Source of the DNA: a virus
Length of the DNA stretch: 64,000 bases
Virus record (IMG/VR): IMGVR_UViG_3300044646_001937
Span: 62,001 to 126,000 of that record
Strand: one strand, 5' to 3'
The notes under the pieces were generated by a model that saw only the letters and a list, made by a program, of their open reading frames with translations, was not told the origin of the DNA and did not search any database. This document shows positions 1 through 64,000 of the stretch, one piece after another; positions within the stretch are counted from its first letter, which is position 1, and each line of letters opens with the position of its first letter. Made by a program: the position numbers and the translations under genes.

Positions 1-2
1 GG

Positions 3-446
3 GGCAACAGTGCTTTTCGAAGAGCTGACAACCTACAAAGCGATGCTTTTAATAAAGCTACTGAAGGATTAAAAAACACATTTAAGTTGCCTGAACATAT
101 TGCCAGATATGGACAAAATAATCTAAAGCCTGAAGATACAATCAAAGCTGTGCAAGATACGTATCAGGGTAAATATGATACGGACGTATTCAATAGAGAG
201 CATCCTACGCTTGCAGGTATAGGCAAATGGCTCACAGAGCATAACATTAATCCTCAGCATGCCGCTCTAGCTGCTGGTGGTGCAGGATTGTTAGCAGGTG
301 GATATGGTTTGGCTAAATTGCTTGGTAACAATAAACCTAAAGAAGAAGAACAAGAACAAGAACCTATGGATCCTAGAATGTTTATGTCGCCGCCTCCCCC
401 TCCACCGCAACCGCAAAGAGGACCATACAATATAGTATTTAATTAA
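3..446 (+). CDS. Glycine-zipper virion-type protein (5' end outside window)
   Basis: The frame is open from the first bases of the window, so the gene starts to the left; the first internal start-like codon is a TTG at 87, not a convincing true start. The visible 147 residues have a charged helical first half, then a Gly/Ala-rich hydrophobic stretch of about 23 residues that could insert in or cross a membrane (glycine-zipper type), an acidic Glu/Gln run, and a proline-rich tail with six consecutive prolines. Similar small-residue hydrophobic stretches occur in the minus-strand virion-like genes at 48.4-55 kb, so an internal capsid or ejected virion protein is a reasonable guess. The family is not recognised. 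The next gene begins 1 base after the stop, so they are probably co-transcribed. Confidence 0.6.
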   Translation, partial: GNSAFRRADNLQSDAFNKATEGLKNTFKLPEHIARYGQNNLKPEDTIKAVQDTYQGKYDTDVFNREHPTLAGIGKWLTEHNINPQHAALAAGGAGLLAGGYGLAKLLGNNKPKEEEQEQEPMDPRMFMSPPPPPPQPQRGPYNIVFN

Positions 447-447
447 T

Positions 448-1308
448 ATGAACACACAAGAACAAGCATATCTAAACGGGTTCATTAAAAAAGCTGCAAG
501 CTATGGTGTAGACGCAGATACTGCGTTTGCTATACTAAAGATGGCTAATGATGGTCCTCAGCTAATAAGTGGAGGTGGGAGTCTTATAAATTCGTCAACC
601 TCTAAACCAACGCCAGAACCAACAAGTTTAACTGGACTTAAAGGATCAGGTACAGGAATGATGGCTCCAGGAAACGGATTTGAAAGAGGGTTTAAAAACA
701 TGATGGAAAGCTTTAGACCTGCACCTAAACCTATCAGTGGTGGAAGCTCTTTTGCGTCAGCGCCAGCTCAGCAATCTGCAGCCCCTGCAGGACCTTCCAG
801 CAAACCAGGAACTGGCGGCCTGATAGATACGTCAGGAAAATTGACGCTTACACCTAATAGTCCAATCTCAACTACAACTCCGTTAATTCAAGGTGGCGCT
901 AGTACGTTTGCAAGCAATCAAGGAACTCTTCCCCAAGCCTCTACACCTAAACCTAGTCAGTCTGCAGCAGGCATGAATGAGGGGTTGGCTTCACATATGC
1001 ATCTTAATGAGTTGCCAGCACAACCAGCAGCACCAGCTCAACAACCGCAGCAACCAGCAGCTCAACCTAGCGCTGGACCTAGTGACGCTTTCTTAAGAAA
1101 GATTATGGGAAGCTATGATCCTAACAGTAAAGTAGACAGAGCTCAAGCAGATAGGGTGAGACAGTTATATGCTCAAGGCAAAACAACTGCAAAGGATATC
1201 TACGGTTCTCCTGAGTATCAAATAAACAGAGAAGCTCTAGGAGCTAGAAAAGGAGCCAACAGATCTGCGTATAGCGGATTAAAGCCTGCTCCTGGCATTC
1301 CTAGATAA
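448..1308 (+). CDS. Low-complexity Pro/Gln/Ala/Ser-rich virion-type protein
   Basis: 286 residues. The first ~30 residues form a predicted helix with a GF-KKA...G-D...A pattern that recurs in several other proteins of this window (first 30 residues and two later copies of the protein at 52565-55045, and related N-termini at 48352-49278 and 51663-52562). The middle (about 45-215) is disordered and rich in Pro, Gln, Ala, Ser and Gly; the last ~70 residues are more ordered and charged. No enzyme motif is visible. It follows the upstream gene by 1 base with no clear Shine-Dalgarno sequence and is closed by a strong terminator at 1327. Structural or scaffold role is inferred from composition and context only. 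Confidence 0.6.
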   Translation: MNTQEQAYLNGFIKKAASYGVDADTAFAILKMANDGPQLISGGGSLINSSTSKPTPEPTSLTGLKGSGTGMMAPGNGFERGFKNMMESFRPAPKPISGGSSFASAPAQQSAAPAGPSSKPGTGGLIDTSGKLTLTPNSPISTTTPLIQGGASTFASNQGTLPQASTPKPSQSAAGMNEGLASHMHLNELPAQPAAPAQQPQQPAAQPSAGPSDAFLRKIMGSYDPNSKVDRAQADRVRQLYAQGKTTAKDIYGSPEYQINREALGARKGANRSAYSGLKPAPGIPR

Positions 1309-1326
1309 TCTAATATGATAAAAAGA

Positions 1327-1357
1327 AAAGACCTATCGAAAGGTAGGTCTTTTTTTG
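1327..1357 (+). terminator. Rho-independent terminator with GAAA tetraloop
   Basis: An 11-base-pair stem (1327-1337 with 1342-1352) closes on a GAAA loop and runs into a T tract. It ends the operon of the first two genes and abuts the -10 box of the next gene. Confidence 0.9.
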
Positions 1358-1363
1358 TATAAT
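1358..1363 (+). promoter_or_regulatory. TATAAT -10 box, leaderless-type spacing
   Basis: A perfect TATAAT ends 5 bases before the ATG at 1369, so a transcript starting 6-7 bases downstream would begin at or beside the start codon. The region where a -35 would lie is occupied by the terminator and has no good match. Confidence 0.5.
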
Positions 1364-1368
1364 AGTTT

Positions 1369-2907
1369 ATGTTTAAAGAAGCAATAGATGTCAAAAATCT
1401 TCCAGCATATGAGATGTATTCTGACAGCTCATATCCTACGAAGACTATTGAAAATCCATATCTGAGAACATTAGCTCATGTTGCTTTTGGAAATAACATA
1501 GCACCATTTAGAAGAGATGGTGAAGACATGCGAGACGCTATGCTTAGAAGAGATAGAAGTATAGACCTTGCCAAATTGAAAGGTAAATCACTACTCACAA
1601 ACCCTATAGTAGAAGCTACCGGTATTAGCGAAAAGCTTTCACCTCTGACGGGAGGAAATATGAACAAAGCTATAAACAATTTGCATGAAAATTTAGCAGG
1701 TACTAACACTATGGGAGCATTTAAACAGCAATCAGCTAACGATGTAGAGGATACTATGGAAGCTTTAAAAAGTAATATATACAAAAAAGCTTTTCAGGTG
1801 ATAGAAGCTTCCACACCCACAGCTCATGGGTTTAAATTTCTGTCAGATACTATGGGAAGAGTAGGGGGGTTGCCGACTGCCTTGATGGTTGGGCAGGAAA
1901 AAACATTAGACATGCTGGGTAACCCAACTAGAAAAGATTTTAATAGTCAATTATCACACCTTCAAGCTGACCGAAGATTGAAAAACACTGTATTGAGATT
2001 AGGGCATACAGATCCTGTGAACGATATTCAAAGATTGTGGAAAAATAAAAACCTCAACCCTGCTTTAAAAGCTCTAGGAACGTTGACGGCTCCAGTGAAT
2101 GCGCTGCAAGCGTCTTTAACCAGAGCTAGTCACTACAATCCAGCTACAGATACTGCTGTAGTATATGGTAAAATTCCTGAAATTGCGCATCATGAGCTTG
2201 GGCACGCTAGAGATTTCAATAATTCTCAGCTAGGCGGACTTGGTAGAGCTGCTGGTATGTTTGCAGAAAACAAAATGATGCCTGCGGTGGCTGGTCCTGT
2301 TACTCAATTTCTCGAAACTCAAGCAAACATAGAAGCTGAAAAAGGATATAAAGGAGATAAAAAAGAATTTAGAAGAAGATTGTGGCCTGCTAGAGCTACA
2401 TACTGGGGAAATAGTTTGTTCGGTGCTGCAATGATGCATCCAGGATTAAGAGATAAAGCATTAGAATACATGACAGGCTCACCAGGAGAAGAGGGATTTG
2501 CAAAATATAGAGAAGTTGGAAACCATCCTATTGATACCTTGCTGGGAGAAGATGATGATGCAAGAGGAATGCTATTGAGAACTGCTCTTCTAATGACTGC
2601 GCCTACAGCTATATCAGCACTAGGAGGAAGATTGTTTGCTGAAACTAGAAATTTGTTTGGTAACAAGAAAACTAAGAAAGCTGAACTGGTAGAAGCTATC
2701 AAACACAAGATAGCTAAAGATCTTTTAGAGGGAGGCAAGGCTGACAATATGCCTGATTCTAGATATCCTAAAAAAGAATTGCTCAAAGGGCTAGCTCACG
2801 AGAAAGAGCATGTGAAGAATCCACAGATTGCTAAAGAAATAGCAAAAGATCATCTGGAAGAAACAGGCTCTTATTATACAAAACTCGAAAAAGCTAAAAT
2901 AGATTGA
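1369..2907 (+). CDS. Putative virion-associated zinc metalloprotease (HELGH)
   Basis: 512 residues. A zinc-protease signature HELGH lies at residues 275-279, preceded by hydrophobic residues and a His, and about 40 residues later an E-T-Q-A-N-I-E-A-E segment (316-324) resembles the Glu-containing third-ligand motif of M48-type gluzincins. The N-terminal 260 residues are mixed helical without a recognised domain; a hydrophobic segment lies around residues 400-420, and the C-terminus is Lys/Glu-rich. It sits alone between a terminator and the first fibre gene, next to virion-type proteins, so processing or host-envelope digestion during infection is possible. Two ligand motifs in the right order support a peptidase; substrate and timing are unknown. 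Confidence 0.55.
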   Translation: MFKEAIDVKNLPAYEMYSDSSYPTKTIENPYLRTLAHVAFGNNIAPFRRDGEDMRDAMLRRDRSIDLAKLKGKSLLTNPIVEATGISEKLSPLTGGNMNKAINNLHENLAGTNTMGAFKQQSANDVEDTMEALKSNIYKKAFQVIEASTPTAHGFKFLSDTMGRVGGLPTALMVGQEKTLDMLGNPTRKDFNSQLSHLQADRRLKNTVLRLGHTDPVNDIQRLWKNKNLNPALKALGTLTAPVNALQASLTRASHYNPATDTAVVYGKIPEIAHHELGHARDFNNSQLGGLGRAAGMFAENKMMPAVAGPVTQFLETQANIEAEKGYKGDKKEFRRRLWPARATYWGNSLFGAAMMHPGLRDKALEYMTGSPGEEGFAKYREVGNHPIDTLLGEDDDARGMLLRTALLMTAPTAISALGGRLFAETRNLFGNKKTKKAELVEAIKHKIAKDLLEGGKADNMPDSRYPKKELLKGLAHEKEHVKNPQIAKEIAKDHLEETGSYYTKLEKAKID

Positions 2908-2938
2908 TTTTCTAGATAGGAATTGAAAATCATAGACG

Positions 2939-2944
2939 TATAAT
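2939..2944 (+). promoter_or_regulatory. TATAAT -10 box upstream of first fibre gene
   Basis: A perfect TATAAT lies 10 bases before a GTG at 2955 and 13 before the ATG at 2958, giving a very short leader. No clear -35 was found. Confidence 0.5.
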
Positions 2945-2957
2945 ATAGTATATAGTG

Positions 2958-4721
2958 ATGATTGACCAAACAAAAACAATACCACAGTTAGATCCGGCAG
3001 TATCTTTGACAGACCAGGATTTGCTGATTGTGCACCAGGGTGCGCTAGATGGTATTGGAGGAGAGACAAAGAATTTTACACTAACATTACTAAGACAGGC
3101 TATTCTTGGCTCTTCTGAAAGCACAGCCAGAGAAGTAGAATTGCGTAATAATGGGCAGTATCTACAGTGGAGATATGTTGGCGACAGTAATTGGATAAAC
3201 CTTGTAGCAGTGGCTACATTGACTGGAGCTATTGGCGCTACAGGAGCTACCGGCGACACAGGATTAAGAGGACTTACAGGAAGCACAGGAGCCACTGGTA
3301 ATCAGGGAAGTACTGGTGATCATGGCAGTACTGGTGCAACAGGACCTAGCGGGCTTCAGGGAGCTTCTGGGGTTTCTGACAAATATCAGACCACATCCAA
3401 TACCCCATTAACTATTGGTGACGGTGTTAATAGTCAGCAAACTCTCACAGTAGGGTTAGGGTTAAGCTATACTATCAATCAAACATTGCTGATCTCTCAT
3501 CCATCAGAGACAGGCAAACATATGCATGGCGCTGTCAGCAGCTATAATCCTGCTACTGGTGAGCTAATTGTAGATATTACCTATCATAGCGGTAGTGGTA
3601 GCTATAGTAGCTGGATTGTTAATCTTGATGGTGCTGTAGGTGTTATGGGTAGCACCGGAGCTACAGGGGCTACCGGATATGGAGCTACTGGTGCTACAGG
3701 TCTAACTGGGGCAACAGGTCCTGCTGGGTCTAATTTTACAGTTCATCCTAACAGTGGTCTAGAATATCAGAACAGTGTACTCACAACTATCTATAACACA
3801 CTAATAGCTGACAGCGTTAATAGTGTTGCTGTAGGTGGTGCGGCTACTGCAGCTGCTGCTGCATGGAAAGCTAAGTCTCTTGTGGACGTTTTGGATACTA
3901 TTCTTTTTCCTGATATAGCTCCTACTTATACTGTACCTAGTATAAGTATAACTTATACGCAATCTGGTATACTAGAAATAGGTACACCTATTAATCAGAC
4001 TATTACAGTCACAGCTACCGAGAATGATGCTGATGCTTTCTCATATCTTTCAGTAAATCGTGACGGATCTTCAATATACAATTCTAATAGTCCTACAATA
4101 CAGTCAGCCTCAGACATAGGTGCACAGTATGGTTATGATAATCCTAATAACCCTAATAGAAAATATGTAGTTTCTCACACAGATACTACTGGCACAGTTT
4201 CAAGCAATACTGTCTCATGGAACGCTACTGGTAACTATGGTGCTGGACTAGCTAAAAATAATAATAAAGGAATTACTGATGCTAGAGCAGCTCTAGTTCG
4301 TTCTACCAATGCCCCTCAAGCAGCAAGCACGGGGTTTTCTTCTTCTAGTGTGAGTGTGTCAGGGATATATCCATACTTCTATGGTAAATCTAGTACATTA
4401 CCTACCGCCGCAGCTATTGCCGCTTTGATATCTGCAAACTCAGGACACAAAGTTCTATCCAGCGCTTCAGATAATATCACTGTAACTTTTAATGCTGCTG
4501 CCGAATACATCTGGCTAGCTGTACATAGCAGTTATCAGGCAAAGACCAAATGGTATAACACAGGATTGAACAATGGAAGTATAGGAGCCGGTCAATTTAT
4601 TCTAGCTCCTGTTCAATACGCAATAGACTCACCTCAATCACTTTGGTCAGGTGAAGCATATGATATTTATATAAGTTCTGGAGCAACTAACACAGAAGGC
4701 TCGATTATTTTTCAAAACTAG
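2958..4721 (+). CDS. Collagen-like tail fibre/adhesin
   Basis: 587 residues from the ATG; a GTG three bases earlier is an alternative start. Order of modules: a ~75-residue N-terminal domain (LVHQG, LLRQA, QWRYVGD), a Gly-X-Y collagen-like run dominated by GAT triplets (about 90-138), an ~85-residue module starting SDKYQTTS and ending NLDGAVG (about 139-228), a second short collagen run, then a ~320-residue C-terminal region containing SVAVGG, ILFPDIAPTY and KTKWYNTG. The C-terminal region is closely repeated in the next gene (4764-7211), and the 85-residue module occurs in four fibre genes here. Collagen-like triplets are common trimerising shafts of phage fibres; receptor binding by the C-terminus is inferred. 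Confidence 0.85.
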   Translation: MIDQTKTIPQLDPAVSLTDQDLLIVHQGALDGIGGETKNFTLTLLRQAILGSSESTAREVELRNNGQYLQWRYVGDSNWINLVAVATLTGAIGATGATGDTGLRGLTGSTGATGNQGSTGDHGSTGATGPSGLQGASGVSDKYQTTSNTPLTIGDGVNSQQTLTVGLGLSYTINQTLLISHPSETGKHMHGAVSSYNPATGELIVDITYHSGSGSYSSWIVNLDGAVGVMGSTGATGATGYGATGATGLTGATGPAGSNFTVHPNSGLEYQNSVLTTIYNTLIADSVNSVAVGGAATAAAAAWKAKSLVDVLDTILFPDIAPTYTVPSISITYTQSGILEIGTPINQTITVTATENDADAFSYLSVNRDGSSIYNSNSPTIQSASDIGAQYGYDNPNNPNRKYVVSHTDTTGTVSSNTVSWNATGNYGAGLAKNNNKGITDARAALVRSTNAPQAASTGFSSSSVSVSGIYPYFYGKSSTLPTAAAIAALISANSGHKVLSSASDNITVTFNAAAEYIWLAVHSSYQAKTKWYNTGLNNGSIGAGQFILAPVQYAIDSPQSLWSGEAYDIYISSGATNTEGSIIFQN

Positions 4722-4723
4722 TA

Positions 4724-4729
4724 TATAAT
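4724..4729 (+). promoter_or_regulatory. TATAAT -10 box for second fibre gene
   Basis: TATAAT 34 bases before the ATG at 4764. The leader carries a genuine Shine-Dalgarno AGGAG at 4752-4756, 7 bases before the start, which is unusual in this window. Confidence 0.5.
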
Positions 4730-4763
4730 ACTATAAAACTAACAAACAACCAGGAGTAACGAT

Positions 4764-7211
4764 ATGTCGATTCTATTAAATGACAACTTAAATGTAGCAG
4801 CACAGAAACCAACAGATGCAAGGTACGGTCCATGGGCCAGTACAGTAGCTGCACTAGCTGGAATTCCAGCATTTCAACGCTATAAAGGTCTTACTGTAGG
4901 CGTTCTGGTTGGTGGAGTTGTTAATGAATACTGGTTTGATGATGGTATTGCTGACAGCGATCTGGTAATTAAGATTGTTGCTGGCAATAATGGAGCCACT
5001 GGCGCTACAGGACAGTCTGGCGAACAAGGGTCTACTGGAGCTACAGGTGAAGTTGGTCCTAGCGGGGCCACTGGAGCTACAGGTGAAGTTGGACCTAGCG
5101 GAGCTACAGGCGCTACAGGTGAACAAGGCTCGACTGGGGCTACAGGTCAAGCTGGTGAGCAAGGCTCTACAGGGGCAACAGGTGAATTAGGTTCTACAGG
5201 TGCTACTGGTGAAGTTGGTCCTACTGGCAGCACTGGCGCTACCGGACCTAAAGGTGATACAGGTTTAGGCTTTAGCGTATTTACTACAGGAGACACATTA
5301 GGCGACTTGTCTCTTGGTACAAACGCAAACATTGGTCAGTTTGGTTTGGTTAAAGGTGGAGAGATGTATGTTTACATGGGTGCAGGAGCTGGAGCTACTG
5401 GACCTGGTGATAGCTATAATTATGTTAGCGATCTTACTGTTGAGTCGTTATTGATTGGTTCTACTGGTGCTACAGGACAGTCTGGCGAGCAAGGATCTAC
5501 TGGTGCTACTGGAGAACTAGGTTCAACAGGTGCCACAGGTGAGGTCGGACCTAGCGGAGCCACAGGTGCCACAGGTGAGGTCGGACCTAGCGGAGCCACA
5601 GGTGCCACAGGTGAAGTTGGTCCTAGTGGAGCTACTGGCGCTACAGGTGAACAAGGCTCCACCGGCGCAACTGGGCAAGCTGGTGAACAGGGTTCTACTG
5701 GAGCTACTGGAGAATTAGGTTCTACGGGTGCTACTGGCGTTGCTGGCCCTAGCGGGGCCACTGGAGCTACAGGTGAAGTTGGTCCTAGCGGGGCCACTGG
5801 AGCTACAGGTGAAGTTGGACCTAGCGGAGCCACAGGTGCCACAGGTGAATTGGGGTCTACTGGCGCTACCGGTGTTCAGGGACCTACAGGGGCAAGCGGT
5901 GTATCCGATAGATACTTATCTACATCTACCACAGAGTTGACTATCGGTGATGGTCCTTTAGCAGATGGAATACAAACACTCACAGTTCAGACAGGTTTAA
6001 GCTACTCAATCAATCAGGACATCACCATATCGCATCCCACAGACATAACCAAGCACATGCATGGTTTTGTGGTTAGCTATAACTCTGGTACAGGTGTATT
6101 GGTTGCAAATATTGTTGAGCATGCAGGTACGGGAACATATTCTAGTTGGACAGTAAACCTGGATGGCGCTGTCGGTGCTATGGGTAGTACTGGTGCAACT
6201 GGTGCTGCAGGTATTGATGGTCCTACAGGCGCTACAGGAGCAGATGCTAGCAACAGTTTGTACAATACTAGTATAGCGACACAGGTAATGAGTGTGCTTG
6301 TCGGTGGAGCGCAACCTGCGTTGGCTGGAGATTGGAACGATCTGACAATTACGCAGGTGTTGGATGCAATCTTGTTCCCAACATTAAATCCTTCCTACAC
6401 AATTCCTACTATCAATTTGAGTACATCACAGACTGGTACAAAGGAAATTGGTTCTACTGTAAGTCAGACTCTTAACCTGGTTGGAACTAAGAATGATGCT
6501 GGTGCGTTTACAGCACTCACTATTTCTAGAACAGGTGGAGCTGGTGCTGGTACATTAACCACAACATCTAGTCCAACAATTGCATCAGCTACAGACATTG
6601 ATGATCAATATGGGTATGCAAATCCTAACAACCCTAACAAAACATATACTCTATCATATAACGAAGACTATGTGGTTGTAGATGGAACTACCAGCTGGAC
6701 TGGTAAAGGTGATTACTCTGCTGGAGCAGCTAAAAAGAATAACAAGGGAGATGACGACACTAGAACAGCTCTAGTTAGAAACTCTGGTACTCCTCAGGCA
6801 GCTGATACAAATTTTGGAGCTGATACAGACTCTATTACAGGTATCTATCCTTACTTCTATGGTAAGGTAAGCACTCAACCCTCTGCAGCAGACATTGCTG
6901 GACATATTCAGCAAGGTACCGGCGGATCTACTAAAGTTTTGGCTAGTGCAAACGGTACAGTATCTGTCACGTTCGCTGCTACAAACCACTATATCTGGCT
7001 AGCTGTTCCAGCAACCGCTACACTGAAGACCAAATGGTACAATACAGGAATTAATAATGGAGATATTGGCAACCCTGGAGACTTTATTCTTGCTCCAGAT
7101 GCACACGATGTGACTTCTCCTAACGGCTATTGGAGTGGTGTGAGTTATAACATTTATATCAGTTCAGGAGCAACGCAGACTACAGGAGCACACGAGTTTA
7201 GAAATAGTTAA
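4764..7211 (+). CDS. Large collagen-like tail fibre/adhesin
   Basis: 815 residues, the largest fibre gene. An N-terminal ~75-residue module ([24 protein letters not shown]) is shared with the next gene. It is followed by two long collagen-like arrays (about residues 74-168 and 232-372) of GAT, GEV, GPS and GEQ triplets separated by a short globular insert, the ~85-residue SDRY...NLDGAVG module, another short collagen run, and a C-terminal receptor-type domain homologous to that of 2958-4721. Exact 36-base duplications within the arrays show recent expansion. An AGGAG ribosome-binding site precedes the ATG. A trimeric fibre shaft with distal binding domain is the likely architecture. Confidence 0.85.
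5532..5603 (+). repeat. Exact 36-base tandem duplication in collagen-like array
   Basis: Two identical, adjacent 36-base units (5532-5567 and 5568-5603), each encoding four Gly-X-Y triplets; diverged copies continue on both sides, and near-identical segments occur around 5064-5103 and 5788-5827. This points to slippage or recombination changing shaft length. Confidence 0.9.
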
Positions 7212-7251
7212 TATTTGCTGTAAAAGATTTCTTTTATGACTAGAATATATT

Positions 7252-9165
7252 ATGGCAATTCTATTAAACGACAATTTAAAGATAGCGTTAGCTAAACCTG
7301 TAGATAGCAGATACGGTCCTTATGTAGACACTCAAACAGCCCTGAATTCGATACCTTCTTTTCAAAGGTATCCAGGGCTTGTTGTAGGTATTAGAGATAG
7401 CGGTGATGTTACAGAATACTGGTTCAAAGACGGCGTCATTGAGCTTGTTCCAAAGATCTCGGCTACATCAGCTGGGGATTGGCAGGTAATATCGACTAGC
7501 TCTAGTGTGGCAGACAATAGCTATGTAATTGCCGATTCTTCATCCGCAGGATTTACATTAACATTATCAGCTTCTCCTGTAAGCGGATCATATGTTTGGA
7601 TTCAGGATGCTAAAGGATCGTGGGAGGCTAATAATGTTATTGTAGACCCTAATGGTAATCAAATCGTAGGGTTAAGCGACTCGTTGTCTTTAAACGTGTC
7701 TAACTCTATCGTACTGCTTACATATGTAGGTGGAGATGTTGGTTGGGATGTTAAAAATGTTGCTGGTGATTTCTCTGACTATCTTACAGGAATAATCGGA
7801 GCTACAGGCGCAACTGGGGTAGGTATCTTGCCGTTGACCACTGCCGCATTAGGTTCTTTTGGAGGCAGCTCACAAATTCCAAGCCTTACTATTGATGAAT
7901 ATGGTAGAGTAGTGAGTGCTAGCAATAACAGTATTACTCCTCAGGGTATTGGAGCACTAGGTACTGCTGATATCATAGGTATAACAAAAGGAGGAACAGG
8001 AAGCACAGCAGCAGCTGCAGCGTTAACTGCTTTAGGCGCTCAAGCAGCTTTAACTAGTGCTGCTCCATTATCTATAGCACAAGGCGGAACTGGGGCTAGC
8101 ACTGAAGAAGCTTCAAAAATGGCTTTGGCTGGAGTTATCCCAATATCAATTAGACATAACAATGCTTTAACTCTCGCTACCGTAGGCACTTTAAATGGAG
8201 CTACATGGACGATCAATTCGAACATAGTGCAATACACGTCTTTTACGCAAGCAGCTTCAGCGGGAAATGCTCCCTTGGCTATTTATCAAGCTGTTTCTCA
8301 AGTAGGTATTGCAAATATGGTGATAATTGCTATAGATACAGAGAATAAAACTATCACACTTAACAATAACGCAACTGTATCTGGAACTGGAACTGTAACT
8401 GTTCAAAACTCTACATTAAACGAGATAACATTTACAGCCGGCACATCGCCAAATACTCTTGATGGTAGAGCTTTATCTATAGGTGAATCTGTTTTATTGA
8501 CGGCTCAAGCATGTGCAGTGCATCAAGGGCCTTGGCTGGTTAAAACGCTAGGCGCATCTGGTGTTTGCGGAGTTTTTGAAAGACCTTCTTGGTTTGCTGG
8601 CGGGCAGCTATTAAAAACAGCTATGATATTTGGTGCGCAATATGGATCTTCGAATGCAGGATTCACTATAACTATTGCGCCAAATGTTGGTTCAAATAAT
8701 TGTGTTATAGGTACAGGAAATCTTTCAGCCAACACACTCTCAAATAAATCAACTATTGTATCAGTTAACAACACTACGGCTTTTTCAGCTAGGCAGACTT
8801 TTGTTGCAAACTCATCAACCGTTAATCCTTACTCATTTCAAGCATCAACTACGCAATTATCTACTTTGCTCGCTCATGCTGTAGAGTGGGACAGTAATTT
8901 AATGTATATTACTCCTGGAGCTTTAAGTACAGCTAATCTTAGAAGAACAATTAATGCTGGTTATATTCCTGCATTAACTAGCGCAGATATTCTTACTCTG
9001 GGTGCAGCACAATCTACAATACAAGCCAACGCATTAACATCTACAATGCAAGGCGTGTTAGGTCAGACAATTCTAGATGCTGTAAACGATGCTTTATATG
9101 TCTGTACAGGTACAGGGGCAGCAGGTGCAGCTAAATGGAGGAAAGTTTCTTTATCTACTTTCTAA
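7252..9165 (+). CDS. Tail fibre protein with GGTG repeats
   Basis: 637 residues. Residues 1-75 match the N-terminal module of the preceding fibre. Residues ~80-180 form a module with TLTLSASP, IWIQDA-like and LLTYVGGDVGWDVKN segments that recurs in 10942-12570. A single short GATGATG collagen run follows, then two copies of the GGTG...A...LGA pattern typical of phage tail-fibre shafts (about residues 243-275), and a long beta-rich C-terminal half ending in a TGTGAAGAAKWRKV-type segment often seen at fibre tips. It is preceded by AT-rich sequence without Shine-Dalgarno. Host recognition is the likely role; no enzymatic motif is seen. Confidence 0.8.
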   Translation: MAILLNDNLKIALAKPVDSRYGPYVDTQTALNSIPSFQRYPGLVVGIRDSGDVTEYWFKDGVIELVPKISATSAGDWQVISTSSSVADNSYVIADSSSAGFTLTLSASPVSGSYVWIQDAKGSWEANNVIVDPNGNQIVGLSDSLSLNVSNSIVLLTYVGGDVGWDVKNVAGDFSDYLTGIIGATGATGVGILPLTTAALGSFGGSSQIPSLTIDEYGRVVSASNNSITPQGIGALGTADIIGITKGGTGSTAAAAALTALGAQAALTSAAPLSIAQGGTGASTEEASKMALAGVIPISIRHNNALTLATVGTLNGATWTINSNIVQYTSFTQAASAGNAPLAIYQAVSQVGIANMVIIAIDTENKTITLNNNATVSGTGTVTVQNSTLNEITFTAGTSPNTLDGRALSIGESVLLTAQACAVHQGPWLVKTLGASGVCGVFERPSWFAGGQLLKTAMIFGAQYGSSNAGFTITIAPNVGSNNCVIGTGNLSANTLSNKSTIVSVNNTTAFSARQTFVANSSTVNPYSFQASTTQLSTLLAHAVEWDSNLMYITPGALSTANLRRTINAGYIPALTSADILTLGAAQSTIQANALTSTMQGVLGQTILDAVNDALYVCTGTGAAGAAKWRKVSLSTF

Positions 9166-9187
9166 TATAGTTTAATATTACAGCCAT

Positions 9188-10942
9188 ATGATTTCTCTAC
9201 AAACACTTAGACCCAGATTTCAAGGACCAGATGGAGCAACAGGCTCTGTAGGAGCAACTGGTTTAATGGGTGCAACTGGGCTGGGGGCAACGGGAGCTAC
9301 TGGAAATATTGGAAGTACTGGAGCAACTGGAATTGGCGCCACAGGAGCAACTGGTGTTGGTACCGAAGGTTCGACTGGCGCTACTGGATTAACTGGAGCC
9401 ACTGGACCTGCCGGCGTTTCTGACAGATATCAAACCACATCTAATTCTAGTCTTAATGTAGATAACGGTACAAAAAACCTTGTTGTAGCGACAGACTTAA
9501 ACTATACACCTAATCAGAGTGTAATTATTTCATACATTACAGATCCTACTACACACATGGAGGGAACTGTAGTCAATTACACTTCTGGTTCAGGAGCGTT
9601 GGTGGTCAATGTAACTAGCCATAATGGCTCTGGTTCTAATCTATCTGGCTGGACTGTCAATTTAGCAGGTTCTGTTGGTTCTGTTGGCGCTACTGGATTA
9701 ACTGGCGCAACCGGTGCGGCTGGCGAAGGTAACCTTGTGTTTGGTAGTACAGGTTCTACAAGAACACTTACAGGGTTTAAAGAAAACGGCGTCACATCTA
9801 CGGTTAGAACTGCAGCGATTACCAATGGTAATCTAATACTAACTCTTGCAGCATTTACTCCTACAGTTACAGCCACATCTAATGGAACTTTAAATTGGGA
9901 TGTTGCTGCATCCTCGTTTACAGCTACTGCGGATAATCCATCTGATATTCTAGATCAATACATCAGCAGCGTTCTTTCTTTAACTCAATTAACTGGTAGC
10001 GTGTCTACAGATTTAGGTGGTTACACTGCTGGCAGCTACACAGCTAATCCAGCAGGCGGTGTGGATTGGTCTAGAACATTCACCACAAACAATTCTACTT
10101 CGTATATTAGGTCTACCTCAACTACAGCCAGCGGAGGAAGCGCTAGCGCTAGAGTTTCGTTTAACTATTACAATGGTACTGGTACAGACACATGGACTAG
10201 TACGGCTGATTTTTCTGTAAATTGGAATACTGTAAGTCATTCAATTAGTCTAGCTGCGCTTACTGGGAAAACATTCCTGCAAACATACGCTAGTTCGGCC
10301 TACACAGCATCAACAACAGGCTTAACAAATTCAGCTAATAGAGCGTTTACTGTTAGCGGAACTAACGGAACTCCGAGTAGTCTCACTGGTAGCGGTACAT
10401 TGAATTTCACTACACCGATACATAAAACTAACGCTAGCTCTACAGCAACATATGTAACACTAAGTACATTGTGCACAAGACCCGCAGCTGTTACAGGAAC
10501 TTCATATCAAGTTACACTAGGACCTACGAACAGCGCTAGCGTCAACACTGCCGCTTCTTTTACATATCCTTCTTTCTGGCTTTTCACTGCCAGTACGGGA
10601 ATAATTCCTACAAGAGCTGATATTGTGGAGGACAGCAGCCCTGGCGGATTTGAGTCTAGTGTTACTCAGCTGGGAGATCAGGTTAAAGTTTTAAGTACGC
10701 AACCTATTGTCAATTTAGATAGCAATCCTGTGGCATTCTGGTTTGCTGTAAGAGCTTCTGCAAGTCAGCCCACTTCGTTTAAAACAGGCGCTAGCGCAGG
10801 ACTACTTAGTGATGTGAGTGTGGTGGATGGCGGTACTGTAGCTCTACAACCTGATTCTGTTCCTTCAGGCTATTCTGCAGAGAACTATAGACTTTGGGGC
10901 ATCACCCTACAACCTGGAACCACTTACGTGAGTATATCATAA
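9188..10942 (+). CDS. Collagen-like tail fibre/adhesin
   Basis: 584 residues. A short N-terminal segment ([11 protein letters not shown]) is related to the starts of the genes at 13837 and 15341. A collagen-like run (about 13-78) of GAT triplets leads into the ~85-residue SDRYQTTS...NLAGSVG module, a second short collagen run, and a ~390-residue Ser/Thr-rich beta C-terminal region with no recognised family. The stop overlaps the next start as TAATG, suggesting translational coupling. It is part of the fibre operon from 2958 to 16984. Confidence 0.8.
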
Positions 10943-12570
10943 TGAGTACCGATTATAATGGATTAACAAGAAACGTGTGGCCCGGTACATGGAGTACAGG
11001 GACTAACTCGCCTATTGCGCTAGACACAGAACTAAGAGGAACATTACAGAGCATAAGTGGAGATTCTGGAGATAGACTTACAGACATTCCTGGTGCAAGG
11101 CTTACAGAAGGTATGCTTGTCTATGTAAAGACAGGTTATACCGCAGGGCTTACAACAAGATCAGGTGATAGCTATTATAAATATAATCTTTTAAACGGAG
11201 AATCTAGAAGTGCTGTTACGGGCGCAATGCCTAACGCAGAAGCCAACTGGACAGAGGCATCTTTTGGTGGAGGCGGTGGAACCAACGGTGCCACAGGCGC
11301 TACTGGAGCACAGGGTGCTACAGGAACTGGAGATCGTTATAGAACAACATCCTTTACACCGCTGACAATTGGTGATGGTCTATATGGTACGCAAACCATG
11401 CAGGTAGAGACTGGCTTAGCTTTTACAGCAAATCAGTCAATTATAGTTAATGATGCGCTAAATACAATTAACTACATGGTGGGTAAAGTCATTAGCTATA
11501 ATGCTGTTGACGGTACTCTTGTAATGATGGTTGAAAGTCATTACGGTAGCGGGGCAACAGGAAGCTGGGATGTTAACCTAGCTGGTGTGCAACCTGGAGA
11601 AGGAGGTGCAACAGGAGCTACAGGAGCTCCTGGCATTGGTGGAGTTGAATGGCAGACAGTTAGCACAAATTATACATTAACTAGTAACTCTTGGATATCT
11701 GCAGATACAACTGCGGGAGGCATAACTTTAACACTACCAGCGTCTCCATCATCAGGAGATGCTATATGGATTCAGGACATATCTAACTCATGGGAAATTC
11801 ATCCTGTTGTATTAACTACCAACAACACTGTAGATATTTACGGATATAATGAAGACCTTTCATTAAACGTTGAAGACAGTCTGGTGTTACTTACATATGT
11901 AGGTGGAAATGTTGGTTGGGATGTTAAAAATATTTCAGGTGACTATAATCTTAGCTATTTAATTGGAGCAACAGGTGCTACTGGAAGCAGAGGACCTACA
12001 GGCTTGACTGGAGTAGCAGGATCTACAGGGGCGACAGGAGTTGTAGGGACAACTGGAGCAACAGGATCTGTAGGTCCAACAGGCTTAACGGGAATTACGG
12101 GACCTACTGGTGCTACTGGAGTTGGATTTGAATCTGGCGCTCTACCTAATCCTGTTATTGAAAATTTAGATTTAACTAGTTTAAATTTTCATGTATCTTC
12201 TTTTAATAATTCATTATATCTTAAAAACAACCAAATTTATTTCGTAAATGTAAATGGCGGCGATCCTACTGCTGACGTTAATTTAAATATTGTTGGAGAC
12301 GCCAACACTTCTTTAAACAGTCTTTTGTCTGTAGGTAAAACTATAACTTTTAGCGTAATGGTTGCGAATAATTCAAACGCAGGAATTTCAACTATTCGCA
12401 ATATTCTTGTAGATAATGGTGATAGTGGATTAAATGTTACAGTAAGATGGTTTAACACCACGTGGACAGGTGCAGCAGGTTTAGATGTGTACAGTTTTAC
12501 TGTATTAAAAATTGGTGAAAACCAGTTTGAGGTATTTGGAAGTATTCAAAATGCACAGGAAGTGGTATAG
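10942..12570 (+). CDS. Collagen-like tail fibre/adhesin
   Basis: 542 residues when started at the ATG at 10942, which overlaps the previous stop by one base; an in-frame upstream start at 10894 would overlap the previous gene heavily and is less likely. Modules: N-terminal ~115 residues ([18 protein letters not shown]), a short collagen run, the SDRY-type 85-residue module in a diverged form (GDRYRTTS...VNLAG), a second short collagen run, the IWIQD...[11 protein letters not shown] module shared with 7252-9165, a third collagen run, and a ~150-residue C-terminal beta domain. A mosaic assembled from the same parts as its neighbours. Confidence 0.8.
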
Positions 12571-12573
12571 TTT

Positions 12574-13824
12574 ATGCCTTTAATCACAACCATAGGAGCT
12601 TCGACTAGAAGGGGGTTTGATTTTGTTCTTCCTCCTAACGTTCCTGTATTGTGGTACGATAACGGCGTACTTGCTCAGGGAGCTGCGTATAATTTACAGG
12701 GAGACGGACTATATCATAATTATATAAACGGAGTAGATCAGGGCACATATACTGGCGCTTATCAAATTAATGGGGTATGGAATAGAATACTATTTGGTAA
12801 TGTAGACTCGTATGTAAACGGTTATTACAATTTAGACGGTAATTCTAAATGGTATTACGAAGGAAATGCTGCAAATGGTTATATAGCAAATTTGCCTCAA
12901 CTGGCTATCACAATAGAAGGCGATGGCAGCTCTTATTACGTCCCTACGTCAATACTTAGCGGGTGGCATTATTTTACCGACGGCGTGGACAATGGTTCTA
13001 TATCAGGAGAACACAATGTAGATGGGCAAGGTAACAAATATTTTAAAGACGGAGGTTTGTTCAACGGCAATAAAATTAACAATGATAACCTATGGCATTA
13101 TTACCTTGATGGTGTTGAAAGCGGGTTAACTAATAATGTTGAGTTTACTGATTATAATTCAACAGATCCTTACCCTATACCGGTAATTTTAATTAACGGC
13201 AGTGTACCTACAGCAGTAAATACCACCAGCAGCAGTTCTCCTGATGCGGTACCTGTACTTGTAATTAAGGGAGCACTAATTTCAGGAAATTATTATATTG
13301 CAGATTATTCGTTTGCAGCTCAAACATTTAGAGGCTATTTAAATTACACTGGATCATCAAATGTAGGAGGCTTATTTACGTTTAATAATGGCGTTTGCGC
13401 TGGCGCAGTATATGGTTGGAGTACATCTATAAATGCTGCTTGGTTTGGCACTGAAACATTCTTTTTTAGAGATGGTCAAATGTTGGATGATATAATTTAT
13501 AATATTGGTAATGTTCTATATTTTACTGGTGTTAGTTTAGAATATGGGTTTGCTTTAGATGAAGCTCAGGCAATAGAGGGGTATAACGCAACTTACGCTA
13601 ACCCGGATTTACAGGGAATTTATGATGTGTATGCACCCTTATCTAAAAAACTGTATTTTATTAATGCGTCCGGTGCGCTTGGTTCCAAAGGCTGTCAGCA
13701 ACTTGTAGTAACAGATATTATTGGCCTTACTAGTATTGATTATTACTGTGTTGGAGACTATGGAGAAGTTCTTGCGCGTAGTTACTATTATGATACATCA
13801 GCGTGTAACTCATGCGCATCTTAA
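12574..13824 (+). CDS. Tail fibre protein with YxNG repeats
   Basis: 416 residues. The first two thirds are short imperfect repeats with an aromatic-x-[ND]-G core (WYDNGV, NYINGV, YYLDGV, YFKDGG), which alternate with Gly-rich turns and suggest a repetitive beta solenoid or fibre tip. A similar repeat set occurs in 15893-16984. No catalytic motif. The C-terminus ends with a CNSCAS motif; paired cysteines are uncommon in the plus-strand fibres but common in the minus-strand fibres at 41-45 kb. It starts 3 bases after the previous stop. Confidence 0.7.
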   Translation: MPLITTIGASTRRGFDFVLPPNVPVLWYDNGVLAQGAAYNLQGDGLYHNYINGVDQGTYTGAYQINGVWNRILFGNVDSYVNGYYNLDGNSKWYYEGNAANGYIANLPQLAITIEGDGSSYYVPTSILSGWHYFTDGVDNGSISGEHNVDGQGNKYFKDGGLFNGNKINNDNLWHYYLDGVESGLTNNVEFTDYNSTDPYPIPVILINGSVPTAVNTTSSSSPDAVPVLVIKGALISGNYYIADYSFAAQTFRGYLNYTGSSNVGGLFTFNNGVCAGAVYGWSTSINAAWFGTETFFFRDGQMLDDIIYNIGNVLYFTGVSLEYGFALDEAQAIEGYNATYANPDLQGIYDVYAPLSKKLYFINASGALGSKGCQQLVVTDIIGLTSIDYYCVGDYGEVLARSYYYDTSACNSCAS

Positions 13825-13836
13825 TCTATTAAAGCA

Positions 13837-15279
13837 ATGAAATATTTATCTGGAATTAAACCAACTTTAATAGGTGACAGAGGTAGAGATGTTGTATTGA
13901 GTAGTTCGTTAACTCATGTTAAATACGCTTATGCAGGAGACGTTGGCTCTGAAAATCTTGTAGCTTTTAATAGCTTTGCTCCTGGCGCAATAGCTAAAGC
14001 TGGCGGCATCTTTACTGGAAGTACAACTTTAAAAACACTAGCAGGTACATTGATAACTGCTTCGTCTAGCAGCGGTATAGTTACCATCAACATGGCCTTT
14101 GGTAACTTTTTTAAACTTGTACTCACTGAGAACGTCGTAGGTTTTGATATAATTAACATTCCTCCTGAGGCTGCGATGTTCACTTTAATCATCGAGCAAG
14201 ACTTGGTTACAAATAGATCTGTGGCATGGGTATTTAATCAAGGTACTATAAAATGGGAAAATGCTACTCCTGTAGATGTGACGAGTACTCGCACAAATTT
14301 AGATGTGTTTTCATTTAAAACGATAAATTCTGGCAGTGTCTGGTATGCTAAAGCTAATGGTCAAAATTTTGAAGGGGTAGGTACTAGCAATCCTTCTGAT
14401 GGCACTATTTTGAGTTATGAGACATTATATATTGAAATTGATAATGTTTCTTACACTAACGGAAGCAGAGAAATTCTAGCTGATGGGTTGGGGGGCACTA
14501 GACCTGGGAATGATAACTATCCTGCAACATATCCTGGAGAAGGTGCGACTCTTTTTAAGGAAGCTGCACATGCTCAGTTGTACGTGGAAGAATGTGATAG
14601 CTATTTTGATAATGGTAGTACTTTGTGGGGGTCTGATGGATCAGGAGGTTATTTAACAATTGATCAGTATCCACCATCTACTAGTACTGCTTTATGTTCT
14701 GCGGATAGCAATCAAACATTTTTTAATAACAGCATTAAAGTTGGTACGCAAGAAGTTTATCCAGACGGTATTGGAGGATACGATCTAGGTTCTGTGATCT
14801 ATATCACCTCTGATTATTTAGGAACTTATGCAAATAACGACCCATTTGAATTTGTTAATAATAGCTGGTATAGTACAGATGCTCCCCCTACTTCTACCGG
14901 TAAAGGCACTTTTGGATTATTTCAAACTATAGGAGGTAGTGGTAATTTTTATACAAATAATTCTTATGACTCAGCTACTACTTCATTAGGTTCATGTAAC
15001 TGGACTTTAGGATATTCTTTAACGGCAGAAACTATTATAGTTTCTGCAGACTATAAAGCTGACGGAAACGGAAAGGTTTATTTAGACTGTGGCAAAAATA
15101 CCGGGGACATAGTGTATACAGAAACCATACCTTGTGATGCTTACAGTGGCTATCCTTGCAATGGCGATTACAGCGGATATCAGATTACTTATAAATTTGA
15201 TCTTAACGCTTGGACGTCATCTAGTATTGCAGGTAACGGGCAAGGTTATTTTACTATTGAGGGTGTTAGAACAGCTTAA
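13837..15279 (+). CDS. Tail fibre/virion protein, two-domain
   Basis: 480 residues. Residues 1-170 are clearly related to the whole of the next protein (15341-15880): both begin LxxLKP-R-GP-like, contain a SVSHLQW or SLTHVKY segment, an AxKxGGxFTG segment and a FxLxxTExV...xIxNIP segment. The remaining 310 residues carry scattered cysteines and repeated [VY]-x-DG-x-GG and NNS patterns with no recognised family. The N-terminal domain may be a common attachment domain for fibre subunits; the C-terminus would be the variable part. Confidence 0.7.
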   Translation: MKYLSGIKPTLIGDRGRDVVLSSSLTHVKYAYAGDVGSENLVAFNSFAPGAIAKAGGIFTGSTTLKTLAGTLITASSSSGIVTINMAFGNFFKLVLTENVVGFDIINIPPEAAMFTLIIEQDLVTNRSVAWVFNQGTIKWENATPVDVTSTRTNLDVFSFKTINSGSVWYAKANGQNFEGVGTSNPSDGTILSYETLYIEIDNVSYTNGSREILADGLGGTRPGNDNYPATYPGEGATLFKEAAHAQLYVEECDSYFDNGSTLWGSDGSGGYLTIDQYPPSTSTALCSADSNQTFFNNSIKVGTQEVYPDGIGGYDLGSVIYITSDYLGTYANNDPFEFVNNSWYSTDAPPTSTGKGTFGLFQTIGGSGNFYTNNSYDSATTSLGSCNWTLGYSLTAETIIVSADYKADGNGKVYLDCGKNTGDIVYTETIPCDAYSGYPCNGDYSGYQITYKFDLNAWTSSSIAGNGQGYFTIEGVRTA

Positions 15280-15292
15280 TTTATGTTAAACC

Positions 15293-15320
15293 TTGGTTTT
15301 TGCATAAATTAACTTATAAT
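15293..15320 (+). promoter_or_regulatory. Candidate sigma70-like promoter
   Basis: TTGGTT (15293-15298), 16-base spacer, perfect TATAAT (15315-15320), followed by a ~15-base leader to the ATG at 15341. Confidence 0.55.
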
Positions 15321-15340
15321 AGGTATTATCGTTAGCGTAT

Positions 15341-15880
15341 ATGAAACAACTCAATACATTAAAACCTAGATTTAAAGGACCTTCAGGTAAAGAAGTTCTA
15401 TTGCGGACTAGTGTGAGTCATCTGCAATGGATGCTTCAGGGTGATACTGACTGGCAAAATCTGGCTTCTCTGGATGAGTTGGCTCCTAATAAGATGTCTA
15501 AGACGGGAGGAGTTTTTACAGGACCTATTCAAGTTAGAAGTATTGTGGAAACTATTGCTATAGTGTCTATCTATACAGGAACTGCTGTATTTGACATGTC
15601 GGTAGGTAATGTTTTTAATTTGCAAATGACTGAAGACGTTTCTGCTCTGGATATCGGAAATATCCCTTCTGGAGATGTAGTTTCTTTTACGCTACTAGTC
15701 ACTCAAAATAATAGTGAAGCTAAAACACTAAATTGGGCAGGGTCTAATATACCTATTAAATGGCCTGGCAACGCTGCTCCCGTACTAACAACTGATATAG
15801 GTAAAACTGATATTTATACTCTTCTAACTATTGATCAGGGTGTTTCATTTTTTGGTTTTGTTAGCGGGCAGGTATATTAA
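15341..15880 (+). CDS. Short virion/fibre protein (attachment-domain homologue)
   Basis: 179 residues, homologous along its length to the N-terminal domain of 13837-15279 (LKPRFKGP start, VSHLQW, SKTGGVFTG, VFNLQMTEDVSALDIGNIP). It therefore looks like a stand-alone version of the attachment domain without a tip. It has its own promoter-like sequence and precedes the FN3-containing gene by 12 bases. Exact role in the virion is unknown. Confidence 0.65.
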   Translation: MKQLNTLKPRFKGPSGKEVLLRTSVSHLQWMLQGDTDWQNLASLDELAPNKMSKTGGVFTGPIQVRSIVETIAIVSIYTGTAVFDMSVGNVFNLQMTEDVSALDIGNIPSGDVVSFTLLVTQNNSEAKTLNWAGSNIPIKWPGNAAPVLTTDIGKTDIYTLLTIDQGVSFFGFVSGQVY

Positions 15881-15892
15881 TTTAACATAACT

Positions 15893-16984
15893 ATGTTAGG
15901 CTTTTCTTTTTCAGCTTTAGCGGGACATAAAGAGCCTATAGTTAGGGTGACTAGCTTGGCTAATCCTCCTGCTCCAGATCCTGATGGATTGCCTGTTTTG
16001 CAGAATGTGGTTGTATCGGGAACAACAACAACTCAAACGTATGTAACCTGGACGCTAGGCACAGACGACGATGCAGGAGTTACTATTTGCCATGTACAAT
16101 GCTATAGCTCTCAAGTGGAGGGGGTTTCTAATATTTATGTAACCTCTAAGACAGGAAGAATTACAGCACTTGTCGACTCTTTAACTCCTGGAACTACATA
16201 CACAGCAAAAGTAAGTGCTATAAGATACGCATCAGGAGGCGCGGAATATTCTTCAGATGGTTGGGCGTATTCAAATTCGTTTTTAACTTTGAGCGTACCT
16301 AGTGATTTTACGGGACTCAAAGACAGTGTGTGGTATATAAACGGTGAACCAGCTGCAGGTTTATCTAATACAGGTACTGGCGTATATAATGGAGAATATT
16401 ATATACAGGGAAATGCTACCGGATTTCAATATGTTCCTAGTTTAGGCTGGTGCGGTATATGGGCGGGTTTGACATACATTGGAGGAAATGTCGCGAACGG
16501 ACGGTATTATTGCTCTAGCTGCACTCCTGAGCAACTTTGGTTTGTAAATGGTGGCCCAATACAGAATTTATATTTTGTGAATGGAGTAGCAATAGATTAT
16601 ACTCTCGCTACAGCAGCAAGCGGTACGGGTAGTTTTGGCGGTGTTTATTATAGTAATTGGCAGCCATACACAGGATCTGTAAATGGCACATATTATAACT
16701 ATGGGCAATCTACAACCTTGGATTCTTCAGGCTCAGGCACTGTATCAAATGGAGATACCTCATTGTATTATGTAAATGGACAAAAATTTACAGGCCAAAA
16801 TACTTCATCAGGGATATTTTACATTAATGGGGTCGCTACAGATCTAGGTCCTGACGGTACAGGTGTTGTGGATGGTAAATACTATTATGGTGGTATGTAT
16901 GTGGGCGAAGTGGCAAATCCTTACGATTCAGGCCAAACATCCAGTCAGGGTAGCAGGTTTAGCGCAGGAGTTACTTACGCTTAA
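15893..16984 (+). CDS. Tail fibre protein with FN3 domain and YxNG repeats
   Basis: 363 residues. Residues ~35-135 fit a fibronectin type III domain: the TYVTWTLG strand, GVTICHVQCY, and the SLTPGTTYTAKVSAI signature are present. The remainder is a set of WYINGE, LWFVNGG, YFVNGVA, YYVNGQ, FYINGVA repeats like those of 12574-13824. FN3 domains are common accessory carbohydrate- or surface-binding modules in phage tails. This is the last fibre gene before the glycan island; the next gene starts 1 base after its stop. Confidence 0.75.
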   Translation: MLGFSFSALAGHKEPIVRVTSLANPPAPDPDGLPVLQNVVVSGTTTTQTYVTWTLGTDDDAGVTICHVQCYSSQVEGVSNIYVTSKTGRITALVDSLTPGTTYTAKVSAIRYASGGAEYSSDGWAYSNSFLTLSVPSDFTGLKDSVWYINGEPAAGLSNTGTGVYNGEYYIQGNATGFQYVPSLGWCGIWAGLTYIGGNVANGRYYCSSCTPEQLWFVNGGPIQNLYFVNGVAIDYTLATAASGTGSFGGVYYSNWQPYTGSVNGTYYNYGQSTTLDSSGSGTVSNGDTSLYYVNGQKFTGQNTSSGIFYINGVATDLGPDGTGVVDGKYYYGGMYVGEVANPYDSGQTSSQGSRFSAGVTYA

Positions 16985-16985
16985 T

Positions 16986-18053
16986 ATGATTACTGAAAAA
17001 TATATACTAGATAAAATAGCGTTTTGCTTTGCCAGGCCTAAAGATCTAACAGTCTTTTTTGCTATAATTGATCCTGATGTTTGGCCTGGAGAACCACCTG
17101 ATTTAAATCTACCTAAAGACAAAGATCTCATATGGAGTGAGCCTGTTAATGGAGTTTATTTGATCAACTTGCCGCTGATGGCCATGTTTAAACCTAAGCT
17201 TACTAGCATTGAGGAATTGTTTTTAGAAATTATTGATGCTGGTTTTAAAATTCAATCCAATAGATTCACTGTTCCATCTAAGTCAGCTTTACTTTCTATT
17301 ACCCCCATCACAGACAAACCATCTATAGCCGTAGTAAGTATGTTTTCTCCTAAAGGGCTACGCAACTATTGGGAACAGTTTTTAATTGATACTTTGCTGC
17401 CTGAAGACGTTTGCGTAGATGTGATATTTGGAGACAATACAGTCAGCGATGATGTTAAAGTTTGGTTTGATGGGTTTAAAGACAGGATGTCTGAAAAATA
17501 CCATAAGGTATACAGAATAGACCTAGGTGCCGCACACAGTTTTCAAGATGACATTAACTATCTTGAGACAAATAAACATGCACACGTAGCTAGAACATAC
17601 TCTAAGTTTATTGGTCAACTAGTAGATCATTACGATTATATTTTAAAAGTGGAAGATGATATGGAGCCTACCCCGGACGGGTTATTGCGATTGTACACGC
17701 ACATGAAAACGCTTAAAAGCAACAATCCAAAGATTGCTTCTGTGGCTGGTTATTACCCACAAAAAATGGATCCTACTACCGCTTGCATAAGCATGCAGCC
17801 AAAGGTTTGGGGTAAAATTCCTAAAATAAAAAATATCAAACCAAAACTATTTAGAGTAGAGATGCAGGGAGGGGGATTTACTCTATACAATACTGAAGCA
17901 CTTAAAAAAGTTCTTCCATACAGACTAGTTTTTAAAACGCTTTCAGGTAATTTTTATATGACAGGTTGGGACGGATATATCGGTGAAGAGTGGTCTAAGC
18001 TTGGGTGGAGGCAGTATTGCGACGGATCAATACTCTGTAACCATCATTATTAG
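16986..18053 (+). CDS. GT-A-type glycosyltransferase
   Basis: 355 residues from the ATG at 16986, just after the fibre stop; an in-frame start at 16863 would run 120 bases into the fibre gene and is rejected. The C-terminal two thirds look like a GT-A fold: SIAVVSMFSPKG opening strand, VDVIFGDN, and the metal-binding DxD-like motif VEDDMEP (DD at 224-225), followed by a conserved aromatic acceptor region (QGGGFTLYNTEAL, GWDGYIGEEW). It would transfer a sugar from a nucleotide-sugar donor. First gene of a glycan island placed directly after the fibre genes, so fibre or capsid glycosylation, or alteration of host surface glycans, are both plausible. Confidence 0.7.
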   Translation: MITEKYILDKIAFCFARPKDLTVFFAIIDPDVWPGEPPDLNLPKDKDLIWSEPVNGVYLINLPLMAMFKPKLTSIEELFLEIIDAGFKIQSNRFTVPSKSALLSITPITDKPSIAVVSMFSPKGLRNYWEQFLIDTLLPEDVCVDVIFGDNTVSDDVKVWFDGFKDRMSEKYHKVYRIDLGAAHSFQDDINYLETNKHAHVARTYSKFIGQLVDHYDYILKVEDDMEPTPDGLLRLYTHMKTLKSNNPKIASVAGYYPQKMDPTTACISMQPKVWGKIPKIKNIKPKLFRVEMQGGGFTLYNTEALKKVLPYRLVFKTLSGNFYMTGWDGYIGEEWSKLGWRQYCDGSILCNHHY

Positions 18054-18107
18054 GGAAGGCGGATTAAAAAATATTATAGTGTTCTCGATTTTTTGTTCTG
18101 TTTGCGT

Positions 18108-18113
18108 TATAAT
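18108..18113 (+). promoter_or_regulatory. TATAAT -10 box of glycan island
   Basis: Perfect TATAAT, 26 bases before the ATG at 18140. The leader is a CAACACAACA-type sequence with no Shine-Dalgarno. No clear -35. Confidence 0.45.
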
Positions 18114-18139
18114 AAATGTATCGCAACACAACAAAATAG

Positions 18140-19270
18140 ATGAATAACTATATACTTAAGCCAGATAAAATAGCTAAAGAATTTGAGGACGATCCTTCTA
18201 GTGTAAGAGGCATTGCAGCTAGATTGACTTATTGCGGAAGAAACACAGGCAACCTGGTTTATTACAAAGGTATTGAGTCTGTACTCTCACAGGACATACC
18301 TGTAGCAGATTGGTTTGATGTCCCTAAAGACGCAGATAATTTAATATTACCTGCAGCAAATCAACTAGGTAGACATACTAACTTAGGAGCGATAGCTAAG
18401 TTATGGGAAGGGTTAGACAAAAATGTAGTCACACTTGGGTTGGGAGTACAATGCAGAACAATACAAGATCTTATAATCACTGACGGTACAAGAAAGTGGT
18501 TAGATTTTTTAGTTAAAAAAGCTGCAGGCAAAAAGTCTTTTCTAGGTGTAAGAGGTAAGACTACTGAGAAGGTAATCAATGATATCTACGGCTACGAGGC
18601 AGCAAGGGTCTGCGGTTGTCCTTCTCAGTTTATTTCTACTCCTGAATTTATACTAAGTAATATAAAGAACAGGCTTGATAAGCCTCTACTGAGTTTGAGC
18701 GTTAATTCTGCCGAGCCAGGCTTAAGAATGTTTGATAAATATACTACAGCATTAATAAATGAAATCATTAAATATGATGGGAGTTATATGCTACAAGCTC
18801 CCGAGCATAGTCTAGTGAGGATACTTAGGAAAAGCGTGGATGAAGATTTAAGCGAAGGTAAATTGGATTTTGATCCTAAAGATTTACACAACATAGACTG
18901 TTCTAATTTCTTTAGAAATAAAGCGACAGCTTTTTTCAATATGGGTGAATGGCAAGATATGCTGCATCGCTACGACTATAATATAGGCTTCAGAATACAT
19001 GGAACAATGTTTTCTCTAGCCTGTGGTGTTCCTTCCTTTTTGATCAATGTTGATGAACGTACTCGTGAGTTTGCTGAAACGATGATGCTTCCATATACAG
19101 AAGATTACAAAATTAGCGACATTGTAGGCTACGCTAAAGAAAGGATGATAAATCATGATTATGAGGGAATGTTAAAAAAGTGGAAAAGTAATGCTCAGAT
19201 GTTTAGGCAACTTATGGAAACTAACGAGATAGAGCTTTCTAAGCAATTTTTAACTTTTTGGTGCAATTAA
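18140..19270 (+). CDS. Polysaccharide pyruvyl transferase-like protein
   Basis: 376 residues resembling the polysaccharide pyruvyl transferase family (WcaK/CsaB type): an N-terminal GRNTGN segment near the expected nucleotide/substrate loop, LGLGVQ, a FLGVRGKTT strand-loop, the CGCPS motif, and the C-terminal GFRIHGTMFSLACGVP signature followed by DERTREFAETM. These enzymes add a ketal-linked pyruvate from phosphoenolpyruvate to a sugar. The family is used in capsule and S-layer-polymer synthesis, and is unusual in phages. It is followed after 4 bases by the next gene. Confidence 0.75.
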   Translation: MNNYILKPDKIAKEFEDDPSSVRGIAARLTYCGRNTGNLVYYKGIESVLSQDIPVADWFDVPKDADNLILPAANQLGRHTNLGAIAKLWEGLDKNVVTLGLGVQCRTIQDLIITDGTRKWLDFLVKKAAGKKSFLGVRGKTTEKVINDIYGYEAARVCGCPSQFISTPEFILSNIKNRLDKPLLSLSVNSAEPGLRMFDKYTTALINEIIKYDGSYMLQAPEHSLVRILRKSVDEDLSEGKLDFDPKDLHNIDCSNFFRNKATAFFNMGEWQDMLHRYDYNIGFRIHGTMFSLACGVPSFLINVDERTREFAETMMLPYTEDYKISDIVGYAKERMINHDYEGMLKKWKSNAQMFRQLMETNEIELSKQFLTFWCN

Positions 19271-19274
19271 ATTT

Positions 19275-20813
19275 ATGGATAACTTATATTTACCGATACC
19301 AAAAGACTTTGTTGTATCTACATACAGAAAGTTAAATAAAGACATTCATGATTACAATGACATGGAGTGTCGAATACACTACATTGTTATAGGAAAAAAA
19401 GAAGGAAGGGCGTATAACATTAAAGATCTTCTGCCTGCAGATTTTCTGGCTGAATCATACGTGGAATATAATGTCGATCTTACTGGCATGTCTGAGCTGC
19501 AACTACAAGAGCACTATGTATTGCACGGCAAAAAAGAGCAAAGAATTTATTCTGTAGATTTACCTGACGATTTTGACGTTGAAGTGTATCGCTACATGAA
19601 TAGAGATATTTTTGATCAAACTGACGGATGGTTGAAGAGACACTATTATCAGCACGGGCAATACGAACAGCGTATATACTCTGATAGGCTGTACGATAAA
19701 TCTTTTTTTATTAATTACAATAATTTACATGAATCTGCCACATATGCAGATTATTTAAGTGATATTAGACAAATAAAATCTCAAGAGATTTTAGATATAA
19801 TCAACAGTACTCCTGACTTAGACGGTTATTTGCTGCTAGTGAGTCACGACAATTCAATTTACGGAGCTACTCATTATCTGTATTTATTGTTTGAATACCT
19901 CAGGTCTAAAAATTTTAAAGTAAAAATTTTAGATGCTGATTTTAACCCAATGCTTAAAGAAAAGTATGCAGTGAGTGATAGCGATATCTTATACTATAAA
20001 AAAGATGCTACGCTGCTATACCATATTTGCGTTAAAGCAAACCCTAGAAAAATATTTTTTAACTCTATGAGTTTCCCTATGGCGGAAGCTGCGAAATACC
20101 TTAATAGAGAAAGGTTAATAATTCACAGTCATGAAGTAAGACCTCACTATATATGTAGTTATCCTCCTGATTTCGTAGTAGCCAATACGATAGCTGAGCA
20201 ATATGAAGAATTACCTAAAGTACAACCTCCCATTATTTCTAATGAAACTTTAAAGCTGATAGACATCGAATTTGCTAAGCAGTCTTGTGTTAAAAATTAC
20301 TTAGGTGAACTGCAAACTGATAAAATTACTATAGGGATGTGTGGTAGTTTAACTACCAGAAAAAACTATAAGTTATTTATTGAGCTTGCTGAAAATTTAA
20401 AGCAGTTTAACTTTTTATGGGTAGGCGGGCATCAGGATGTTGGGGAAGATGTGGATAACTTTTACCATGTCAAAAACGTCGAGTTGCCTTACAGGTATTA
20501 CAATCTGATGGACTATTTTATACTTTGTTCTACAGAAGATCCTTGTCCTTATGTTGTACTGGAAAATCTTTATGTAGGTAATAAGGTTTTAACTTTTGAG
20601 AAAAACATATACACCAGACACGATAAAGTTTTTCTGACTGGACAGTTGTTTGAGTTCCCTGGCGAGATAAGCTATGAGAACGCCTACAAGCATATCGTAG
20701 CTAACTGCAAGAGTAAGAAGACCGCAGATACTCTAAATTACGGTAGGGATTATATTCTGAACAATTACGTTAATTTTAAACAGGAGTATCTTGCCACTTT
20801 GCTGCATACTTAA
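19275..20813 (+). CDS. GT4-like glycosyltransferase with N-terminal repeats
   Basis: 512 residues. The first ~135 residues hold three ~45-residue repeats of the type F-x-x-x-x-Y...N-x-D-[IL]...L-x-x-HY...HG-K-E-x-R-x-Y, a repeat often fused to bacterial glycosyltransferases. A GT-B fold follows: LLLVSHDNSIYGATHY, LIIHSHE, then the donor domain with IGMCGSLTTRKNYKLFIE and the CPYVVLENLYVG motif equivalent to the E-x7-E of GT4 enzymes. It would transfer a sugar from a nucleotide donor. Operon spacing from the pyruvyl transferase-like gene is 4 bases. Confidence 0.75.
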   Translation: MDNLYLPIPKDFVVSTYRKLNKDIHDYNDMECRIHYIVIGKKEGRAYNIKDLLPADFLAESYVEYNVDLTGMSELQLQEHYVLHGKKEQRIYSVDLPDDFDVEVYRYMNRDIFDQTDGWLKRHYYQHGQYEQRIYSDRLYDKSFFINYNNLHESATYADYLSDIRQIKSQEILDIINSTPDLDGYLLLVSHDNSIYGATHYLYLLFEYLRSKNFKVKILDADFNPMLKEKYAVSDSDILYYKKDATLLYHICVKANPRKIFFNSMSFPMAEAAKYLNRERLIIHSHEVRPHYICSYPPDFVVANTIAEQYEELPKVQPPIISNETLKLIDIEFAKQSCVKNYLGELQTDKITIGMCGSLTTRKNYKLFIELAENLKQFNFLWVGGHQDVGEDVDNFYHVKNVELPYRYYNLMDYFILCSTEDPCPYVVLENLYVGNKVLTFEKNIYTRHDKVFLTGQLFEFPGEISYENAYKHIVANCKSKKTADTLNYGRDYILNNYVNFKQEYLATLLHT

Positions 20814-20873
20814 AGAAATTAATCTTGTGTAGCTTTTGAGTTTAACGGATACTGACCTATATAGATTCCTGAT

Positions 20874-21989
20874 ATGAAAAATGATATAGTTATATATTCT
20901 CCTACAGTTACGCACTTAGAAAATCTCAATGTGAGACTTAGCGTCGAGGTTTTAATAGCTGAGGAAAAAAAGATTCTCTGGTATGAGACAGCTAGCGAGT
21001 ATGAGGCTTTTTTGCTTTCTGAGCGTATGGACGCTTTTTTGGTTGCAGTTCTTCCGTTGGCTATGCGCATCAAAAAAAACATAATTTGTGAAGCACCTGT
21101 AACTGAGCAATTTTTACATAATTTAAACCAGTTATTAATACCCCTTCTCTGCAAAGGCGATTCAAGATTATTTCACTCAAAAATTAGTGCTTCTAGTGAT
21201 GCTTCAAAGTTAATCTCTGCAAATGGTGTAGCTACTGGAATGTCTTGTGGGGTTGATAGTTTACATACAACATTAACGTATTTAAATTCGTCGTTTACAT
21301 CGATGAATTTAACGCATCTTTATACCGGTAATTATTTGTACGGCAATAAAGGAGCCATATATGATCGCGCAGATTTAGTTGCAAAAGATTTGAATTTAAA
21401 ATTAGTTAAGACACACACTAATATTTCGGAGCTTTTTAAAGAGTTTAACTTACCTCATGTACCAACCCATTTTTTCAAAACAATCTTCGGAGTGCTATGC
21501 TTGAAAAAGTTATTTAAAATTTATTACTATTCGTCTGCTGGAGATTTTGCTAGTAATTTTTTATTGAAAAATAATTCAGACAAAGACACTACCGATATAG
21601 AGCTTTTGCTTTTATATATGTTTTCAACGCCAGATTTCCAGCTTATCAGTGGAGGAGGAAGTGTTGATAGATTACAAAAAACAAAAGAATTAATTAATTT
21701 TGACCCAGCTCAAAAATATTTAAATGTTTGTTTAAACCCTTATCTAGCGGTTAATTGTGGGAAGTGTGGAAAATGTTTAAGAACTTTATTATCGTTAGAT
21801 ATGCTCGGGGCTTTGGACTTATTCAGAAATGTTTTTAATGTAGATGAATACTTAAAAAACAGGTTAGACGCTTTTATGTTTTTAGTAAAAGGAAATCCGT
21901 CGAGAAACCCTTATTTAAGTGGCGTATACCAGTATTTTTTGACTAAAGAACCAAATTTAATACAGAAAGCAAAAAAGCAATTAAAGTAA
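20874..21989 (+). CDS. PP-loop ATPase-type enzyme with CxxCxxC motif
   Basis: 371 residues. A PP-loop pyrophosphatase signature, M-S-C-G-V-D-S (123-129), occupies the place of the usual SGG-x-DS and would bind ATP to adenylate a substrate, as in asparagine synthetase-, QueC- and WbpG-like enzymes. Near the C-terminus C295, C298 and C301 (NCGKCGKCLRTL) form a metal or Fe-S/zinc knuckle common in this branch. A TYL...LYTGNYLYG segment follows the PP-loop. Given its neighbours, amidation or amination of a nonulosonate or other sugar is the best guess; the specific reaction cannot be read from the sequence. It starts 60 bases after the upstream gene and is followed 1 base later by the next. Confidence 0.6.
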   Translation: MKNDIVIYSPTVTHLENLNVRLSVEVLIAEEKKILWYETASEYEAFLLSERMDAFLVAVLPLAMRIKKNIICEAPVTEQFLHNLNQLLIPLLCKGDSRLFHSKISASSDASKLISANGVATGMSCGVDSLHTTLTYLNSSFTSMNLTHLYTGNYLYGNKGAIYDRADLVAKDLNLKLVKTHTNISELFKEFNLPHVPTHFFKTIFGVLCLKKLFKIYYYSSAGDFASNFLLKNNSDKDTTDIELLLLYMFSTPDFQLISGGGSVDRLQKTKELINFDPAQKYLNVCLNPYLAVNCGKCGKCLRTLLSLDMLGALDLFRNVFNVDEYLKNRLDAFMFLVKGNPSRNPYLSGVYQYFLTKEPNLIQKAKKQLK

Positions 21990-21990
21990 T

Positions 21991-22959
21991 ATGAGTTTGC
22001 CTCCTTTAAAAATAGTGTTAAAAACCAAAGATGAAGATTTTTTAATAGAGTCTTGGCTGGAGTATTACAAAAATCTTGTTGGTGAAGAGAATATAATTAT
22101 TTACGACGACCACAGCACATCGACACATGTGTTGGATACTTATAGTAAGTATAAAAAAGTAGATATCAGAAAGATGCCAAAAGAGTTTGCACATTTTCAT
22201 GGCTTACATACTTATCTTGAACTGCGCGAGGAGATGAAACAAGCGTGCATGTATTACACTATTATAGACACTGATGAATTTTTGTGTTTTTTTGATCACG
22301 ATAAAAAAACAATAGATAATTCTAAGGTTTTAGACTTTATATCAGCAAACAATCATCGTGATGTGTTTCCTACCACATGGATATTTAACATGTACCATGG
22401 TTCATGTTTTAAAAAACTCACAGATGTCAGAGATTTTAATTTTGAGCTGAGTACAGTTAACGTTGATTTGGGTAAAGCGATTGCTTCTAGCAGTGGCAGG
22501 GCAGGTGAAAATATTGGACATAACATTAGCACGGCAACAAATACTTCAAATAAAGTTAAAATGCAATCTTGCCCAGAATTATTATTATTGCATACAAACC
22601 ATGTTAACTGGGAAAGTAGAATTAAAACTAGAATAAATTTTGCTAGGCAGGCTGGAGTAAAATTTAACAGCCTAGAAGAACTACTTGAGCAAATAAAAAA
22701 TAAAAGTAAAAAGACATATCACGAAATCGACATCTTTGAGTATTACACAGATAGAGAAAAATTTTTTAATAACAAAGCAGTTAAAATGCAGCATAACCAT
22801 ATGGTAATGACTACCGACGTGCTTAGCTCGTGGAGCAATAACCAAGCCATATCAAAAACATCCTTAACAGACGTTAATTTTGATCTGCGCGAAAAAATTA
22901 ACAACTTGTTTGAAAGGCAGTTCAACAAACCGGATAAGTTTGATTTTGTTAAAGCTTAA
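21991..22959 (+). CDS. Glycosyltransferase (GT92/GT2-like)
   Basis: 322 residues. The N-terminus (KIVLKTKDEDFLIESWLEYY) followed by IIIYDDHSTD-like and the metal-binding IDTDEFL motif matches the GT92/GT2-like 'glycosyltransferase family 92' pattern: a strand, W-L-E-Y-Y helix, DDxS, then D-x-D-E-F. A conserved HxxH-type region (LLLLHTNHVNWESR) follows in the second half. It would use a nucleotide-sugar donor; acceptor unknown. It begins 1 base after the PP-loop gene, so they are co-translated. Confidence 0.7.
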   Translation: MSLPPLKIVLKTKDEDFLIESWLEYYKNLVGEENIIIYDDHSTSTHVLDTYSKYKKVDIRKMPKEFAHFHGLHTYLELREEMKQACMYYTIIDTDEFLCFFDHDKKTIDNSKVLDFISANNHRDVFPTTWIFNMYHGSCFKKLTDVRDFNFELSTVNVDLGKAIASSSGRAGENIGHNISTATNTSNKVKMQSCPELLLLHTNHVNWESRIKTRINFARQAGVKFNSLEELLEQIKNKSKKTYHEIDIFEYYTDREKFFNNKAVKMQHNHMVMTTDVLSSWSNNQAISKTSLTDVNFDLREKINNLFERQFNKPDKFDFVKA

Positions 22960-22982
22960 TATATCTCTTGAAATTTTAAGTT

Positions 22983-24101
22983 ATGGAGGATAAAATAAAT
23001 TTTAAACAACCGCAACTACATTTTATGGACTTAACAAAATTAACCTTACAAGAGATAGATCAGCTAATTGCCCGTACAAGAAAAGAAAAAGTGTTGGAAC
23101 ACCACGACGCGTATGTTTCTGCGCTAGCTCCTGAGGTTACAGAGCTTAGACAAAAATTAATGGAAGCTGACAGACTTTTTCTTGCTCCTCTTCTTAAGCT
23201 AAGAGAAGAAAAAATCTTAGAAGAAGAAATCAAAAAAGCTCTTGAAGAAAACCCTTTAATTAAAGAAGTGGAAAAAGAGGTTACTGGAAAATCCGAAGCA
23301 ACGGCTAAGCCTAATGTGTCGGCTCCTTCAGTCAGTACAAGGCGCAATCACTATCTTCTACCTTTACTTAAGAAGGCTATGGCCGCCAGATGTCATACAT
23401 GGTTAGTCGGTCCTGCAGGTAGCGGTAAATCTACCTTGGCAGCTAATGCCGCAGCAGAATTAAAGATGCCTTATGCTGCACTCAGTGTTTGCAGTCAGAC
23501 TACTAAAACAGATTTCTTGGGTTATCTTGACGCACACGGCGTTTATAGATCTACTAGCTTCCGCGAGATCTATGAGAATGGTGGCATCTTCTGCCTGGAT
23601 GAAGTAGATAACGGAAATGCTAACGTATTGGCTGTGCTTAACAGCTCATTATCTGGAGACGAAACATTGTTCCCTGATAAGGTGGTTAAGAAGCATAAAA
23701 ACTTTGTGGTTGTATCTTGCGCCAACACTTTTGGCCTTGGTTCTTCTATTAGTTATGTCGGACGTACACAGATCGACGCAGCCACACTAGATCGCTTCTT
23801 CTTTGTTGAGATGCCATATGATGACGGTCTTGAAGCTCATGTTGCTGGCTTCCCTGGTGTAGCTTCTCCTAAATGGAATGATGGCGCAGGTAAAGTTCCT
23901 ACAGTTGAATCTTGGTTGGCTACAGTGCAGAAGGTTAGAGATGCTGTGGCTGAGTTGGGAGCAAAAGCAATTATTTCTCCTCGCGCTACCTACAACGGTA
24001 TTGCACTGATTAAGCAGGGAGTGCCTCAGCAGTTCCTTGAAAAGGGTCTTTTGTACAAGAGCCTTTCTGCTGAAACTGTAGCTAAAATTCGCCAGGCTTA
24101 A
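22983..24101 (+). CDS. CobS/MoxR-like AAA+ ATPase
   Basis: 372 residues. N-terminal ~110 residues are a charged coiled coil. The AAA_5-type ATPase domain has Walker A GPAGSGKST (143-151), an F-C-L-D-E-V-D Walker B (DE 206-207), a sensor-1 SCAN segment and an arginine-containing DAATLDRFFFVEMPYD block. This combination matches the CobS branch (ATPase subunit of aerobic cobaltochelatase) and related MoxR ATPases, which work with a VWA/MIDAS partner. Phages often carry such stand-alone ATPases, so cobalt insertion should not be assumed. The next gene, 4 bases downstream, is its likely partner. Codons look closer to those of 24106-26081 than to the AT-rich genes before it. Confidence 0.75.
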   Translation: MEDKINFKQPQLHFMDLTKLTLQEIDQLIARTRKEKVLEHHDAYVSALAPEVTELRQKLMEADRLFLAPLLKLREEKILEEEIKKALEENPLIKEVEKEVTGKSEATAKPNVSAPSVSTRRNHYLLPLLKKAMAARCHTWLVGPAGSGKSTLAANAAAELKMPYAALSVCSQTTKTDFLGYLDAHGVYRSTSFREIYENGGIFCLDEVDNGNANVLAVLNSSLSGDETLFPDKVVKKHKNFVVVSCANTFGLGSSISYVGRTQIDAATLDRFFFVEMPYDDGLEAHVAGFPGVASPKWNDGAGKVPTVESWLATVQKVRDAVAELGAKAIISPRATYNGIALIKQGVPQQFLEKGLLYKSLSAETVAKIRQA

Positions 24102-24105
24102 TAGC

Positions 24106-24885
24106 ATGGATACAACTATCAAATTCGAATCTACAGAGGATTTTGTAGATTTCGTAGATCATGCCAGCATGATGGATGTACTCAGCTCAGCCAGATCTGG
24201 CTGGGTTGATGGGGCTGTAGCGATACATGACCTATTGCAGAGTTTGTCGTTGTATATTGAACCTGAAAAGTTCTGGAAAGAGTTTAATCCAAATCTAAGT
24301 GGGTTGTTCTTTGATATTGGTCTTGTTTGTGCAGGTATTCCTGAATGCTGGTTAGAACCTCAGGATGCACAGAACAGAGGTTCATATGTATCTACTGATC
24401 CTGACGAAGAACGTAGAATTATCAACATAGGCTACAATGTTACTACTCCATATAATTTCTCTAAAACAAGCGTTATTGAGCGTGGAGCAATTACTGCCAT
24501 TCTTGCCTATCTTTTAGAGCAGTCTGGAAGAGCTGTAAGTATTACGCAGTACTGCAGCATATCCAAGAATAATCATAACTTCTACGGATCTCTAGTTGTT
24601 AAGCCTGCGGATAGATTATTAGACATGGACTTGTTGAGCTTCTGGCTTGTAAGTCCTGATTCTTTCCGTAAATGCTGGATGCGTGTGCTGGAGGGTTTAC
24701 CTAATGCGAAGAAGTTAGGTTTAGATAACGGGATGTACGGTAGTCCTGAACCCTTGTACGGCATCGAGCTTTCTGATGTCTTTGTTAGAGGAATCAGGAA
24801 CAAGGCAGATCTTTGGACAAGACAGGATAGCGTGGATTGGGTGTGCAATTCACTAGAGAAGTTGCAGATTAAATATTTAGTGTAA
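24106..24885 (+). CDS. Putative partner protein of the AAA+ ATPase
   Basis: 259 residues, starting 4 bases after the ATPase gene. The family is not recognised with certainty. It has an N-terminal helical section (FESTEDFVDFVDHA, SGWVDGAVAIHDLL), a central strand-rich segment (INIGYNVTTPYNFSKTSVIERGA), and an alternation of strands and helices that would suit a VWA-like alpha/beta fold, but no clean MIDAS DxSxS is present. Tight linkage to a CobS/MoxR-type ATPase, which normally pairs with an adaptor or VWA protein, is the only functional clue. Confidence 0.55.
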   Translation: MDTTIKFESTEDFVDFVDHASMMDVLSSARSGWVDGAVAIHDLLQSLSLYIEPEKFWKEFNPNLSGLFFDIGLVCAGIPECWLEPQDAQNRGSYVSTDPDEERRIINIGYNVTTPYNFSKTSVIERGAITAILAYLLEQSGRAVSITQYCSISKNNHNFYGSLVVKPADRLLDMDLLSFWLVSPDSFRKCWMRVLEGLPNAKKLGLDNGMYGSPEPLYGIELSDVFVRGIRNKADLWTRQDSVDWVCNSLEKLQIKYLV

Positions 24886-24892
24886 TAAACAG

Positions 24893-24920
24893 TTGATCTG
24901 TTTTAGTTGCTAGGTATAGT
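24893..24920 (+). promoter_or_regulatory. Candidate promoter with overlapping dyad
   Basis: TTGATC (24893-24898), 16-base spacer, TATAGT (24915-24920); the ATG of the next gene is 9 bases downstream. The -35 lies inside a small dyad AACAG-5-CTGTT (24888-24902), a possible operator. Confidence 0.45.
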
Positions 24921-24929
24921 CATAGAACT

Positions 24930-26081
24930 ATGCCTACTAACTTACATTGTTTAGGTGTTCCGCACACCGTAACTCACCCAGATTATTCAGCCTGTGCTTT
25001 CACGCAGAAAGTACTTAAGTTCTTGGAGATGTACAAGGACGACCCTAATTATAAAACAATTCATTACGGTCATCCTGACTCATTAACATCTGCACATGAG
25101 CATGTTAATGTAACAAATAACGATATTCTCCAGCAAACTTACGGTAATTATGATTGGCGTAAAAACCAGTTCAAACACGATTCAGGAGATCTAGCGCATA
25201 CAGTTTTTAATTCATGGGCGGCAAAAGCTATTATTGAGCGTAAGCAAAAAGGGGATCTTGTACTAGCCTTCTGGGGAGGTACAGCCCAGGCATGTAATGA
25301 CGCTAATGTAGATGGTGATCTAATTGTTGTTGAGCCTGGTATTGGTTCTGGAGGAGCTTTCGCAAAGTTTAGGTGCTATGAATCGCATCCGTTGAGAGCA
25401 GCATTTGTAGGTACTAATGGAGTAGCCAGATGCTATCCTGAATGGTATTGGCGCGTTGTTCCAAATTATTTCGATCTCAGAAATTTTGACACCACTATGG
25501 AGCGTGAAGACTACGCTTTGTATATTGGGCGTATTGGGGGCAACAAGGGGCTAGATATCGCCATTGACGCTTGTAAGCGTATGGGTATTAAACTGAAGAT
25601 TGCTGGTCAAGGTGGGCCTGAGGGGGTAGGGCTTAAGGAATGGCCTGACCATGTTGAATTTGTCGGCTACGCTGATATTGAGAAAAGAAAAGAATTGATG
25701 GGTAAGGCTAAGTTCGGTTTCTTACTCAGTATTTATTGGGAACCGTTTGGTGGTACAGCTGTAGAGATGATGCTTAGCGGTTGTGTGCCTATTTTAAGTG
25801 ATATGGGTGCAATGACTGAGTATTGTGTAGATGGCTTAAACGGATTTAGGTGCAATACTATGGGCGATATTCTTAGAGCTATCAGGCTTGTTGATACTAT
25901 TGACAGGGATAAGATGATTCAATTTGCTAGAGACAACTTTAGTCTTGAAAACGTGAAGCCTAAGTTTGATCGAGCTTTTGATGATTTTAAAGATGTGTTT
26001 GGCGGTAAGGGTTGGTACGAAGATCACAATCGGCCATTGAAAACTGGACAAGGCTTGAACTACCGCGCATTATATGTATAA
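24930..26081 (+). CDS. GT4 family glycosyltransferase
   Basis: 383 residues with a GT-B fold. The C-terminal donor domain is clear: YIGRIGGNKGLDIAIDA, LKIAGQGG, VEFVGYAD, and the W-E-P-F-G-G-T-A-V-E-M-M motif (E271 and E279) typical of GT4, followed by GCVPILSDMGAMTEYCVDG. The N-terminal domain includes HCLGVPHT and DYSACAFTQK segments. A retaining transfer from a nucleotide-sugar is expected. The next gene overlaps it by 8 bases. Confidence 0.85.
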   Translation: MPTNLHCLGVPHTVTHPDYSACAFTQKVLKFLEMYKDDPNYKTIHYGHPDSLTSAHEHVNVTNNDILQQTYGNYDWRKNQFKHDSGDLAHTVFNSWAAKAIIERKQKGDLVLAFWGGTAQACNDANVDGDLIVVEPGIGSGGAFAKFRCYESHPLRAAFVGTNGVARCYPEWYWRVVPNYFDLRNFDTTMEREDYALYIGRIGGNKGLDIAIDACKRMGIKLKIAGQGGPEGVGLKEWPDHVEFVGYADIEKRKELMGKAKFGFLLSIYWEPFGGTAVEMMLSGCVPILSDMGAMTEYCVDGLNGFRCNTMGDILRAIRLVDTIDRDKMIQFARDNFSLENVKPKFDRAFDDFKDVFGGKGWYEDHNRPLKTGQGLNYRALYV

Positions 26082-26961
26082 AAAATCTGTACTTTTTTAT
26101 ACCCAAAATAGATGGGCTTTCGGTCAAATACACCATGCTCTCATTAAGAGATTTTGGGAGCATGGGTATTACTGCCACTTGCTAGACTGGGGACAACATT
26201 ATAGTGAATTAGATTGGAAATTTTTAAATCTTAAATTTGATATATTTGTAACTACACCGGAAGCAATTCGCGCTTTAAAGTATAACAAAATAGACCCAAG
26301 TAAAATTGTATCTGTAGCACACGCTGAAAAAGACATTGTGGGTGGGATAGCCGCGCAAGATGTCAAAATATTTGACGACATTAAATCATTTGGTGTAGTA
26401 AATAGTGATCTAGCAGTTGCTGCGGCCAAGCTGGGTGTTGCTAGAATTCCTGATTTGGTTAAAGTGGGGATAGACTTTGATCATTTCTATTTACAGAAAT
26501 CTGATAGCTTAATCACACTGGGTTATGCTGGTGAAGTTAAGCATATAGCTGCAGATAACGAAGACTGTAAAAGAGCGCATCTTGTGAATACTGTGATGGA
26601 GAAGTCTAAAATAAACTTTAGACAACATCAATTTTTCCACCACCTTGCAATGTCCGGGTACTATTCAACTATAGATGCCTGTATATGCTCATCAAGATCT
26701 GAAACTGCTGGGCTCCCCAACATGGAGGCGGCGGCGGCTGGAAGATTAGTATTGTCTACAGGTGTAGGATACTTCGATGGTTCTTATGGAGTATTGCTAC
26801 GCACTCCTGAGAATGAGTTTGTTGAAGATGCTGTTGCAGCTTTAGAGATGTACAAAGATCCTGCCCTATATTCTGAAGCTTGCGAAAAGTCACAGCAATA
26901 TTCCAGAGATCATCATGATTGGAGTCATCATATTGATGGCTGGTTAAAACTGTTTGCTTAA
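26074..26961 (+). CDS. GT4-like glycosyltransferase
   Basis: 295 residues. Starts within the end of the preceding glycosyltransferase (ATG at 26074). A compact GT-B-like protein: VLFYTQNRWAFGQIH opening strand, DIFVTTPEAIRAL, VSVAHAEKD, then LGYAGEVKH and CICSSRSETAGLPNMEAAAAG, which matches the GT4 donor-site E-x-x-G-x-x-x-x-E-A-x-A-x-G pattern. Shorter than typical GT4 enzymes (about 350-400 residues). Likely acts in the same glycan pathway as its neighbours. Confidence 0.7.
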   Translation: MYKKSVLFYTQNRWAFGQIHHALIKRFWEHGYYCHLLDWGQHYSELDWKFLNLKFDIFVTTPEAIRALKYNKIDPSKIVSVAHAEKDIVGGIAAQDVKIFDDIKSFGVVNSDLAVAAAKLGVARIPDLVKVGIDFDHFYLQKSDSLITLGYAGEVKHIAADNEDCKRAHLVNTVMEKSKINFRQHQFFHHLAMSGYYSTIDACICSSRSETAGLPNMEAAAAGRLVLSTGVGYFDGSYGVLLRTPENEFVEDAVAALEMYKDPALYSEACEKSQQYSRDHHDWSHHIDGWLKLFA

Positions 26962-26962
26962 A

Positions 26963-27727
26963 ATGAATTCAACTAGATATCTAATTAATTGCATAGAGAA
27001 TAGTGTGCCTGTGTCTTTTTCAAAATACGGAGATGGTGAATATTTTGCGGCTTCTGGATGCGCTGGAGCAAACTGTGACGGTGACAGATATACTCTGAAG
27101 CTCAAGGAAGAGCTGATAGATAGTATTAGATATATGGTAGATGTTTCTGAGAATGCAATGATAGGTCAATGGCCTGATGTAAATGTAAAAGCGTTTTGGC
27201 AGAGTCTGTGCACAAAGCAAATAAATTGGGTAGACTACCATACAGTGCTTCCATGCAATAAGGATACGCAAGACAAGATAGAGCTATTGAAGGCTGTTAA
27301 AAAAAGTAGTTTAAATAAAATATACGTATGCAATCCATTGTTAATTAAAGCACAGCATTTGCTGGATATTAACCACATGGTGCATGTGCCTTTTAACAAT
27401 TGGTTTGATACTGAGCTATACTCTAAGGTACTGGAAAATACCGTAAAAGCCATAACTAGCAGTAGGCCGAATATAATTATGACCAGTGCAGGTATGGGAG
27501 CTAAAGTATTAATTGCAGCTTTAAGTAAACAGTTTCCAAATAACATCTATCTAGATTTTGGATCAGCACTGGACAAGATATGTACTAAAAAAACATCTAG
27601 AGGTTGGGAGAGAGATTATGATGCGTACATGCAAGATCTAGCGGACATTCTTCCTAGCGATTGGGATAACCCTATATTCGATAGTGTTTATCTAGCTGCA
27701 GCAGAAACATTCGGGAGGCATTTATGA
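26963..27727 (+). CDS. GT-D fold glycosyltransferase (DUF1792-like)
   Basis: 254 residues from the ATG at 26963, 1 base after the previous stop; a TTG at 26954 is an alternative that would overlap. It resembles the DUF1792/GT-D glycosyltransferases: an early FSKYGDGEYFA segment providing the DxE metal-binding motif, IGQWPDV, and the C-terminal SAGMGAKVLIAAL...IYLDFGSALD pattern. The GT-D fold binds the nucleotide-sugar through DxE rather than DxD. The stop overlaps the next start (ATGA). Confidence 0.65.
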   Translation: MNSTRYLINCIENSVPVSFSKYGDGEYFAASGCAGANCDGDRYTLKLKEELIDSIRYMVDVSENAMIGQWPDVNVKAFWQSLCTKQINWVDYHTVLPCNKDTQDKIELLKAVKKSSLNKIYVCNPLLIKAQHLLDINHMVHVPFNNWFDTELYSKVLENTVKAITSSRPNIIMTSAGMGAKVLIAALSKQFPNNIYLDFGSALDKICTKKTSRGWERDYDAYMQDLADILPSDWDNPIFDSVYLAAAETFGRHL

Positions 27728-28368
27728 GAAACTGCGTAATTATTACATCTGTAATAGAGCCGTCCAGCGCGCCGTTGAGTTACACAGACAAAAGAAGCGT
27801 ATACTCTAAAGATGAGAGGTACGTCCAGACTCTCGAGACGCTAGAGTCAGTTAAAAAATATATACCTGACACTGACATAGCTATAGTAGAATGCAGTCCT
27901 GTTTCTAAGATGCTGTATGATCTAAGTACAAAAGCAGATGTGTTTTTAAACTTGTACCCTAACGAAGAAATTAGGAAAAACCCTAACAAGGGTGTAGCTG
28001 AGGCAAGGATGCTTCTAGCTATGCTGGATATTATAGAAAAATGGGAGTATCAGAACGTATTCAAGCTTACAGGGCGCTATCTTTTAAATAGCGACTTTGA
28101 CTATTCTCTATGGGACAACAAAAGCATAACAGTTAAAAAAACAAACCACTACTCCGGTCCTTCGATACACACCTTCCTGTACAAGTTCAACAAAGACAGC
28201 ATCTCAAAGCTTAAGGAAATTTGCAGTTATTTAATAGCCAGCAACGACCCAGCTCCAGTTGAGCAAGTTTTTCATAAGTATCTTTCAGACACACCTCATA
28301 TTAGCATAATAGGCAATATTGGCGTCACTGCCAGATGGTCTTGCTATAATCACATAGACCTTTTTTAA
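27724..28368 (+). CDS. Putative glycosyltransferase-like protein
   Basis: 214 residues overlapping the previous gene by 4 bases. The pattern VIITSVIEPSS...LSYTDKRSVYSKDER...QTLETLESV, DTDIAIVECSP, and VFKLTGRYLL resembles uncharacterised proteins in lipopolysaccharide and capsule loci with a GT-A-like alpha/beta fold, but no DxD motif is obvious. It is probably a transferase of the same glycan pathway; this is inferred mainly from operon position and the KLTGRY segment. Confidence 0.5.
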   Translation: MRNCVIITSVIEPSSAPLSYTDKRSVYSKDERYVQTLETLESVKKYIPDTDIAIVECSPVSKMLYDLSTKADVFLNLYPNEEIRKNPNKGVAEARMLLAMLDIIEKWEYQNVFKLTGRYLLNSDFDYSLWDNKSITVKKTNHYSGPSIHTFLYKFNKDSISKLKEICSYLIASNDPAPVEQVFHKYLSDTPHISIIGNIGVTARWSCYNHIDLF

Positions 28369-28370
28369 TT

Positions 28371-28928
28371 ATGCAACATTACTATAACACGCTAGGAGAA
28401 GATTGGTTTAATTATAGCCAACTGTATGATCGGTTTGCTAGAGAATGCAGCAACGATTCAATTATTGTCGAGGTTGGATCTTGGGTGGGTAGGTCTATTT
28501 GCTATCTTGGCGTAGAGTTAGTTAATAACAACAAGCTGCCTAAAGTATATGCTGTGGATACTTGGCTAGGGAGTTCTGAACATCAAAATCATGATATAGT
28601 GAAACGAGATGAGCTCTACGCCACTTTCTTAAAAAACATCTCACCTCTGGGAGATTTAATCACACCATTGAGATTAGACTCTTTGGCTGCAGCAGAAACG
28701 TTTGAAAACGAGTCTATTGATTTTTTGTTTCTAGATGCTAGTCATTACTATGAGGACGTTAAAAAGGATATTGTTGCCTGGTATCCTAAAGTGAAGACTG
28801 GAGGCATTTTTTCAGGGCATGACGTAGATGGCGGCTGGCCTGGGGTGAATAGAGCAATTAACGAGAGCCTAGAGCTGCAGGGTTATATTATACCTCCTCC
28901 AGGTAAATGGTTTGAGAAGAAAAAATAA
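28371..28928 (+). CDS. Class I SAM-dependent methyltransferase
   Basis: 185 residues. Motif I is IVEVGSWVGRS (S-adenosylmethionine glycine loop), motif II is VYAVDTWLG (acidic residue at the end of strand 2), and FLFLDASHYYEDVKKDI plus GGIFSGHDVDG match the Methyltransf_24 pattern. It would methylate a sugar or other small acceptor in this island. It is the last gene of the block and is followed by a new promoter at 28953. Confidence 0.8.
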   Translation: MQHYYNTLGEDWFNYSQLYDRFARECSNDSIIVEVGSWVGRSICYLGVELVNNNKLPKVYAVDTWLGSSEHQNHDIVKRDELYATFLKNISPLGDLITPLRLDSLAAAETFENESIDFLFLDASHYYEDVKKDIVAWYPKVKTGGIFSGHDVDGGWPGVNRAINESLELQGYIIPPPGKWFEKKK

Positions 28929-28952
28929 CTAAGAGACAGCTTTATCTGTTTC

Positions 28953-28961
28953 TGGTATAAT
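28953..28961 (+). promoter_or_regulatory. Extended -10 promoter TGGTATAAT
   Basis: Perfect TGnTATAAT extended -10; the start codon is 24 bases downstream. The same nonamer occurs at 30778 and 36504 (and TGGTATAGT at 34781), suggesting a recurring phage promoter class. Confidence 0.6.
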
Positions 28962-28985
28962 CAGAGAAAATAACCGTATACGACT

Positions 28986-29483
28986 ATGCCTAGAAAAATT
29001 ACACACTCTGGTCTTTTAGCTGATAGACCTAACCCATTAAGCGTTCCCAACTCGTATTATTTCGCTACTGACGAGGGTAAGTATTACTCCTCGGAAGGGG
29101 AAAACTGGGTCGAGCGTATTGTAGACGTTGATGACCTTGCACCAGATACAGAAGCTTACCTTGCTTGCGGGATTACTCATTCAGGCGCAATTGATCCTAT
29201 TAAAATAGGCGCTGGTCCTGTAAGCAATTTGAGTGGTGAAATTACAGTAGCAGGTACATCTCAAAATGTAAGCGAAGCTAATGAACATAGGAGGTATTTT
29301 ATGCTCCAAAACATCTCTGATACCGATATGTATGTAGGTGTAGGTTATACTCCTGAAGTGGGCTTAGGTTTGCTGATTGCTAAAAACGGAGGCACTCTTA
29401 CATGTGATTCTTTTGTTCCTTCAGAAGAAATCAATGTTATTTGCAGTACTGTGGGTAAGAAGTTTACAGCATTTGAGGCGTAA
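28986..29483 (+). CDS. Putative virion protein (beta-sandwich type)
   Basis: 165 residues. A strand-rich C-terminal half (RRYFMLQNISDTDMYVGVG, GLLIAKNGGTLTCD) looks like the jelly-roll or head-fibre type domain found in phage decoration proteins; a related pattern is present in the minus-strand protein at 46328-46828 (AGDIIRATIIVHTTN, LYVLPGTDL). N-terminal residues ~1-60 have LADRPNPLSVPNSYYFATDEGKYYSSEGENW, a motif series common at phage fibre N-termini. Function inferred from pattern and context. Confidence 0.55.
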   Translation: MPRKITHSGLLADRPNPLSVPNSYYFATDEGKYYSSEGENWVERIVDVDDLAPDTEAYLACGITHSGAIDPIKIGAGPVSNLSGEITVAGTSQNVSEANEHRRYFMLQNISDTDMYVGVGYTPEVGLGLLIAKNGGTLTCDSFVPSEEINVICSTVGKKFTAFEA

Positions 29484-29485
29484 TT

Positions 29486-30772
29486 ATGAGAATATTTAAT
29501 CCCGCAGCTTCTTCAGGAGGTGAAATTGGCGCAACTGGTGCTCAGGGTCCGCAGGGACCTGGAGGCGGAGGCGGCGCTGGAGGCTTGATGTTTTATTTAA
29601 ACCAGAACACATCTCCAGACAGTACTACAGGCCTGCCTACAACTAGCTCTGTCGTAACTGGATTTGCAGTAAAAGAATTAGGTAGAATTGCTGACACAGT
29701 TCAAACAACCATTACTACCGAGCATTTACCTATTAACGCATTTAATCTTGTAGCCGGGTTTGTTAGCGATGTTCAAGATCCTAGCATCACAACTATCCCT
29801 CCTGGGTTATGGGATTTAAATTTCTGGGCTAGCAGCACAGCTAATGCCAATAACCAGACTGTAGTACAGGTCAAAGCATACGTTTATAATGGCACAACAC
29901 TGGGCGCTCCTTTTGCTATTTCTGATGAGTTGTACATCTATGATCCTACTGTAGTTGCCCAGTATACAGCAAATCTCGTGGTTGGGGCGGGAGTAACAAT
30001 AACATCCAGCGATCGTATCTATATTGAGATATGGGCCAAGGGTTCATCCAACAACTACACACTCACACTTAAATTTGGGGCAGGTACTCCCACACATCTT
30101 CATACAACTATTCCTAGTGTAAGCGGTACAGGTTTGATGAAAATTGTGGATGGTTTACCTCAAACACCTGCTTCACTGATTGTTAATGCTGACATTGCTA
30201 CAAATGCAGCCATAGCTATTAGTAAAGTTAATTTAAATTATTTTAACTTGTCGATGAATGTGCCTGTTGGTGCGTTAGAAACTATTCCTCGAAATCGTGG
30301 GTTTTCTACTTGGTCTACAGTTAGTGGGCAAATATTTTTTACAATGTTCACACCCATACAAGATATTGAAGTTAACTATTTAAGCTTTTTGGCTGGAAAC
30401 GTTACTCCTACCGCTTCAACAGTGACTGTGGGAATTTATTCTTATAATGACTCAACCGGAGATGCAACAAAATTGACTGAAACAGCTAATATTTCTGGAA
30501 GTATAACGCAAAACGCGTTTAATTTAAAGCCAATATCATATGTAAAGTTAATGGGTGGTAATCGTTATGCAGTAGGTTTTTTTGCGACGGGCGGAACACA
30601 ACCAAGCCTTGCCGGATATAATAGCGGATATGCGCCAGTTAATGATGTTTCTCCTGCTATTGCAAGAAAATCATTTGCATCAAGCTATTCATCGCTTCCT
30701 GTATCGATTAATTTAAATTCCGATGGGGCACAGACAGGGAATGTATTTTGGGCGAGGCTGTCTACTTCTTAA
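29486..30772 (+). CDS. Tail fibre/virion protein with short collagen run
   Basis: 428 residues, 2 bases after the upstream gene. It begins with a short Gly-rich collagen-like segment (GATGAQGPQGPGGGGGAGG, about 14-34), then a beta-rich domain (SITTIPPGLWDLNFW, HLHTTIPS) that recalls fibre domains, and a separate C-terminal domain from residue ~250 (NVPVGALETIPRNRGFSTW onward). No catalytic motif. The C-terminal part is more AT-rich than the N-terminal half, hinting at a swapped tip. Confidence 0.65.
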   Translation: MRIFNPAASSGGEIGATGAQGPQGPGGGGGAGGLMFYLNQNTSPDSTTGLPTTSSVVTGFAVKELGRIADTVQTTITTEHLPINAFNLVAGFVSDVQDPSITTIPPGLWDLNFWASSTANANNQTVVQVKAYVYNGTTLGAPFAISDELYIYDPTVVAQYTANLVVGAGVTITSSDRIYIEIWAKGSSNNYTLTLKFGAGTPTHLHTTIPSVSGTGLMKIVDGLPQTPASLIVNADIATNAAIAISKVNLNYFNLSMNVPVGALETIPRNRGFSTWSTVSGQIFFTMFTPIQDIEVNYLSFLAGNVTPTASTVTVGIYSYNDSTGDATKLTETANISGSITQNAFNLKPISYVKLMGGNRYAVGFFATGGTQPSLAGYNSGYAPVNDVSPAIARKSFASSYSSLPVSINLNSDGAQTGNVFWARLSTS

Positions 30773-30777
30773 TTTAG

Positions 30778-30786
30778 TGGTATAAT
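30778..30786 (+). promoter_or_regulatory. Extended -10 promoter TGGTATAAT
   Basis: Second perfect copy of TGGTATAAT, 23 bases before the ATG of a 47-residue gene at 30810. Confidence 0.55.
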
Positions 30787-30809
30787 ATATTGATAACCAA
30801 TCTTTTAGT

Positions 30810-30953
30810 ATGAAGATAAATAGAGTCAAAATTATACCAGACAAAACCCAACTTCCTTTAATCTCGCCACAGATTGTTAAGGAAGTTCAAAAGCAAACTA
30901 GGCAGGTGTTCAAGTATACCTCTGCTTTAAAAAAAGCTTTTAACCTTAAGTAA
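30810..30953 (+). CDS. Small basic protein, 47 residues
   Basis: ATG to TAA, 48 codons, starting 23 bases after a TGGTATAAT promoter and ending 1 base before the next start. The product is Lys-rich (pI clearly basic) with the pattern MKINRVKII...QIVKEVQKQTRQVFKYTSALKKAF. Conserved spacing with the next gene and a promoter support it as real; no family recognised. Confidence 0.5.
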   Translation: MKINRVKIIPDKTQLPLISPQIVKEVQKQTRQVFKYTSALKKAFNLK

Positions 30954-30954
30954 T

Positions 30955-31218
30955 ATGCTAGGTCTAAGCAAGATCGCAAAGTCGATGCAGCTTAAAAAGC
31001 TGATAGAGGCAAAGCAGATGTCCGACAAACGGGACTATGGAACTAAAAACACCATACTTGCAGACCTACTGAACAACTACCCAAAGCAATTTGAAGTAGA
31101 CTCCGCATTGAACAATAAGTACGTTGGACTTACCCATAAGCCTAGCGGATTTAAAATTCACGCACCTAGGAATTTAATACCATACGGAATTGAAAACAAA
31201 GCCAATCGTGTCAGTTAA
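30955..31218 (+). CDS. Small conserved-looking hypothetical protein
   Basis: 87 residues, beginning 1 base after the previous stop. Basic helical N-terminus (LSKIAKSMQLKKLIEAKQ) followed by NTILADLLNNYPKQF and a compact strand region YVGLTHKPSGFKIHAPRNLIP, which looks like a small conserved domain. No known function. Belongs to a small-gene operon 30810-31976. Confidence 0.55.
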   Translation: MLGLSKIAKSMQLKKLIEAKQMSDKRDYGTKNTILADLLNNYPKQFEVDSALNNKYVGLTHKPSGFKIHAPRNLIPYGIENKANRVS

Positions 31219-31378
31219 AAAAGTGTTTGAGGACCATCGCAAAGAGATGTACGAGGAGTGCAGGTCAATCATTGGAGGCACAATGGTTCTTAAATTAAAT
31301 GAGGTGCTATATTTAAAAAAGCCTCTTGCAGTTAAACAGACAATAGTTGAATATATTTTAGAACATCATGATTACTGA
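31190..31378 (+). CDS. Small hypothetical protein (start uncertain)
   Basis: Up to 62 residues. The frame starts with TTG at 31190, overlapping the previous gene by 29 bases; a GTG at 31208 or the ATG at 31247 are alternatives. The stop lies 11 bases inside the next gene. Product is mixed-charge helical with HRKEMYEECRSIIGG and VKQTIVEYILEHHDY. Reality rests on the tight overlap pattern on both sides. Confidence 0.4.
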   Translation: MKTKPIVSVKKVFEDHRKEMYEECRSIIGGTMVLKLNEVLYLKKPLAVKQTIVEYILEHHDY

Positions 31379-31976
31379 ACTGAACCAAGATGAGATTAAT
31401 CTACTCATCGACTATGGTAAAAAATGGACCCAGACAGGATTGAGTACTGAGCCTGTCGACATGGACAAGGCTATACTTGCTATTGCAAAAGCGTACACTT
31501 TTGCAGGTTTGAATATGCCTAAGGTTTTTCTGGGTCCGTTTAATAACCCTCTAGACTGTGCAAAAGCTCAAGTGTTCATCAAGAACCTTGGCGAAGATGT
31601 GGATATAGAGAATGTTAAAGAATTAGATATTCCTCCAGATACAGTGTTCAAATTAAAGGACATTGAGAAGGCGCTAGATGAGCAGATGCATGGGTTTAGT
31701 GATAGCTCATGGCTTTGCACATACGACTATGTCAAAGAGGTTTTTGGCGTAGGTGAGCTTGAGGTGTTTGAGGGGCTATTTGAGACTGCAAAAAATGTAG
31801 GCTGGTGGGCACCTTACGATAAGGTAGTATTTATTCAGGAGCGCCCATTAGAAGTGCATTTTAACGAGGCTGGAGAACTTCATAACGAGGACGGTCCAGC
31901 TATTAAATGGAGAGGCGACAATGATTATATGGACATCTATATAATCAACGGAGAAGTACAGCCTCCTCCAGAGTAG
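31368..31976 (+). CDS. DUF6745-like protein
   Basis: 202 residues. The C-terminal half matches the DUF6745 pattern of bacterial and phage proteins: NVGWWAPYDKVVFIQERP, LEVHFNEAGELHNEDGPAIKW, then IYIINGEVQPP. The N-terminal ~110 residues are helical (DKAILAIAKAYTFAG, NNPLDCAKAQVF) as in that family. Function of the family is unknown. It overlaps the preceding small gene by 11 bases and is followed by two hairpins and a terminator. Confidence 0.6.
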   Translation: MITELNQDEINLLIDYGKKWTQTGLSTEPVDMDKAILAIAKAYTFAGLNMPKVFLGPFNNPLDCAKAQVFIKNLGEDVDIENVKELDIPPDTVFKLKDIEKALDEQMHGFSDSSWLCTYDYVKEVFGVGELEVFEGLFETAKNVGWWAPYDKVVFIQERPLEVHFNEAGELHNEDGPAIKWRGDNDYMDIYIINGEVQPPPE

Positions 31977-31977
31977 G

Positions 31978-32003
31978 CCATGTCGGTGACTTCACCGAAA
32001 TGG
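31978..32003 (+). other. Hairpin downstream of DUF6745-like gene
   Basis: TCGGTGA and TCACCGA pair across a 2-base gap within a CCAT...ATGG flank. No T tract follows, so it is not a terminator by itself; it precedes TGGTATAAA and the terminator at 32011. Confidence 0.5.
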
Positions 32004-32010
32004 TATAAAA

Positions 32011-32037
32011 GGCTACCCTAACCGGTAGCCTTTTTTT
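32011..32037 (+). terminator. Rho-independent terminator followed by AGCTATCAG
   Basis: GGCTACC/GGTAGCC 7-base-pair stem then seven T. The following nine bases, AGCTATCAG, recur after the terminator at 35341 and, as AGCTGTCAG, after that at 37126. Confidence 0.9.
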
Positions 32038-32063
32038 AGCTATCAGGCTTTGCTGATTTGTAG

Positions 32064-32069
32064 TACAAT
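32064..32069 (+). promoter_or_regulatory. TACAAT -10 box, leaderless-type spacing
   Basis: TACAAT ends 6 bases before the phoH ATG at 32076, so transcription would start at about the start codon. Confidence 0.45.
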
Positions 32070-32075
32070 TAGGAT

Positions 32076-32852
32076 ATGGAAAAATCTAAAGTTGCCTCGA
32101 AAAAGAAACCCAAGGATCAGCCAAGAAAAGATACTAGCCCAAAAGTATATCAGAGAGAAAAAATAGATTTTGATCTTCATATCAGAGAGCTTCCTTGGAC
32201 TGAGAAACAGAAAGCGCTTATAGAGCTGGGAGGAAGTAAAGACTGCAGGATCATATTCCTAGCCGGCCCTGCGGGTAGCAGTAAAACACTTAGCGCTGTA
32301 CGTATAGGATTAGAACTTCTTAATCAAAAGAAAGTTAGCGATCTTGTATTTGTCAGGGCAGCTGTAGAAAGTGCAGACTCTAAACTAGGGTTTCTTCCTG
32401 GAGATATTGCAGGAAAATATGAGCCATATATGGGTCCCTTTGAAGACAAGATTGAGGAGCTTCTGCCTGCTGGTGAAGTTAAGCGTCTCAAGGGTGAGGG
32501 AAGGTTTATCTATCAGCCTATTAACTTTGTGCGTGGAGCTAGCTGGACAGCGAGGTGTGTAATTATAGATGAGTGTCAGAATATGACTATCAACGAAATC
32601 CAGACACTGCTTACCCGTATTGGTAAGTTTACCAGAATGATTCTTTGTGCTGATAGCGCTCAAAGCGATCTACCTAAAGCTAAGCAGGGAGGCTTTGATA
32701 AGTGCTTGCATATGTTCAATACAGAGCAAGCAGAGAAGATGGGTATTTATAGCCTAGCTTTTACTAACGAAGATATTATGCGCAGTGAGCTGTGTAAATT
32801 TATTGTGCAAACCTTTGAGGATAATCATAACGTATTACATCCACAGCACTAG
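32076..32852 (+). CDS. phoH: PhoH-like ATPase
   Basis: 258 residues, the usual size for phage PhoH proteins. Walker A GPAGSSKT (64-71) with the family's typical A-V-R-I-G-L-E helix after it, Walker B-like IIDECQNM with D165 and E166, and the family signature LVFVRAAVESADSKLGFLPGD (about 90-110), then a sensor region MILCADSAQSDL. PhoH is an ATPase related to helicase core domains and is widespread in phages; its role in infection is not settled. The N-terminal 30 residues are Lys-rich and probably disordered. It heads a three-gene operon with the two genes downstream. Confidence 0.9.
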   Translation: MEKSKVASKKKPKDQPRKDTSPKVYQREKIDFDLHIRELPWTEKQKALIELGGSKDCRIIFLAGPAGSSKTLSAVRIGLELLNQKKVSDLVFVRAAVESADSKLGFLPGDIAGKYEPYMGPFEDKIEELLPAGEVKRLKGEGRFIYQPINFVRGASWTARCVIIDECQNMTINEIQTLLTRIGKFTRMILCADSAQSDLPKAKQGGFDKCLHMFNTEQAEKMGIYSLAFTNEDIMRSELCKFIVQTFEDNHNVLHPQH

Positions 32853-32853
32853 T

Positions 32854-32955
32854 ATGAAAACACTTGGATATATTTTAATGGGTCTAGGTATTATAGCCTC
32901 CAGTGCTATAGGTACACTTGTAGGGTTAATCGTATTAGCTAGAATATTTTTCTGA
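32854..32955 (+). CDS. Small membrane protein, 33 residues
   Basis: ATG at 32854, 1 base after the phoH stop; its TGA overlaps the ATG of the next gene at 32955 (TGATG). The product is a single hydrophobic helix (about residues 5-30) with a Gly/Ala-rich face and one Arg near the C-terminus. Coupling at both ends supports expression; function unknown (holin-like or regulatory peptide possible). Confidence 0.5.
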   Translation: MKTLGYILMGLGIIASSAIGTLVGLIVLARIFF

Positions 32956-33566
32956 TGAGAAGAGACCTGTGTATATTTGCGATATTTGCCTTCATTTGTC
33001 TGAGTGATATATTCCCAGGACAACATGAGGACGAGTCGTATATTATACGCAGAATATATCTGGATGTGTTGGGGGTTGTACCTTTACCTCATGAGGTAGA
33101 CTGGTATTGCGTATATAACGATAACGGCTATAACATGGCTGTAGAGTGGGTGCTTGCTAGACCTAGAGATAAGTGGACTCCAGGTTGGGATCATATGAGC
33201 ATAGAAGACATTAGAAAAACTCTGATGTCTCATAATTATAAGCACTTTAAAAAGATGCCACTGAGTAGAGAGCAACTCAACAGGCAGTTGTGTTATATAG
33301 CCGGAGAAGAATATACAGGAGATTATTCTACGGTTATACAAGCTAGAGGTAAGCTAATCAAATATGCTCTAGAAGCAACAGACAGTGATGTTGATGCTAT
33401 TGACCATCTTGCCTACCAGCTGATGAGTAGGGTTACTACCGTGAGTGAAGCCAACTATCTTAAAGATAAGCTAAAAGAGTATAAGCTTAGCGCTAAAACA
33501 GAGCAGCTAGCATGGGAGTCTGTTCTAGATGAGCTGCTGGGGCTGGAAGATGTAATGAACAGATAG
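32955..33566 (+). CDS. Exported protein with DUF1549/1553-like motifs
   Basis: 203 residues. An N-terminal basic-hydrophobic stretch (residues 1-20) looks like a signal peptide or anchor. It is followed by ESYIIRRIYLDVLGVVPLPHEV, close to the start of DUF1549 proteins of Planctomycetes and Verrucomicrobia (pattern RR-[IV]-Y-L-D-x-x-G-x-x-P...EV), and C-terminal helices (ATTVSEANYLKDKL region) resembling the end of DUF1553. It is much shorter than those proteins, so only the edge motifs are shared. Function unknown. The final codons lie in a 28-base inverted repeat. Confidence 0.5.
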   Translation: MRRDLCIFAIFAFICLSDIFPGQHEDESYIIRRIYLDVLGVVPLPHEVDWYCVYNDNGYNMAVEWVLARPRDKWTPGWDHMSIEDIRKTLMSHNYKHFKKMPLSREQLNRQLCYIAGEEYTGDYSTVIQARGKLIKYALEATDSDVDAIDHLAYQLMSRVTTVSEANYLKDKLKEYKLSAKTEQLAWESVLDELLGLEDVMNR

Positions 33567-33580
33567 CTAGCTGTTCATTA
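33553..33580. repeat. Inverted repeat at convergent gene ends
   Basis: Ten-base arms (33553-33562 and 33571-33580) separated by 8 bases, spanning the end of the plus-strand gene and the end of the frameshift reading frame on the minus strand. Probably a bidirectional mRNA 3' end; there is no T tract. Confidence 0.6.
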
Positions 33581-33857
33581 TAGAGTTATTGGGTCCGCTC
33601 AGCTTGCTTCTTTTTTTCCGTTCTGTTTTTACCTTATTCAACTCTTTTGGAGTTAAGATATGTTCTAGAGAAGCGTCATCTATAGGCTTATCCAGATCTA
33701 CGGAAACTTCTTTTACGTCGCTTACAGGAGAACCACTCACAGGATCTGCCTGATACAATTGGACTCGTTCTGATTTAGTGTCAGGAATAATACGCTGCTC
33801 TATTATTTCCGCAGGATCTAGTTCTACGGAAATAGCTATATCAGAATCGTCAGTTAC
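33567..33857 (-). CDS. C-terminal extension made by -1 frameshifting
   Basis: Ninety-six codons open in the -1 frame from the slippery site at 33857-33863 to a TAG at 33567. It lacks an ATG until its last residues; the only near start is a TTG at 33758, with no Shine-Dalgarno. The predicted peptide (VTDDSDIAISVELDP..., basic end KTERKKRSK) has the same frame length and codon character as its neighbours and would extend the 283-residue membrane protein to 379 residues. Either programmed frameshifting or a one-base indel in a nine-A run explains it. Confidence 0.55.
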   Translation of the reverse strand, partial: VTDDSDIAISVELDPAEIIEQRIIPDTKSERVQLYQADPVSGSPVSDVKEVSVDLDKPIDDASLEHILTPKELNKVKTERKKRSKLSGPNNSIMNS

Positions 33858-34705
33858 TTTTTTTTTAAGCTGGAAGCATTTTCGTCCTGCATGTTAATCC
33901 CCTCGAATTCGACGGGTTTAAGACTAGCAATATAGGCTGCTTCTTCCTGTTCTTTCTTTTCTCTTCTAGCTTCTAGCAGCTTATTCCAGGCTAACACCAG
34001 AGTGACTGCAAGAGGATCAAATACAAAGATCAGAGCAAAGATAAAATATCTCACTGCCTCGTCTACAGTAGATCCTGTGGCGGCTGCGATGAACTTAAAC
34101 GAGCCTACATCTGTTGTGGTGTTCATACCTATCTTCAATTCAGATATATCCTTCTCAATTTCAATGATTCTTTCTCTGTCTTTAGTCAAAGATTCTTCTT
34201 TCTGTTTGATCTCAAGATTGGCTTCTTCGATAGCTTTGTATGCCTGCTCTCTAGGCGCTTTATAATTGCCAGCATCTTTGACTCGCTGCTCCTGATCTTG
34301 TCTCAGCGTGGTGAGACTTTTGATGCGTTCGCTATATTCAGCTACGCCTGTTTCAATAGCTGTCTTTTCTGTGGTCAATGCTTCAATCTTACTTTCAAAA
34401 GTACCTACAGTAGCAGAATGCACCTGATAGGCTCCTGTAAGGAAGCCGAAGATACCTAGACTGGTAACCCCCATAAGAGTCAGCACAGCAATGCAAAGAT
34501 ATGTCTTCAGCAGGAAGCTGATATGCTTCCAATAGGTATGCAGGAAACTGGCTGCGACCAGCTTACCTATCTCAAGGCTGCTGGCCATAATCCCGATTGC
34601 CAGGCTGCTTCCAGAGAACAGAACAATAAGCCCCTTGATGCTGAAGAAGGCCGCGCACCCGGCCACAAACAAAGCACTAAAAGCGACAAGTATAATGAAT
34701 AGCAT
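33854..34705 (-). CDS. Membrane coiled-coil protein, frameshift donor
   Basis: 283 residues. Three hydrophobic helices in the first ~90 residues (about 2-20, 26-50 and 62-92), a charged coiled coil (about 100-190, Glu/Lys-rich heptads), and a fourth hydrophobic helix at 215-240, with a short charged tail ending in Lys. It resembles coiled-coil membrane proteins found in many large phages; function unknown. Its last codons form A-AAA-AAG followed by the stop, a classic -1 slippery site, and the -1 frame continues to 33567. A -10 box lies 6 bases before its ATG (minus strand). Confidence 0.65.
   Translation of the reverse strand: MLFIILVAFSALFVAGCAAFFSIKGLIVLFSGSSLAIGIMASSLEIGKLVAASFLHTYWKHISFLLKTYLCIAVLTLMGVTSLGIFGFLTGAYQVHSATVGTFESKIEALTTEKTAIETGVAEYSERIKSLTTLRQDQEQRVKDAGNYKAPREQAYKAIEEANLEIKQKEESLTKDRERIIEIEKDISELKIGMNTTTDVGSFKFIAAATGSTVDEAVRYFIFALIFVFDPLAVTLVLAWNKLLEARREKKEQEEAAYIASLKPVEFEGINMQDENASSLKKK
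33857..33863 (-). other. A-AAA-AAG slippery heptamer (-1 frameshift site)
   Basis: Minus-strand A AAA AAG in frame with the membrane protein, inside a run of nine A, immediately before its TAA stop (33856-33854). A 7-base-pair stem (33827-33833 with 33805-33811) lies 23 bases downstream, farther than typical stimulatory structures. The sequence is identical to the E. coli dnaX slip site. Confidence 0.6.
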
Positions 34706-34711
34706 ATTACT

Positions 34712-34717
34712 ATTATA
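34712..34717 (-). promoter_or_regulatory. TATAAT -10 box, leaderless-type spacing (minus)
   Basis: Minus-strand TATAAT ends 6 bases before the membrane-protein ATG at 34705. A second minus-strand TATAAT lies at 34746-34751. Confidence 0.45.
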
Positions 34718-34730
34718 ATACTATTATTTT

Positions 34731-34746
34731 TTAGTGTATACACTAA
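34731..34746. promoter_or_regulatory. 16-base palindrome, candidate operator
   Basis: Perfect 16-base palindrome centred between 34738 and 34739, between divergent genes. It touches the upstream minus-strand -10 box (34746-34751) and lies ~38 bases from the plus-strand promoter at 34781. Confidence 0.5.
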
Positions 34747-34760
34747 TTATACCCCCCCCC
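34746..34760 (-). promoter_or_regulatory. TATAAT -10 box preceded by nine-G tract (minus)
   Basis: Minus-strand TATAAT (34751-34746) with a nine-base G run (34760-34752) immediately upstream, in the place of the -10/-35 spacer. No convincing -35 hexamer. Confidence 0.35.
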
Positions 34761-34780
34761 TGTGTAACCGGCTAGTCTTG

Positions 34781-34789
34781 TGGTATAGT
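34781..34789 (+). promoter_or_regulatory. Extended -10 promoter TGGTATAGT
   Basis: TGnTATAGT, the same class as TGGTATAAT at 28953, 30778 and 36504. It drives the structured leader of the gene at 34903. Confidence 0.5.
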
Positions 34790-34791
34790 AA

Positions 34792-34911
34792 TTTGAATCG
34801 GAGGTTTATAGCTTTTGATTCAAAGTTTGCCGAAAGGCATTTAATTTCATTGCCGTCGCAGCCTCCATGCGATGGTAAACCTAACCTGGAGGCATAGAGT
34901 ATTTGAAAGTT
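34792..34911 (+). promoter_or_regulatory. Structured 5' leader with SD-sequestering pairings
   Basis: Elements in order: an 8-base-pair stem (34792-34799 with 34817-34824) whose 17-base loop contains GGAGG (34800-34804); a UGCC-GAAA-GGCA hairpin (about 34828-34839); a 5-base-pair stem TCGCA/TGCGA (34856-34860 with 34868-34872) whose 7-base loop is GCCTCCA (34861-34867), complementary to TGGAGGC (34887-34893), the likely Shine-Dalgarno. Loop AGGTTTA (34802-34808) also complements TAAACCT (34876-34882). Several alternatives cannot all form at once, as in a switching RNA. No ligand is known; a B12 box was not found. Confidence 0.5.
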
Positions 34912-35337
34912 ATGTTTGGAATTATTTGCAAAATTAACGGGAAAGAAGCTTTGTATAACTGCGCGCCGTTCAGGTCTCACGATGTCGCATCGTGCGAGGC
35001 GGACATCTTAAATGAGATGTACCCAGAGAATAAGTATAGTGTAATTGATTTATGGGCGGCGACGACAAATAAACGTAGCTCGGGGGGGAAAAAATCCCTC
35101 CACGCACAAATCCACAGACTAATGAAGGCTAGCGGAGTAGTTTATTACCTTGCCAAATTTGGTGAGGGCATAGACTACAACTCCCACGGTCAGTGGGGCA
35201 TGATGTTCGCGCACGAGATTCACAAGAAGCTCGTTGACGCGGAACATGTGGTGACTGGTTACACACGAAACCATGCATTCCACAGGCTCGGCAGAGGCTG
35301 CGCCAATCGTGGAGCAGAAATCTACTGGAGTTGGTAG
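34903..35337 (+). CDS. Hypothetical protein behind structured leader
   Basis: 144 residues from a TTG at 34903, 10 bases after a TGGAGG ribosome-binding site; the ATG at 34912 is too far (19 bases) from it. The product has MKVMFGIICKINGKEALYNC, a central Lys/Ser-rich turn and a GYTRNHAFHRLGRGCANRGAE end with several His, Arg and Cys residues. No family recognised. Codon and base use look more GC-rich than the neighbours (many GCG, CGC and CTC codons), suggesting recent acquisition. It is followed by a long terminator hairpin. Confidence 0.6.
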   Translation: MKVMFGIICKINGKEALYNCAPFRSHDVASCEADILNEMYPENKYSVIDLWAATTNKRSSGGKKSLHAQIHRLMKASGVVYYLAKFGEGIDYNSHGQWGMMFAHEIHKKLVDAEHVVTGYTRNHAFHRLGRGCANRGAEIYWSW

Positions 35338-35340
35338 TTC

Positions 35341-35383
35341 ATGCGCACATCAGGGTTCAATTCCTTGATGTGCGCATTTTTTT
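35341..35383 (+). terminator. Strong terminator followed by AGCTATCAG
   Basis: A 12-base-pair stem (35341-35352 with 35366-35377), extended by three more pairs, then seven T and AGCTATCAG. Confidence 0.9.
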
Positions 35384-35392
35384 AGCTATCAG

Positions 35393-35429
35393 ACAAAAAG
35401 AAAGCTGGCCTGGATTTCTCCAGACCAGC
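35393..35429 (-). terminator. Minus-strand terminator of the 35457 operon
   Basis: GCTGG-x-CTGGA pairs with TCCAG-x-CCAGC (35404-35429); on the minus strand a TTTCTTTTT tract follows. Back-to-back with the plus-strand terminator. Confidence 0.8.
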
Positions 35430-35456
35430 CGTCTCGTTCGCAACGACTAACTAATA

Positions 35457-35879
35457 CTAAACAACTGCTTTGATATCTGGATTCATAATCTCCAGCTGTA
35501 GAATAGGAAAGCCCAACTCTGGATTATAGTCAAGCTTGGCTCTCACTACATTCTTAATTTCTACCATTTTACCAAGACTTGTCGATACAAATACTTTGGT
35601 ATCTTCGGTATTTTTTCCAGGAACAAATGTAACATTTCTCTGAGAGGCAGCTACGTTTTCTTCTTCACTCTTGGCTATCCAATCCTCATACAACGCTGCA
35701 GCGCAAGATTGCTTATTTTTAGCTTCAGCAGCTTTATGATCTTCATATGTAAACTTCTGAATATCTTCCAGCCATTTCTTCATTTCTTCGATAGTCATAT
35801 TGAATCCTGCAATCTTAAGTTCAATGTCATCGTTGATCTGCTCTTTCGGGGCTTTGGTAGTTTTGATTGTTTTGCTCAT
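35457..35879 (-). CDS. Hypothetical protein downstream of adenosyltransferase
   Basis: 140 residues from the ATG at 35879, 7 bases after the adenosyltransferase stop; an in-frame start further upstream would overlap that gene. Order: short Lys-rich disordered N-terminus, acidic helix (NDDIELKIAGFNMTIEEMKKWLEDIQ), long charged helix with a single Cys, and a beta C-terminus (DTKVFVSTSLGKMVEIKNVVRAKLDY...LQLEIMN). No family recognised. Co-transcribed with the adenosyltransferase; a shared role is possible but not shown. Confidence 0.55.
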   Translation of the reverse strand: MSKTIKTTKAPKEQINDDIELKIAGFNMTIEEMKKWLEDIQKFTYEDHKAAEAKNKQSCAAALYEDWIAKSEEENVAASQRNVTFVPGKNTEDTKVFVSTSLGKMVEIKNVVRAKLDYNPELGFPILQLEIMNPDIKAVV

Positions 35880-35886
35880 ATGTTTG

Positions 35887-36459
35887 TTAGGGTTGTTTTT
35901 GATAAGTGCCAGTTTCACAATAGTCGTAAAACCTTGCAAGCAAGTGCAAAAAGTCACTCAGTCTGTTAATATATTTAATCAGCAAATCTCTGCAAGCATA
36001 TTCTTGATTAGCTTTTTCTGTATCTACTAGAAACACTAAAGCTCGTTCAGCTCTTCTGCAAATTTTAGAACTTAGATCTGCTCTAGCTCCTTTTTCTGAG
36101 TTGCCATATAACACCCAGCCTTGCTGATCCAGTTCTTTCATATCCTGCAGAACATCTACTTTCTGGTCAAGTAAATCCATGTCTGCTTCTTTTACATAGT
36201 CATACTTCTCAACATATTCTTTTCTTTTTTCAGGTTCAGAAACAAGCTCACCCATGAAAAGGGTCAGTGAGTGCTGTATAGTTTCCAGATATGCTCTGTA
36301 GCTGTCTTGTTTATCTAGTGAAGCTTTTAGAAAACCTATGGCTGCATTCAACTCGTCCACATCTCCAACCAGTTGAATTCTATAATCTTGTTTACTTACT
36401 CGTTTACCAAACAACAAGCCAGTTGTTCCTTTGTCTCCTGATTTTGTAGCAATACGCAT
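35887..36459 (-). CDS. PduO-type cob(I)alamin adenosyltransferase
   Basis: 190 residues, full length for the PduO-type (ATP:cob(I)alamin adenosyltransferase) family, which transfers the adenosyl group of ATP to reduced cobalamin. Conserved elements: TKSGDKGTTG (5-14, ATP phosphate contacts), VDELN (34-38), CRRAER (134-139, Arg needed for ATP and interface), and YINRLSDFLHLLAR (163-176). No truncation. Its neighbour on the same strand is an unknown gene at 35457; the adenosylcobalamin-dependent ribonucleotide reductase (37177-39027) is the obvious consumer of the product. Regulatory sequence: the minus-strand side of the 36460-36554 intergenic region. Confidence 0.9.
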   Translation of the reverse strand: MRIATKSGDKGTTGLLFGKRVSKQDYRIQLVGDVDELNAAIGFLKASLDKQDSYRAYLETIQHSLTLFMGELVSEPEKRKEYVEKYDYVKEADMDLLDQKVDVLQDMKELDQQGWVLYGNSEKGARADLSSKICRRAERALVFLVDTEKANQEYACRDLLIKYINRLSDFLHLLARFYDYCETGTYQKQP

Positions 36460-36503
36460 TCCTATATATGATCTTCTGCAGTCAGAATAATCAAGAGGTT
36501 TTA

Positions 36504-36512
36504 TGGTATAAT
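36504..36512 (+). promoter_or_regulatory. Extended -10 promoter TGGTATAAT
   Basis: Third perfect copy of TGGTATAAT. The predicted start (about 36518-36519) falls at the foot of a hairpin with a T tract (36519-36537). Confidence 0.55.
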
Positions 36513-36518
36513 ATTATG

Positions 36519-36537
36519 AAGGCTAGTTAGCCTTTTT
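36519..36537 (+). terminator. Hairpin with T tract at transcript 5' end
   Basis: AAGGCT, loop AGTT, AGCCTT, then TTTATT, starting almost at +1 of the TGGTATAAT promoter. It looks like a terminator or attenuator; alternatively a protective 5' hairpin. Confidence 0.45.
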
Positions 36538-36553
36538 ATTAAACAATACAACA

Positions 36554-36892
36554 ATGAAAATATCGCATGACAAAATCGCAATGGTCGTATGTAAGGAGTA
36601 CAAGACGTTCCAGGATGTGTTTGACACCGAGGACTACGAAGACGTTATATCCTATCATGAAGCTGCAGATCTCCCTATTGAGGAGATGACAAACATGATG
36701 AATTATTTGAAGAGGCATATTGAAGTTGCCTCTAAACCAGACGAGTTTGATCAACTTGTGGTAATGCTGGATGATTACTATTATCCTAAAATGGCACCAC
36801 TGGTGAACCTCACACCAGAAATGGGTCCAGTGGCCTTTGGTCGTTGGAACAGCAAGAAGAAAAAATTCGTCAAAACAGGATACCTACAATGA
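36554..36892 (+). CDS. Hypothetical acidic protein
   Basis: 112 residues. Acidic helical first half (DVFDTEDYEDVISYHEAADLPIEEM) and a basic C-terminal GRWNSKKKKFVKTGY segment. The leader is ATTAAACAATACAACA with no Shine-Dalgarno. No family recognised. Its stop overlaps the next start (ATGA). It lies between the two B12 genes on the opposite strand. Confidence 0.55.
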   Translation: MKISHDKIAMVVCKEYKTFQDVFDTEDYEDVISYHEAADLPIEEMTNMMNYLKRHIEVASKPDEFDQLVVMLDDYYYPKMAPLVNLTPEMGPVAFGRWNSKKKKFVKTGYLQ

Positions 36893-37113
36893 CAACATCT
36901 GAAGGGGCCGATGGGCCAACGTTTGTGTTGCCCACTAACACAAATCCTCCAAGAGAGGAGCCTGAGGAGTGGGTTGTCAATATAACTGAATCTCCATGGA
37001 GATTGATCGGTTTTAATGACAGTGGCATTTGGAACAGTAGAGGGCAGCAAAGACACAGTTCAACCAACGAGGAATTACAACAGCAGCTCGCCATGTTGAA
37101 TAGAGTTCGCTAA
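36889..37113 (+). CDS. Small hypothetical protein
   Basis: 74 residues from the ATG at 36889, coupled to the previous gene by ATGA overlap; an upstream in-frame TTG (36844) would be in the middle of that gene. Contains Thr/Pro-rich start and a WVVNITESPWRLIGF strand region. Function unknown. Terminator follows. Confidence 0.5.
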   Translation: MTTSEGADGPTFVLPTNTNPPREEPEEWVVNITESPWRLIGFNDSGIWNSRGQQRHSSTNEELQQQLAMLNRVR

Positions 37114-37125
37114 CCCTTGAAATAG

Positions 37126-37164
37126 AAAAAGCCTGGACCCCAAAAGGAATCCAGGCTTTTTTTT
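37126..37164. terminator. Bidirectional terminator with AGCTGTCAG
   Basis: GCCTGGA/TCCAGGC stem with five A before and eight T after (ends both the plus operon and the minus ribonucleotide reductase gene). It is followed by AGCTGTCAG, a variant of the nonamer seen after the other two terminators. Confidence 0.85.
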
Positions 37165-37176
37165 AGCTGTCAGAGA

Positions 37177-39027
37177 CTAGTCGATAGTACAAGCTCCGCC
37201 AGCACATGCAATTTCACCTTTGAAATCAGTGTTGTCTTTTCTTTCTTTGATGTCTTCGAAGCTGAAGTTTTCTGCTATTTGAGAAAACGCTTTATCCAGG
37301 ATTTCAAATACTTCCGGATGCGGGGGCTGGCTATAAGGCAAGTACTTATAATCTCCACCGTCATAAGGAATAAGACTAATCCCATAATACGAGTCCTTGT
37401 TTTCGATCATCCACTTCTTGATCGCCTCTTTTTCGTGTTCATGATAGTTGATTGTAAGGCTGATGTTGTGAGTGTTAACACCTTCGACGTGACCAGGCAC
37501 AATCCAATTATCGTACAATTTTTTAACACGCTCAAGACATTGTACGGCAGTTTCTTGAGATCTGAGTAGTGTGGTGTCATAGAGTTTTACAGGTACCTGC
37601 ATGATCATGTCGTTGCTGTTGAAAGGATCATCAACAACAAAGGCAGGAAATCGCTTGGCCAAGGCCTTAGCAAGAGCGCTGAACTTATCCATGCGCACTC
37701 GCCTAATATATCTGATCTCATGTCCCGCATGTACGCCCGCTGTGGTTCCCAGCCAGCTGCTGCTTGTGCCGCTAGGTTTGGTTGTAGTGATTCTCCTAGC
37801 TGGCTTGATGCCGAGCTTAGCTGCCCACTCTCTATTAATTTCGACAGAAAGTTTTGCTCCGTCTTGCAGGTTTTCATTAGTGAGAATTTGCTGATTTTCA
37901 GCCTGACCAGTGATCGATACACCGAGAAGTGACTCGTCCTCTGCATTTTCTTTCCATCCTGGGTGAACATATTTAAAGTCTGTGTATGATGCTTGTAGGG
38001 TTCCTATGATTGTAGCAGCTTCTACTGCTTGAAGCCACTCTTCTCTAGAAAAGCATTTGGCTGCGTTGATTTCTGTCAGGTTACATACTCCTCGCGACTT
38101 CAATGCAATTTCATGGCAAGGGTTAAAGCCGAGGTCATCGCTGTCACCAGTAAGCGACAACCCCGGCTCAGCTTGCCCTCCGTCGAAGCATGCCTGTATG
38201 ATATAAGCGGCTTTGCTGGCAAACTCAGGATCGTCTTTTCTTAAGACTGCACTGTTGTTTGCTCTTGCTAGCTCTGGGTATTTCTCCCACCAGTTGCCTG
38301 CCTTGCAGTGAACAAGCTCTTGTTCATCTGCATCAAAAAGACTAATCAATGCACCTCTACGTACTCCACCTACAACAACGCAATCTGCTACAAGACAGCA
38401 GATTCTATGACATTCAAAAGGAGTAAGCTTGCGTCCTTCAGATTTCCTAAGAATTGCTCTTACGTTTGCATGCATCTTGATCAATGCCTTAGGTCCGCTA
38501 GATGTTCCTCCTGTACTCAACGGACTGCCCATAGGGCGAATTTGAGTGTAGTCAAATTGAAGGTCAGGATTGGTAAACAACGCCACTAAAGAATCACACC
38601 AACCTTCTGCAGAATCTTCGATGATATATGGAGCCACAACAAAGCCTTCAGGTACAAGGTCTAGCTGTGATACATGGCGCTTCTTTACACTGAAGCCTAC
38701 CCCCGCGCCGCTCATACTCATGTAAAAAAGATCAGCGAAGTCTTTTACAGAAGTAATGTTTAGGAAGCTGCAGTTGTACATGCGGTTGTGTCTACGCTCA
38801 ATAGCCTCACCTGCAAACTGAAAGCTCCTCATGCTAGGAACTACCCTGCCAGCAAAAACCTGTTCATATGCCTTTGAGATTTCTTTCTCAAGATTTGGAA
38901 ACTTCTTAACATGCATATCTAGGTTACGCTTGATAGTTTCCTCTTTGGTTTCTCTTCTCTGTTCTTCAGGAAGATACTTTGCATAGGTGCGATAGTGAAC
39001 GATTTTTGATAGAAATTCTTTACTCAT
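37177..39027 (-). CDS. nrdJ: Adenosylcobalamin-dependent (class II) ribonucleotide reductase
   Basis: 616 residues. Hallmarks of the monomeric RTPR-type class II enzyme: C86 in MYNCSFLN (first redox cysteine), the active-site N-P-C-H-E (302-306) with C304 as the thiyl radical cysteine, E306 and N302, the second redox cysteine C315 exactly 11 residues after C304 as in L. leichmannii RTPR (C408/C419), the phosphate-binding TKPSGTSSSW loop, and a C-terminal CAGGAC pair (C608, C613) for re-reduction. It reduces ribonucleotides to deoxyribonucleotides using adenosylcobalamin and needs no oxygen or tyrosyl radical. The protein is about 70 residues shorter between C86 and C304 than RTPR numbering predicts. 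Upstream region 39028-39138 is AT-rich with a weak TATAAA-like box. Confidence 0.9.
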   Translation of the reverse strand: MSKEFLSKIVHYRTYAKYLPEEQRRETKEETIKRNLDMHVKKFPNLEKEISKAYEQVFAGRVVPSMRSFQFAGEAIERRHNRMYNCSFLNITSVKDFADLFYMSMSGAGVGFSVKKRHVSQLDLVPEGFVVAPYIIEDSAEGWCDSLVALFTNPDLQFDYTQIRPMGSPLSTGGTSSGPKALIKMHANVRAILRKSEGRKLTPFECHRICCLVADCVVVGGVRRGALISLFDADEQELVHCKAGNWWEKYPELARANNSAVLRKDDPEFASKAAYIIQACFDGGQAEPGLSLTGDSDDLGFNPCHEIALKSRGVCNLTEINAAKCFSREEWLQAVEAATIIGTLQASYTDFKYVHPGWKENAEDESLLGVSITGQAENQQILTNENLQDGAKLSVEINREWAAKLGIKPARRITTTKPSGTSSSWLGTTAGVHAGHEIRYIRRVRMDKFSALAKALAKRFPAFVVDDPFNSNDMIMQVPVKLYDTTLLRSQETAVQCLERVKKLYDNWIVPGHVEGVNTHNISLTINYHEHEKEAIKKWMIENKDSYYGISLIPYDGGDYKYLPYSQPPHPEVFEILDKAFSQIAENFSFEDIKERKDNTDFKGEIACAGGACTID

Positions 39028-39138
39028 ATTGTTTTTTATTTGTTTGTATAGGTTTACCTAACCTAACATTTATAGTACCAAAATAACTGTTTAGCCTACA
39101 GAAAATTAGTTTTCGATACGATATATTTATATCTTGCC

Positions 39139-39585
39139 TTATCTCTGTCCAAGTATATAGGGCTGACTTAACGACAATTGCCTGATGACTATTCCCATAT
39201 CCAGGGCTCTAGTCAATGAAGAATGATCTCTATGGTAGAGTTGGTCGTAGATTACTTCTTTCACACCATGTTCAGCTATGAGATCTAGGCATTTGCTGCA
39301 CGGAAGCATGGTCACATAAAGATAGTGAATGCTATCTTTTTCAGCATATTTCAAGCAGTTGAATTCTGCATGTATGACAAAAGGTCTGCGTGCATCTCTA
39401 TCAGACCAATCTAGCTCTACTCCAGGCAGAGCACCATTATACCCTGTGGCTATGGTACTTCTGTCTTTTCTAAATGCTGCAGCTCCTACGCTGATGTAAG
39501 GGTCTGGAGATCTTTGACTTGCTGCATAAGCGAGCAGCATTCCGTATTCATCCCAATTTGGACGGGGCTTTTCTGAATTATTCAT
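39139..39585 (-). CDS. dCMP deaminase-like enzyme
   Basis: 148 residues, cytidine/deoxycytidylate deaminase superfamily. The zinc site is complete: HAE (72-74, with the catalytic Glu) and PCSKC (95-99). The N-terminus (YGMLLAYAASQRSPDP) and ATGYNGALPG segment fit dCMP deaminase (ComEB/T4 cd-like), which converts dCMP to dUMP for thymidylate synthesis. It is downstream of the ribonucleotide reductase transcriptionally on the same strand order, forming a nucleotide-metabolism group. Allosteric residues were not assessed. Confidence 0.85.
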   Translation of the reverse strand: MNNSEKPRPNWDEYGMLLAYAASQRSPDPYISVGAAAFRKDRSTIATGYNGALPGVELDWSDRDARRPFVIHAEFNCLKYAEKDSIHYLYVTMLPCSKCLDLIAEHGVKEVIYDQLYHRDHSSLTRALDMGIVIRQLSLSQPYILGQR

Positions 39586-39591
39586 GAGTGC

Positions 39592-39780
39592 TTACGCTAG
39601 CACTTCGTAAGCAGCCCTGCAAAGATTTTTTAGCAGATGTTCCATTTCCTCGTCATCTACTCTATCAAAGTTATGAAACGTTGGACGCTCGCCATCGAAA
39701 TCAACTTTAAGCACACAGGAGCCATCATATACGATGGTTATCTGGTCTGTGTCTGTATTATAATCAAATTCGAATGTCAT
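39592..39780 (-). CDS. Small acidic hypothetical protein
   Basis: 62 residues, 6 bases before the deaminase gene in transcription order. Acidic, strand-rich N-terminus (TFEFDYNTDTDQITIVYDG) and helical end (DDEEMEHLLKNLCRAAYEVL). The leader carries ACAACAACG without Shine-Dalgarno. Function unknown. Confidence 0.5.
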   Translation of the reverse strand: MTFEFDYNTDTDQITIVYDGSCVLKVDFDGERPTFHNFDRVDDEEMEHLLKNLCRAAYEVLA

Positions 39781-39824
39781 CTGCGTTGTTGTGTTTTGAA
39801 TAACTTTCTAATAATATATCTAAT

Positions 39825-40517
39825 ATGCCTAGTTCTAAACAAGAAAAAATAACTAAACTTAAGGAATATTTTAGGAACATGCGTTTGGACGCATCTGTGA
39901 TGGGAAGGACTCTAGGAAGCTCATCTTCATATGTTTCGCCTCAAATAATGCTAGATACCACCAAGAAGCTGCTGGATGTGTTTGGTAGAAAGGTTGAACC
40001 TGATGATCGTGATAACGTCATCTTTTCCAAGTTTATGGGGCCTGAAGATCATATTAGAGAACATATTGAGCATGATGCAGGTAAGATTCAATTTAAAGCA
40101 AAGTCTAAGCTAAGACAAAAAAGAAACCTGTCATGGTTGCATGCAGGCTTCTTTTCTCCTCAGGTAAAATCTGTTTTTGTAGGTAACTCATTAAGTCAAA
40201 ATATTGAGGGTGTAAATCCGATGGAGCAGTATATGCTTGCACATAAAGTTACCAAAATGGGTGAGGGCGGTATCGGTTCTACTGAGGCTATTCCAGAATC
40301 TTCTAGAGAGGTAAATGAGTCTCAGTTTGGTTTACTTGACCCTATTCAAACAGTAGAGGCAACGACCATCGGGGTAGTAAATTTTTTCGTACATAATACC
40401 AGAAAAGGTACTGATGGAAAACTTTACAGACAGGTAATTGATAATGCTACTGGCAAGCCTGTATGGATTGATCATCATGAGTTTCTTTCTTCGGTTATAG
40501 ATATTCCTGAGCATTAG
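39825..40517 (+). CDS. RNA polymerase beta subunit, middle third (split)
   Basis: 230 residues corresponding to the beta region that holds fork loop 2 and the rifampicin pocket. The first 90 residues (KLKEYFRNMRLD..., LDTTKKLLDVFGRKVEPDDRDN) match the beta sequence between the lobe and the fork (compare GRYKLN..., DDIDHLGNRR). Then SQNIEGVNPMEQ (124-135), MGEGGI (145-150), SREVNESQFGLLDPIQTVEATTIGVVNFF match the highly conserved SQF-x-NPL, LGPGGL and [25 protein letters not shown] blocks. E178 aligns with the universal Glu of TPEGPNIG. It therefore continues directly from the N-third (47692-48348) and precedes the C-part (56825). Rif-pocket residues differ (see findings). Confidence 0.85.
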   Translation: MPSSKQEKITKLKEYFRNMRLDASVMGRTLGSSSSYVSPQIMLDTTKKLLDVFGRKVEPDDRDNVIFSKFMGPEDHIREHIEHDAGKIQFKAKSKLRQKRNLSWLHAGFFSPQVKSVFVGNSLSQNIEGVNPMEQYMLAHKVTKMGEGGIGSTEAIPESSREVNESQFGLLDPIQTVEATTIGVVNFFVHNTRKGTDGKLYRQVIDNATGKPVWIDHHEFLSSVIDIPEH

Positions 40518-41023
40518 TCTTTTGTTACTGGTCCCCACTTGCCTACAGGACATTTTTCTGTGGCTAGGTGCAGCTTTGCTGAAGTGCATCCGCATTGCTT
40601 GCATTTACCCATACCCATGTTTCCATCTTTATCCCAGAATGGGCAGCTATCGCAAATACTTTTTCGAAGCTCGTAAACTTCTTTAGTTGCTATAGGCATT
40701 CCGTTAGACACCCAATTTTTCATAGACCCTGCAAAGTTTTTAATTGGGCGCAGCACTGAATTGTCCACCTCAGTATCAGGAGTATCAGGTGAAGCTTCTT
40801 CTACTACTTGCAGCGTATTGCCCGCAGCTTTCTCACTATCTTTTTGCTTGTATTTAGCTACAATCATGTCTGCTTTTTTTCTAGATACAATGAAGACGTC
40901 ATCAAGCCAAACACCTTCAGCTTGTATCTCTTCTGCAAAGTCTGGTGCATGCAATTTATGCCTCTCCATAAGTTCTCTAGGGACATGCACGAAAGATTGC
41001 GCTATTTTTTGTTCAGGATGCAT
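40514..41023 (-). CDS. DUF6171-like zinc-ribbon protein
   Basis: 169 residues; the last 4 bases overlap the RNA polymerase fragment gene convergently. A C-terminal zinc-ribbon pattern CDSC...CKQCGC...CPVGKW resembles DUF6171-type small zinc proteins of phages. The N-terminal ~95 residues are charged helical with an SPDTPDTEVDN acidic linker. Adaptor or tail-assembly role is possible; not shown. Confidence 0.6.
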   Translation of the reverse strand: MHPEQKIAQSFVHVPRELMERHKLHAPDFAEEIQAEGVWLDDVFIVSRKKADMIVAKYKQKDSEKAAGNTLQVVEEASPDTPDTEVDNSVLRPIKNFAGSMKNWVSNGMPIATKEVYELRKSICDSCPFWDKDGNMGMGKCKQCGCTSAKLHLATEKCPVGKWGPVTKD

Positions 41024-41027
41024 ATGA

Positions 41028-42827
41028 TTAGGGGTATTTAGTGTTATCTAAGGTGTAATCGTATTGATATGTATTTTTGTTAGCCCCAATTTCACGGTCA
41101 GGATTTTCTTTTGTGCCGCAAAGTTTTCCTAGGGTGAAAGAAGGAATATTGCAAAAATTATTTTTAAGACCTATAGCTCTGGAGTTGTAGGTAAAATAGT
41201 CAAATCCAAATGTCGGTATTTTGAAGGTGCCTGTGTGATCGTCATCCACATACAAACTAATATATTTTGGGTCTTTGCTTGTGGTTGCTTCTGTTTCTGT
41301 TTGCGGAATTTTAATGCCGACGTAGCCCGGAAAAAAGCACATAGTATCCTCTAAAGGAGTTACCGCTCTTAGTAAGTAAAATACCTCACACGCACCACTA
41401 ATACAAGTCACATCTTCTGCAGTTAATGTTACTCTTTTTGTTATTTTTTTAATTGGTCTTTTTGCGTAATACCAATCATATACATCCTTACACTTATTAG
41501 TATCTTCTACAAACTTATATATACCAGTGCAGTAGTTAGTCTCTCCATCATGATATTTTTCTACTTCTAAATTATATGTTTTTAAACAATCCGTACAACA
41601 GCAGCCTTTCAAGAAAGAAATTTTATCGCATCCTCCTTCTTCTGACGACCAAACAACGTTATCTCCACTATGTTCAAGCGTTTGGAAGACGTAATAATAT
41701 TCGTACCACCACCAGTCAATATTACCCTCAGAGTCGCCGTCTTGAGGACCAGGCATGTAGCCGTGGCAACTGTAAGCATCTTCAGGAGGACAAGAAGTCC
41801 ATGAATCTGTGTTATTGTCTGGTCCGTCGCAATCTCCGGAAATTTCAAAAACAGCTCTTTTTTTAGTTATGCGATCATATTTGCAAAAATCATCTCTGCC
41901 ATCATAATATTGTCCGTTTTTTTTAGGAATTTCCAGCAATTCATATATCTCATCAGTAAGTTTTGAGGCATCATTCTCGAGCTGTTCTTTTTGTTCCTTT
42001 GTCATAGGGATCCTATAATCACTTACCAAGTTAGCTGCAGCGCTCGTAAATGTTGAAGATCCTGTAGCCCCTACGATGCTACCTGAACCGTCTATTATGT
42101 AATAACCAGTAGACCCGTAACTGCCAGAAGGGCCTGAAGATCCCACGGGTGCTGACGCGCCTATTACTCCAGAAGATCCATCAGGTACTTTACGTAAAAA
42201 GTCATAAATAGACTGAGCCTCATTTATTTTAGGTAGCACTCTAGTTAGGTTGGGTAGCATTTCCTCGTGGGCTTGCTGGTAATTTTGAACAATGACCATT
42301 TCAATAGGCTGAAACCTGGTGTTTGATGGATACCTTATCTCAATTTCTATCTCACAAGACCAATCTGTATTTTCTTTATGACTGATTGGGCATCCGCACG
42401 TCATACAATCCTGGTACTTGTCTATGACAATTGTAGGAGGTATAGAAGGATCGTATGAATCAATTATATTAGAAACTCCTCCAGTGTTTTGTCCCCAGCG
42501 GTTAGGTGGGAGTACATTTGTAGCTCCAGTACCACCAATTGTGTAATCGGGTCCACCGTAAGAAGCTCCACTGCTTCCACTGCTTCCACTGCTTCCCGGG
42601 ATACCGAAATACCAACCTGTGGCTCCGGTTGGTTCAGTGCCATCTATCCTTCTTCCGTCTGCATCATACTTTGGTTCTATTTTTGGTCCGCAGTATTTGC
42701 AGTCTGCAAGGTACAAGAGATTTTTAAAAAGAGCAGTAGCTCCAGTACTGCCTGTAGATCCTCCTGTGGCTCCTGTGCCTCCAATTGTATAATCTATTAT
42801 TCCGCTAAATGATGAGGCGCCTGTCAT
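41028..42827 (-). CDS. Cys-rich virion/fibre protein
   Basis: 599 residues. The N-terminus has a short Gly/Ser/Thr collagen-like run (TIGGTGATGGSTGSTGAT) and another GSSGSSGSSGAS run, then a Cys-rich body with CKYCG, CMTCGCPIS, CCCTDC pairs and aromatic-rich segments (WWWYEYYYVF). Pairs of Cys suggest disulfides or metal binding. It is followed on the same strand, 3 bases apart, by the poly-Gly fibre gene upstream in transcription. No enzyme motif. Probably part of the same fibre complex as 42831-45395. Confidence 0.65.
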   Translation of the reverse strand: MTGASSFSGIIDYTIGGTGATGGSTGSTGATALFKNLLYLADCKYCGPKIEPKYDADGRRIDGTEPTGATGWYFGIPGSSGSSGSSGASYGGPDYTIGGTGATNVLPPNRWGQNTGGVSNIIDSYDPSIPPTIVIDKYQDCMTCGCPISHKENTDWSCEIEIEIRYPSNTRFQPIEMVIVQNYQQAHEEMLPNLTRVLPKINEAQSIYDFLRKVPDGSSGVIGASAPVGSSGPSGSYGSTGYYIIDGSGSIVGATGSSTFTSAAANLVSDYRIPMTKEQKEQLENDASKLTDEIYELLEIPKKNGQYYDGRDDFCKYDRITKKRAVFEISGDCDGPDNNTDSWTSCPPEDAYSCHGYMPGPQDGDSEGNIDWWWYEYYYVFQTLEHSGDNVVWSSEEGGCDKISFLKGCCCTDCLKTYNLEVEKYHDGETNYCTGIYKFVEDTNKCKDVYDWYYAKRPIKKITKRVTLTAEDVTCISGACEVFYLLRAVTPLEDTMCFFPGYVGIKIPQTETEATTSKDPKYISLYVDDDHTGTFKIPTFGFDYFTYNSRAIGLKNNFCNIPSFTLGKLCGTKENPDREIGANKNTYQYDYTLDNTKYP

Positions 42828-42830
42828 AGT

Positions 42831-45395
42831 CTAGGCAATATTTTTGGGTACACCAGCAAAAGGATTATCATATCCGGTGGCATTGTTCCAGGGAGGAGGA
42901 GCCTCGGTGGATGCTCCTGAAGTTCCTTTATTTCCTGTAAAGCTGGTGGCTCCCACTGAGCCGTAAGCACGAAACTCCTTTTTATCTTTATCATAAAAGC
43001 CAAGCTTACCATCCTTCATTGTAAATGTTGCGCTAGCTCCTGAAGAGCCTTCATACCAATTAGTTTTTGTGGGTTCAGGAAATGCTAGAGTATAGAATAT
43101 TCTTTTTTTACCCTGACCATCACACATCATGATTGGATACCACTTAGGTTCGGATCCGGCAGGCACGATAGGCATATCCCACAATTTTCCGTCAGCTCTA
43201 GCTATCTGCATGTTTTTAAGGCCTGTTATTGTGCCTTTACACATATCAATCATCATGCCGTTTTCTGTACAACATGGATTTTGTGCAGGATATATGTTGT
43301 TTACAAATAGATCACGCAGCTCGATAGCAAGTCTTTTTCTTCTATTAGGTCTTACAAGCGCACCGGTGGCTCCCCCTGTATGTGCGACCCATTTTCTTTG
43401 CGCAGCACTCCAAACCTGGCCATGAGGCGAAACAGGTTTATCGTCTACGCATCCAAAATTACACCCACCATTACCGCTGCTTATTGTCCCGCCAGCACCA
43501 CCTCCACCACCTCCACCACCACCTCCGCCACCACCTCCGCCACCACCTCCGCCACCACCTCCGCCACCACCTCCGCCACCACCTCCGCCACCACCTCCGC
43601 CACCACCTCCGCCACCTCCAGAATCAGTTCCTCCGTTACCTGCGCCGTCACTTCCGCTAGTTCCAGGTAAACATCCTCCAGTTATTGCATTGCCGCCATA
43701 AATATCTCCAGCGCCATCTTCATTGTCGTCAAAATCCATGAAAATATCGACATGCGGAGTGGCCATTAAATATACAGATTTACCACAACCGCGTGGAGTT
43801 CCTGGAGCATTTTCGGCTACTGCAGAAACTTTAAAACAGCCACGACCAACGCTGCCGTCAGCTCCATATATGGTGATTGTACTTGCCTGTTTAGGTTGAT
43901 AAGGAAAATCTAAGTAAATTTCAGAGCATAAATCCGTATAGTAATTGTTACGGATAAGACTTCCACATGCAGGATATTCGTAATTAGTTGTATCACTTAC
44001 CTGCTGAATTGTAGGTGGTGGAGAATATTTGAGTCCTTGAACTCTCTGCCTACCTACCACCGCTCCTGCAGAGTTTACAAAGCTAATATTTAACTCTCTC
44101 AGTCCATCAAGAGTTACACCTGGTACAGCACCATGAATACCGTATACATTACCATTAAGTACTGCATCATTGTATTTAGCCACCGCCACAGGGTCATTCT
44201 GAAAATCAACAGGCAATGTAAGTGAGACTAGTTGTTTAACTTGGTACCAATTAGTCTGATATTCTATCGGATATGTGGGACATGCCTGGATTTCCATATC
44301 TCCTCTTATCTCTACACCACATACAGGATTTTCGTCAGTAGTAGGTGCAAGTATGGAATATTTTGGCGTATGCTCTTTTACTGCGCGACCATAGATTGAG
44401 CTTTTATCAGAGTACCGTAATTCTTTACAACCTGGATTAGGTATATTGAACTCGATGTCTCCATCAAGTTCCAAACTGCAATCAGGAGCACCATTTCCTT
44501 TAGCAAGCGTTATAGGTTTATTTATTTTAACATATTTAGAGTCGCCAGTGATGCTTACCTCTCCATCAATAGCAACATCCGAACATGCCTCAATTTCTGC
44601 TGAATAGCTAAAATCAAATCCACAAGAATTTTTATCATTAACGTTTAACGTAGACTTTTGTTTTTTAACAACTTTTCCTGTAAGATTGATTGCGTTGGTA
44701 GCTTGAAATTCTTCACATACATCTGCGTTAAAAAAACCAGTCATTGTCAATTGACATGGATTTTGATTGATTGCACTCAACTCAAGATTAGAACCTTTGA
44801 ATGCATCTGAAAACTGTATGTTATTATTGATTGTGTAATAGGGACAACCGTCATACTGAATATCTCCTACCAGGGCGACTCCGCAATCTTCAACAGTAAC
44901 TAAATTTAAGCTACCGGATAATGACTCTCCAAAGTTAACTGCAGATTCTGTGATTATCCTATCGCAGGCTTCAATATCAAATTTACCTGTAACTCTAAGA
45001 CTGCAATCATTAGGCGCATCGTCTGTTAATGCCTCATCATCTGACGAGCCTGGCTTTACTGGCCCGCTAGCCTCAATAACTAAAAAACTGTTCTTTGCTG
45101 CCAGATGTAAAAACTGAATGTCGGCGCTAGCTCCAAACTTTTCGCACGCAGGAAAGGGTTTTACTGGAGGCGGGTAATAGGTAGGCGGAATACCTAGCGT
45201 GTCAGGAAATTCATATGTACAAGAAGGCTCTAGATCAATTAGCGGAGTTTCAGGTAATGTTAATGTAAAAGTAATTCCAGGAGGTAGAGCACAATCGCTT
45301 GCTTGTGATGTTGCAGAGCGAGGAACATATTCCGCAAAGTACTTTGGATCATCTTTGCCTAGGTTAATTGAATCTGGATCTATTTCTAAAGACAT
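42831..45395 (-). CDS. Cys-repeat fibre protein with poly-glycine linker
   Basis: 854 residues. The first ~400 residues contain about six repeats of ~45 residues with the core [DNPS]-C-x-hydrophobic-x-x-x-G-x-[IF]-x-x-x-x-C, e.g. DCSLRVTGKFDIEAC and VCGVEIRGDMEIQAC, suggesting disulfide-stabilised beta modules. A ~130-residue domain with GDMEIQACPTYPIEYQTNWYQ and a CGSLIRNNYYTDLCSEIYLDF region follows. Residues ~590-640 are an uninterrupted poly-glycine tract encoded by a 12-base minisatellite (43525-43617). A globular C-terminal domain (GQVWSAAQRKWV, LRDLFVNNIYPAQNPCC) and a short collagen run close it. Start overlaps the previous stop (TAATG). Confidence 0.7.
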   Translation of the reverse strand: MSLEIDPDSINLGKDDPKYFAEYVPRSATSQASDCALPPGITFTLTLPETPLIDLEPSCTYEFPDTLGIPPTYYPPPVKPFPACEKFGASADIQFLHLAAKNSFLVIEASGPVKPGSSDDEALTDDAPNDCSLRVTGKFDIEACDRIITESAVNFGESLSGSLNLVTVEDCGVALVGDIQYDGCPYYTINNNIQFSDAFKGSNLELSAINQNPCQLTMTGFFNADVCEEFQATNAINLTGKVVKKQKSTLNVNDKNSCGFDFSYSAEIEACSDVAIDGEVSITGDSKYVKINKPITLAKGNGAPDCSLELDGDIEFNIPNPGCKELRYSDKSSIYGRAVKEHTPKYSILAPTTDENPVCGVEIRGDMEIQACPTYPIEYQTNWYQVKQLVSLTLPVDFQNDPVAVAKYNDAVLNGNVYGIHGAVPGVTLDGLRELNISFVNSAGAVVGRQRVQGLKYSPPPTIQQVSDTTNYEYPACGSLIRNNYYTDLCSEIYLDFPYQPKQASTITIYGADGSVGRGCFKVSAVAENAPGTPRGCGKSVYLMATPHVDIFMDFDDNEDGAGDIYGGNAITGGCLPGTSGSDGAGNGGTDSGGGGGGGGGGGGGGGGGGGGGGGGGGGGGGGGGGGGGGGGGAGGTISSGNGGCNFGCVDDKPVSPHGQVWSAAQRKWVAHTGGATGALVRPNRRKRLAIELRDLFVNNIYPAQNPCCTENGMMIDMCKGTITGLKNMQIARADGKLWDMPIVPAGSEPKWYPIMMCDGQGKKRIFYTLAFPEPTKTNWYEGSSGASATFTMKDGKLGFYDKDKKEFRAYGSVGATSFTGNKGTSGASTEAPPPWNNATGYDNPFAGVPKNIA
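43525..43617 (-). repeat. 12-base minisatellite encoding poly-glycine
   Basis: Seven exact tandem copies of the 12-base unit CCGCCACCACCT (plus strand) from 43525 to 43608 and part of an eighth; on the coding strand each encodes Gly-Gly-Gly-Gly. Less regular glycine codons extend the tract on both sides to about 48 Gly. Confidence 0.95.
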
Positions 45396-45730
45396 TAGAG
45401 TAATCTATTGAAGATGGTATAGAAAAGCAATGTTAAAGGACTTATAATCATTGCTTCTACTGAAAGGCTTGAACAAGAAGCCATAAAGCCAAGCCAAAAA
45501 CTTACGCAAACAGGACAGATTAAAAGTCTGACAATAAAACTTTCTGAGTAGTATTCATTCAGAAAGTCTGTGTATGTGCCGCTGTATCCTTCTTTGTGTA
45601 CATTATTATAATCAACAACATGAAAGAATCTATCTAATCTAAACAAGGTCATGTATTCTACAAACGCATTTGTTCTAAGCCAAATGAGTAAGAGATAACC
45701 TAGAAAGAAGGATACAGCTGCAATGCGCAT
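45395..45730 (-). CDS. Small membrane protein with CPVC motif
   Basis: 111 residues. N-terminal hydrophobic helix (about 3-20), a polar central part with YNNVHKEGYSGTYTDF, and a second hydrophobic region (about 68-108) that contains ICPVCVSFWLGF, a motif common to uncharacterised phage membrane proteins. Function unknown. Stop overlaps the fibre-gene start (TAATG), so they are translationally coupled. Confidence 0.6.
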   Translation of the reverse strand: MRIAAVSFFLGYLLLIWLRTNAFVEYMTLFRLDRFFHVVDYNNVHKEGYSGTYTDFLNEYYSESFIVRLLICPVCVSFWLGFMASCSSLSVEAMIISPLTLLFYTIFNRLL

Positions 45731-45731
45731 A

Positions 45732-46025
45732 CTATCCGGCTTTTTCCAATTCAGTGATACGCTTTTCCAGCTCTAGAAGTAGATTGCGCTGGGCTACTGT
45801 AGCAATACGCATGCTTTGAAGCCTATTCAACTGATCTGTAAGCTTACGGATATTTTCATCCTGCTCAGCAAGATTGGTATCTGCCTGCCTAAGACCATCC
45901 GCCACTAGCAATAGTGACACATGTTTTTGATCTACGTCTGTTTCAGTTACGATTGGTAACTCTACTCGCTGTGGGGTTTCTGTTTCTGTACTCATTGTGG
46001 TTTCTGTTGTTTGTTGTGGTTCCAT
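45732..46025 (-). CDS. Small coiled-coil protein
   Basis: 97 residues. Thr/Glu-rich disordered start, then a long heptad-rich helix (LLLVADGLRQADTNLAEQDENIRKLTDQL...) to the end. The ATG overlaps the previous stop (TAATG at 46025). No family recognised; may oligomerise. Confidence 0.5.
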   Translation of the reverse strand: MEPQQTTETTMSTETETPQRVELPIVTETDVDQKHVSLLLVADGLRQADTNLAEQDENIRKLTDQLNRLQSMRIATVAQRNLLLELEKRITELEKAG

Positions 46026-46192
46026 TACTCTAACGCATTGTTGTCGGTTAATAATTCTTTGATCTCTGCCTGGATGCGCTTTACTTCTTCGTTGTGGGCT
46101 TTAACCACATCTCGTTTGTTTCTTTTAGCGACTTCCAGATCAATTACGAGGTTGTAAATTTTCTGTTCCTTAGTTGTTTCTTGTTCAGGCAT
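46025..46192 (-). CDS. Small charged helical protein, 55 residues
   Basis: ATG at 46192, stop overlapping the next gene's ATG by one base. Almost entirely a charged helix (Lys/Glu-rich; KEQKIYNLVIDLEVAKRNK). Coupling to the coiled-coil gene supports it; the two may form a coiled-coil pair. Function unknown. Confidence 0.45.
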   Translation of the reverse strand: MPEQETTKEQKIYNLVIDLEVAKRNKRDVVKAHNEEVKRIQAEIKELLTDNNALE

Positions 46193-46208
46193 AATGACTT
46201 ATTGTTTT

Positions 46209-46223
46209 GAGTAGTTGCTACTC
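46209..46223 (-). other. Hairpin in the leader of the 46192 gene
   Basis: GAGTAG, 3-base loop, CTACTC: a perfect hairpin 17-31 bases upstream of the ATG at 46192, in the minus-strand leader. Confidence 0.35.
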
Positions 46224-46269
46224 TTAATAACAATACGACATACTAAAAAAGGCTGCAAGGGATTTTAGC

Positions 46270-46300
46270 AAAAAAAAAGACGCAGCTTTTGGCTGCGCCT
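46270..46300 (-). terminator. Minus-strand terminator after 46328 gene
   Basis: On the minus strand an imperfect stem with CGCAGC/GCTGCG core ends in nine T. It terminates the gene at 46328-46828. Confidence 0.8.
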
Positions 46301-46327
46301 CTTTTTATTCTAACTAGATATTCAGGA

Positions 46328-46828
46328 TTAGACTGTGCCGGTAGCTCCGGTAGAGCCCTTGACTCCTGTTGCTCCAGTTGCTCCAACTGCTCCGGTTGCG
46401 CCAATGATGTTTTCATCACCAGAAGCTGTACCGCCGCTTGCTCCAGTGTTGACTGTCACCTTAAGCAAGTCGCCTTGGGTAAGGTCAGTGCCTGGACGCC
46501 CTGTACCACGCACGTATTCAATCACATAGCTGATGTCTTTTTTCTCTGTAGCTCTTAGTGTTAATGGTGCGCTAAGATCAGTGCCAGGAAGAACATAAAG
46601 TTCTGCTGGGTTAGTTGTGTGAACAATAATGGTAGCTCTGATGATGTCTCCAGCGGGTACATCAGAAAACACAAGCGTGTCTCCATTAGCATAATCGAGT
46701 TCATCAATTACACCGTAGCTAACCTGAAGCTTCTCATAGCGAGAGCTCTTCAGTCCACCCACGTCTTTAGCTGTGGGTGTTCCTGGCACATTTACTGCAA
46801 CTTTCTTAACTGAGATATTTTTAGGCAT
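46328..46828 (-). CDS. Virion decoration-type protein with collagen tail
   Basis: 166 residues. A beta-rich body (KLQVSYGVIDELDYANGDTLVF, AGDIIRATIIVHTTN, LYVLPGTDLSAPLTL) resembles jelly-roll head-decoration proteins and the plus-strand protein at 28986, and the last ~35 residues are a GAT-type collagen-like run. The leader is long and AT-rich with an AAAACAAAAACAAC motif. A decoration protein exposing a collagen-like tail is a plausible reading. Confidence 0.55.
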   Translation of the reverse strand: MPKNISVKKVAVNVPGTPTAKDVGGLKSSRYEKLQVSYGVIDELDYANGDTLVFSDVPAGDIIRATIIVHTTNPAELYVLPGTDLSAPLTLRATEKKDISYVIEYVRGTGRPGTDLTQGDLLKVTVNTGASGGTASGDENIIGATGAVGATGATGVKGSTGATGTV

Positions 46829-46883
46829 ATATATTTTCTATTTAGTTGTTTTTGTTTTAACAACAGAAAGCCATGACGCAACA

Positions 46884-46897
46884 GGAACAATTGTTCC
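46884..46897. promoter_or_regulatory. 14-base palindrome in intergenic region
   Basis: Perfect palindrome GGAACAATTGTTCC in the 135-base gap upstream of the 46828 gene. Candidate protein-binding site. Confidence 0.3.
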
Positions 46898-46963
46898 CAG
46901 AGGATCGCGGATCTACTCCATTGCTAAAAGTATTATTGCAGATCCTTTGGAGCTAGTCAACAG

Positions 46964-47689
46964 CTATCTAAATCGTTCTTTTAAAGTGCCTAGATGCTTA
47001 GATCTATCATGAGCGTTTCTGCCTAGGATGTTGTAGCGGCGATAGTAATTTTTATTTGTGGTGAGCCTTTGAATGGGTGCCCTCCTAATCTTATGTTCAA
47101 GATACACCTCACCATTCCACACGTTTGCCTGTTTGTAGTAATTGTCGTCGTACAATACGTCCAGCAGAAAGCTTACTCTAGCTGCGTAAGCGCCGTCGTC
47201 AAAAGCGTATAAGTTTCTGTTAGCAAAATCACTGCTCTTTGTGTCTGTGACAGTGAAGTTATTATCAGCATATATAGGCTCTCTAGATACATTCAAATCT
47301 CTAGGAGTTGTTTCAAGGTTAAGCATGTCAAAGTCTTCATGCTTAATAAAGTCTACCAACTCTTGATCTATATCTTGAAGAGTCAGGCAATCGTCTTGCA
47401 GAAAAATTACATAGTCATAGTTGTTTTTAGCGATAAGCTCTAGAGATCTACGAAAAGATTCTGGGTATGAGATTTCCTGGTATCTTATAGTTTCCAGGTT
47501 TTTAATTTGCTCAAAATACCTGCCGCCTAACAGCTGAGCAATGTAGGGTTCTGAAGAATTGTGGAAAGCGTAAAAAGTAGAATCAAACTGATTCCTAAAA
47601 CTGATATCACTCAGGTCTTTATCTCGATATTCAAACAGCTCTGCTCTTTCGTCTGAATATGTTTGTGTAAACGAGCAAATCTTTCTCAT
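46964..47689 (-). CDS. GT-A-like glycosyltransferase
   Basis: 241 residues. YDYVIFLQDDCLTL provides a D-D-C acidic motif in the position of the GT-A DxD; ESFRRSLELIAKNNYD and FDMLNLET follow, and FDDGAYAARVSFLLDVLYDD resembles the acceptor region. Two of the acidic residues are adjacent as in 16986-18053. Located next to the polymerase beta N-fragment, away from the main glycan island; likely modifies a virion protein or host surface. It ends at 46964 close to a plus-strand gap. Confidence 0.6.
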   Translation of the reverse strand: MRKICSFTQTYSDERAELFEYRDKDLSDISFRNQFDSTFYAFHNSSEPYIAQLLGGRYFEQIKNLETIRYQEISYPESFRRSLELIAKNNYDYVIFLQDDCLTLQDIDQELVDFIKHEDFDMLNLETTPRDLNVSREPIYADNNFTVTDTKSSDFANRNLYAFDDGAYAARVSFLLDVLYDDNYYKQANVWNGEVYLEHKIRRAPIQRLTTNKNYYRRYNILGRNAHDRSKHLGTLKERFR

Positions 47690-47691
47690 CG

Positions 47692-48348
47692 CTAGTCTGC
47701 TCCTACAAGAATACCATACAGCTTATCTATCTCATCACCGTTATAGAGCATTCTGTTAGCATTGTATATTTTCTCTCCCCACGCGGCTTTCATTGTCCCA
47801 TCTGATATTCCTAGATCTTTTAAAACTCCGTAAAGTTTTACCTGCGAGTTCTTGATCATGATGATAAAGATCTGTTTGTCTGGTAGAAACATAATTCTAG
47901 CAGACTGCCCAGTTCTGGCCTCTGGATTGATGTGCGACTCTGGAATACCGTCTTGCCTAATCCTAGAATAGATACCTGGCAGCAATCTCTGCTGATTTAC
48001 ATTCTCATATTCTGAGCCGTTGTATATCACAGTATTGTGATTAGTTACATAAGGTACATGCGCAATAGTCGTACTCTTTGTTTCTACAACTTTACCTGAC
48101 GGTTTGTGTATTAGCTCTACAGTACCCTTTAGAGGGACAGTAAGATCTTTTTTCTCTAGTACAGCTTTCTTTTGTTCTGATGTGGTAATCTTATGCTCTC
48201 CAATACTTAAGTTCTTTACATTAAGTTTGAAGTCTTGCGTTTCAATTGCATTTAGTTTTTTACCAAAAGCATCTACAGCTGTATTGAACAGCATCTTTCG
48301 CAAATTAAACGGGTCATATAAATTGCGTGTGTCTTTTGGTGGCTGCAT
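47692..48348 (-). CDS. RNA polymerase beta subunit, N-terminal third (split)
   Basis: 218 residues matching the start of bacterial beta: an N-terminal helical segment, VPLKGTVELIHKPSGKVVET (compare the conserved VTLRNKETGEVKE), VPYVTNHNTVIYNGSEYENVNQQRLLPGIYSRI (compare [31 protein letters not shown]), then SARIMFLPDKQIFIIMIKNSQVKLYGVLKDLGIS (compare [32 protein letters not shown]). It ends with GEKIYNANRM where the lobe continues in the 39825 gene. Genes on both sides in the same operon are a glycosyltransferase and glycine-zipper virion proteins, hinting that the polymerase may be packaged. Confidence 0.8.
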   Translation of the reverse strand: MQPPKDTRNLYDPFNLRKMLFNTAVDAFGKKLNAIETQDFKLNVKNLSIGEHKITTSEQKKAVLEKKDLTVPLKGTVELIHKPSGKVVETKSTTIAHVPYVTNHNTVIYNGSEYENVNQQRLLPGIYSRIRQDGIPESHINPEARTGQSARIMFLPDKQIFIIMIKNSQVKLYGVLKDLGISDGTMKAAWGEKIYNANRMLYNGDEIDKLYGILVGAD

Positions 48349-48351
48349 AGA

Positions 48352-49278
48352 TTACTCTTTCATCAATTTCTGAAGATACGCTTTGTTCTGCTCATCTTCA
48401 AGAAGTTTTGCCATCTCAGGATATTTAGATACAATCTCCAGTTCTTTTTCTTTTGATTGTGCGGCTTCCTGCTGCTTGCCTACCATAACTTTATCGATAA
48501 GCTTATTCGCCAATCTTGTTTTTGTAGCGTTACCAATAGCGTCAATCACTGCAGCCTTTTTTACGCTTCCATATTTAAGTGTGCTAGGAGATGACAAAGA
48601 ACCAACATTGCCATGATAGTCTAAAAGACCTGGAAGTCTTGACTGCCCTCCTATGTTGATGTTTATGTTTCCAGGACCTCCTTGCCCAAATGGTCTTTTT
48701 TTCCTTTTACCAAACAGCGCGTTAGCGCCCATGAGTGCAGCACCTATACCTAGAGCAGGCATAGCGTACTGACCGTACTCACCTAACTGGTTTTTAAAAA
48801 ACTCGTTTCCCTTATCCCAGCCTTGAGATACCAAATTCTGAATATATGGAAAATAACCGCCCGCAGCAGCAGCATTTGATCTAATATTTTTTAGAAAATC
48901 AGCACCTTGCTCTAAAGTGCTAGATAATGGCGCTTCTTGTGATTTTGGGTCATTAGTTTGTGGATTTAACTTTCTTGTGACCTCACCAGCGACATCTGTA
49001 GCTCCGCCGACTGTGTCTTTCACCATTCTTCCAGCAGCTCTAACACCTTTACCAAAATCAGTTCCATACAATCCTGCGGCACCTAGCGCTGCTGCGCCTG
49101 TTGCTTTTGGATAACTCTTTGCAACGCCCTTTATAGCGCTACCCATGTTACCTAAAGAATATTTTGTAAAATCTACAACGGGTCTAGCTAGCCTGCCGAT
49201 GCCCTGCCAATTGACGGCAGCATTTTTCTCAAACTCTTCTTGTATCCCGCGTTCTAGTTCAGTGATATCTAATTTCAT
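48352..49278 (-). CDS. Glycine-zipper virion protein
   Basis: 308 residues. The N-terminal helix (LERGIQEEFEKNAAV) belongs to a motif recurring in this window. Several Ala/Gly-rich hydrophobic stretches (about residues 60-80, 170-190) and a Gly-zipper AAALGAAGLYG could insert into membranes. A charged C-terminal helix ends the protein. The product could be an internal virion protein ejected with DNA. Start is 3 bases upstream of the beta-N gene in transcription order. Family unknown. Confidence 0.55.
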   Translation of the reverse strand: MKLDITELERGIQEEFEKNAAVNWQGIGRLARPVVDFTKYSLGNMGSAIKGVAKSYPKATGAAALGAAGLYGTDFGKGVRAAGRMVKDTVGGATDVAGEVTRKLNPQTNDPKSQEAPLSSTLEQGADFLKNIRSNAAAAGGYFPYIQNLVSQGWDKGNEFFKNQLGEYGQYAMPALGIGAALMGANALFGKRKKRPFGQGGPGNININIGGQSRLPGLLDYHGNVGSLSSPSTLKYGSVKKAAVIDAIGNATKTRLANKLIDKVMVGKQQEAAQSKEKELEIVSKYPEMAKLLEDEQNKAYLQKLMKE

Positions 49279-49279
49279 A

Positions 49280-50557
49280 TTATACGTAAGGTTGTAATTC
49301 TACTCTTGTTGGCATTTTTTCTTCCATATACTTGTCAGGATTTTCTCTCATCTCTTTTTTCAGCATATAGGTAAGATATGCTGAACCTGCTGCAGATCCT
49401 AGCAATCCTGTGGATGCTGCATCTAACGCATTGTTTATTGGGCTGGCTGCCATGAGCTTTTGTCCTATAGCTCCCAGTGACCTGCTTACTGAATCGTCAG
49501 AGATATCTACATCGTGAAGATTGTGGCGAGCAGTCTTATCAAATAATGCTGCGTGAGCTATACCATTGCAGAAGGCATCAATGCATGGAGTTTCAGCTTC
49601 CATATCTGAGGCTGTTTTGATTCTTGATAGTAAATCAATATAGTCTTTTTGTGCCTGCATAAGCTCTTGCTGTATTTGAGCTTTCTGCTGCATATAATAA
49701 TCTTTTTTAGCTTCTCTAAAACCTTCCTGTCCGCCGATTAGCATGCGTGCTGGATGTCTGCTTAGTGTATTGACTGCACGACCAATCATCCCCACATTTT
49801 CTTCAGCGTTTTTATCGCTAAGCATCATGTTCCTGAACCTTGCATCAGTGAGCATGTCTTCTCTGTTCTTACGATCATTCATCATGGTTTCGCGATCAGA
49901 GCGCTCTATAGCTTTGTCAATATCTCCGCCGACAAGTCCTCCTGCCAGAGCTCCTCCACCTGCAGCTAGTAATTTACCTACAACGCTTTTAGGAAGAGTG
50001 CCAAGCATTGCTCCTGCCGGAATGCCTAGGTATGAGCCTATGTTTCTTTTGATATGTCCTCCGACCCCACCCGATTCTTCAGGCTCAAACACATGCTCCC
50101 TGGATCCATCAAGGTGCTCAATTACGTTAGAGTGGCGTACACCTTTTCTTCCTGGTCCAGATTCCATCAAAGCGCCAGCCGCTGCTCCGGCTGCTGCTCC
50201 TGGCAACCCAGCAAATCCTCCTCCAGCTAATGCGCCAAGCAGCTTCAGTCTGTTTCTGTTTTCTCCTGTAGTTAATGAATAGCCTGGAGTGTAGCTGGTG
50301 GTCATCTCACCCTCGGGAGATTCAATTACAGAGTTTACTGCCTCTTGATATCTTGCAATTTTATGCTGAGGCATCAGCTCTTGAGGAATTGGAATTTTCA
50401 GCACATCAGAGGGATCTCCCTCAGGGTATGCCTTTCTTTTTTGCAAATCTTTTTCCCTAGCAAGCTGTAGTGCGCTAAAAAGACTTTTACCTAGCATTTT
50501 AGATGCTAGATAGCTTTCTTCGGGTGAGAGTGGAAGGTCTACTGCGCTTTTGTTCAT
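49280..50557 (-). CDS. Virion protein with Gly/Ala-rich membrane segments
   Basis: 425 residues. Helical N-terminus (LPLSPEESYLASKMLGKSL), then a Gly/Ala-rich zone (about 105-160, GLPGAAAGAAAGALMESGPG) and a second (about 190-225, LAAGGGALAGGLVGGDI) fit short membrane-inserting helices. C-terminal residues include an aromatic-poor TM-like segment near 395-415. No enzyme motif. Same operon as its neighbours with 1-base gaps; internal virion role inferred. Confidence 0.55.
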   Translation of the reverse strand: MNKSAVDLPLSPEESYLASKMLGKSLFSALQLAREKDLQKRKAYPEGDPSDVLKIPIPQELMPQHKIARYQEAVNSVIESPEGEMTTSYTPGYSLTTGENRNRLKLLGALAGGGFAGLPGAAAGAAAGALMESGPGRKGVRHSNVIEHLDGSREHVFEPEESGGVGGHIKRNIGSYLGIPAGAMLGTLPKSVVGKLLAAGGGALAGGLVGGDIDKAIERSDRETMMNDRKNREDMLTDARFRNMMLSDKNAEENVGMIGRAVNTLSRHPARMLIGGQEGFREAKKDYYMQQKAQIQQELMQAQKDYIDLLSRIKTASDMEAETPCIDAFCNGIAHAALFDKTARHNLHDVDISDDSVSRSLGAIGQKLMAASPINNALDAASTGLLGSAAGSAYLTYMLKKEMRENPDKYMEEKMPTRVELQPYV

Positions 50558-50558
50558 A

Positions 50559-50936
50559 TTATTTAGCTGTTTCTTTTTTGCTTCCGTAGATGATAAACAC
50601 CCTGAAGCTTCCCTGAGTCGTCCATGTATCTTTCCATAGAGTTATCAGATATTTTTTGTTGTTCATAAGCTCATTCAGCATGTCCTGATCTTTTTGCTGT
50701 TCAGGATCTAGTATTATGTTTTTAAACACATAATCTGCCATCTCATCTTTTGATGCCCTCTTTTTGATTCCTTTAGCCTGCTCAAAAGCATCAATGATCT
50801 TTTCAGGATCAAATGCCTTATTGCTAACTTCGTTCTTAATGTTTCTTTTTGAAGAAGCAGAAAGATCAGACGAGCTAACACCAAAGTCAAAGTGTTCTGT
50901 GGCTTTGGTTTCTTTGTCTATGTTAATTAAGTCCAT
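50559..50936 (-). CDS. Small virion-type hypothetical protein
   Basis: 125 residues. Acidic N-terminus with a helical SDLSASSKRNIKNEVSNKA stretch, DAFEQAKGIKKRASKDEMADYVF helix, and a strand end (LITLWKDTWTTQGSFRVFIIYG). Overlaps the preceding gene by 14 bases. No family recognised. Confidence 0.5.
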   Translation of the reverse strand: MDLINIDKETKATEHFDFGVSSSDLSASSKRNIKNEVSNKAFDPEKIIDAFEQAKGIKKRASKDEMADYVFKNIILDPEQQKDQDMLNELMNNKKYLITLWKDTWTTQGSFRVFIIYGSKKETAK

Positions 50937-51282
50937 GTTCTCTTTTAAGGTTTTCTGTTATGTGGCGCACAAGATTAATCTTTTCACGCTCGCGCGCAAG
51001 AGCATTGTTTACATCTTCTACGCTCTTGTCCATCTCATCCATAGATAATCCTGCCAGAGCTCCTCCAGTAAGCGAACCCTTCAAACCTGTTTCAACTGCG
51101 CCAGGAACCATATTTCCAAAATTTTTAAGCATGTCGGTAGTGATGAATGCTATCTTATGCACACCTTCTCCAGTATTGATGTTTTGTAATGCGCCTTCTA
51201 GCTCAATAAGCGAAGAACCTTTTTTGCTGAGTTCTTGCGCAAGCTGAGCTTTGATAGCTTTAGCATATTTAGTAAGTTCCAT
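50923..51282 (-). CDS. Small virion-type protein with Gly/Ala segment
   Basis: 119 residues. Helical start (ELTKYAKAIKAQLAQELSKKGS) close to the recurring N-terminal motif, a short Gly-rich hydrophobic centre (NMVPGAVETGLKGSLTGGALAGL), and a charged helical end. Probably an internal virion protein; function unknown. Confidence 0.5.
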   Translation of the reverse strand: MELTKYAKAIKAQLAQELSKKGSSLIELEGALQNINTGEGVHKIAFITTDMLKNFGNMVPGAVETGLKGSLTGGALAGLSMDEMDKSVEDVNNALAREREKINLVRHITENLKREHGLN

Positions 51283-51284
51283 AT

Positions 51285-51659
51285 TTAGTATTTTTTAACT
51301 GTAGAAATTCCAGTTTTGGGGTCGTAGTCTGTAAATTTTCTTTCTTGTAGTGTACTATACATTATATTGCCTAGACCAAACCCAGCCAAGCTCAATAATA
51401 ATCTACCTGGTCTGGAAATCTTTGAATAGGATGCAGCTGTATGTGCTATAGCTGCTCCAGCCGCACCTGCGAGCAACTGATCAAACGCCTCAGGAGAATT
51501 AAGCATATGCATGAGGCTTTTCTTTTTCTGGTCAGGCAACCCATGATCTTCTTTTATAAATTTAAAGATCTTTGAAGGGTGCTGCAATACATCGTCTCCA
51601 AACAGGTTTAACCCGTTTGCTACTGGTGTTGCTGCAGATGATAGTCCGAATATAGGCAT
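51285..51659 (-). CDS. Small virion-type protein
   Basis: 124 residues. Hydrophobic Ala/Gly stretches around residues 60-100 (LLAGAAGAAIAHTAASY, LLLSLAGFGLGN) with charged ends. Starts 2 bases after the 51663 gene stop in transcription order. No family recognised. Confidence 0.5.
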   Translation of the reverse strand: MPIFGLSSAATPVANGLNLFGDDVLQHPSKIFKFIKEDHGLPDQKKKSLMHMLNSPEAFDQLLAGAAGAAIAHTAASYSKISRPGRLLLSLAGFGLGNIMYSTLQERKFTDYDPKTGISTVKKY

Positions 51660-51662
51660 AGA

Positions 51663-52562
51663 TTATTCTGTTCTAATAGCCCTGGCCGCTAGCGCTGGTA
51701 GAGACGCTGCACCTAGTGCAAGCGCCTCATCCCCTATCCGACTAGACAAAGGCTTGCGATTTCTTTCAATCTCTCTGTCTGGATTAATTGCATCCATCAG
51801 TTTGCTTGCTCCGTGAGTTCCAAGATAGGCGAGAATAGTGGTGTTTACAGGATTTTCACTAGCATAGTCTACAGCACCTGAGGCTAGATCTTGAGTGCCT
51901 TCTGTGAGACTTTTTAAATGACTAGCAAGATCGTTTGCATCCATGCCATGTCCAGTGCCTGTGTAAGGGTTATATGCAGCAGCTTTAAACTGATCTTTAG
52001 CTCCATCTAATAGAGCTGACGGATCAATCAGCATAGAATCTGTGGTAATTGGTGCTGGAGGTTCCTGGACAGTTTGCTGCTGAGATATTGGTGCAGCCTC
52101 TTGCGGTTGAGTTTTAGCCTGCATCATTTTCAGCTTCTGCATAAACTTTTTAGATGGACTATATCTCCAGTTCTGTCCTTGCTCATGCTGAAGCATAAAC
52201 GTAGGGTTTTCAGCTCCTGTAGCCAGTGTCATATAAATGTTGTCTGGACTTGCCCTGTGAATCTGCGCTGTACCCTTGTTGATCGCTCCCTCTTCAAAGT
52301 TGAGCATGTTGTCGTCTGCAAGCCTTGATATGGGTGTGTCTTCTGCAGGATACTCGCCAGGAAAGCCTCCAAAGCTATAGACAAGATTTCCATCAGACAG
52401 TCTTAGCCCATCTTTGGTTCTAACATATTTCCACTTAGCCTGGCTGCTGATGTTAGGAAGAATGTTTTCGTTAACAGGCATACTGTTTACGTCAAAAGAA
52501 GAAACCTTTTCTATCTCTTCTTTTATTCCAAGATAAAAAGCCGGTAGATCTAGAGCTATCAT
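51663..52562 (-). CDS. Virion-type protein with recurring N-terminal helix
   Basis: 299 residues. N-terminal helix ALDLPAFYLGIKEEIEKVSSF is related to the start of 48352-49278. A central beta region (WKYVRTKDGLRLSDGNLVYSFGG) and a Pro/Gln-rich linker (about 150-175), then helical C-terminus with a hydrophobic ALALGAASLPALAARA stretch. No recognised enzyme. Part of the same operon with short gaps. Confidence 0.55.
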   Translation of the reverse strand: MIALDLPAFYLGIKEEIEKVSSFDVNSMPVNENILPNISSQAKWKYVRTKDGLRLSDGNLVYSFGGFPGEYPAEDTPISRLADDNMLNFEEGAINKGTAQIHRASPDNIYMTLATGAENPTFMLQHEQGQNWRYSPSKKFMQKLKMMQAKTQPQEAAPISQQQTVQEPPAPITTDSMLIDPSALLDGAKDQFKAAAYNPYTGTGHGMDANDLASHLKSLTEGTQDLASGAVDYASENPVNTTILAYLGTHGASKLMDAINPDREIERNRKPLSSRIGDEALALGAASLPALAARAIRTE

Positions 52563-52564
52563 AA

Positions 52565-55045
52565 CTATTTAGCTGAAAGTACTGGGTTGGCTTTGTTGTG
52601 TGCAGCAGTCAAAGGATTACCAGCGTTGGCGCCTACACCGTAAGAATCTTTCCAGCTGTTCATAAGCTTAGGAAGAAAATGCTGTCCGGCTACTGCTCCA
52701 GCCATAGGAAGAAGTATAGATGAAATACCAGGACCATCATCGTCGTCATCGCTAAGGCCTCTGCTAATTGCAGAACCTAGGAGTGCTCCTCCTCCTGTAC
52801 CCAGCATAGAGTTAGACATGAATGGAACAATCCTATGTCTGTCGTTATTGAGCATATCATCAGACTCTTTGAGCATTCCTTCAATAAAAGCTTCGTTAGC
52901 TCCTTCTTTAACCAACTGCTCTCTGAAGCCTTCCCATGCTTTCAGATATGCTGCTATCTTTTCTGACTCTTCAAGCTCTTTTGCTTTTTTTGTTCTGCTC
53001 TCAAGAATTTTAGTCTCTGCTTGTTTATATAATTCGACCAAAGATTCGCTAAGCATTCCTCTTGCAAAAGCATCATCGACCCCTAGCTCTTCTGCCATTT
53101 TCTTAAAGCCACTCACGCTAAATTCAAGAATTGCGTCAAACTCTGCTGTTTTAGGAATTGCTGTTCCTCTGGATGCTTTTTCCTTTAGCCATGCATCTAC
53201 TGCTGCAGGAGATCCTCCTGCACTAATCATCTTGGCTCTTTCTCTTTCTTCTCCTGGCATTCTGCTGATAGATGCTTGAGCTTGAGCTGGTGTAATTGCT
53301 CCACTCCTAACTCCCTGGTTTAATACCTGAGCTCCCCTCTCATAGTGCGATGGTGTACGGGCTTTTTGTTGCGTACTGTCTTGTGGCTGTGAGTTTTCCT
53401 GGATGATTGTCTCGCTGGCAGCCTGTGTGGGAGGGTTAGTTTCTGTGGAAGCCTGGGGGTCAGCTGCGGCTGATGGTGATGTTTGCGCTGCAGGTGCGGC
53501 TGGTTGCTGCGCTTCTGGTTGTGCATTAATAACTGCACCTCTTGATGGCATGCCTGGTGATTTGGTGCCAATGGCACCGGCCCTAGAAGGCATCCTGCTT
53601 CCCCTGGATTGCGGTAGGGGCACATTTGAAATAATAGGCTGTCTACCATTATTTTGATACAGCTCATCTAGCTGCTGTGCATTGAGGGTGTGTGGTTGGG
53701 GCTGTTCTTCTGAGGACTGAGTGGCCTGTTGTGTTTGTGAGGGTTGTTGTGTTTGTGCGGGCTGCGTTCCAGGTTTTGCCTGAGCTGGCATGGCATTTAC
53801 CACACCCTGCGCGCCGGCTGCTACTCCTTGATTTGAGTCTGGCTGATTAAATCCTTTGTAAATATCTCTGACTGCATTAGCTCCTGTAAGCCCAGTTGCC
53901 AAGGGACTGGTAACCGGAGCAATTATTGGAAATACGCCACCTGCTCCGCTACTCAATCCGGCTAAGGTATCAATTCCTGCTCCAAGGTAATCATTGTCTT
54001 TGAATCTGTTGTATGCCGAGCCAAGGCTAAGACCTGACCCTACAAAAGGAATAGCTCTGGGGGCACTTTGAGCTAGAATTTTAGCTACAGCAGGCATTGC
54101 GGCTTGTCCTGTGGAAACTGCACCTTTTCCATAATTACCGTCAGAAAACTCATTCAATGCATTTAAACCTGCGGCTGCGCTACCCAAACCTGTAAGCACT
54201 TTTCCTGCAGTGCCGACACCCTTAGCTAGGTTGCTAGCGCCAGGAGCGGGTGATCCTCCTGCAGGTGGAACTCCGCCGCCGCCAGTGGGGGGAGTTGGTG
54301 GCGCTCCTCCGCCTCCTTGACCTGCCCTAGCGGCATTGAATTTGTTGACCACATTGTTGGCCATGTTCTTTGCTCCCTGCCAAGCATTGGTAGCCTTTTG
54401 CTTTACTCCACCCACAAAGTTGCCAGCTGCTGAAGTTGGTTGAGGTGCTGCTTGTGGGTTTGTTGGGTTAGCCTGTGGAAGACCAGCCCTGGCAGCAGGT
54501 GCTGCTTGTGCAGGAGACGACTCTATGTCGATGACCTGGTTGTTTAGCTTTGGACTATTAGTCTTTGCGCCTGCTGTTCCTTTTGAGGGTGAAATAACCT
54601 CGTCTGGAGTGAGCACCTTTGTGGCTTGAGCTTCTGTGGTGGTGTTGTGAAGCCTTGGACTGTTTGCTTGTGATGCTGAGGAAGAGCTTGCTGGGGGGAC
54701 TACGTTAGCATTCCTGGGTACAATAGCGTTGGGCTTTACCTTTGGAGCTCTTTTTGTGTTCTTTGGGGCACTCTTTCCTGCTCCTGGGGTTGTTGCGTTC
54801 TGAGGTGCTGGAGGAGTTTTTGGCTTCAGCTTGACCTCTTGAGGATACGACTGAGAGTTGTAGCCCTTCTGGAACTCTTGAGCTTTCTGTCTGATTCCTT
54901 GCATGAACTTTCCGAACTGATCCTGAGGAAGACCCATTGCCATCTTTGTTGCAGCCTCTTTGCTCATCCCCAGCCCTACTGCTTCGTCCACGAAGCCGTC
55001 GATCATGCTTTGAAAGATTTCTTTTTCCTGTAGGTTGCTGCTCAT
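52565..55045 (-). CDS. Large low-complexity virion protein with repeated helix motif
   Basis: 826 residues. N-terminal helix (EIFQSMIDGFVDEAVGLGM) and two similar ~25-residue copies near residues 640-740 (ILEFSVSGFKKMAEELGVDD and YLKAWEGFREQLVKEGANEA) share a GF-x5-G-x-x-x-A pattern. Between them are Pro/Ala/Gln-rich disorder, a Gly-rich region (about 190-300) and a membrane-like Gly/Ala/Ile zone (about 300-400). Likely internal virion or scaffold protein. Its start overlaps the downstream reading frame of the Rep-like gene by 341 bases, so start choice is uncertain; no Shine-Dalgarno is visible. Confidence 0.6.
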   Translation of the reverse strand: MSSNLQEKEIFQSMIDGFVDEAVGLGMSKEAATKMAMGLPQDQFGKFMQGIRQKAQEFQKGYNSQSYPQEVKLKPKTPPAPQNATTPGAGKSAPKNTKRAPKVKPNAIVPRNANVVPPASSSSASQANSPRLHNTTTEAQATKVLTPDEVISPSKGTAGAKTNSPKLNNQVIDIESSPAQAAPAARAGLPQANPTNPQAAPQPTSAAGNFVGGVKQKATNAWQGAKNMANNVVNKFNAARAGQGGGGAPPTPPTGGGGVPPAGGSPAPGASNLAKGVGTAGKVLTGLGSAAAGLNALNEFSDGNYGKGAVSTGQAAMPAVAKILAQSAPRAIPFVGSGLSLGSAYNRFKDNDYLGAGIDTLAGLSSGAGGVFPIIAPVTSPLATGLTGANAVRDIYKGFNQPDSNQGVAAGAQGVVNAMPAQAKPGTQPAQTQQPSQTQQATQSSEEQPQPHTLNAQQLDELYQNNGRQPIISNVPLPQSRGSRMPSRAGAIGTKSPGMPSRGAVINAQPEAQQPAAPAAQTSPSAAADPQASTETNPPTQAASETIIQENSQPQDSTQQKARTPSHYERGAQVLNQGVRSGAITPAQAQASISRMPGEERERAKMISAGGSPAAVDAWLKEKASRGTAIPKTAEFDAILEFSVSGFKKMAEELGVDDAFARGMLSESLVELYKQAETKILESRTKKAKELEESEKIAAYLKAWEGFREQLVKEGANEAFIEGMLKESDDMLNNDRHRIVPFMSNSMLGTGGGALLGSAISRGLSDDDDDGPGISSILLPMAGAVAGQHFLPKLMNSWKDSYGVGANAGNPLTAAHNKANPVLSAK

Positions 55046-56327
55046 ATGGTAAGATTCTAGAATCAGATTTAGATTTTTCTTGTTTTATTGTAGTAGATTC
55101 GCTCTCGTTTTGCAACAAACTATCCTCTTTCTTCTCTCTAGCCTTTTTTTTAGGTATCCTAGCACAGCCTACTCTGTTGACCTTTCCTAGAGCTGCTGTG
55201 TCCTTTTTGAACAGCCAGACCAGTTCTCTGTAGCATTCTTTGGTGTTGTGGTTGAGTTCTGGAATGTTGTCTTCTCTGATTTCTCTCATATAGGTCTCAG
55301 CAAGACTGTAGCAGTTGTGAAGATAGTTGATCATCTTGCTGATGTCTTTGTAGCTGGAAACTAGCTTGGGTACTTCCTTGTGGTCTACATTAGAAGTAAG
55401 GATGCTCATGTGCTTTCCAGGATTGTGCTTGTTGAAGTAGTCAGCACAGAGCTTTGCACGCTCAAAGAGACTTTCTCTGTTCTTTTCTTTTTCTAGAAAG
55501 AAGACCAGATGAGTATGAGGACGATATTTCTTGCATAGAATAGAGTCTACACTGATTTCGTTGCTGTAGATGTAGCTAGAGACGCACTTCTTCTTGTTGA
55601 GCATTCTAGAGAAGAAGCTAGCGTTAGACTTGAAGAAGAGCTGATAGTCTTTTTTCATAAGCTCAGCTGAAGAGTACTTTTTGTCTTCTTGTAGAATCAC
55701 AGCCTGAAAGCAGACCATAGTAGAGAAGAGAGATTCTACATCATAGTGGTTGTTGAACTTTCTGTAGGCTCTCAGGCAGGTTTTAGGATCTAGAGTACGA
55801 TTGTCTAGGCAATGCTTGCTATAGGATAGATCTACAGGATTTTTAAGATTAGTAAGAATGCTGTCCTTACCATTGCTTACTATGTTGGTAGTATCGCAAC
55901 CTAGGCTTAATAGCAGATGAGTTTCTAGATTTTTTCTTTTAAGACCAAACCTATTGCTGTTTCCAGTAGTATCACTCAGTACCAGCTTTCTAAAGACAAC
56001 CTTTTCATGATTAGAGAGCAAGTGCCAGTTCTCTACATAGTCATTAGGGTTAGTATAGTTGATAGAGTGTTTAGAGAGAACAGGCCTAGAGCTAGTCACA
56101 TATGAGGATAGTGAGGAGAAGTCATTACCAGAGCCTATGAAGCGGTCTATTGCTTCTCTAGAGGGAGGAGGTATGTTTCCGTGCTTATCCTCACAGTAGT
56201 AGTAGCTGTCTTTGTTCTCTTCACTAGCACTCATAGAGCAAGAGTGCCTTGTTTCAAAGCAATCCTCAGAGGGAGAGGATGATAAAGCTATGAATTCTTC
56301 GAAAGTAAGCCTTGAGGAGCGAGCCAT
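54705..56327 (-). CDS. Possible HUH Rep-like protein (long overlap)
   Basis: 540 residues. A strand SYIYSNEIS, a PHTHLVFF motif (H271-T-H273), and a later SKMINYLHNCYSLAETY helix resemble, in order, strand, HUH motif and Tyr-containing helix of rolling-circle Rep endonucleases, although the middle HUH residue is Thr rather than hydrophobic. The final ~114 residues overlap the start of the next gene in another frame and are basic and low-complexity (SSSGSVRKVHARN), so part may be non-functional or the two genes may be coupled in an unusual way. The family is unconfirmed; a Rep-type protein in a large phage would be unexpected. Confidence 0.35.
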   Translation of the reverse strand: MARSSRLTFEEFIALSSSPSEDCFETRHSCSMSASEENKDSYYYCEDKHGNIPPPSREAIDRFIGSGNDFSSLSSYVTSSRPVLSKHSINYTNPNDYVENWHLLSNHEKVVFRKLVLSDTTGNSNRFGLKRKNLETHLLLSLGCDTTNIVSNGKDSILTNLKNPVDLSYSKHCLDNRTLDPKTCLRAYRKFNNHYDVESLFSTMVCFQAVILQEDKKYSSAELMKKDYQLFFKSNASFFSRMLNKKKCVSSYIYSNEISVDSILCKKYRPHTHLVFFLEKEKNRESLFERAKLCADYFNKHNPGKHMSILTSNVDHKEVPKLVSSYKDISKMINYLHNCYSLAETYMREIREDNIPELNHNTKECYRELVWLFKKDTAALGKVNRVGCARIPKKKAREKKEDSLLQNESESTTIKQEKSKSDSRILPYEQQPTGKRNLSKHDRRLRGRSSRAGDEQRGCNKDGNGSSSGSVRKVHARNQTESSRVPEGLQLSVVSSRGQAEAKNSSSTSERNNPRSRKECPKEHKKSSKGKAQRYCTQEC

Positions 56328-56516
56328 TGAGATATTGGTAAGATAGAGAGGGTATGAGAGTCAATAGGGAATGAGAGAAGTATCTAGTGAGAGAGTGGGA
56401 TTAGTGGGGAGTAAGGGAAATGTAGACATCTACTATCTATATACGTGTCTCTGGCACCCATGTATTGCAACTTAGAGGGAAGCAGGGTATACTCTAGTGA
56501 AAAGTCCCAGTGCCAT

Positions 56517-56822
56517 ATGAAATCCCTTAAGAAAATCAAAACTATCACAGTTCGAGGCAAGAGGTATAGGTTTATTGTAAAAAAACTCAAGGATGCCAGA
56601 GGACTTACAGATCACCCCGAGACCAAAGGCAAAGCTGTAACCATTGATGAGAGGGAAAGAGGAAAGAAATTGCTGGCAACTCTCATCGACGAGCTTATAC
56701 ACTGTGCTATATGGGAGATACAAAACGACATAGTAGATCAGATATCAGATGATATGGCAGACATACTATGGAGATGCGGTCTTAGGTTTAAAGACGAACT
56801 GGAAGAAACAGAAGAAGAATAA
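56517..56822 (+). CDS. SprT-like protein with degenerate DExxH
   Basis: 101 residues from the ATG at 56517; a GTG at 56445 in frame is possible but lies in a different context. LLATLIDELIHCAIWEI corresponds to the SprT-like LIHELLHA zinc-protease helix, but the first His is Asp (D-E-L-I-H), so canonical zinc binding is lost. A conserved C-terminal ISDDMADILWRCGLRF follows as in the family. A related active homologue is the expected ancestor. Four bases after its stop the polymerase fusion gene begins, which may indicate coupling. Confidence 0.5.
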   Translation: MKSLKKIKTITVRGKRYRFIVKKLKDARGLTDHPETKGKAVTIDERERGKKLLATLIDELIHCAIWEIQNDIVDQISDDMADILWRCGLRFKDELEETEEE

Positions 56823-56824
56823 AT

Positions 56825-59800
56825 ATGCCGAATAAGAGCCACAAGTATGTTTTGGACAATGGGAAGTTGAAGAAAGTTCTTGGAACCACCAAAGCCAAGT
56901 ACAGCATTCCAGACCCATCATCCTTTTTCAGCCCTGTTACAAATCTGATTCCAGGTATCAGTTCTGTGTCTGGTGCTCGCGTATTGATTGGAGACAAGTC
57001 ATCCCTCCAGGCAATGACCCTGGTAAACAGAGAGGCTCCGCTGATACAGTCGGCCCCTAAGAACGTAAAAGGCGTAACCACCGAGAGCTTCAGCAAGCAG
57101 TTCGGTAAGCTTGTAACCGTAAACGCTAAAGCTGACGGAACAGTTACCAAGATAGACGAAGACCATATTGTGATCAAAGACAAGCTGAGTAAGCTTCATG
57201 AACACGACCTCTATAACAACTATATTGTAGGAAGAGAAAGCTACCTACACCACACTCCTGTGGTTAAGGTTGGAGACAAGGTCAAAGCTGGAGACCTCCT
57301 AGCCACATCGAACTATTCTGATGGTAAGGGTATGCTTGCTCTTGGTATGAACCTCAAGACAGCTATCATGCCCTACAGATCTCTTAACTTTGAAGATGCT
57401 CTGGTTATTTCCGAGACAGCAGCAAAGAAACTAGAGGGAGAGCAGCTGATTCCTGTACGCATGGAAATTGCTAGAGGGATGATAGTAGACAAAGACCAGT
57501 ACGTCTCGATGTTCCCTAATAAATTCTATAACGAGCAGTTGTCTAATATTGCTAGCAATGGTGTGGTCAAAAAAGGAACAGTATTGAACCATGGAGATCC
57601 AGTGATTCTAGCCTGCCAGCCTAAGTCGCTTAAATCTCTAGATATTCAGTTGGGTAATTTGTCTAAAGCTGTAAAGAATGCGTTCTCAGACGTAGGAACC
57701 ATCTGGGAGTATGAATATCCTGGTGAAGTCACAGACGTATCGGTCACATCAAAGCTAATAGCTGTTACGGTTAAGACAAAAAGACCTATGAGCTATGGAG
57801 ACAAACTAAACATGCCGTTCGGAGCAAAAGGCGTTGTACACATTGCTCCTGATACACAGATGCCCCAGGGAGAAGACGGCAAACCTGTAGATGTATTGCT
57901 CAACACTATGAGTATTACCTCTCGCGTTGCTCCAGGATTGGTAAATACTATCGGGCTAGGTAAGCTGGCAGAAAAGAAAGGAAAGGCCCTGAACATGTCG
58001 GGCTTTACCGAAGGTTCCGCAGTCCAAAAGGTGGCCGATGTTTTGGCTAAGAACAATATTAAAGATACCGAGAAACTGTATGATCCTATTTCAGGCAAAC
58101 ATATTGATGTGATGACAGGTCCGCTATACTTCAACAGATTACATCATATTGCCGAAGATAAAATATCTACAAGATCGGCAGCAACCACCTACGACATTAA
58201 CATGCAGCCCTCTAAAGCAGGATCGCATGAAAAAGCTAAACGTCTAGGTAATCTGGCTACCACCGTAGCACTATCAAACGACGCTAAAGCCGTACTTAGA
58301 GATGTTGCCACAGTCAGAGCCACAAAGAATGACGAGTTTTGGACAGCCTTGAAACTAGGGCATGCTCCACCTCCACCAAAAACCCCATTCATATTTGAGA
58401 AGTTCCTAAGCCACCTCAAAGGCTCTGGAGTGAATGTGGTTCAAGACGGTTCTAAGTTTCATATCATGCCTCAAACAGATAAAGATGTTGTAGCACTTTC
58501 ACAAGGAGCAATTACAGAACCTCTAGGCTACAAACTTAAAAAAGATGCACTCATGCATGAAGAAGGAGGACTTTTTGATCCTACACTCACAGGCATTCAT
58601 GGCAACAACTACAATCATGTGGAGTTAAATCATAAAATCCCAAACCCGATGGCTGAAGAGCATCTCAGAAAATTACTGAAGATGACTAAGGCAGCATATG
58701 ATGACGCTATCGCATCAGGAGAATTAGAGAATAAGCTTAAGGCTATGAATCTGGACGATAAGATCACAGAGCTAAAGCAATTGGTAGCGTCCAAGAGAAA
58801 ATCAGGCAGAGATGACGCTATTAAAGCTCTAAGCTTCCTGACAATGCTTAAAGAAAAAAACCTAAAGCCTGACGACATGATGCTCTCAAAGCTGGCGGTA
58901 ATTCCTGCCCAGTATAGACCTGTAATGGTTCAGGGAAATCAGACTCTGACCGCAGACGTGAACGAGCTCTATAAGGACGTGATGCTGGTTAACAAGTCAT
59001 ATGGAGAAGCCAAAGATTCTCCAGACATAGACAAGGAACATTTAACTGAAGCAAAAAAGCAAATCTATGCAGGAGTCAAAGCTGTCTATGGTTTGGGTGA
59101 ACCTATTAAGCAAAAAAGTGTAGAAAAGAACTACAAAGGCTTATTAGCATCGGCTTTAGGTTTGCAAGGCGGATCAGCCAAAGAATCTATGTTTCAGGCA
59201 AAGGTGGTAAACAAGCCTATTGATCTTGTAGGCAGAGCAGTGTTGCTTCCTGACTCTAAATTAGACTTGAATCAGGCTAGTATTCCTCAGCAGGTAGCAT
59301 GGAGTATCTATTCTCCTTTTGTTATTCGCAGATTGGTAAGACAAGGCATACCAGCCACCAAAGCCAGAGAATATTTAGACAACAAGCATCCTCTGGCACT
59401 GTCAGCACTACAGGACGAGATGACAGATCGCCCAGGCATTGTTACCAGAGATCCGCAACTTTCAAAGTACAACTTTCAGGGTATGTACCTAAAAATGAAT
59501 CCTGATCCAAAGGACTTTTCGATTAAATTAAATCCTTTGGTGTTTAAGGGGTATGGCGGAGACAGTGATGGTGACCAGCTTAACGTACAGCTACCAGCTA
59601 GTGAAGACGCAAAAGAGGAAGTTAAAGAGAAATTGCTTCCTGAAAAGAATCTTATCTATCACAGAACATTTAGTCCAATATTCACACCATCCAACGAAGC
59701 TGCTACCGGTTTATTCGCTGCAAGTTTTGAAGATAATAAGAATACTCCTAAGAAATACAGCTCTCCCCAGGACGTGGTTAAAGATTTTTTAGCAGGAAAG

Positions 59801-59830
59801 CTTGATGTTGGTGACAGAGTAGAGTTATAA
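56825..59830 (+). CDS. RNA polymerase beta-C / beta'-N fusion
   Basis: 1001 residues. Residues ~1-490 match the beta C-half: SGARVLIGDKSSLQAM, REAPLI, LNFEDALVISE (E190/D191), GDKLNMPFGAKG with catalytic lysines K327 and K335, DGKPVDVLLN, and HHIAEDKISTRSAATTYD. After a proline-rich linker (~520-530), residues ~600-1001 match beta' N: LAVIPAQYRPVMVQ, LVGRAVLLPDSKL, R875 in TRDPQLSK, and the magnesium-binding DSDGD (D913/D915/D917). The beta' zinc ribbon is absent (one Cys in the protein). This fuses two normally separate subunits and carries the active-centre lysines and aspartates in one chain. The rest is provided by the genes at 39825, 47692 and 61382. Confidence 0.9.
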   Translation: MPNKSHKYVLDNGKLKKVLGTTKAKYSIPDPSSFFSPVTNLIPGISSVSGARVLIGDKSSLQAMTLVNREAPLIQSAPKNVKGVTTESFSKQFGKLVTVNAKADGTVTKIDEDHIVIKDKLSKLHEHDLYNNYIVGRESYLHHTPVVKVGDKVKAGDLLATSNYSDGKGMLALGMNLKTAIMPYRSLNFEDALVISETAAKKLEGEQLIPVRMEIARGMIVDKDQYVSMFPNKFYNEQLSNIASNGVVKKGTVLNHGDPVILACQPKSLKSLDIQLGNLSKAVKNAFSDVGTIWEYEYPGEVTDVSVTSKLIAVTVKTKRPMSYGDKLNMPFGAKGVVHIAPDTQMPQGEDGKPVDVLLNTMSITSRVAPGLVNTIGLGKLAEKKGKALNMSGFTEGSAVQKVADVLAKNNIKDTEKLYDPISGKHIDVMTGPLYFNRLHHIAEDKISTRSAATTYDINMQPSKAGSHEKAKRLGNLATTVALSNDAKAVLRDVATVRATKNDEFWTALKLGHAPPPPKTPFIFEKFLSHLKGSGVNVVQDGSKFHIMPQTDKDVVALSQGAITEPLGYKLKKDALMHEEGGLFDPTLTGIHGNNYNHVELNHKIPNPMAEEHLRKLLKMTKAAYDDAIASGELENKLKAMNLDDKITELKQLVASKRKSGRDDAIKALSFLTMLKEKNLKPDDMMLSKLAVIPAQYRPVMVQGNQTLTADVNELYKDVMLVNKSYGEAKDSPDIDKEHLTEAKKQIYAGVKAVYGLGEPIKQKSVEKNYKGLLASALGLQGGSAKESMFQAKVVNKPIDLVGRAVLLPDSKLDLNQASIPQQVAWSIYSPFVIRRLVRQGIPATKAREYLDNKHPLALSALQDEMTDRPGIVTRDPQLSKYNFQGMYLKMNPDPKDFSIKLNPLVFKGYGGDSDGDQLNVQLPASEDAKEEVKEKLLPEKNLIYHRTFSPIFTPSNEAATGLFAASFEDNKNTPKKYSSPQDVVKDFLAGKLDVGDRVEL

Positions 59831-59873
59831 ATGTACAGGCACAATAGTCTTTATTTTTATAACTTTTTAGTTT

Positions 59874-60074
59874 ATGCTTGATGAAAATATATGGATGCAA
59901 CTCAGCGAAGATGAAAAATTTGCAGAGTTACAGACGTATTTAAATACTATAATTAAAATAGATGAAGGCCTGCATGAGCTAAGTCATACCCCAGAGCAAG
60001 GAAAGCTTGCCTGTATGAAAAAAGAACTGCAGTCAAAAGTTTTTAAAATAATAGAAATAGAAAACGCAATATGA
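59874..60074 (+). CDS. Small acidic helical protein
   Basis: 66 residues, acidic-amphipathic helix (LSEDEKFAELQTYLNTIIKID) and a Lys-rich end. The stop overlaps the next start (ATGA pattern at 60071). Unknown function; may serve the polymerase cluster. Confidence 0.5.
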   Translation: MLDENIWMQLSEDEKFAELQTYLNTIIKIDEGLHELSHTPEQGKLACMKKELQSKVFKIIEIENAI

Positions 60075-60961
60075 AAGTATCTGAACTAATCAACTCCTAC
60101 AGCAGTATAGTTAAAGTGGCTGAAGCAAATAAACTCACGCAGAAGAGCGTGAAGCAGGCCTTTGTCGCCAATCCAAATGTGCCCCCTCCACAACCCGGTC
60201 AACCAGTACAGCAGGCACTACCTCCAGGACAGCAAGATCCACAGCAGCAGGCTGCAGCCCAACAGCAAGCTCAAGCGGCACCAGAACAACAAGCTGCACC
60301 ACAACAGGCAGCTCAGCCTGGCCCGCAGGTAACGCAATTAATGCAGCTTGTACAGCAGCTACCTCCAGAAATGCAGCAGCAGATTGGCGGCGCACTGCAG
60401 CAGCTACAGCAAATGCCTCCCCCTCAGCAGGAGCAGACAGCAGGTCAGCTAATACAGCAAATCTCTGCAAGCATGCAGCAACAGCAGGCACCTCAGCAGG
60501 CACCCGCACAACCACCACAAGCACCTCAACAGCCACAGGCGGCTCCTCAGCCAATGGAAGCACAGGCAGGACTTGAGGAAGATCTTTATGCTGCATCACA
60601 AGGCATGCAGCAACCTCCTCAGGATCCATCACAACAGATGCCACCCCAACAACAAGACCCAGCAGCAGAAGATGCGGCGCAGGCAGAGCAATCAGCCATT
60701 GAAGCCAAAAACGAGTTAGATAATGTTAAAGTAACCCTATCAGTTAGAGAACTACTTGATCTGGTAGGTAAGGGTTCCGCCACAGCATCATTATTGAAGG
60801 TCAAGCAGCTGGCCGACACACATCAGCAAAAGATGGAACAGACAAAGCAGAAAGCCGAAGCTGATCAGCAGAAGGCTCAAGCACAGCAACAGCAGCAACA
60901 ACAAGCAGACCAGCAAGGCATGATGGGCGGAGGCATCTACCCAACACCGATGGGTACGTAA
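60071..60961 (+). CDS. Gln/Pro/Ala-rich virion-type protein
   Basis: 296 residues. N-terminal helix (KVSELINSYSSIVKVAEANKLTQ) then a very low-complexity Gln/Pro/Ala-rich body (about 30-210) and a charged helical end (NVKVTLSVRELLDLVGKGSATASLLKVKQLA). Similar in composition to 448-1308 and 52565-55045. Structural or scaffolding role inferred. Lies between the two main polymerase genes. Confidence 0.55.
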   Translation: MKVSELINSYSSIVKVAEANKLTQKSVKQAFVANPNVPPPQPGQPVQQALPPGQQDPQQQAAAQQQAQAAPEQQAAPQQAAQPGPQVTQLMQLVQQLPPEMQQQIGGALQQLQQMPPPQQEQTAGQLIQQISASMQQQQAPQQAPAQPPQAPQQPQAAPQPMEAQAGLEEDLYAASQGMQQPPQDPSQQMPPQQQDPAAEDAAQAEQSAIEAKNELDNVKVTLSVRELLDLVGKGSATASLLKVKQLADTHQQKMEQTKQKAEADQQKAQAQQQQQQQADQQGMMGGGIYPTPMGT

Positions 60962-60971
60962 TTTTCAAGAT

Positions 60972-61382
60972 ATGCCAGACTACTCTAAACTAGCGGCCTT
61001 CTTAAATTCTTTTGATGTCCTTGACCCAGGATATGACGCAGTCTCTTTTATTAAAGAGAAGATTGCCCAGGATCTACAGGATGCAAACACAATTAACAAT
61101 GGCGATGAAGAAGATCTTCAAGATAACGACATCACCATGTCTACACCAGAACAGCAGGATAACGAGAACGTTGAAGGCAAGGAGATGGAAGGGGCCTTTA
61201 AAGAACTTGAGGCGTTAAATCAGATAGATGAGGAGAAGAAGGAAGTCATTAAGCCCAAAGAGCAGTCCACCTATTCTGCAATGCAAACAGATTTTCCGTC
61301 TGTTTCGGTGCTTGGCAATCATCCCAATATCAACAAGCAAGCTTCGTTATTTACATTGTTGCAGAAAAAACTTAAAGCATAA
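60972..61382 (+). CDS. Acidic virion-type protein
   Basis: 136 residues. Hydrophobic-acidic N-terminus (KLAAFLNSFDVLDPGYDAVSFIKEKIAQD) then a Glu/Asp/Gln-rich disordered region and a hydrophobic-basic end (LFTLLQKKLKA). Its stop overlaps the ATG of the beta'-C gene (TAATG), so it is co-translated with that polymerase piece. Confidence 0.5.
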   Translation: MPDYSKLAAFLNSFDVLDPGYDAVSFIKEKIAQDLQDANTINNGDEEDLQDNDITMSTPEQQDNENVEGKEMEGAFKELEALNQIDEEKKEVIKPKEQSTYSAMQTDFPSVSVLGNHPNINKQASLFTLLQKKLKA

Positions 61383-63232
61383 TGGCTGTAACTACCACAG
61401 GACAGGTATTGTTGAAGTTCTTCCTACCTCAACAATTTCATAATCTAGTTCAGGATGTCATTTTAGATAAAAAGGGCATCTCTAAGCTTTTTGCAGAATT
61501 AGCGGAAAAGGCTCCTGAAGAATATAGTAAAATTGTATCAGATCTTACTAGATTAGGTTTCGAGATTGCTACAAGACAAGGTACGTCTATTACTTTAAAA
61601 GATCTAATCTCTCCCATCAATAAAGATAAAGAGTGGGATGAGTTTGAAAAATTTAAAGAAGAAACAGAAAAGTCAAACGACTCAAAAAGCATTAAAGACA
61701 ATAAGATCTTTAATAAATACAACGACATGATGTCTAGTATTGAAAAAGATCTATTGAATAAGGGTCTTGCTGATAATAAGTCATTGGCTAAGATTATCAT
61801 GGCAGGATCCCGAGGTTCTCCAGCACAATACAGAGGAACAATTGCAACACAGGGAATCGTAGTGGATGCAGAGGGTAAGCCTAAAATGGATCTACCTATT
61901 AAAAGTTCTTATGCTGAAGGCTTATCTTTACCAGAATATTTAGCTACTTCGTTTGGTACTAGGTCTGGGGAAGTGTTAAAAAAGATTAGTGTGGCGCAGG
62001 GCGGGTATGGCTCCAAGCAATTTGCAAGAGCGCTAATGCCTCTACAGGTAGTAGAGGCAGACTGCGAAACAATGAACGGTATCAGTGTTTCTGTAGACGA
62101 CAAAGAATCAGCAGGGTCCTATCTAGCCAAAGGAGTGTTAGACTATAATAGGAATAACGAAGTGACATTAAAAATGCTCAACGATCTTAGAAATAAGAAA
62201 GTTGAGAAGATTGTTATTCGTACACCCATGACATGTCAGTCTAACAAAAAACATCACTCAGGTGGTTTGTGTCAGATGTGTGTAGGTAAAAGAGAAAAGG
62301 GAATGGCAGCAATGGACAGCTATGTAGGTCTGGTGGCAGGTACGGCTGTAGCGGAACCATTAACAGAAAGCGCGATGAAGGCCAGACATTCAGGAGGCGC
62401 AGCCACGTCACTAGGAGGACAATCAGGCTTTAAGCTAATCAATCAGCTGGCCAACGTACCTAAGACATTTGTAGGCAGAGCCCCCCTAGCTCAAGAGGAC
62501 GGATTTGTTACTAAAGTAGAGAAAGCTGACGCTGGAGGTTACTTTATAACCGTGAATAATGAAGAGCATTATATTGGGATTGATCAGGAACCTAAAGTAC
62601 AGCAAGGAGACAGAGTAGAACAGGGACAGGTATTAAGTACAGGTCTTGTAGATCCTAGAGAGGTTGTAAAATATAGAGGAATTGGAGACGGGCGTAAGTA
62701 TTATATGGAGGCAATGAAGAAAGCATTCGACGACAGCAGTCTTCCTGTAAATCGCAGAAATTTTGAGCTGATTGCGAAAGCTGCTGTAGATCATGTCAAA
62801 ATCACAGACCCCGAAGGTATAGGTAATTATCTTCCAGATCAGGTGGTGTCATACTCAGCTATTGAGAAAGACTATAACCCCAGAAGTAACTCTAAGATGC
62901 TTAGGATAGATATGGCCTATGGTAAATATATGGAGAAACCTGAGCTTCACTACACCATTGGCACCAGAGTTACCTCCGCCGTAATCAGAGATCTCAAAGA
63001 ACATGAGATTGAATCTGTACTGGTTAACGATCAACCCCCCAACTTTGAACCAGTAATGGTACGTCTGGTGGACGTACCAGAGCATCATGAAGACTGGATG
63101 CATGTATTAAACAGCACCAACCTCGCAAAAAGGTTTGTAAATATGGTCAACAGAGGATCTACATCAGACACAAAAGGCCCTAGCCCTATACCTGGGTTAG
63201 CTATGGGTGTTGGGTTTGGACAGAAAGATTAA
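61382..63232 (+). CDS. RNA polymerase beta' C-terminal half (split)
   Basis: 616 residues. Bridge-helix region GSRGSPAQYRG, then YLATSFGTRSGEVLKKISVAQGGYGSKQFAR, the four-Cys zinc site (EADC, MTC, GLC, QMC), and the trigger-loop block GTAVAEPLTESAMKARHSGG with M332 and H336 at the positions of E. coli M932 and H936 (R933 is Lys). The C-terminal clamp-like NRRNFELIAKAAVDHVKITDPEGIGNYLPD matches the end of beta'. With the beta-C/beta'-N fusion it completes beta'. Starts by TAATG coupling with the previous gene. Confidence 0.9.
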   Translation: MAVTTTGQVLLKFFLPQQFHNLVQDVILDKKGISKLFAELAEKAPEEYSKIVSDLTRLGFEIATRQGTSITLKDLISPINKDKEWDEFEKFKEETEKSNDSKSIKDNKIFNKYNDMMSSIEKDLLNKGLADNKSLAKIIMAGSRGSPAQYRGTIATQGIVVDAEGKPKMDLPIKSSYAEGLSLPEYLATSFGTRSGEVLKKISVAQGGYGSKQFARALMPLQVVEADCETMNGISVSVDDKESAGSYLAKGVLDYNRNNEVTLKMLNDLRNKKVEKIVIRTPMTCQSNKKHHSGGLCQMCVGKREKGMAAMDSYVGLVAGTAVAEPLTESAMKARHSGGAATSLGGQSGFKLINQLANVPKTFVGRAPLAQEDGFVTKVEKADAGGYFITVNNEEHYIGIDQEPKVQQGDRVEQGQVLSTGLVDPREVVKYRGIGDGRKYYMEAMKKAFDDSSLPVNRRNFELIAKAAVDHVKITDPEGIGNYLPDQVVSYSAIEKDYNPRSNSKMLRIDMAYGKYMEKPELHYTIGTRVTSAVIRDLKEHEIESVLVNDQPPNFEPVMVRLVDVPEHHEDWMHVLNSTNLAKRFVNMVNRGSTSDTKGPSPIPGLAMGVGFGQKD

Positions 63233-63309
63233 CCTGTTACGGAACAAGAAGGTTCTTGATATACAAGTAGAAAGTTTATAAAATTGATTTAAATCTAAGA
63301 TAATTTACT

Positions 63310-64000
63310 ATGCGCAAAACAACTCTTAAAAAACAGGCAGCAGACGACCAGATCGAGGGAGCCTTTTTCCAGCTTGCCTACCAAAGACTGCAAGATACTC
63401 TTAAAAATCTTATTCCTTATCTTGTAGGATTTGAAATTGTTAAGAAAAACCCAGAGAATACAAAAGCCCTGGGCGTCTTTGGGTTTAGGTCAAAAAATGG
63501 ACAGATTTTGTTTGTACCTGCCTTTTTCATTAATGGTAAAGTAAAGAACCTGGATTTGCTTTATAGTAAGAACAATGAACAGTTCTACCCCCTAAACGAA
63601 GATTTTGCAGAAATGTTCATTAAAGATGAACTTTTGGGGTTGGGTGAAAACTCTAACGAAAACAGGACTTCAGTCATGCGCGATGCCTCCCAGGGAGACT
63701 ATCGTCAGATGGCTATTCCTCCCAGAACAGGTAGATATGCTATCGCCTCTGTTTTGGATTATGTGGAAAACTCAGATAACAAGACCAAGAAAGCTTTCAC
63801 AGAGCTTATTGAAAAAGACGCTGAGTTCTGTGAGTCACTGCTGAGATTTTACCCTCTTGAGAAAGTAGCAAAAGCTATTGCCCTTGAAGATGGTAAAGAG
63901 TATCGCAAATCAGACCAGGCCGCAAAGAAGATCGAACTGGTTAAGATGAAGGATAAGGAAAAGGTTAAAAAGTTAAACGATTCTCAAAAGTCCACCCTCA
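63310..64000 (+). CDS. Hypothetical protein (3' end outside window)
   Basis: Open from ATG 63310 to the window edge (230 codons). GATAAT ends 5 bases before the ATG, another leaderless-type arrangement. Start region basic (MRKTTLKKQ), then a hydrophobic-rich fold (KNLIPYLVGFEIVKKN, LGVFGFRSKNGQILFVPAFFINGKV) and a helical Lys/Glu-rich remainder. No motif recognised. Likely a virion or early protein by position. Confidence 0.5.
   Translation, partial: MRKTTLKKQAADDQIEGAFFQLAYQRLQDTLKNLIPYLVGFEIVKKNPENTKALGVFGFRSKNGQILFVPAFFINGKVKNLDLLYSKNNEQFYPLNEDFAEMFIKDELLGLGENSNENRTSVMRDASQGDYRQMAIPPRTGRYAIASVLDYVENSDNKTKKAFTELIEKDAEFCESLLRFYPLEKVAKAIALEDGKEYRKSDQAAKKIELVKMKDKEKVKKLNDSQKSTL

Follow-up and report, generated by a model that had tools for sequence, protein, structure and literature searches.

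In the preQ1 and SAM-II translational riboswitches, an H-type pseudoknot takes the Shine-Dalgarno sequence (SD) as its 3' strand. Comparable pseudoknot leaders occur in T4-type phages, where the pseudoknot of T4 gene 32, lying 67 nt upstream, nucleates gp32 binding, and T4 genes e and I-TevI are kept silent early and turned on late, their early RNA having a masked ribosome-binding site (PMC3014915). In phages, leaders masking a ribosome-binding site have so far been known gene by gene. Here we describe one leader that stands, nearly unchanged, before unrelated accessory genes and also within an operon, which suggests that regulation may be tied to a genomic slot and not to a gene.

The locus and its transcription unit

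The stretch of DNA analysed (the window, 64 kb) runs from base 62001 to base 126000 of a phage record 204 kb long, whose genes include those for PhoH, a B12-type ribonucleotide reductase, dCMP deaminase, cobalamin adenosyltransferase and, with only distant relatives (~30% identity) among sequenced phages, an RNA polymerase beta-like protein. The leader and the gene behind it, ORF A, make up a + strand single-gene transcription unit, flanked by two - strand genes and bounded by a promoter-like site at its 5' end and an intrinsic terminator at its 3' end:

34780-34795, + strand: promoter-like GTGGTATAGTAATTTG of the extended -10 type, a degenerate version of the phage's TGGTATANTATATTG promoter
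34792-34824, + strand: 5'-terminal hairpin P1, TTTGAATCGGAGGTT...AGCTTTTGATTCAAA
34828-34839, + strand: GNRA hairpin UGCC-GAAA-GGCA, (T)GCCGAAAGGC(A), a box common to the type-2 leaders of sister phages (see below)
34850-34878, + strand: stem S1, TTGCCGTCGCA / TGCGATGGTAA, 11 pairs including G-U, presenting the anti-SD loop
34861-34867, + strand: anti-SD loop GCCTCCA on S1, invariant among the type-1 leaders found
34887-34893, + strand: TGGAGGC, SD-like and complementary to the loop, likewise invariant among the type-1 leaders found
34894-34911, + strand: spacer ATAGAGTATTTGAAAGTT from GGAGGC to ATG, including TTG 34903
34912-35337, + strand: ORF A, 141 aa, ATG start, without a known domain
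35341-35384, + strand: intrinsic terminator of the single-gene transcript, its loop T-arm-like

Window positions 33854-36459 and the sister loci form a variable accessory slot between the genes for a 283-aa membrane protein and cobalamin adenosyltransferase, and close relatives differ in what this slot contains (ORFs A, B, C, D and X). Terminators with T-arm-like loops occur at window 35341-35377 and at G000:C1:54012-54046 (GGGTTCAATTCC, GGGCTCAATCCCC).

The TGGTATANTATATTG promoter is found genome-wide in six exact copies and four that depart from it at one or two positions, every one of them on the + strand (shared sites lie at G000:C1 positions 38876, 48649, 51106, 53392, 92778, which is window 30778, 191269 and 191780), and these copies precede genes that include, judged by sequence, one tRNA gene and one tmRNA-like gene. 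Directly after most of them comes a 5'-terminal hairpin of variable strength, several of these being no better than shuffles, and P1 is of the ordinary hairpin type for promoter copies of this phage; its pairing is retained in the sister locus L056 despite changes on both sides. No second copy of the leader module was seen in the other TGGTATANTATATTG promoter units inspected. In contig L001 (5850-6560), ~70 bp comprising the promoter and a 5' hairpin arm are directly repeated on either side of an ORF A cassette, and the P1 arms are mismatched in the upstream copy, suggesting a recent junction within the P1 loop. At L054:3050-3425 (- strand) the same promoter and slot are followed by a predicted transcript of ~350 nt, apparently non-coding, with a terminator at its end.

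An early-type promoter upstream of the leader invites comparison with T4 genes e and I-TevI, where a late promoter inside the leader of a masked early RNA gives a short, translatable mRNA. We consider such an arrangement improbable here, since the upstream regions yielded no clear late-promoter motif and a scan for sigma-70-type promoters gave no site within the leader.

The most likely translation start, judging from the aligned relatives, is ATG 34912, because the ORF A homologue of L056 (56% identity) and the unrelated ORF B of sister phages both start at this conserved ATG or its equivalent, and because L005 lacks the upstream TTG. That codon, TTG 34903, was considered as a start and is weakened, being TTT in L005, while the L056 homologue begins at the equivalent of ATG 34912. 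The sequence-only reading had taken TGGAGGC for the Shine-Dalgarno of the gene, and the likely start sits poorly with this: ATG 34912 lies 19 nt past GGAGG, a long spacing for Shine-Dalgarno use and the chief weakness of any reading in which a ribosome-binding site is masked. GGAGG may instead serve as a stand-by site or as a purely structural partner.

Full-length homologues of ORF A were found in L001 and L056 only, and searches of bacterial genome contigs, phages and plasmids gave no relative; its predicted structure is too poor (mean pLDDT 47). It is a real gene, given that the three homologues align throughout and that, of the 43 changes separating the window from L001, 24 are at third codon positions. 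This bears on the idea that the ORF is secondary and that the functional product is a structured early RNA working in trans; in favour of it, the L054 transcript has no ORF longer than ~45 aa. With the ORF A and ORF B families both conserved proteins, and ORF A changing mostly at third positions, we find that idea highly unlikely.

Fold of the leader and its variants

Complementarity between the GCCTCCA loop and TGGAGGC, from which a pseudoknot hiding the ribosome-binding site had been proposed, is present and would rarely arise by chance; the 5-bp hairpin described for it is the TCGCA/TGCGA core within S1. Among 5000 shuffled leaders only 4 gave an H-type arrangement whose second stem has 7 bp (a hairpin with a 7-nt loop set against a downstream GGAGG-containing 7-mer), and elsewhere in the window this geometry is found at two other + strand sites and two on the - strand. 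The fold of the 128 nt beats 200/200 dinucleotide shuffles (z -3.6), with estimated energies of -15.6 kcal/mol for S1, -12.0 for the loop-SD duplex and -12.1 for a competing simple SD hairpin. It was also correctly seen that an SD is missing from most genes of the window and that this one stands out: its anti-SD match (-9.3 kcal/mol) is among the strongest in the window. Against masking, its initiation region comes only 11th of 51 genes when ranked by the -30 to +20 fold. In addition, CATAG in the spacer is able to pair with UUAUG at the start codon.

Across the four type-1 variants compared (the window, L001, L004 and L005), S1 shows one consistent change and two pairs each broken in one variant. 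Partition functions, which model nested pairing, give the nested GCCTCCA:TGGAGGC helix a probability of 0.97-0.98 in L001 and L004 and of 0.25 in L005, but only 0.07 in the window with its strong S1; nonetheless the bases of GGAGG are mostly paired in 4/4 variants. The robust outcome of this modelling is that the SD-like segment is predicted always to be holdable by its complement, in a form, pseudoknot or hairpin, that would differ between variants. The proposal of a pseudoknot masking the SD thus stands as regards the predicted pairing of GGAGG in all four, but two of them are predicted to form a plain hairpin.

Other elements of the sequence-only reading fared unevenly. The GNRA hairpin is present, whereas an upstream GGAGG (34800-34804) is predicted to lie in an extended stem, in G-U pairs with CTTTT, rather than in an open loop, and is not supported as an alternative partner for the anti-SD loop, being absent in L001, L004 and L005. 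AGGTTTA and TAAACCT both occur (34802-34808 and 34876-34882), but their pairing is missing from the same three variants. The suggested covariation check returned no pair (0) changed on both sides in the proposed type-1 structure, the sequences being few and similar.

A ligand-sensing translational riboswitch, with an H-type pseudoknot containing the SD, had likewise been suggested, and the topology does resemble the preQ1 and SAM-II classes, with loops that are invariant among the leaders found. Yet when Rfam covariance models were run on the window no match reached the gathering score, and matches at E<=10 amounted to noise, for instance miRNA models that scored well under their cut-offs; the downstream genes are unrelated ORFs without assigned function, and covariation defines no aptamer. 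A known riboswitch is therefore not what the Rfam search points to, and we hold a ligand-sensing one to be very unlikely.

Modularity and a second leader type

A core of ~89 nt, comprising the GCCGAAAGGC hairpin, the GCCTCCA loop, TGGAGGC, the spacer and the ATG, is found in sister phages and in one unrelated contig. The latter, L001, was the one relative returned by a protein-based search with the ORF, and has a near-identical leader; the other 6 kb of the contig has no similarity to the window. L004, L005 and L006, found by a pattern for the anti-SD/SD pair, are close relatives of the window's phage with the same locus, but there the gene is ORF B (200 aa). In L005/L006 the 5' hairpin is separated from the module by ORF X, a third small gene, which makes the module intercistronic there. 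The anti-SD and SD segments are identical in the window, L001, L004 and L005/L006, an identity among few, closely related leaders for which recent transfer may be a cause. A model of the 89-nt core, run over the phage genome and 79 related loci, gave nothing convincing beyond L001, L004, L005 and L006; the window's phage genome holds no second copy of the module, phage and plasmid records gave only 20-40-nt chance matches, and the exact 24-nt core does not occur in the bacterial genome contigs. Loose-pattern matches (L007-L009, L011-L016, L132) were inspected and rejected as chance.

As far as sequence comparison can tell, then, the leader is modular. Autoregulation, in which the encoded protein would bind its own leader as gp32 does in T4, was part of the sequence-only reading and has the pseudoknot leaders of T4-type phages as precedent (PMC3014915), but because a leader of identical type precedes both ORF A and the unrelated ORF B we give it hardly any credence.

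L056 and L052/L053 have the same promoter and slot with a different leader, a 108-nt four-way junction after a shared UGCCGAAAGGCA box, which we call type 2:

L056:3761-3868, - strand: type-2 leader
L052:3224-3327, - strand: type-2 leader
L064:1210-1317, - strand: type-2 leader

The genes behind these leaders differ (67-aa ORFs, a MYG1-family gene). The third and divergent copy, in the more distant phage L064, was reached with a two-sequence model (41 bits, E 2e-8) and lies ~2.7 kb from the slot, upstream of the MYG1-family gene. With all three sequences aligned by fitting to the model, pairing holds in 99% of cells, and 19/35 pairs are changed on both sides, against a shuffle mean of 7 and at most 3 with slid partners; in the unfitted alignment of two sequences 8/35 pairs covary and 100% are paired. 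The type-2 RNA has no match in Rfam, and none was found in the window's own phage. Its covariation shows that structural selection can act on leaders at this promoter, which makes the structural reading of type 1 more credible. Both types follow the same early promoter and a 5' hairpin, and each starts with the GCCGAAAGG box. It is conceivable, if somewhat short of an even chance, that this phage clade uses types 1 and 2 as interchangeable structured leaders, plug-in control modules for a fast-exchanged accessory slot; type 2 would then represent a class of RNA not described before.

The strongest rival to translational control is that the conserved stretch is mainly a homology block for accessory-gene exchange, in which folding is incidental and translation begins from AU-rich sequence just ahead of ATG 34912. 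Sequence identity between relatives does end at the ATG, with the downstream ORF swapped between sister phages, the 19-nt spacing speaks against SD use, and other SD-less genes of this phage start in AU-rich contexts. What weighs against it is that the SD-containing half is more conserved than either the 5' half or ORF B: between L004 and L005, 1/55 nt differ from the loop side of S1 to just before the ATG, compared with 7/31 in the module's 5' part (Fisher p 0.003), and ORF B shows 71% nucleotide identity. The loop-SD complementarity is moreover rare by chance, and the leaders that follow this promoter in sister phages are structured RNAs with covariation. On balance we regard the homology block as unlikely, if still worth taking seriously.

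A proposed portable control leader compared with known systems

We think there is about an even chance that this is a gene-independent, portable translation-control leader whose GGAGG is masked by GCCTCCA. We infer that transcription begins near 34795, at the early-type promoter, giving an RNA with a 5' hairpin. The GCCTCCA loop would then hold GGAGG, either in an H-type pseudoknot on S1 or in a simple hairpin competing with S1, and initiation at the downstream ORF would be low or conditional until the structure is opened, possibly by a phage or host RNA-binding factor, by a leader stand-by ribosome or by changed conditions. The module is not tied to one gene: it stands before ORF A or ORF B, at the 5' end of a transcript or between cistrons. 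Its sequence, conservation and modularity are shown here, whereas masking of initiation and the release from it are inferred. The leader is a compact module, open to testing, and the type-2 leader of the sister phages is a covariation-supported candidate RNA class.

With the preQ1 and SAM-II riboswitches the leader would share, as a modelled candidate, the H-type pseudoknot with the SD as its 3' strand; unlike them it has no Rfam similarity or pathway link, and a ligand role is hypothetical. Like the T4 gene 32 leader it belongs to a phage mRNA and has a pseudoknot (here a candidate) as well as AU-rich sequence ahead of the start codon, but here it is the SD-like segment that would pair in the pseudoknot, and the genes downstream can be exchanged. 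The hairpins of T4 e, I-TevI and phage Aeh1 mobE are similar in that, when transcription comes from an early promoter upstream, the ribosome-binding site of an accessory gene is predicted to be masked; here, in contrast, no internal late promoter was found, the predicted pairing is between loop and SD, possibly as a pseudoknot, and unrelated genes share the module.

What the first reader, a model, noticed from the sequence alone, without database searches (positions are those of the whole stretch)
39825..63232. Phage RNA polymerase with beta in three pieces and a beta-C/beta'-N fusion
Seen: the conserved blocks of bacterial beta and beta' are distributed in order over four genes: beta N-third (47692-48348, minus), beta middle (39825-40517, plus), beta C-part fused to beta' N-part (56825-59830, plus) and beta' C-half (61382-63232, plus). 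Junctions fall without obvious gaps or duplications. Knowledge: phiKZ- and AR9-type phages have each large subunit split in two, unfused as far as I recall. Here beta is split twice and the second break joins beta to beta', which may be a new arrangement. Catalytic residues appear intact.
Basis: partly seen in the sequence, partly recalled or inferred. Interest (0 to 1): 0.92.

Follow-up and report, generated by a model that had tools for sequence, protein, structure and literature searches.

The report
Phage RNA polymerase broken into four
This uncultured large phage makes a complete bacterial-type RNA polymerase from four separate proteins, and its relatives show that the enzyme's two big subunits were first welded into one giant protein and only later broken apart, which lets the fragmentation of an ancient enzyme be traced step by step.

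Summary
Confirmed: the window encodes one complete bacterial-type RNA polymerase in four genes: beta-N (47692-48348, minus), beta-middle (39825-40517, plus), beta-C joined to beta'-N (56825-59830, plus) and beta'-C (61382-63232, plus). Sequence, profile and fold evidence support all four assignments. Catalytic residues are intact, all pieces are under purifying selection, and no second copy, alpha or omega was found.

The 'fusion' reading needs turning round. It is not unique to this phage: isolated Salmonella phage Arash and Vibrio phage D69 carry whole beta plus beta'-N in one protein, and at least 53 other viral contigs carry all of beta and beta' in one chain of about 2,060-2,200 aa. On rooted trees the fusion happened once, first. 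The breaks came later: one at the beta'-N/beta'-C boundary shared with Arash, then two inside beta in the window clade, where they are conserved in 13 other contigs. Sister lineages broke elsewhere, and carry group I introns and inteins in the same gene.

Arash's homologues were detected at high counts in purified virions, so this is probably a virion-packaged early polymerase (inferred). I found no description of the single-chain clade or its serial fragmentation. New variant of a known kind.

The parts
47692..48348 (-). beta-N: protrusion and start of lobe of the beta subunit (218 aa)
   Evidence: Collinear with Arash Gp206 residues 36-222 (30% id, E 2e-20); profile matches B. subtilis beta 54-233 and E. 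coli beta 87-229; AF2 model to RNAP beta, best E 1.5e-11; present in 13 relatives
39825..40517 (+). beta-middle: rest of lobe and fork/rifampicin-pocket region (230 aa)
   Evidence: Pfam Rpb2_3 E 3.9e-6; matches E. coli beta 404-597, E 3.5e-8; collinear with Arash Gp206 232-469; 50-87% identical homologue in 13 relatives
56825..58453 (+). beta-C part of the fusion protein (fus residues 1-543): flap, beta double-psi barrel with K1065/K1073 equivalents
   Evidence: Rpb2_6 E 1.7e-46 at 102-464; PDB beta chains; beta/beta' boundary placed at residue 543/544
58454..59830 (+). beta'-N part of the fusion protein (fus residues 544-1001): clamp helices, beta' double-psi barrel with DSDGD catalytic triad; N-terminal zinc ribbon absent
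   Evidence: Rpb1_1 and Rpb1_2; PDB beta'/gamma chains; D460/D462/D464 kept, C70/C72/C85/C88 missing
61382..63232 (+). beta'-C: funnel, bridge helix, trigger loop, second zinc site, jaw and clamp end (616 aa)
   Evidence: Rpb1_5 E 5.6e-14; PDB beta' chains 1e-35; H936 and C814/C888/C895/C898 equivalents; Arash Gp216 homologue
63310..64000 (+). start of a gene homologous to Arash structural protein Gp218, directly after beta'-C (runs beyond the window)
   Evidence: blastp 5e-10 to Arash Gp218; Gp218 was re-annotated as structural from virion mass spectrometry; places the RNAP genes next to a virion-protein gene as in Arash

Best explanation
The four genes encode one catalytic core of a bacterial-type multisubunit RNA polymerase that assembles from four chains: beta-N, beta-middle, beta-C/beta'-N and beta'-C. 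It descends from an ancestral phage enzyme in which beta and beta' were one continuous polypeptide. Three later gene breaks, at linkers between domains, gave the present pieces. The surviving covalent beta-C/beta'-N joint keeps the two catalytic double-psi barrels in one chain, which could make the missing alpha and omega assembly subunits dispensable. By homology with Arash, whose two RNAP proteins were detected at high counts in purified virions, the enzyme is probably packaged, ejected with the DNA and used for early transcription, perhaps with the phage's own sigma-like protein. Shown by sequence: identity, completeness, conservation, single copy found, order of fusion and breaks. Inferred: assembly, activity, packaging, timing, sigma partner.
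For: Assignments and intact catalytic residues. The four-gene layout is conserved in 13 other viral contigs at 40-87% identity per piece, which rules out an assembly error. Pieces have pN 0.09-0.16 against near-saturated pS 0.70-0.83 in the close relatives L011 and L018, and pN 0.21-0.31 in L028. Single copy found: one place for PF00562, one frame for PF00623, one place for PF04565, no second tblastn copy. No alpha or omega family. Single-chain relatives: at least 53 contigs. Fused clade monophyletic and outside bacteria and other phage RNAPs. Parsimony: one fusion, one change each for the two beta breaks. Arash Gp206 and Gp216 had 3516 and 1210 spectra in purified particles, and sigma-like Gp10 had 467 (PMC10585845). 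Homologues of Arash Gp10, portal, capsid, terminase and several structural proteins in this genome. Single-chain genes sit downstream of a homologous portal gene in most contigs checked.
Against: No four-chain co-fold could be run; the fusion model is low confidence (pLDDT 67.6). No expression or virion data exist for this phage; packaging rests on a relative sharing ~30% identity, and the Arash authors themselves allow carry-over of abundant proteins. Sister relation of window clade and Arash clade is 95 in one tree and 0.53 in the larger one, so the beta'-N/beta'-C break could have happened twice. The 204-kb record may be incomplete. That the breaks lie on linkers is inferred from domain boundaries, not from a model of the complex.
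Confidence: 0.83

Rival explanations
1. One reading: beta was broken twice as in phiKZ-type phages, then the separate beta-C became joined to beta'-N in this lineage.
For: Breaks J2 and J4 lie near phiKZ/AR9-type breaks.
Against: Arash, D69 and at least 53 single-chain contigs share the beta/beta' joint but not the beta breaks; AR9 and phiR1-37 branch with YerA41/Carin-5, outside the fused clade; YerA41 and Carin-5 keep beta in one gene.
Confidence: 0.07
2. The split pieces are rejoined before use, by trans-splicing introns or split inteins, giving a single-chain enzyme after all.
For: Relatives carry a group I intron or inteins in this gene.
Against: No Rfam intron anywhere in the window; each piece is fully accounted for by RNAP homology with its own ATG and stop and no intein-like tail.
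Confidence: 0.03
3. The RNAP is not packaged but is made after infection as a middle/late polymerase (non-virion type), only one phage-encoded RNAP being present.
For: J2 and J4 resemble non-virion RNAP breaks of phiKZ-type phages; Arash authors note that carry-over of abundant enzymes is possible.
Against: Arash Gp206 had the highest spectral count in virions; the genes lie beside portal and structural genes in the clade.
Confidence: 0.25
4. A decaying or pseudogenised polymerase with no function.
For: Fragmented gene; the N of NADFDGD and the first zinc ribbon are missing.
Against: Purifying selection in all pieces, catalytic residues intact, layout kept across relatives of 40-87% identity; the zinc ribbon is also absent in the single-chain and Arash lineages aligned.
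Confidence: 0.02

Closest known systems
Salmonella phage Arash Gp206 + Gp216 (OQ632216; PMC10585845)
   Same: Same beta-C/beta'-N joint, same beta' break, collinear over full length at 27-31% identity, shared portal, capsid, terminase and sigma-like Gp10
   Different: Beta is unbroken: beta plus beta'-N is one 1525-aa protein; described in the paper simply as 'subunit beta'
Vibrio phages D69, D181, D148 (OZ195729, OZ196140, OZ196545)
   Same: Arash-type architecture
   Different: Beta unbroken; D181 has a group I intron with a homing endonuclease inside beta and D148 shows the same interruption; annotated as hypothetical proteins
Single-chain beta-beta' RNAPs of uncultured phages (L045, L043, L037 and others; found here)
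   Same: Same clade, same domain order, same missing N-terminal zinc ribbon in those aligned
   Different: All of beta and beta' in one chain of about 2,060-2,200 aa, some with inteins up to 3,249 aa
phiKZ/AR9-type multisubunit RNAPs (PMC7598289)
   Same: Split beta and beta', no alpha or omega, beta' break after the catalytic barrel; beta break near J2
   Different: Unfused, two RNAPs per phage, separate branch; no sigma homologue recognised there
mReC phages of Weinheimer and Aylward 2020 (PMC7481178)
   Same: Uncultured tailed phages with bacterial-like beta and beta' that branch outside cells
   Different: That study required NADxDGD and proteins of at least 800 aa, so the window clade (GGDSDGD, split) would have been missed; its main text mentions a beta-beta' fusion only for crAssphage
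Natural beta-beta' fusions of Wolinella and Ca. Adlerbacteria (PMC11515920)
   Same: Beta and beta' in one chain
   Different: Cellular, not broken afterwards as far as described

Membership tests
Bacterial-type multisubunit (two-barrel) RNA polymerase | beta barrel with two conserved lysines and beta' barrel with DxDGD | tested here: met
   K1065/K1073 and D460/D462/D464 equivalents in window and relatives; Pfam Rpb2_6, Rpb1_2
Bacterial-type multisubunit (two-barrel) RNA polymerase | bridge helix/trigger loop module and second zinc site in beta' | tested here: met
   H936 and C814/C888/C895/C898 equivalents; Rpb1_5
Bacterial-type multisubunit (two-barrel) RNA polymerase | alpha and omega subunits | tested here: not met
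   PF01193 and PF01192 absent from the record while ringing in 13 and 14 control genomes; the record may be incomplete; absence is also the rule in phiKZ-type phage RNAPs, so this lowers 'is a cellular-type holo-core', not 'works like one'
phiKZ/AR9-type jumbo phage RNAP | beta and beta' split and not joined to each other | tested here: not met
   beta-C and beta'-N are one open frame in the window and in relatives
phiKZ/AR9-type jumbo phage RNAP | branches with phiKZ-type enzymes | tested here: not met
   AR9 and phiR1-37 group with YerA41/Carin-5 (95), fused clade separate (100)
phiKZ/AR9-type jumbo phage RNAP | two paralogous RNAPs (virion and non-virion) | tested here: not met
   one place or frame per domain in the record; the record may be incomplete
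Arash-like fused beta-beta' RNAP clade | beta joined to beta' in that order, no N-terminal zinc ribbon, monophyly | tested here: met
Virion-packaged RNAP | protein present in the particle and ejected | not testable with these tools
   only by homology to Arash Gp206/Gp216
YonO/crAss-like single-subunit RNAP | reduced single-chain enzyme too divergent for a sequence match to cellular subunits | tested here: not met
   window pieces match bacterial beta and beta' by sequence nearly end to end

The most novel reading that the evidence does not exclude
A whole phage lineage carries full-size bacterial-type RNAP as a single beta-beta' chain, and homing elements (introns, inteins) drive its repeated, lineage-specific breakage into separate genes. 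Fragmented phage polymerases would then be recently broken enzymes, not relics of a primordial multi-piece polymerase as has been proposed for jumbo phages.
Probability: 0.35. Interest if true: 0.82.

Novelty: new variant of a known kind. Interest (0 to 1): 0.68.

Why it matters
Split phage RNA polymerases have been read both as broken cellular enzymes (intron-driven, Lavysh et al. as cited in PMC7598289) and as remnants of a pre-LUCA multi-piece polymerase (PMC7824862). This clade offers a polarised series (single chain, two pieces, three pieces, four pieces, with introns and inteins sitting in the same gene), so the question becomes testable in one lineage. It also gives a full-size RNAP in one gene without alpha or omega found in the record searched here, a candidate for engineering and for structural study of assembly, with an isolated relative (Arash) already in culture. 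Predicted rifampicin-pocket changes (H526 to L, D516 to E, S522 to E, R529 to K) give a simple functional test.

Tried and rejected
Pfam on beta-N alone: only weak Tim44/HlyD matches, rejected because the family profile and the fold search both give RNAP beta.

L165 first looked like a missing three-piece intermediate for the window lineage; it is a group I intron with an I-HmuI-like endonuclease inside an Arash-type gene. Its site is about 40 residues after J2, so it is not the window's break.

Intein positions in single-chain relatives (L045 numbering ~395, ~800, ~955, ~1413, ~1825, ~1865) do not coincide with J1 (~218), J2 (~450) or J4 (~1496). The homing-element cause of the breaks is therefore plausible, not shown.

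Rfam on the window: nothing. Bacterial genome collection scan with the fusion alignment: no relatives.

AF2 model of the fusion was too weak (pLDDT 67.6) to judge the beta/beta' linker, although the listed Foldseek hits are all RNAP beta. The absence of a T7-like RNAP could not be shown because the control search rang nowhere.

MAFFT placed J1 at E. coli beta ~373; the profile and sequence searches suggest anywhere between ~230 and ~403, a stretch short in the whole clade, so no exact E. coli coordinate is claimed.
Full report
WHAT IS THERE. The window is bases 62001-126000 of a 204,454-bp virus record. The four ORFs are at the stated coordinates and strands. Pfam, PDB sequence searches and a fold search assign them to successive parts of bacterial beta and beta'. 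The hardest case, beta-N, has no Pfam hit, but its 22-sequence profile matches RNAP beta chains (best E 9.1e-12) and its model (pLDDT 82.2) finds only RNAP beta among the top 50 PDB chains listed.

COMPLETENESS AND FUNCTIONALITY. Aligned with E. coli, the window keeps beta K1065 and K1073, beta' D460/D462/D464, trigger-loop H936 and the second zinc site; the N-terminal zinc ribbon is absent in all fused-clade sequences aligned. The catalytic motif reads GGDSDGD instead of NADFDGD (sequence). All four genes show strong purifying selection. PF00562 and PF04565 match at one place each and PF00623 in one frame of the record; tblastn finds no second copy. Alpha and omega families are absent while ringing in control genomes. 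Two sigma-like proteins are present elsewhere in the record: 33629-34213 with Sigma70_r4_2 (E 2e-6) and 155747-156379 with Sigma70_r3 (E 5e-7), the latter homologous to the Arash virion protein Gp10 (record coordinates).

THE LAYOUT IS REAL AND CONSERVED. Thirteen further contigs carry beta-N, beta-middle and the beta-C/beta'-N fusion, and beta'-C wherever the contig reaches it, with beta-N on the opposite strand to the fusion. Identity to the window ranges from 40% (beta-N of L032) to 87% (beta-middle of L035's contig). An assembly error cannot explain this.

THE FUSION IS OLDER THAN THE BREAKS. Salmonella phage Arash Gp206 (1525 aa) contains beta-N, beta-middle, beta-C and beta'-N in one chain, and Gp216 is beta'-C; the window pieces map to residues 36-222, 232-469 and 483-1517 of Gp206 and 5-599 of Gp216. 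Vibrio phage D69 is the same. A deeper scan gave 56 loci (53 distinct contigs) with all of beta and beta' in one ORF, mostly 2,060-2,200 aa. Ten contigs break instead inside beta'-N: 1125-1198 aa, then 378-419 aa (where not cut), then beta'-C where the contig reaches it. A maximum-likelihood tree rooted on bacteria gives a monophyletic fused clade (100), with window and Arash clades as sisters (95) and single-chain lineages outside them. A larger tree agrees except that the window-Arash pairing is weak (0.53). Fitch parsimony gives one fusion, one change for each of the two beta breaks, one for the beta'-N internal break, and two for the beta' break (one of them in YerA41). AR9 and phiR1-37 C-beta branch elsewhere.

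WHERE THE BREAKS ARE. J1 (beta-N/beta-middle) lies in the lobe, in a stretch (E. coli ~230-403) that is short throughout the clade. From my own knowledge, part of this stretch is dispensable and tolerant of splitting in E. coli. J2 (beta-middle/fusion) lies about 18 residues before the start of C-beta in AR9 and phiR1-37. J4 (fusion/beta'-C) is at E. coli beta' ~550-569, close to the cyanobacterial gamma/beta' split, which the review describes as shared by both phiKZ-type RNAPs. The beta/beta' joint is at fusion residue 543/544.

MOBILE ELEMENTS IN THE SAME GENE. L165 and the sequenced Vibrio phage D181 have a group I intron (E 1e-28 and 1e-26) with a homing endonuclease inside beta, where D69 has none. 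Several single-chain genes carry inteins or homing-endonuclease insertions, most often at the catalytic DxDGD. None coincides with the window's breaks, so causation is only suggested. The intron-then-rearrangement idea for phiKZ-type phages is in the literature.

HOW IT PROBABLY WORKS. The four chains should assemble into one core enzyme. The covalent beta-C/beta'-N chain holds the two catalytic barrels together, which would compensate for missing alpha and omega (inference). In Arash, Gp206 has 3516 and Gp216 has 1210 spectra in purified particles, and Gp10 has 467 (PMC10585845). In most single-chain contigs checked the gene lies a few kilobases downstream of a homologous portal gene, and in the window beta'-C is followed by a homologue of structural protein Gp218. 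A virion RNAP ejected with the DNA for early transcription is the best reading; the Arash authors also allow carry-over.

NOVELTY. PMC7481178 reports beta and beta' in uncultured Caudovirales but, in the passages read, mentions a beta-beta' fusion only for crAssphage. PMC7824862 argues that split jumbo-phage RNAPs are primordial. The Arash paper calls Gp206 'subunit beta'. Within the open library I found no report of full-size single-chain beta-beta' phage RNAPs or of their serial breakage. Subscription papers and supplements were not searchable. I therefore score a new variant of a known kind, interest 0.68.

Noticed in passing
L037, L052, L106, L107, L121, L125, L127, L130, L136, L151, L157, L158 (single-chain RNAP ORFs): Large insertions, in those scanned bearing intein or LAGLIDADG/homing-endonuclease domains, at about six positions of the single-chain RNAP, most often exactly at the catalytic DxDGD motif; L106 appears to carry three.
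   Followed up: partly
L165:9092-10004; L166:2955-3866: Group I intron with HNH endonuclease inside the beta gene of L165 and Vibrio phage D181 (D148 shows the same interruption); Vibrio phage D69 has the same gene uninterrupted, an occupied/empty pair in sequenced phages annotated only as hypothetical proteins.
   Followed up: yes
L046, L049, L146-L150, L153, L155, L160: A different break of the same polymerase, inside beta'-N (beta plus beta' start / beta' catalytic barrel / beta'-C), with from almost no gap up to 3 kb between the first two pieces.
   Followed up: partly
window 42831-45395 (minus): 854-aa protein with a long run of nothing but glycine; neighbouring genes have collagen-like GATGATG repeats.
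   Followed up: no
window 54705-56327 overlapping 52565-55045 (both minus): 540-aa ORF with a very weak Rep-like match (REP_ORF2-G2P, E 0.036) overlaps the next gene by about 340 bp in another frame; its C-terminal end may be an out-of-frame reading.
   Followed up: partly
window 37177-39027 (minus): B12-dependent (class II) ribonucleotide reductase-like protein, 616 aa.
   Followed up: no
window 60071-60961 (plus): Proline/glutamine-rich low-complexity protein lying between the beta-C/beta'-N and beta'-C genes; no family match.
   Followed up: no
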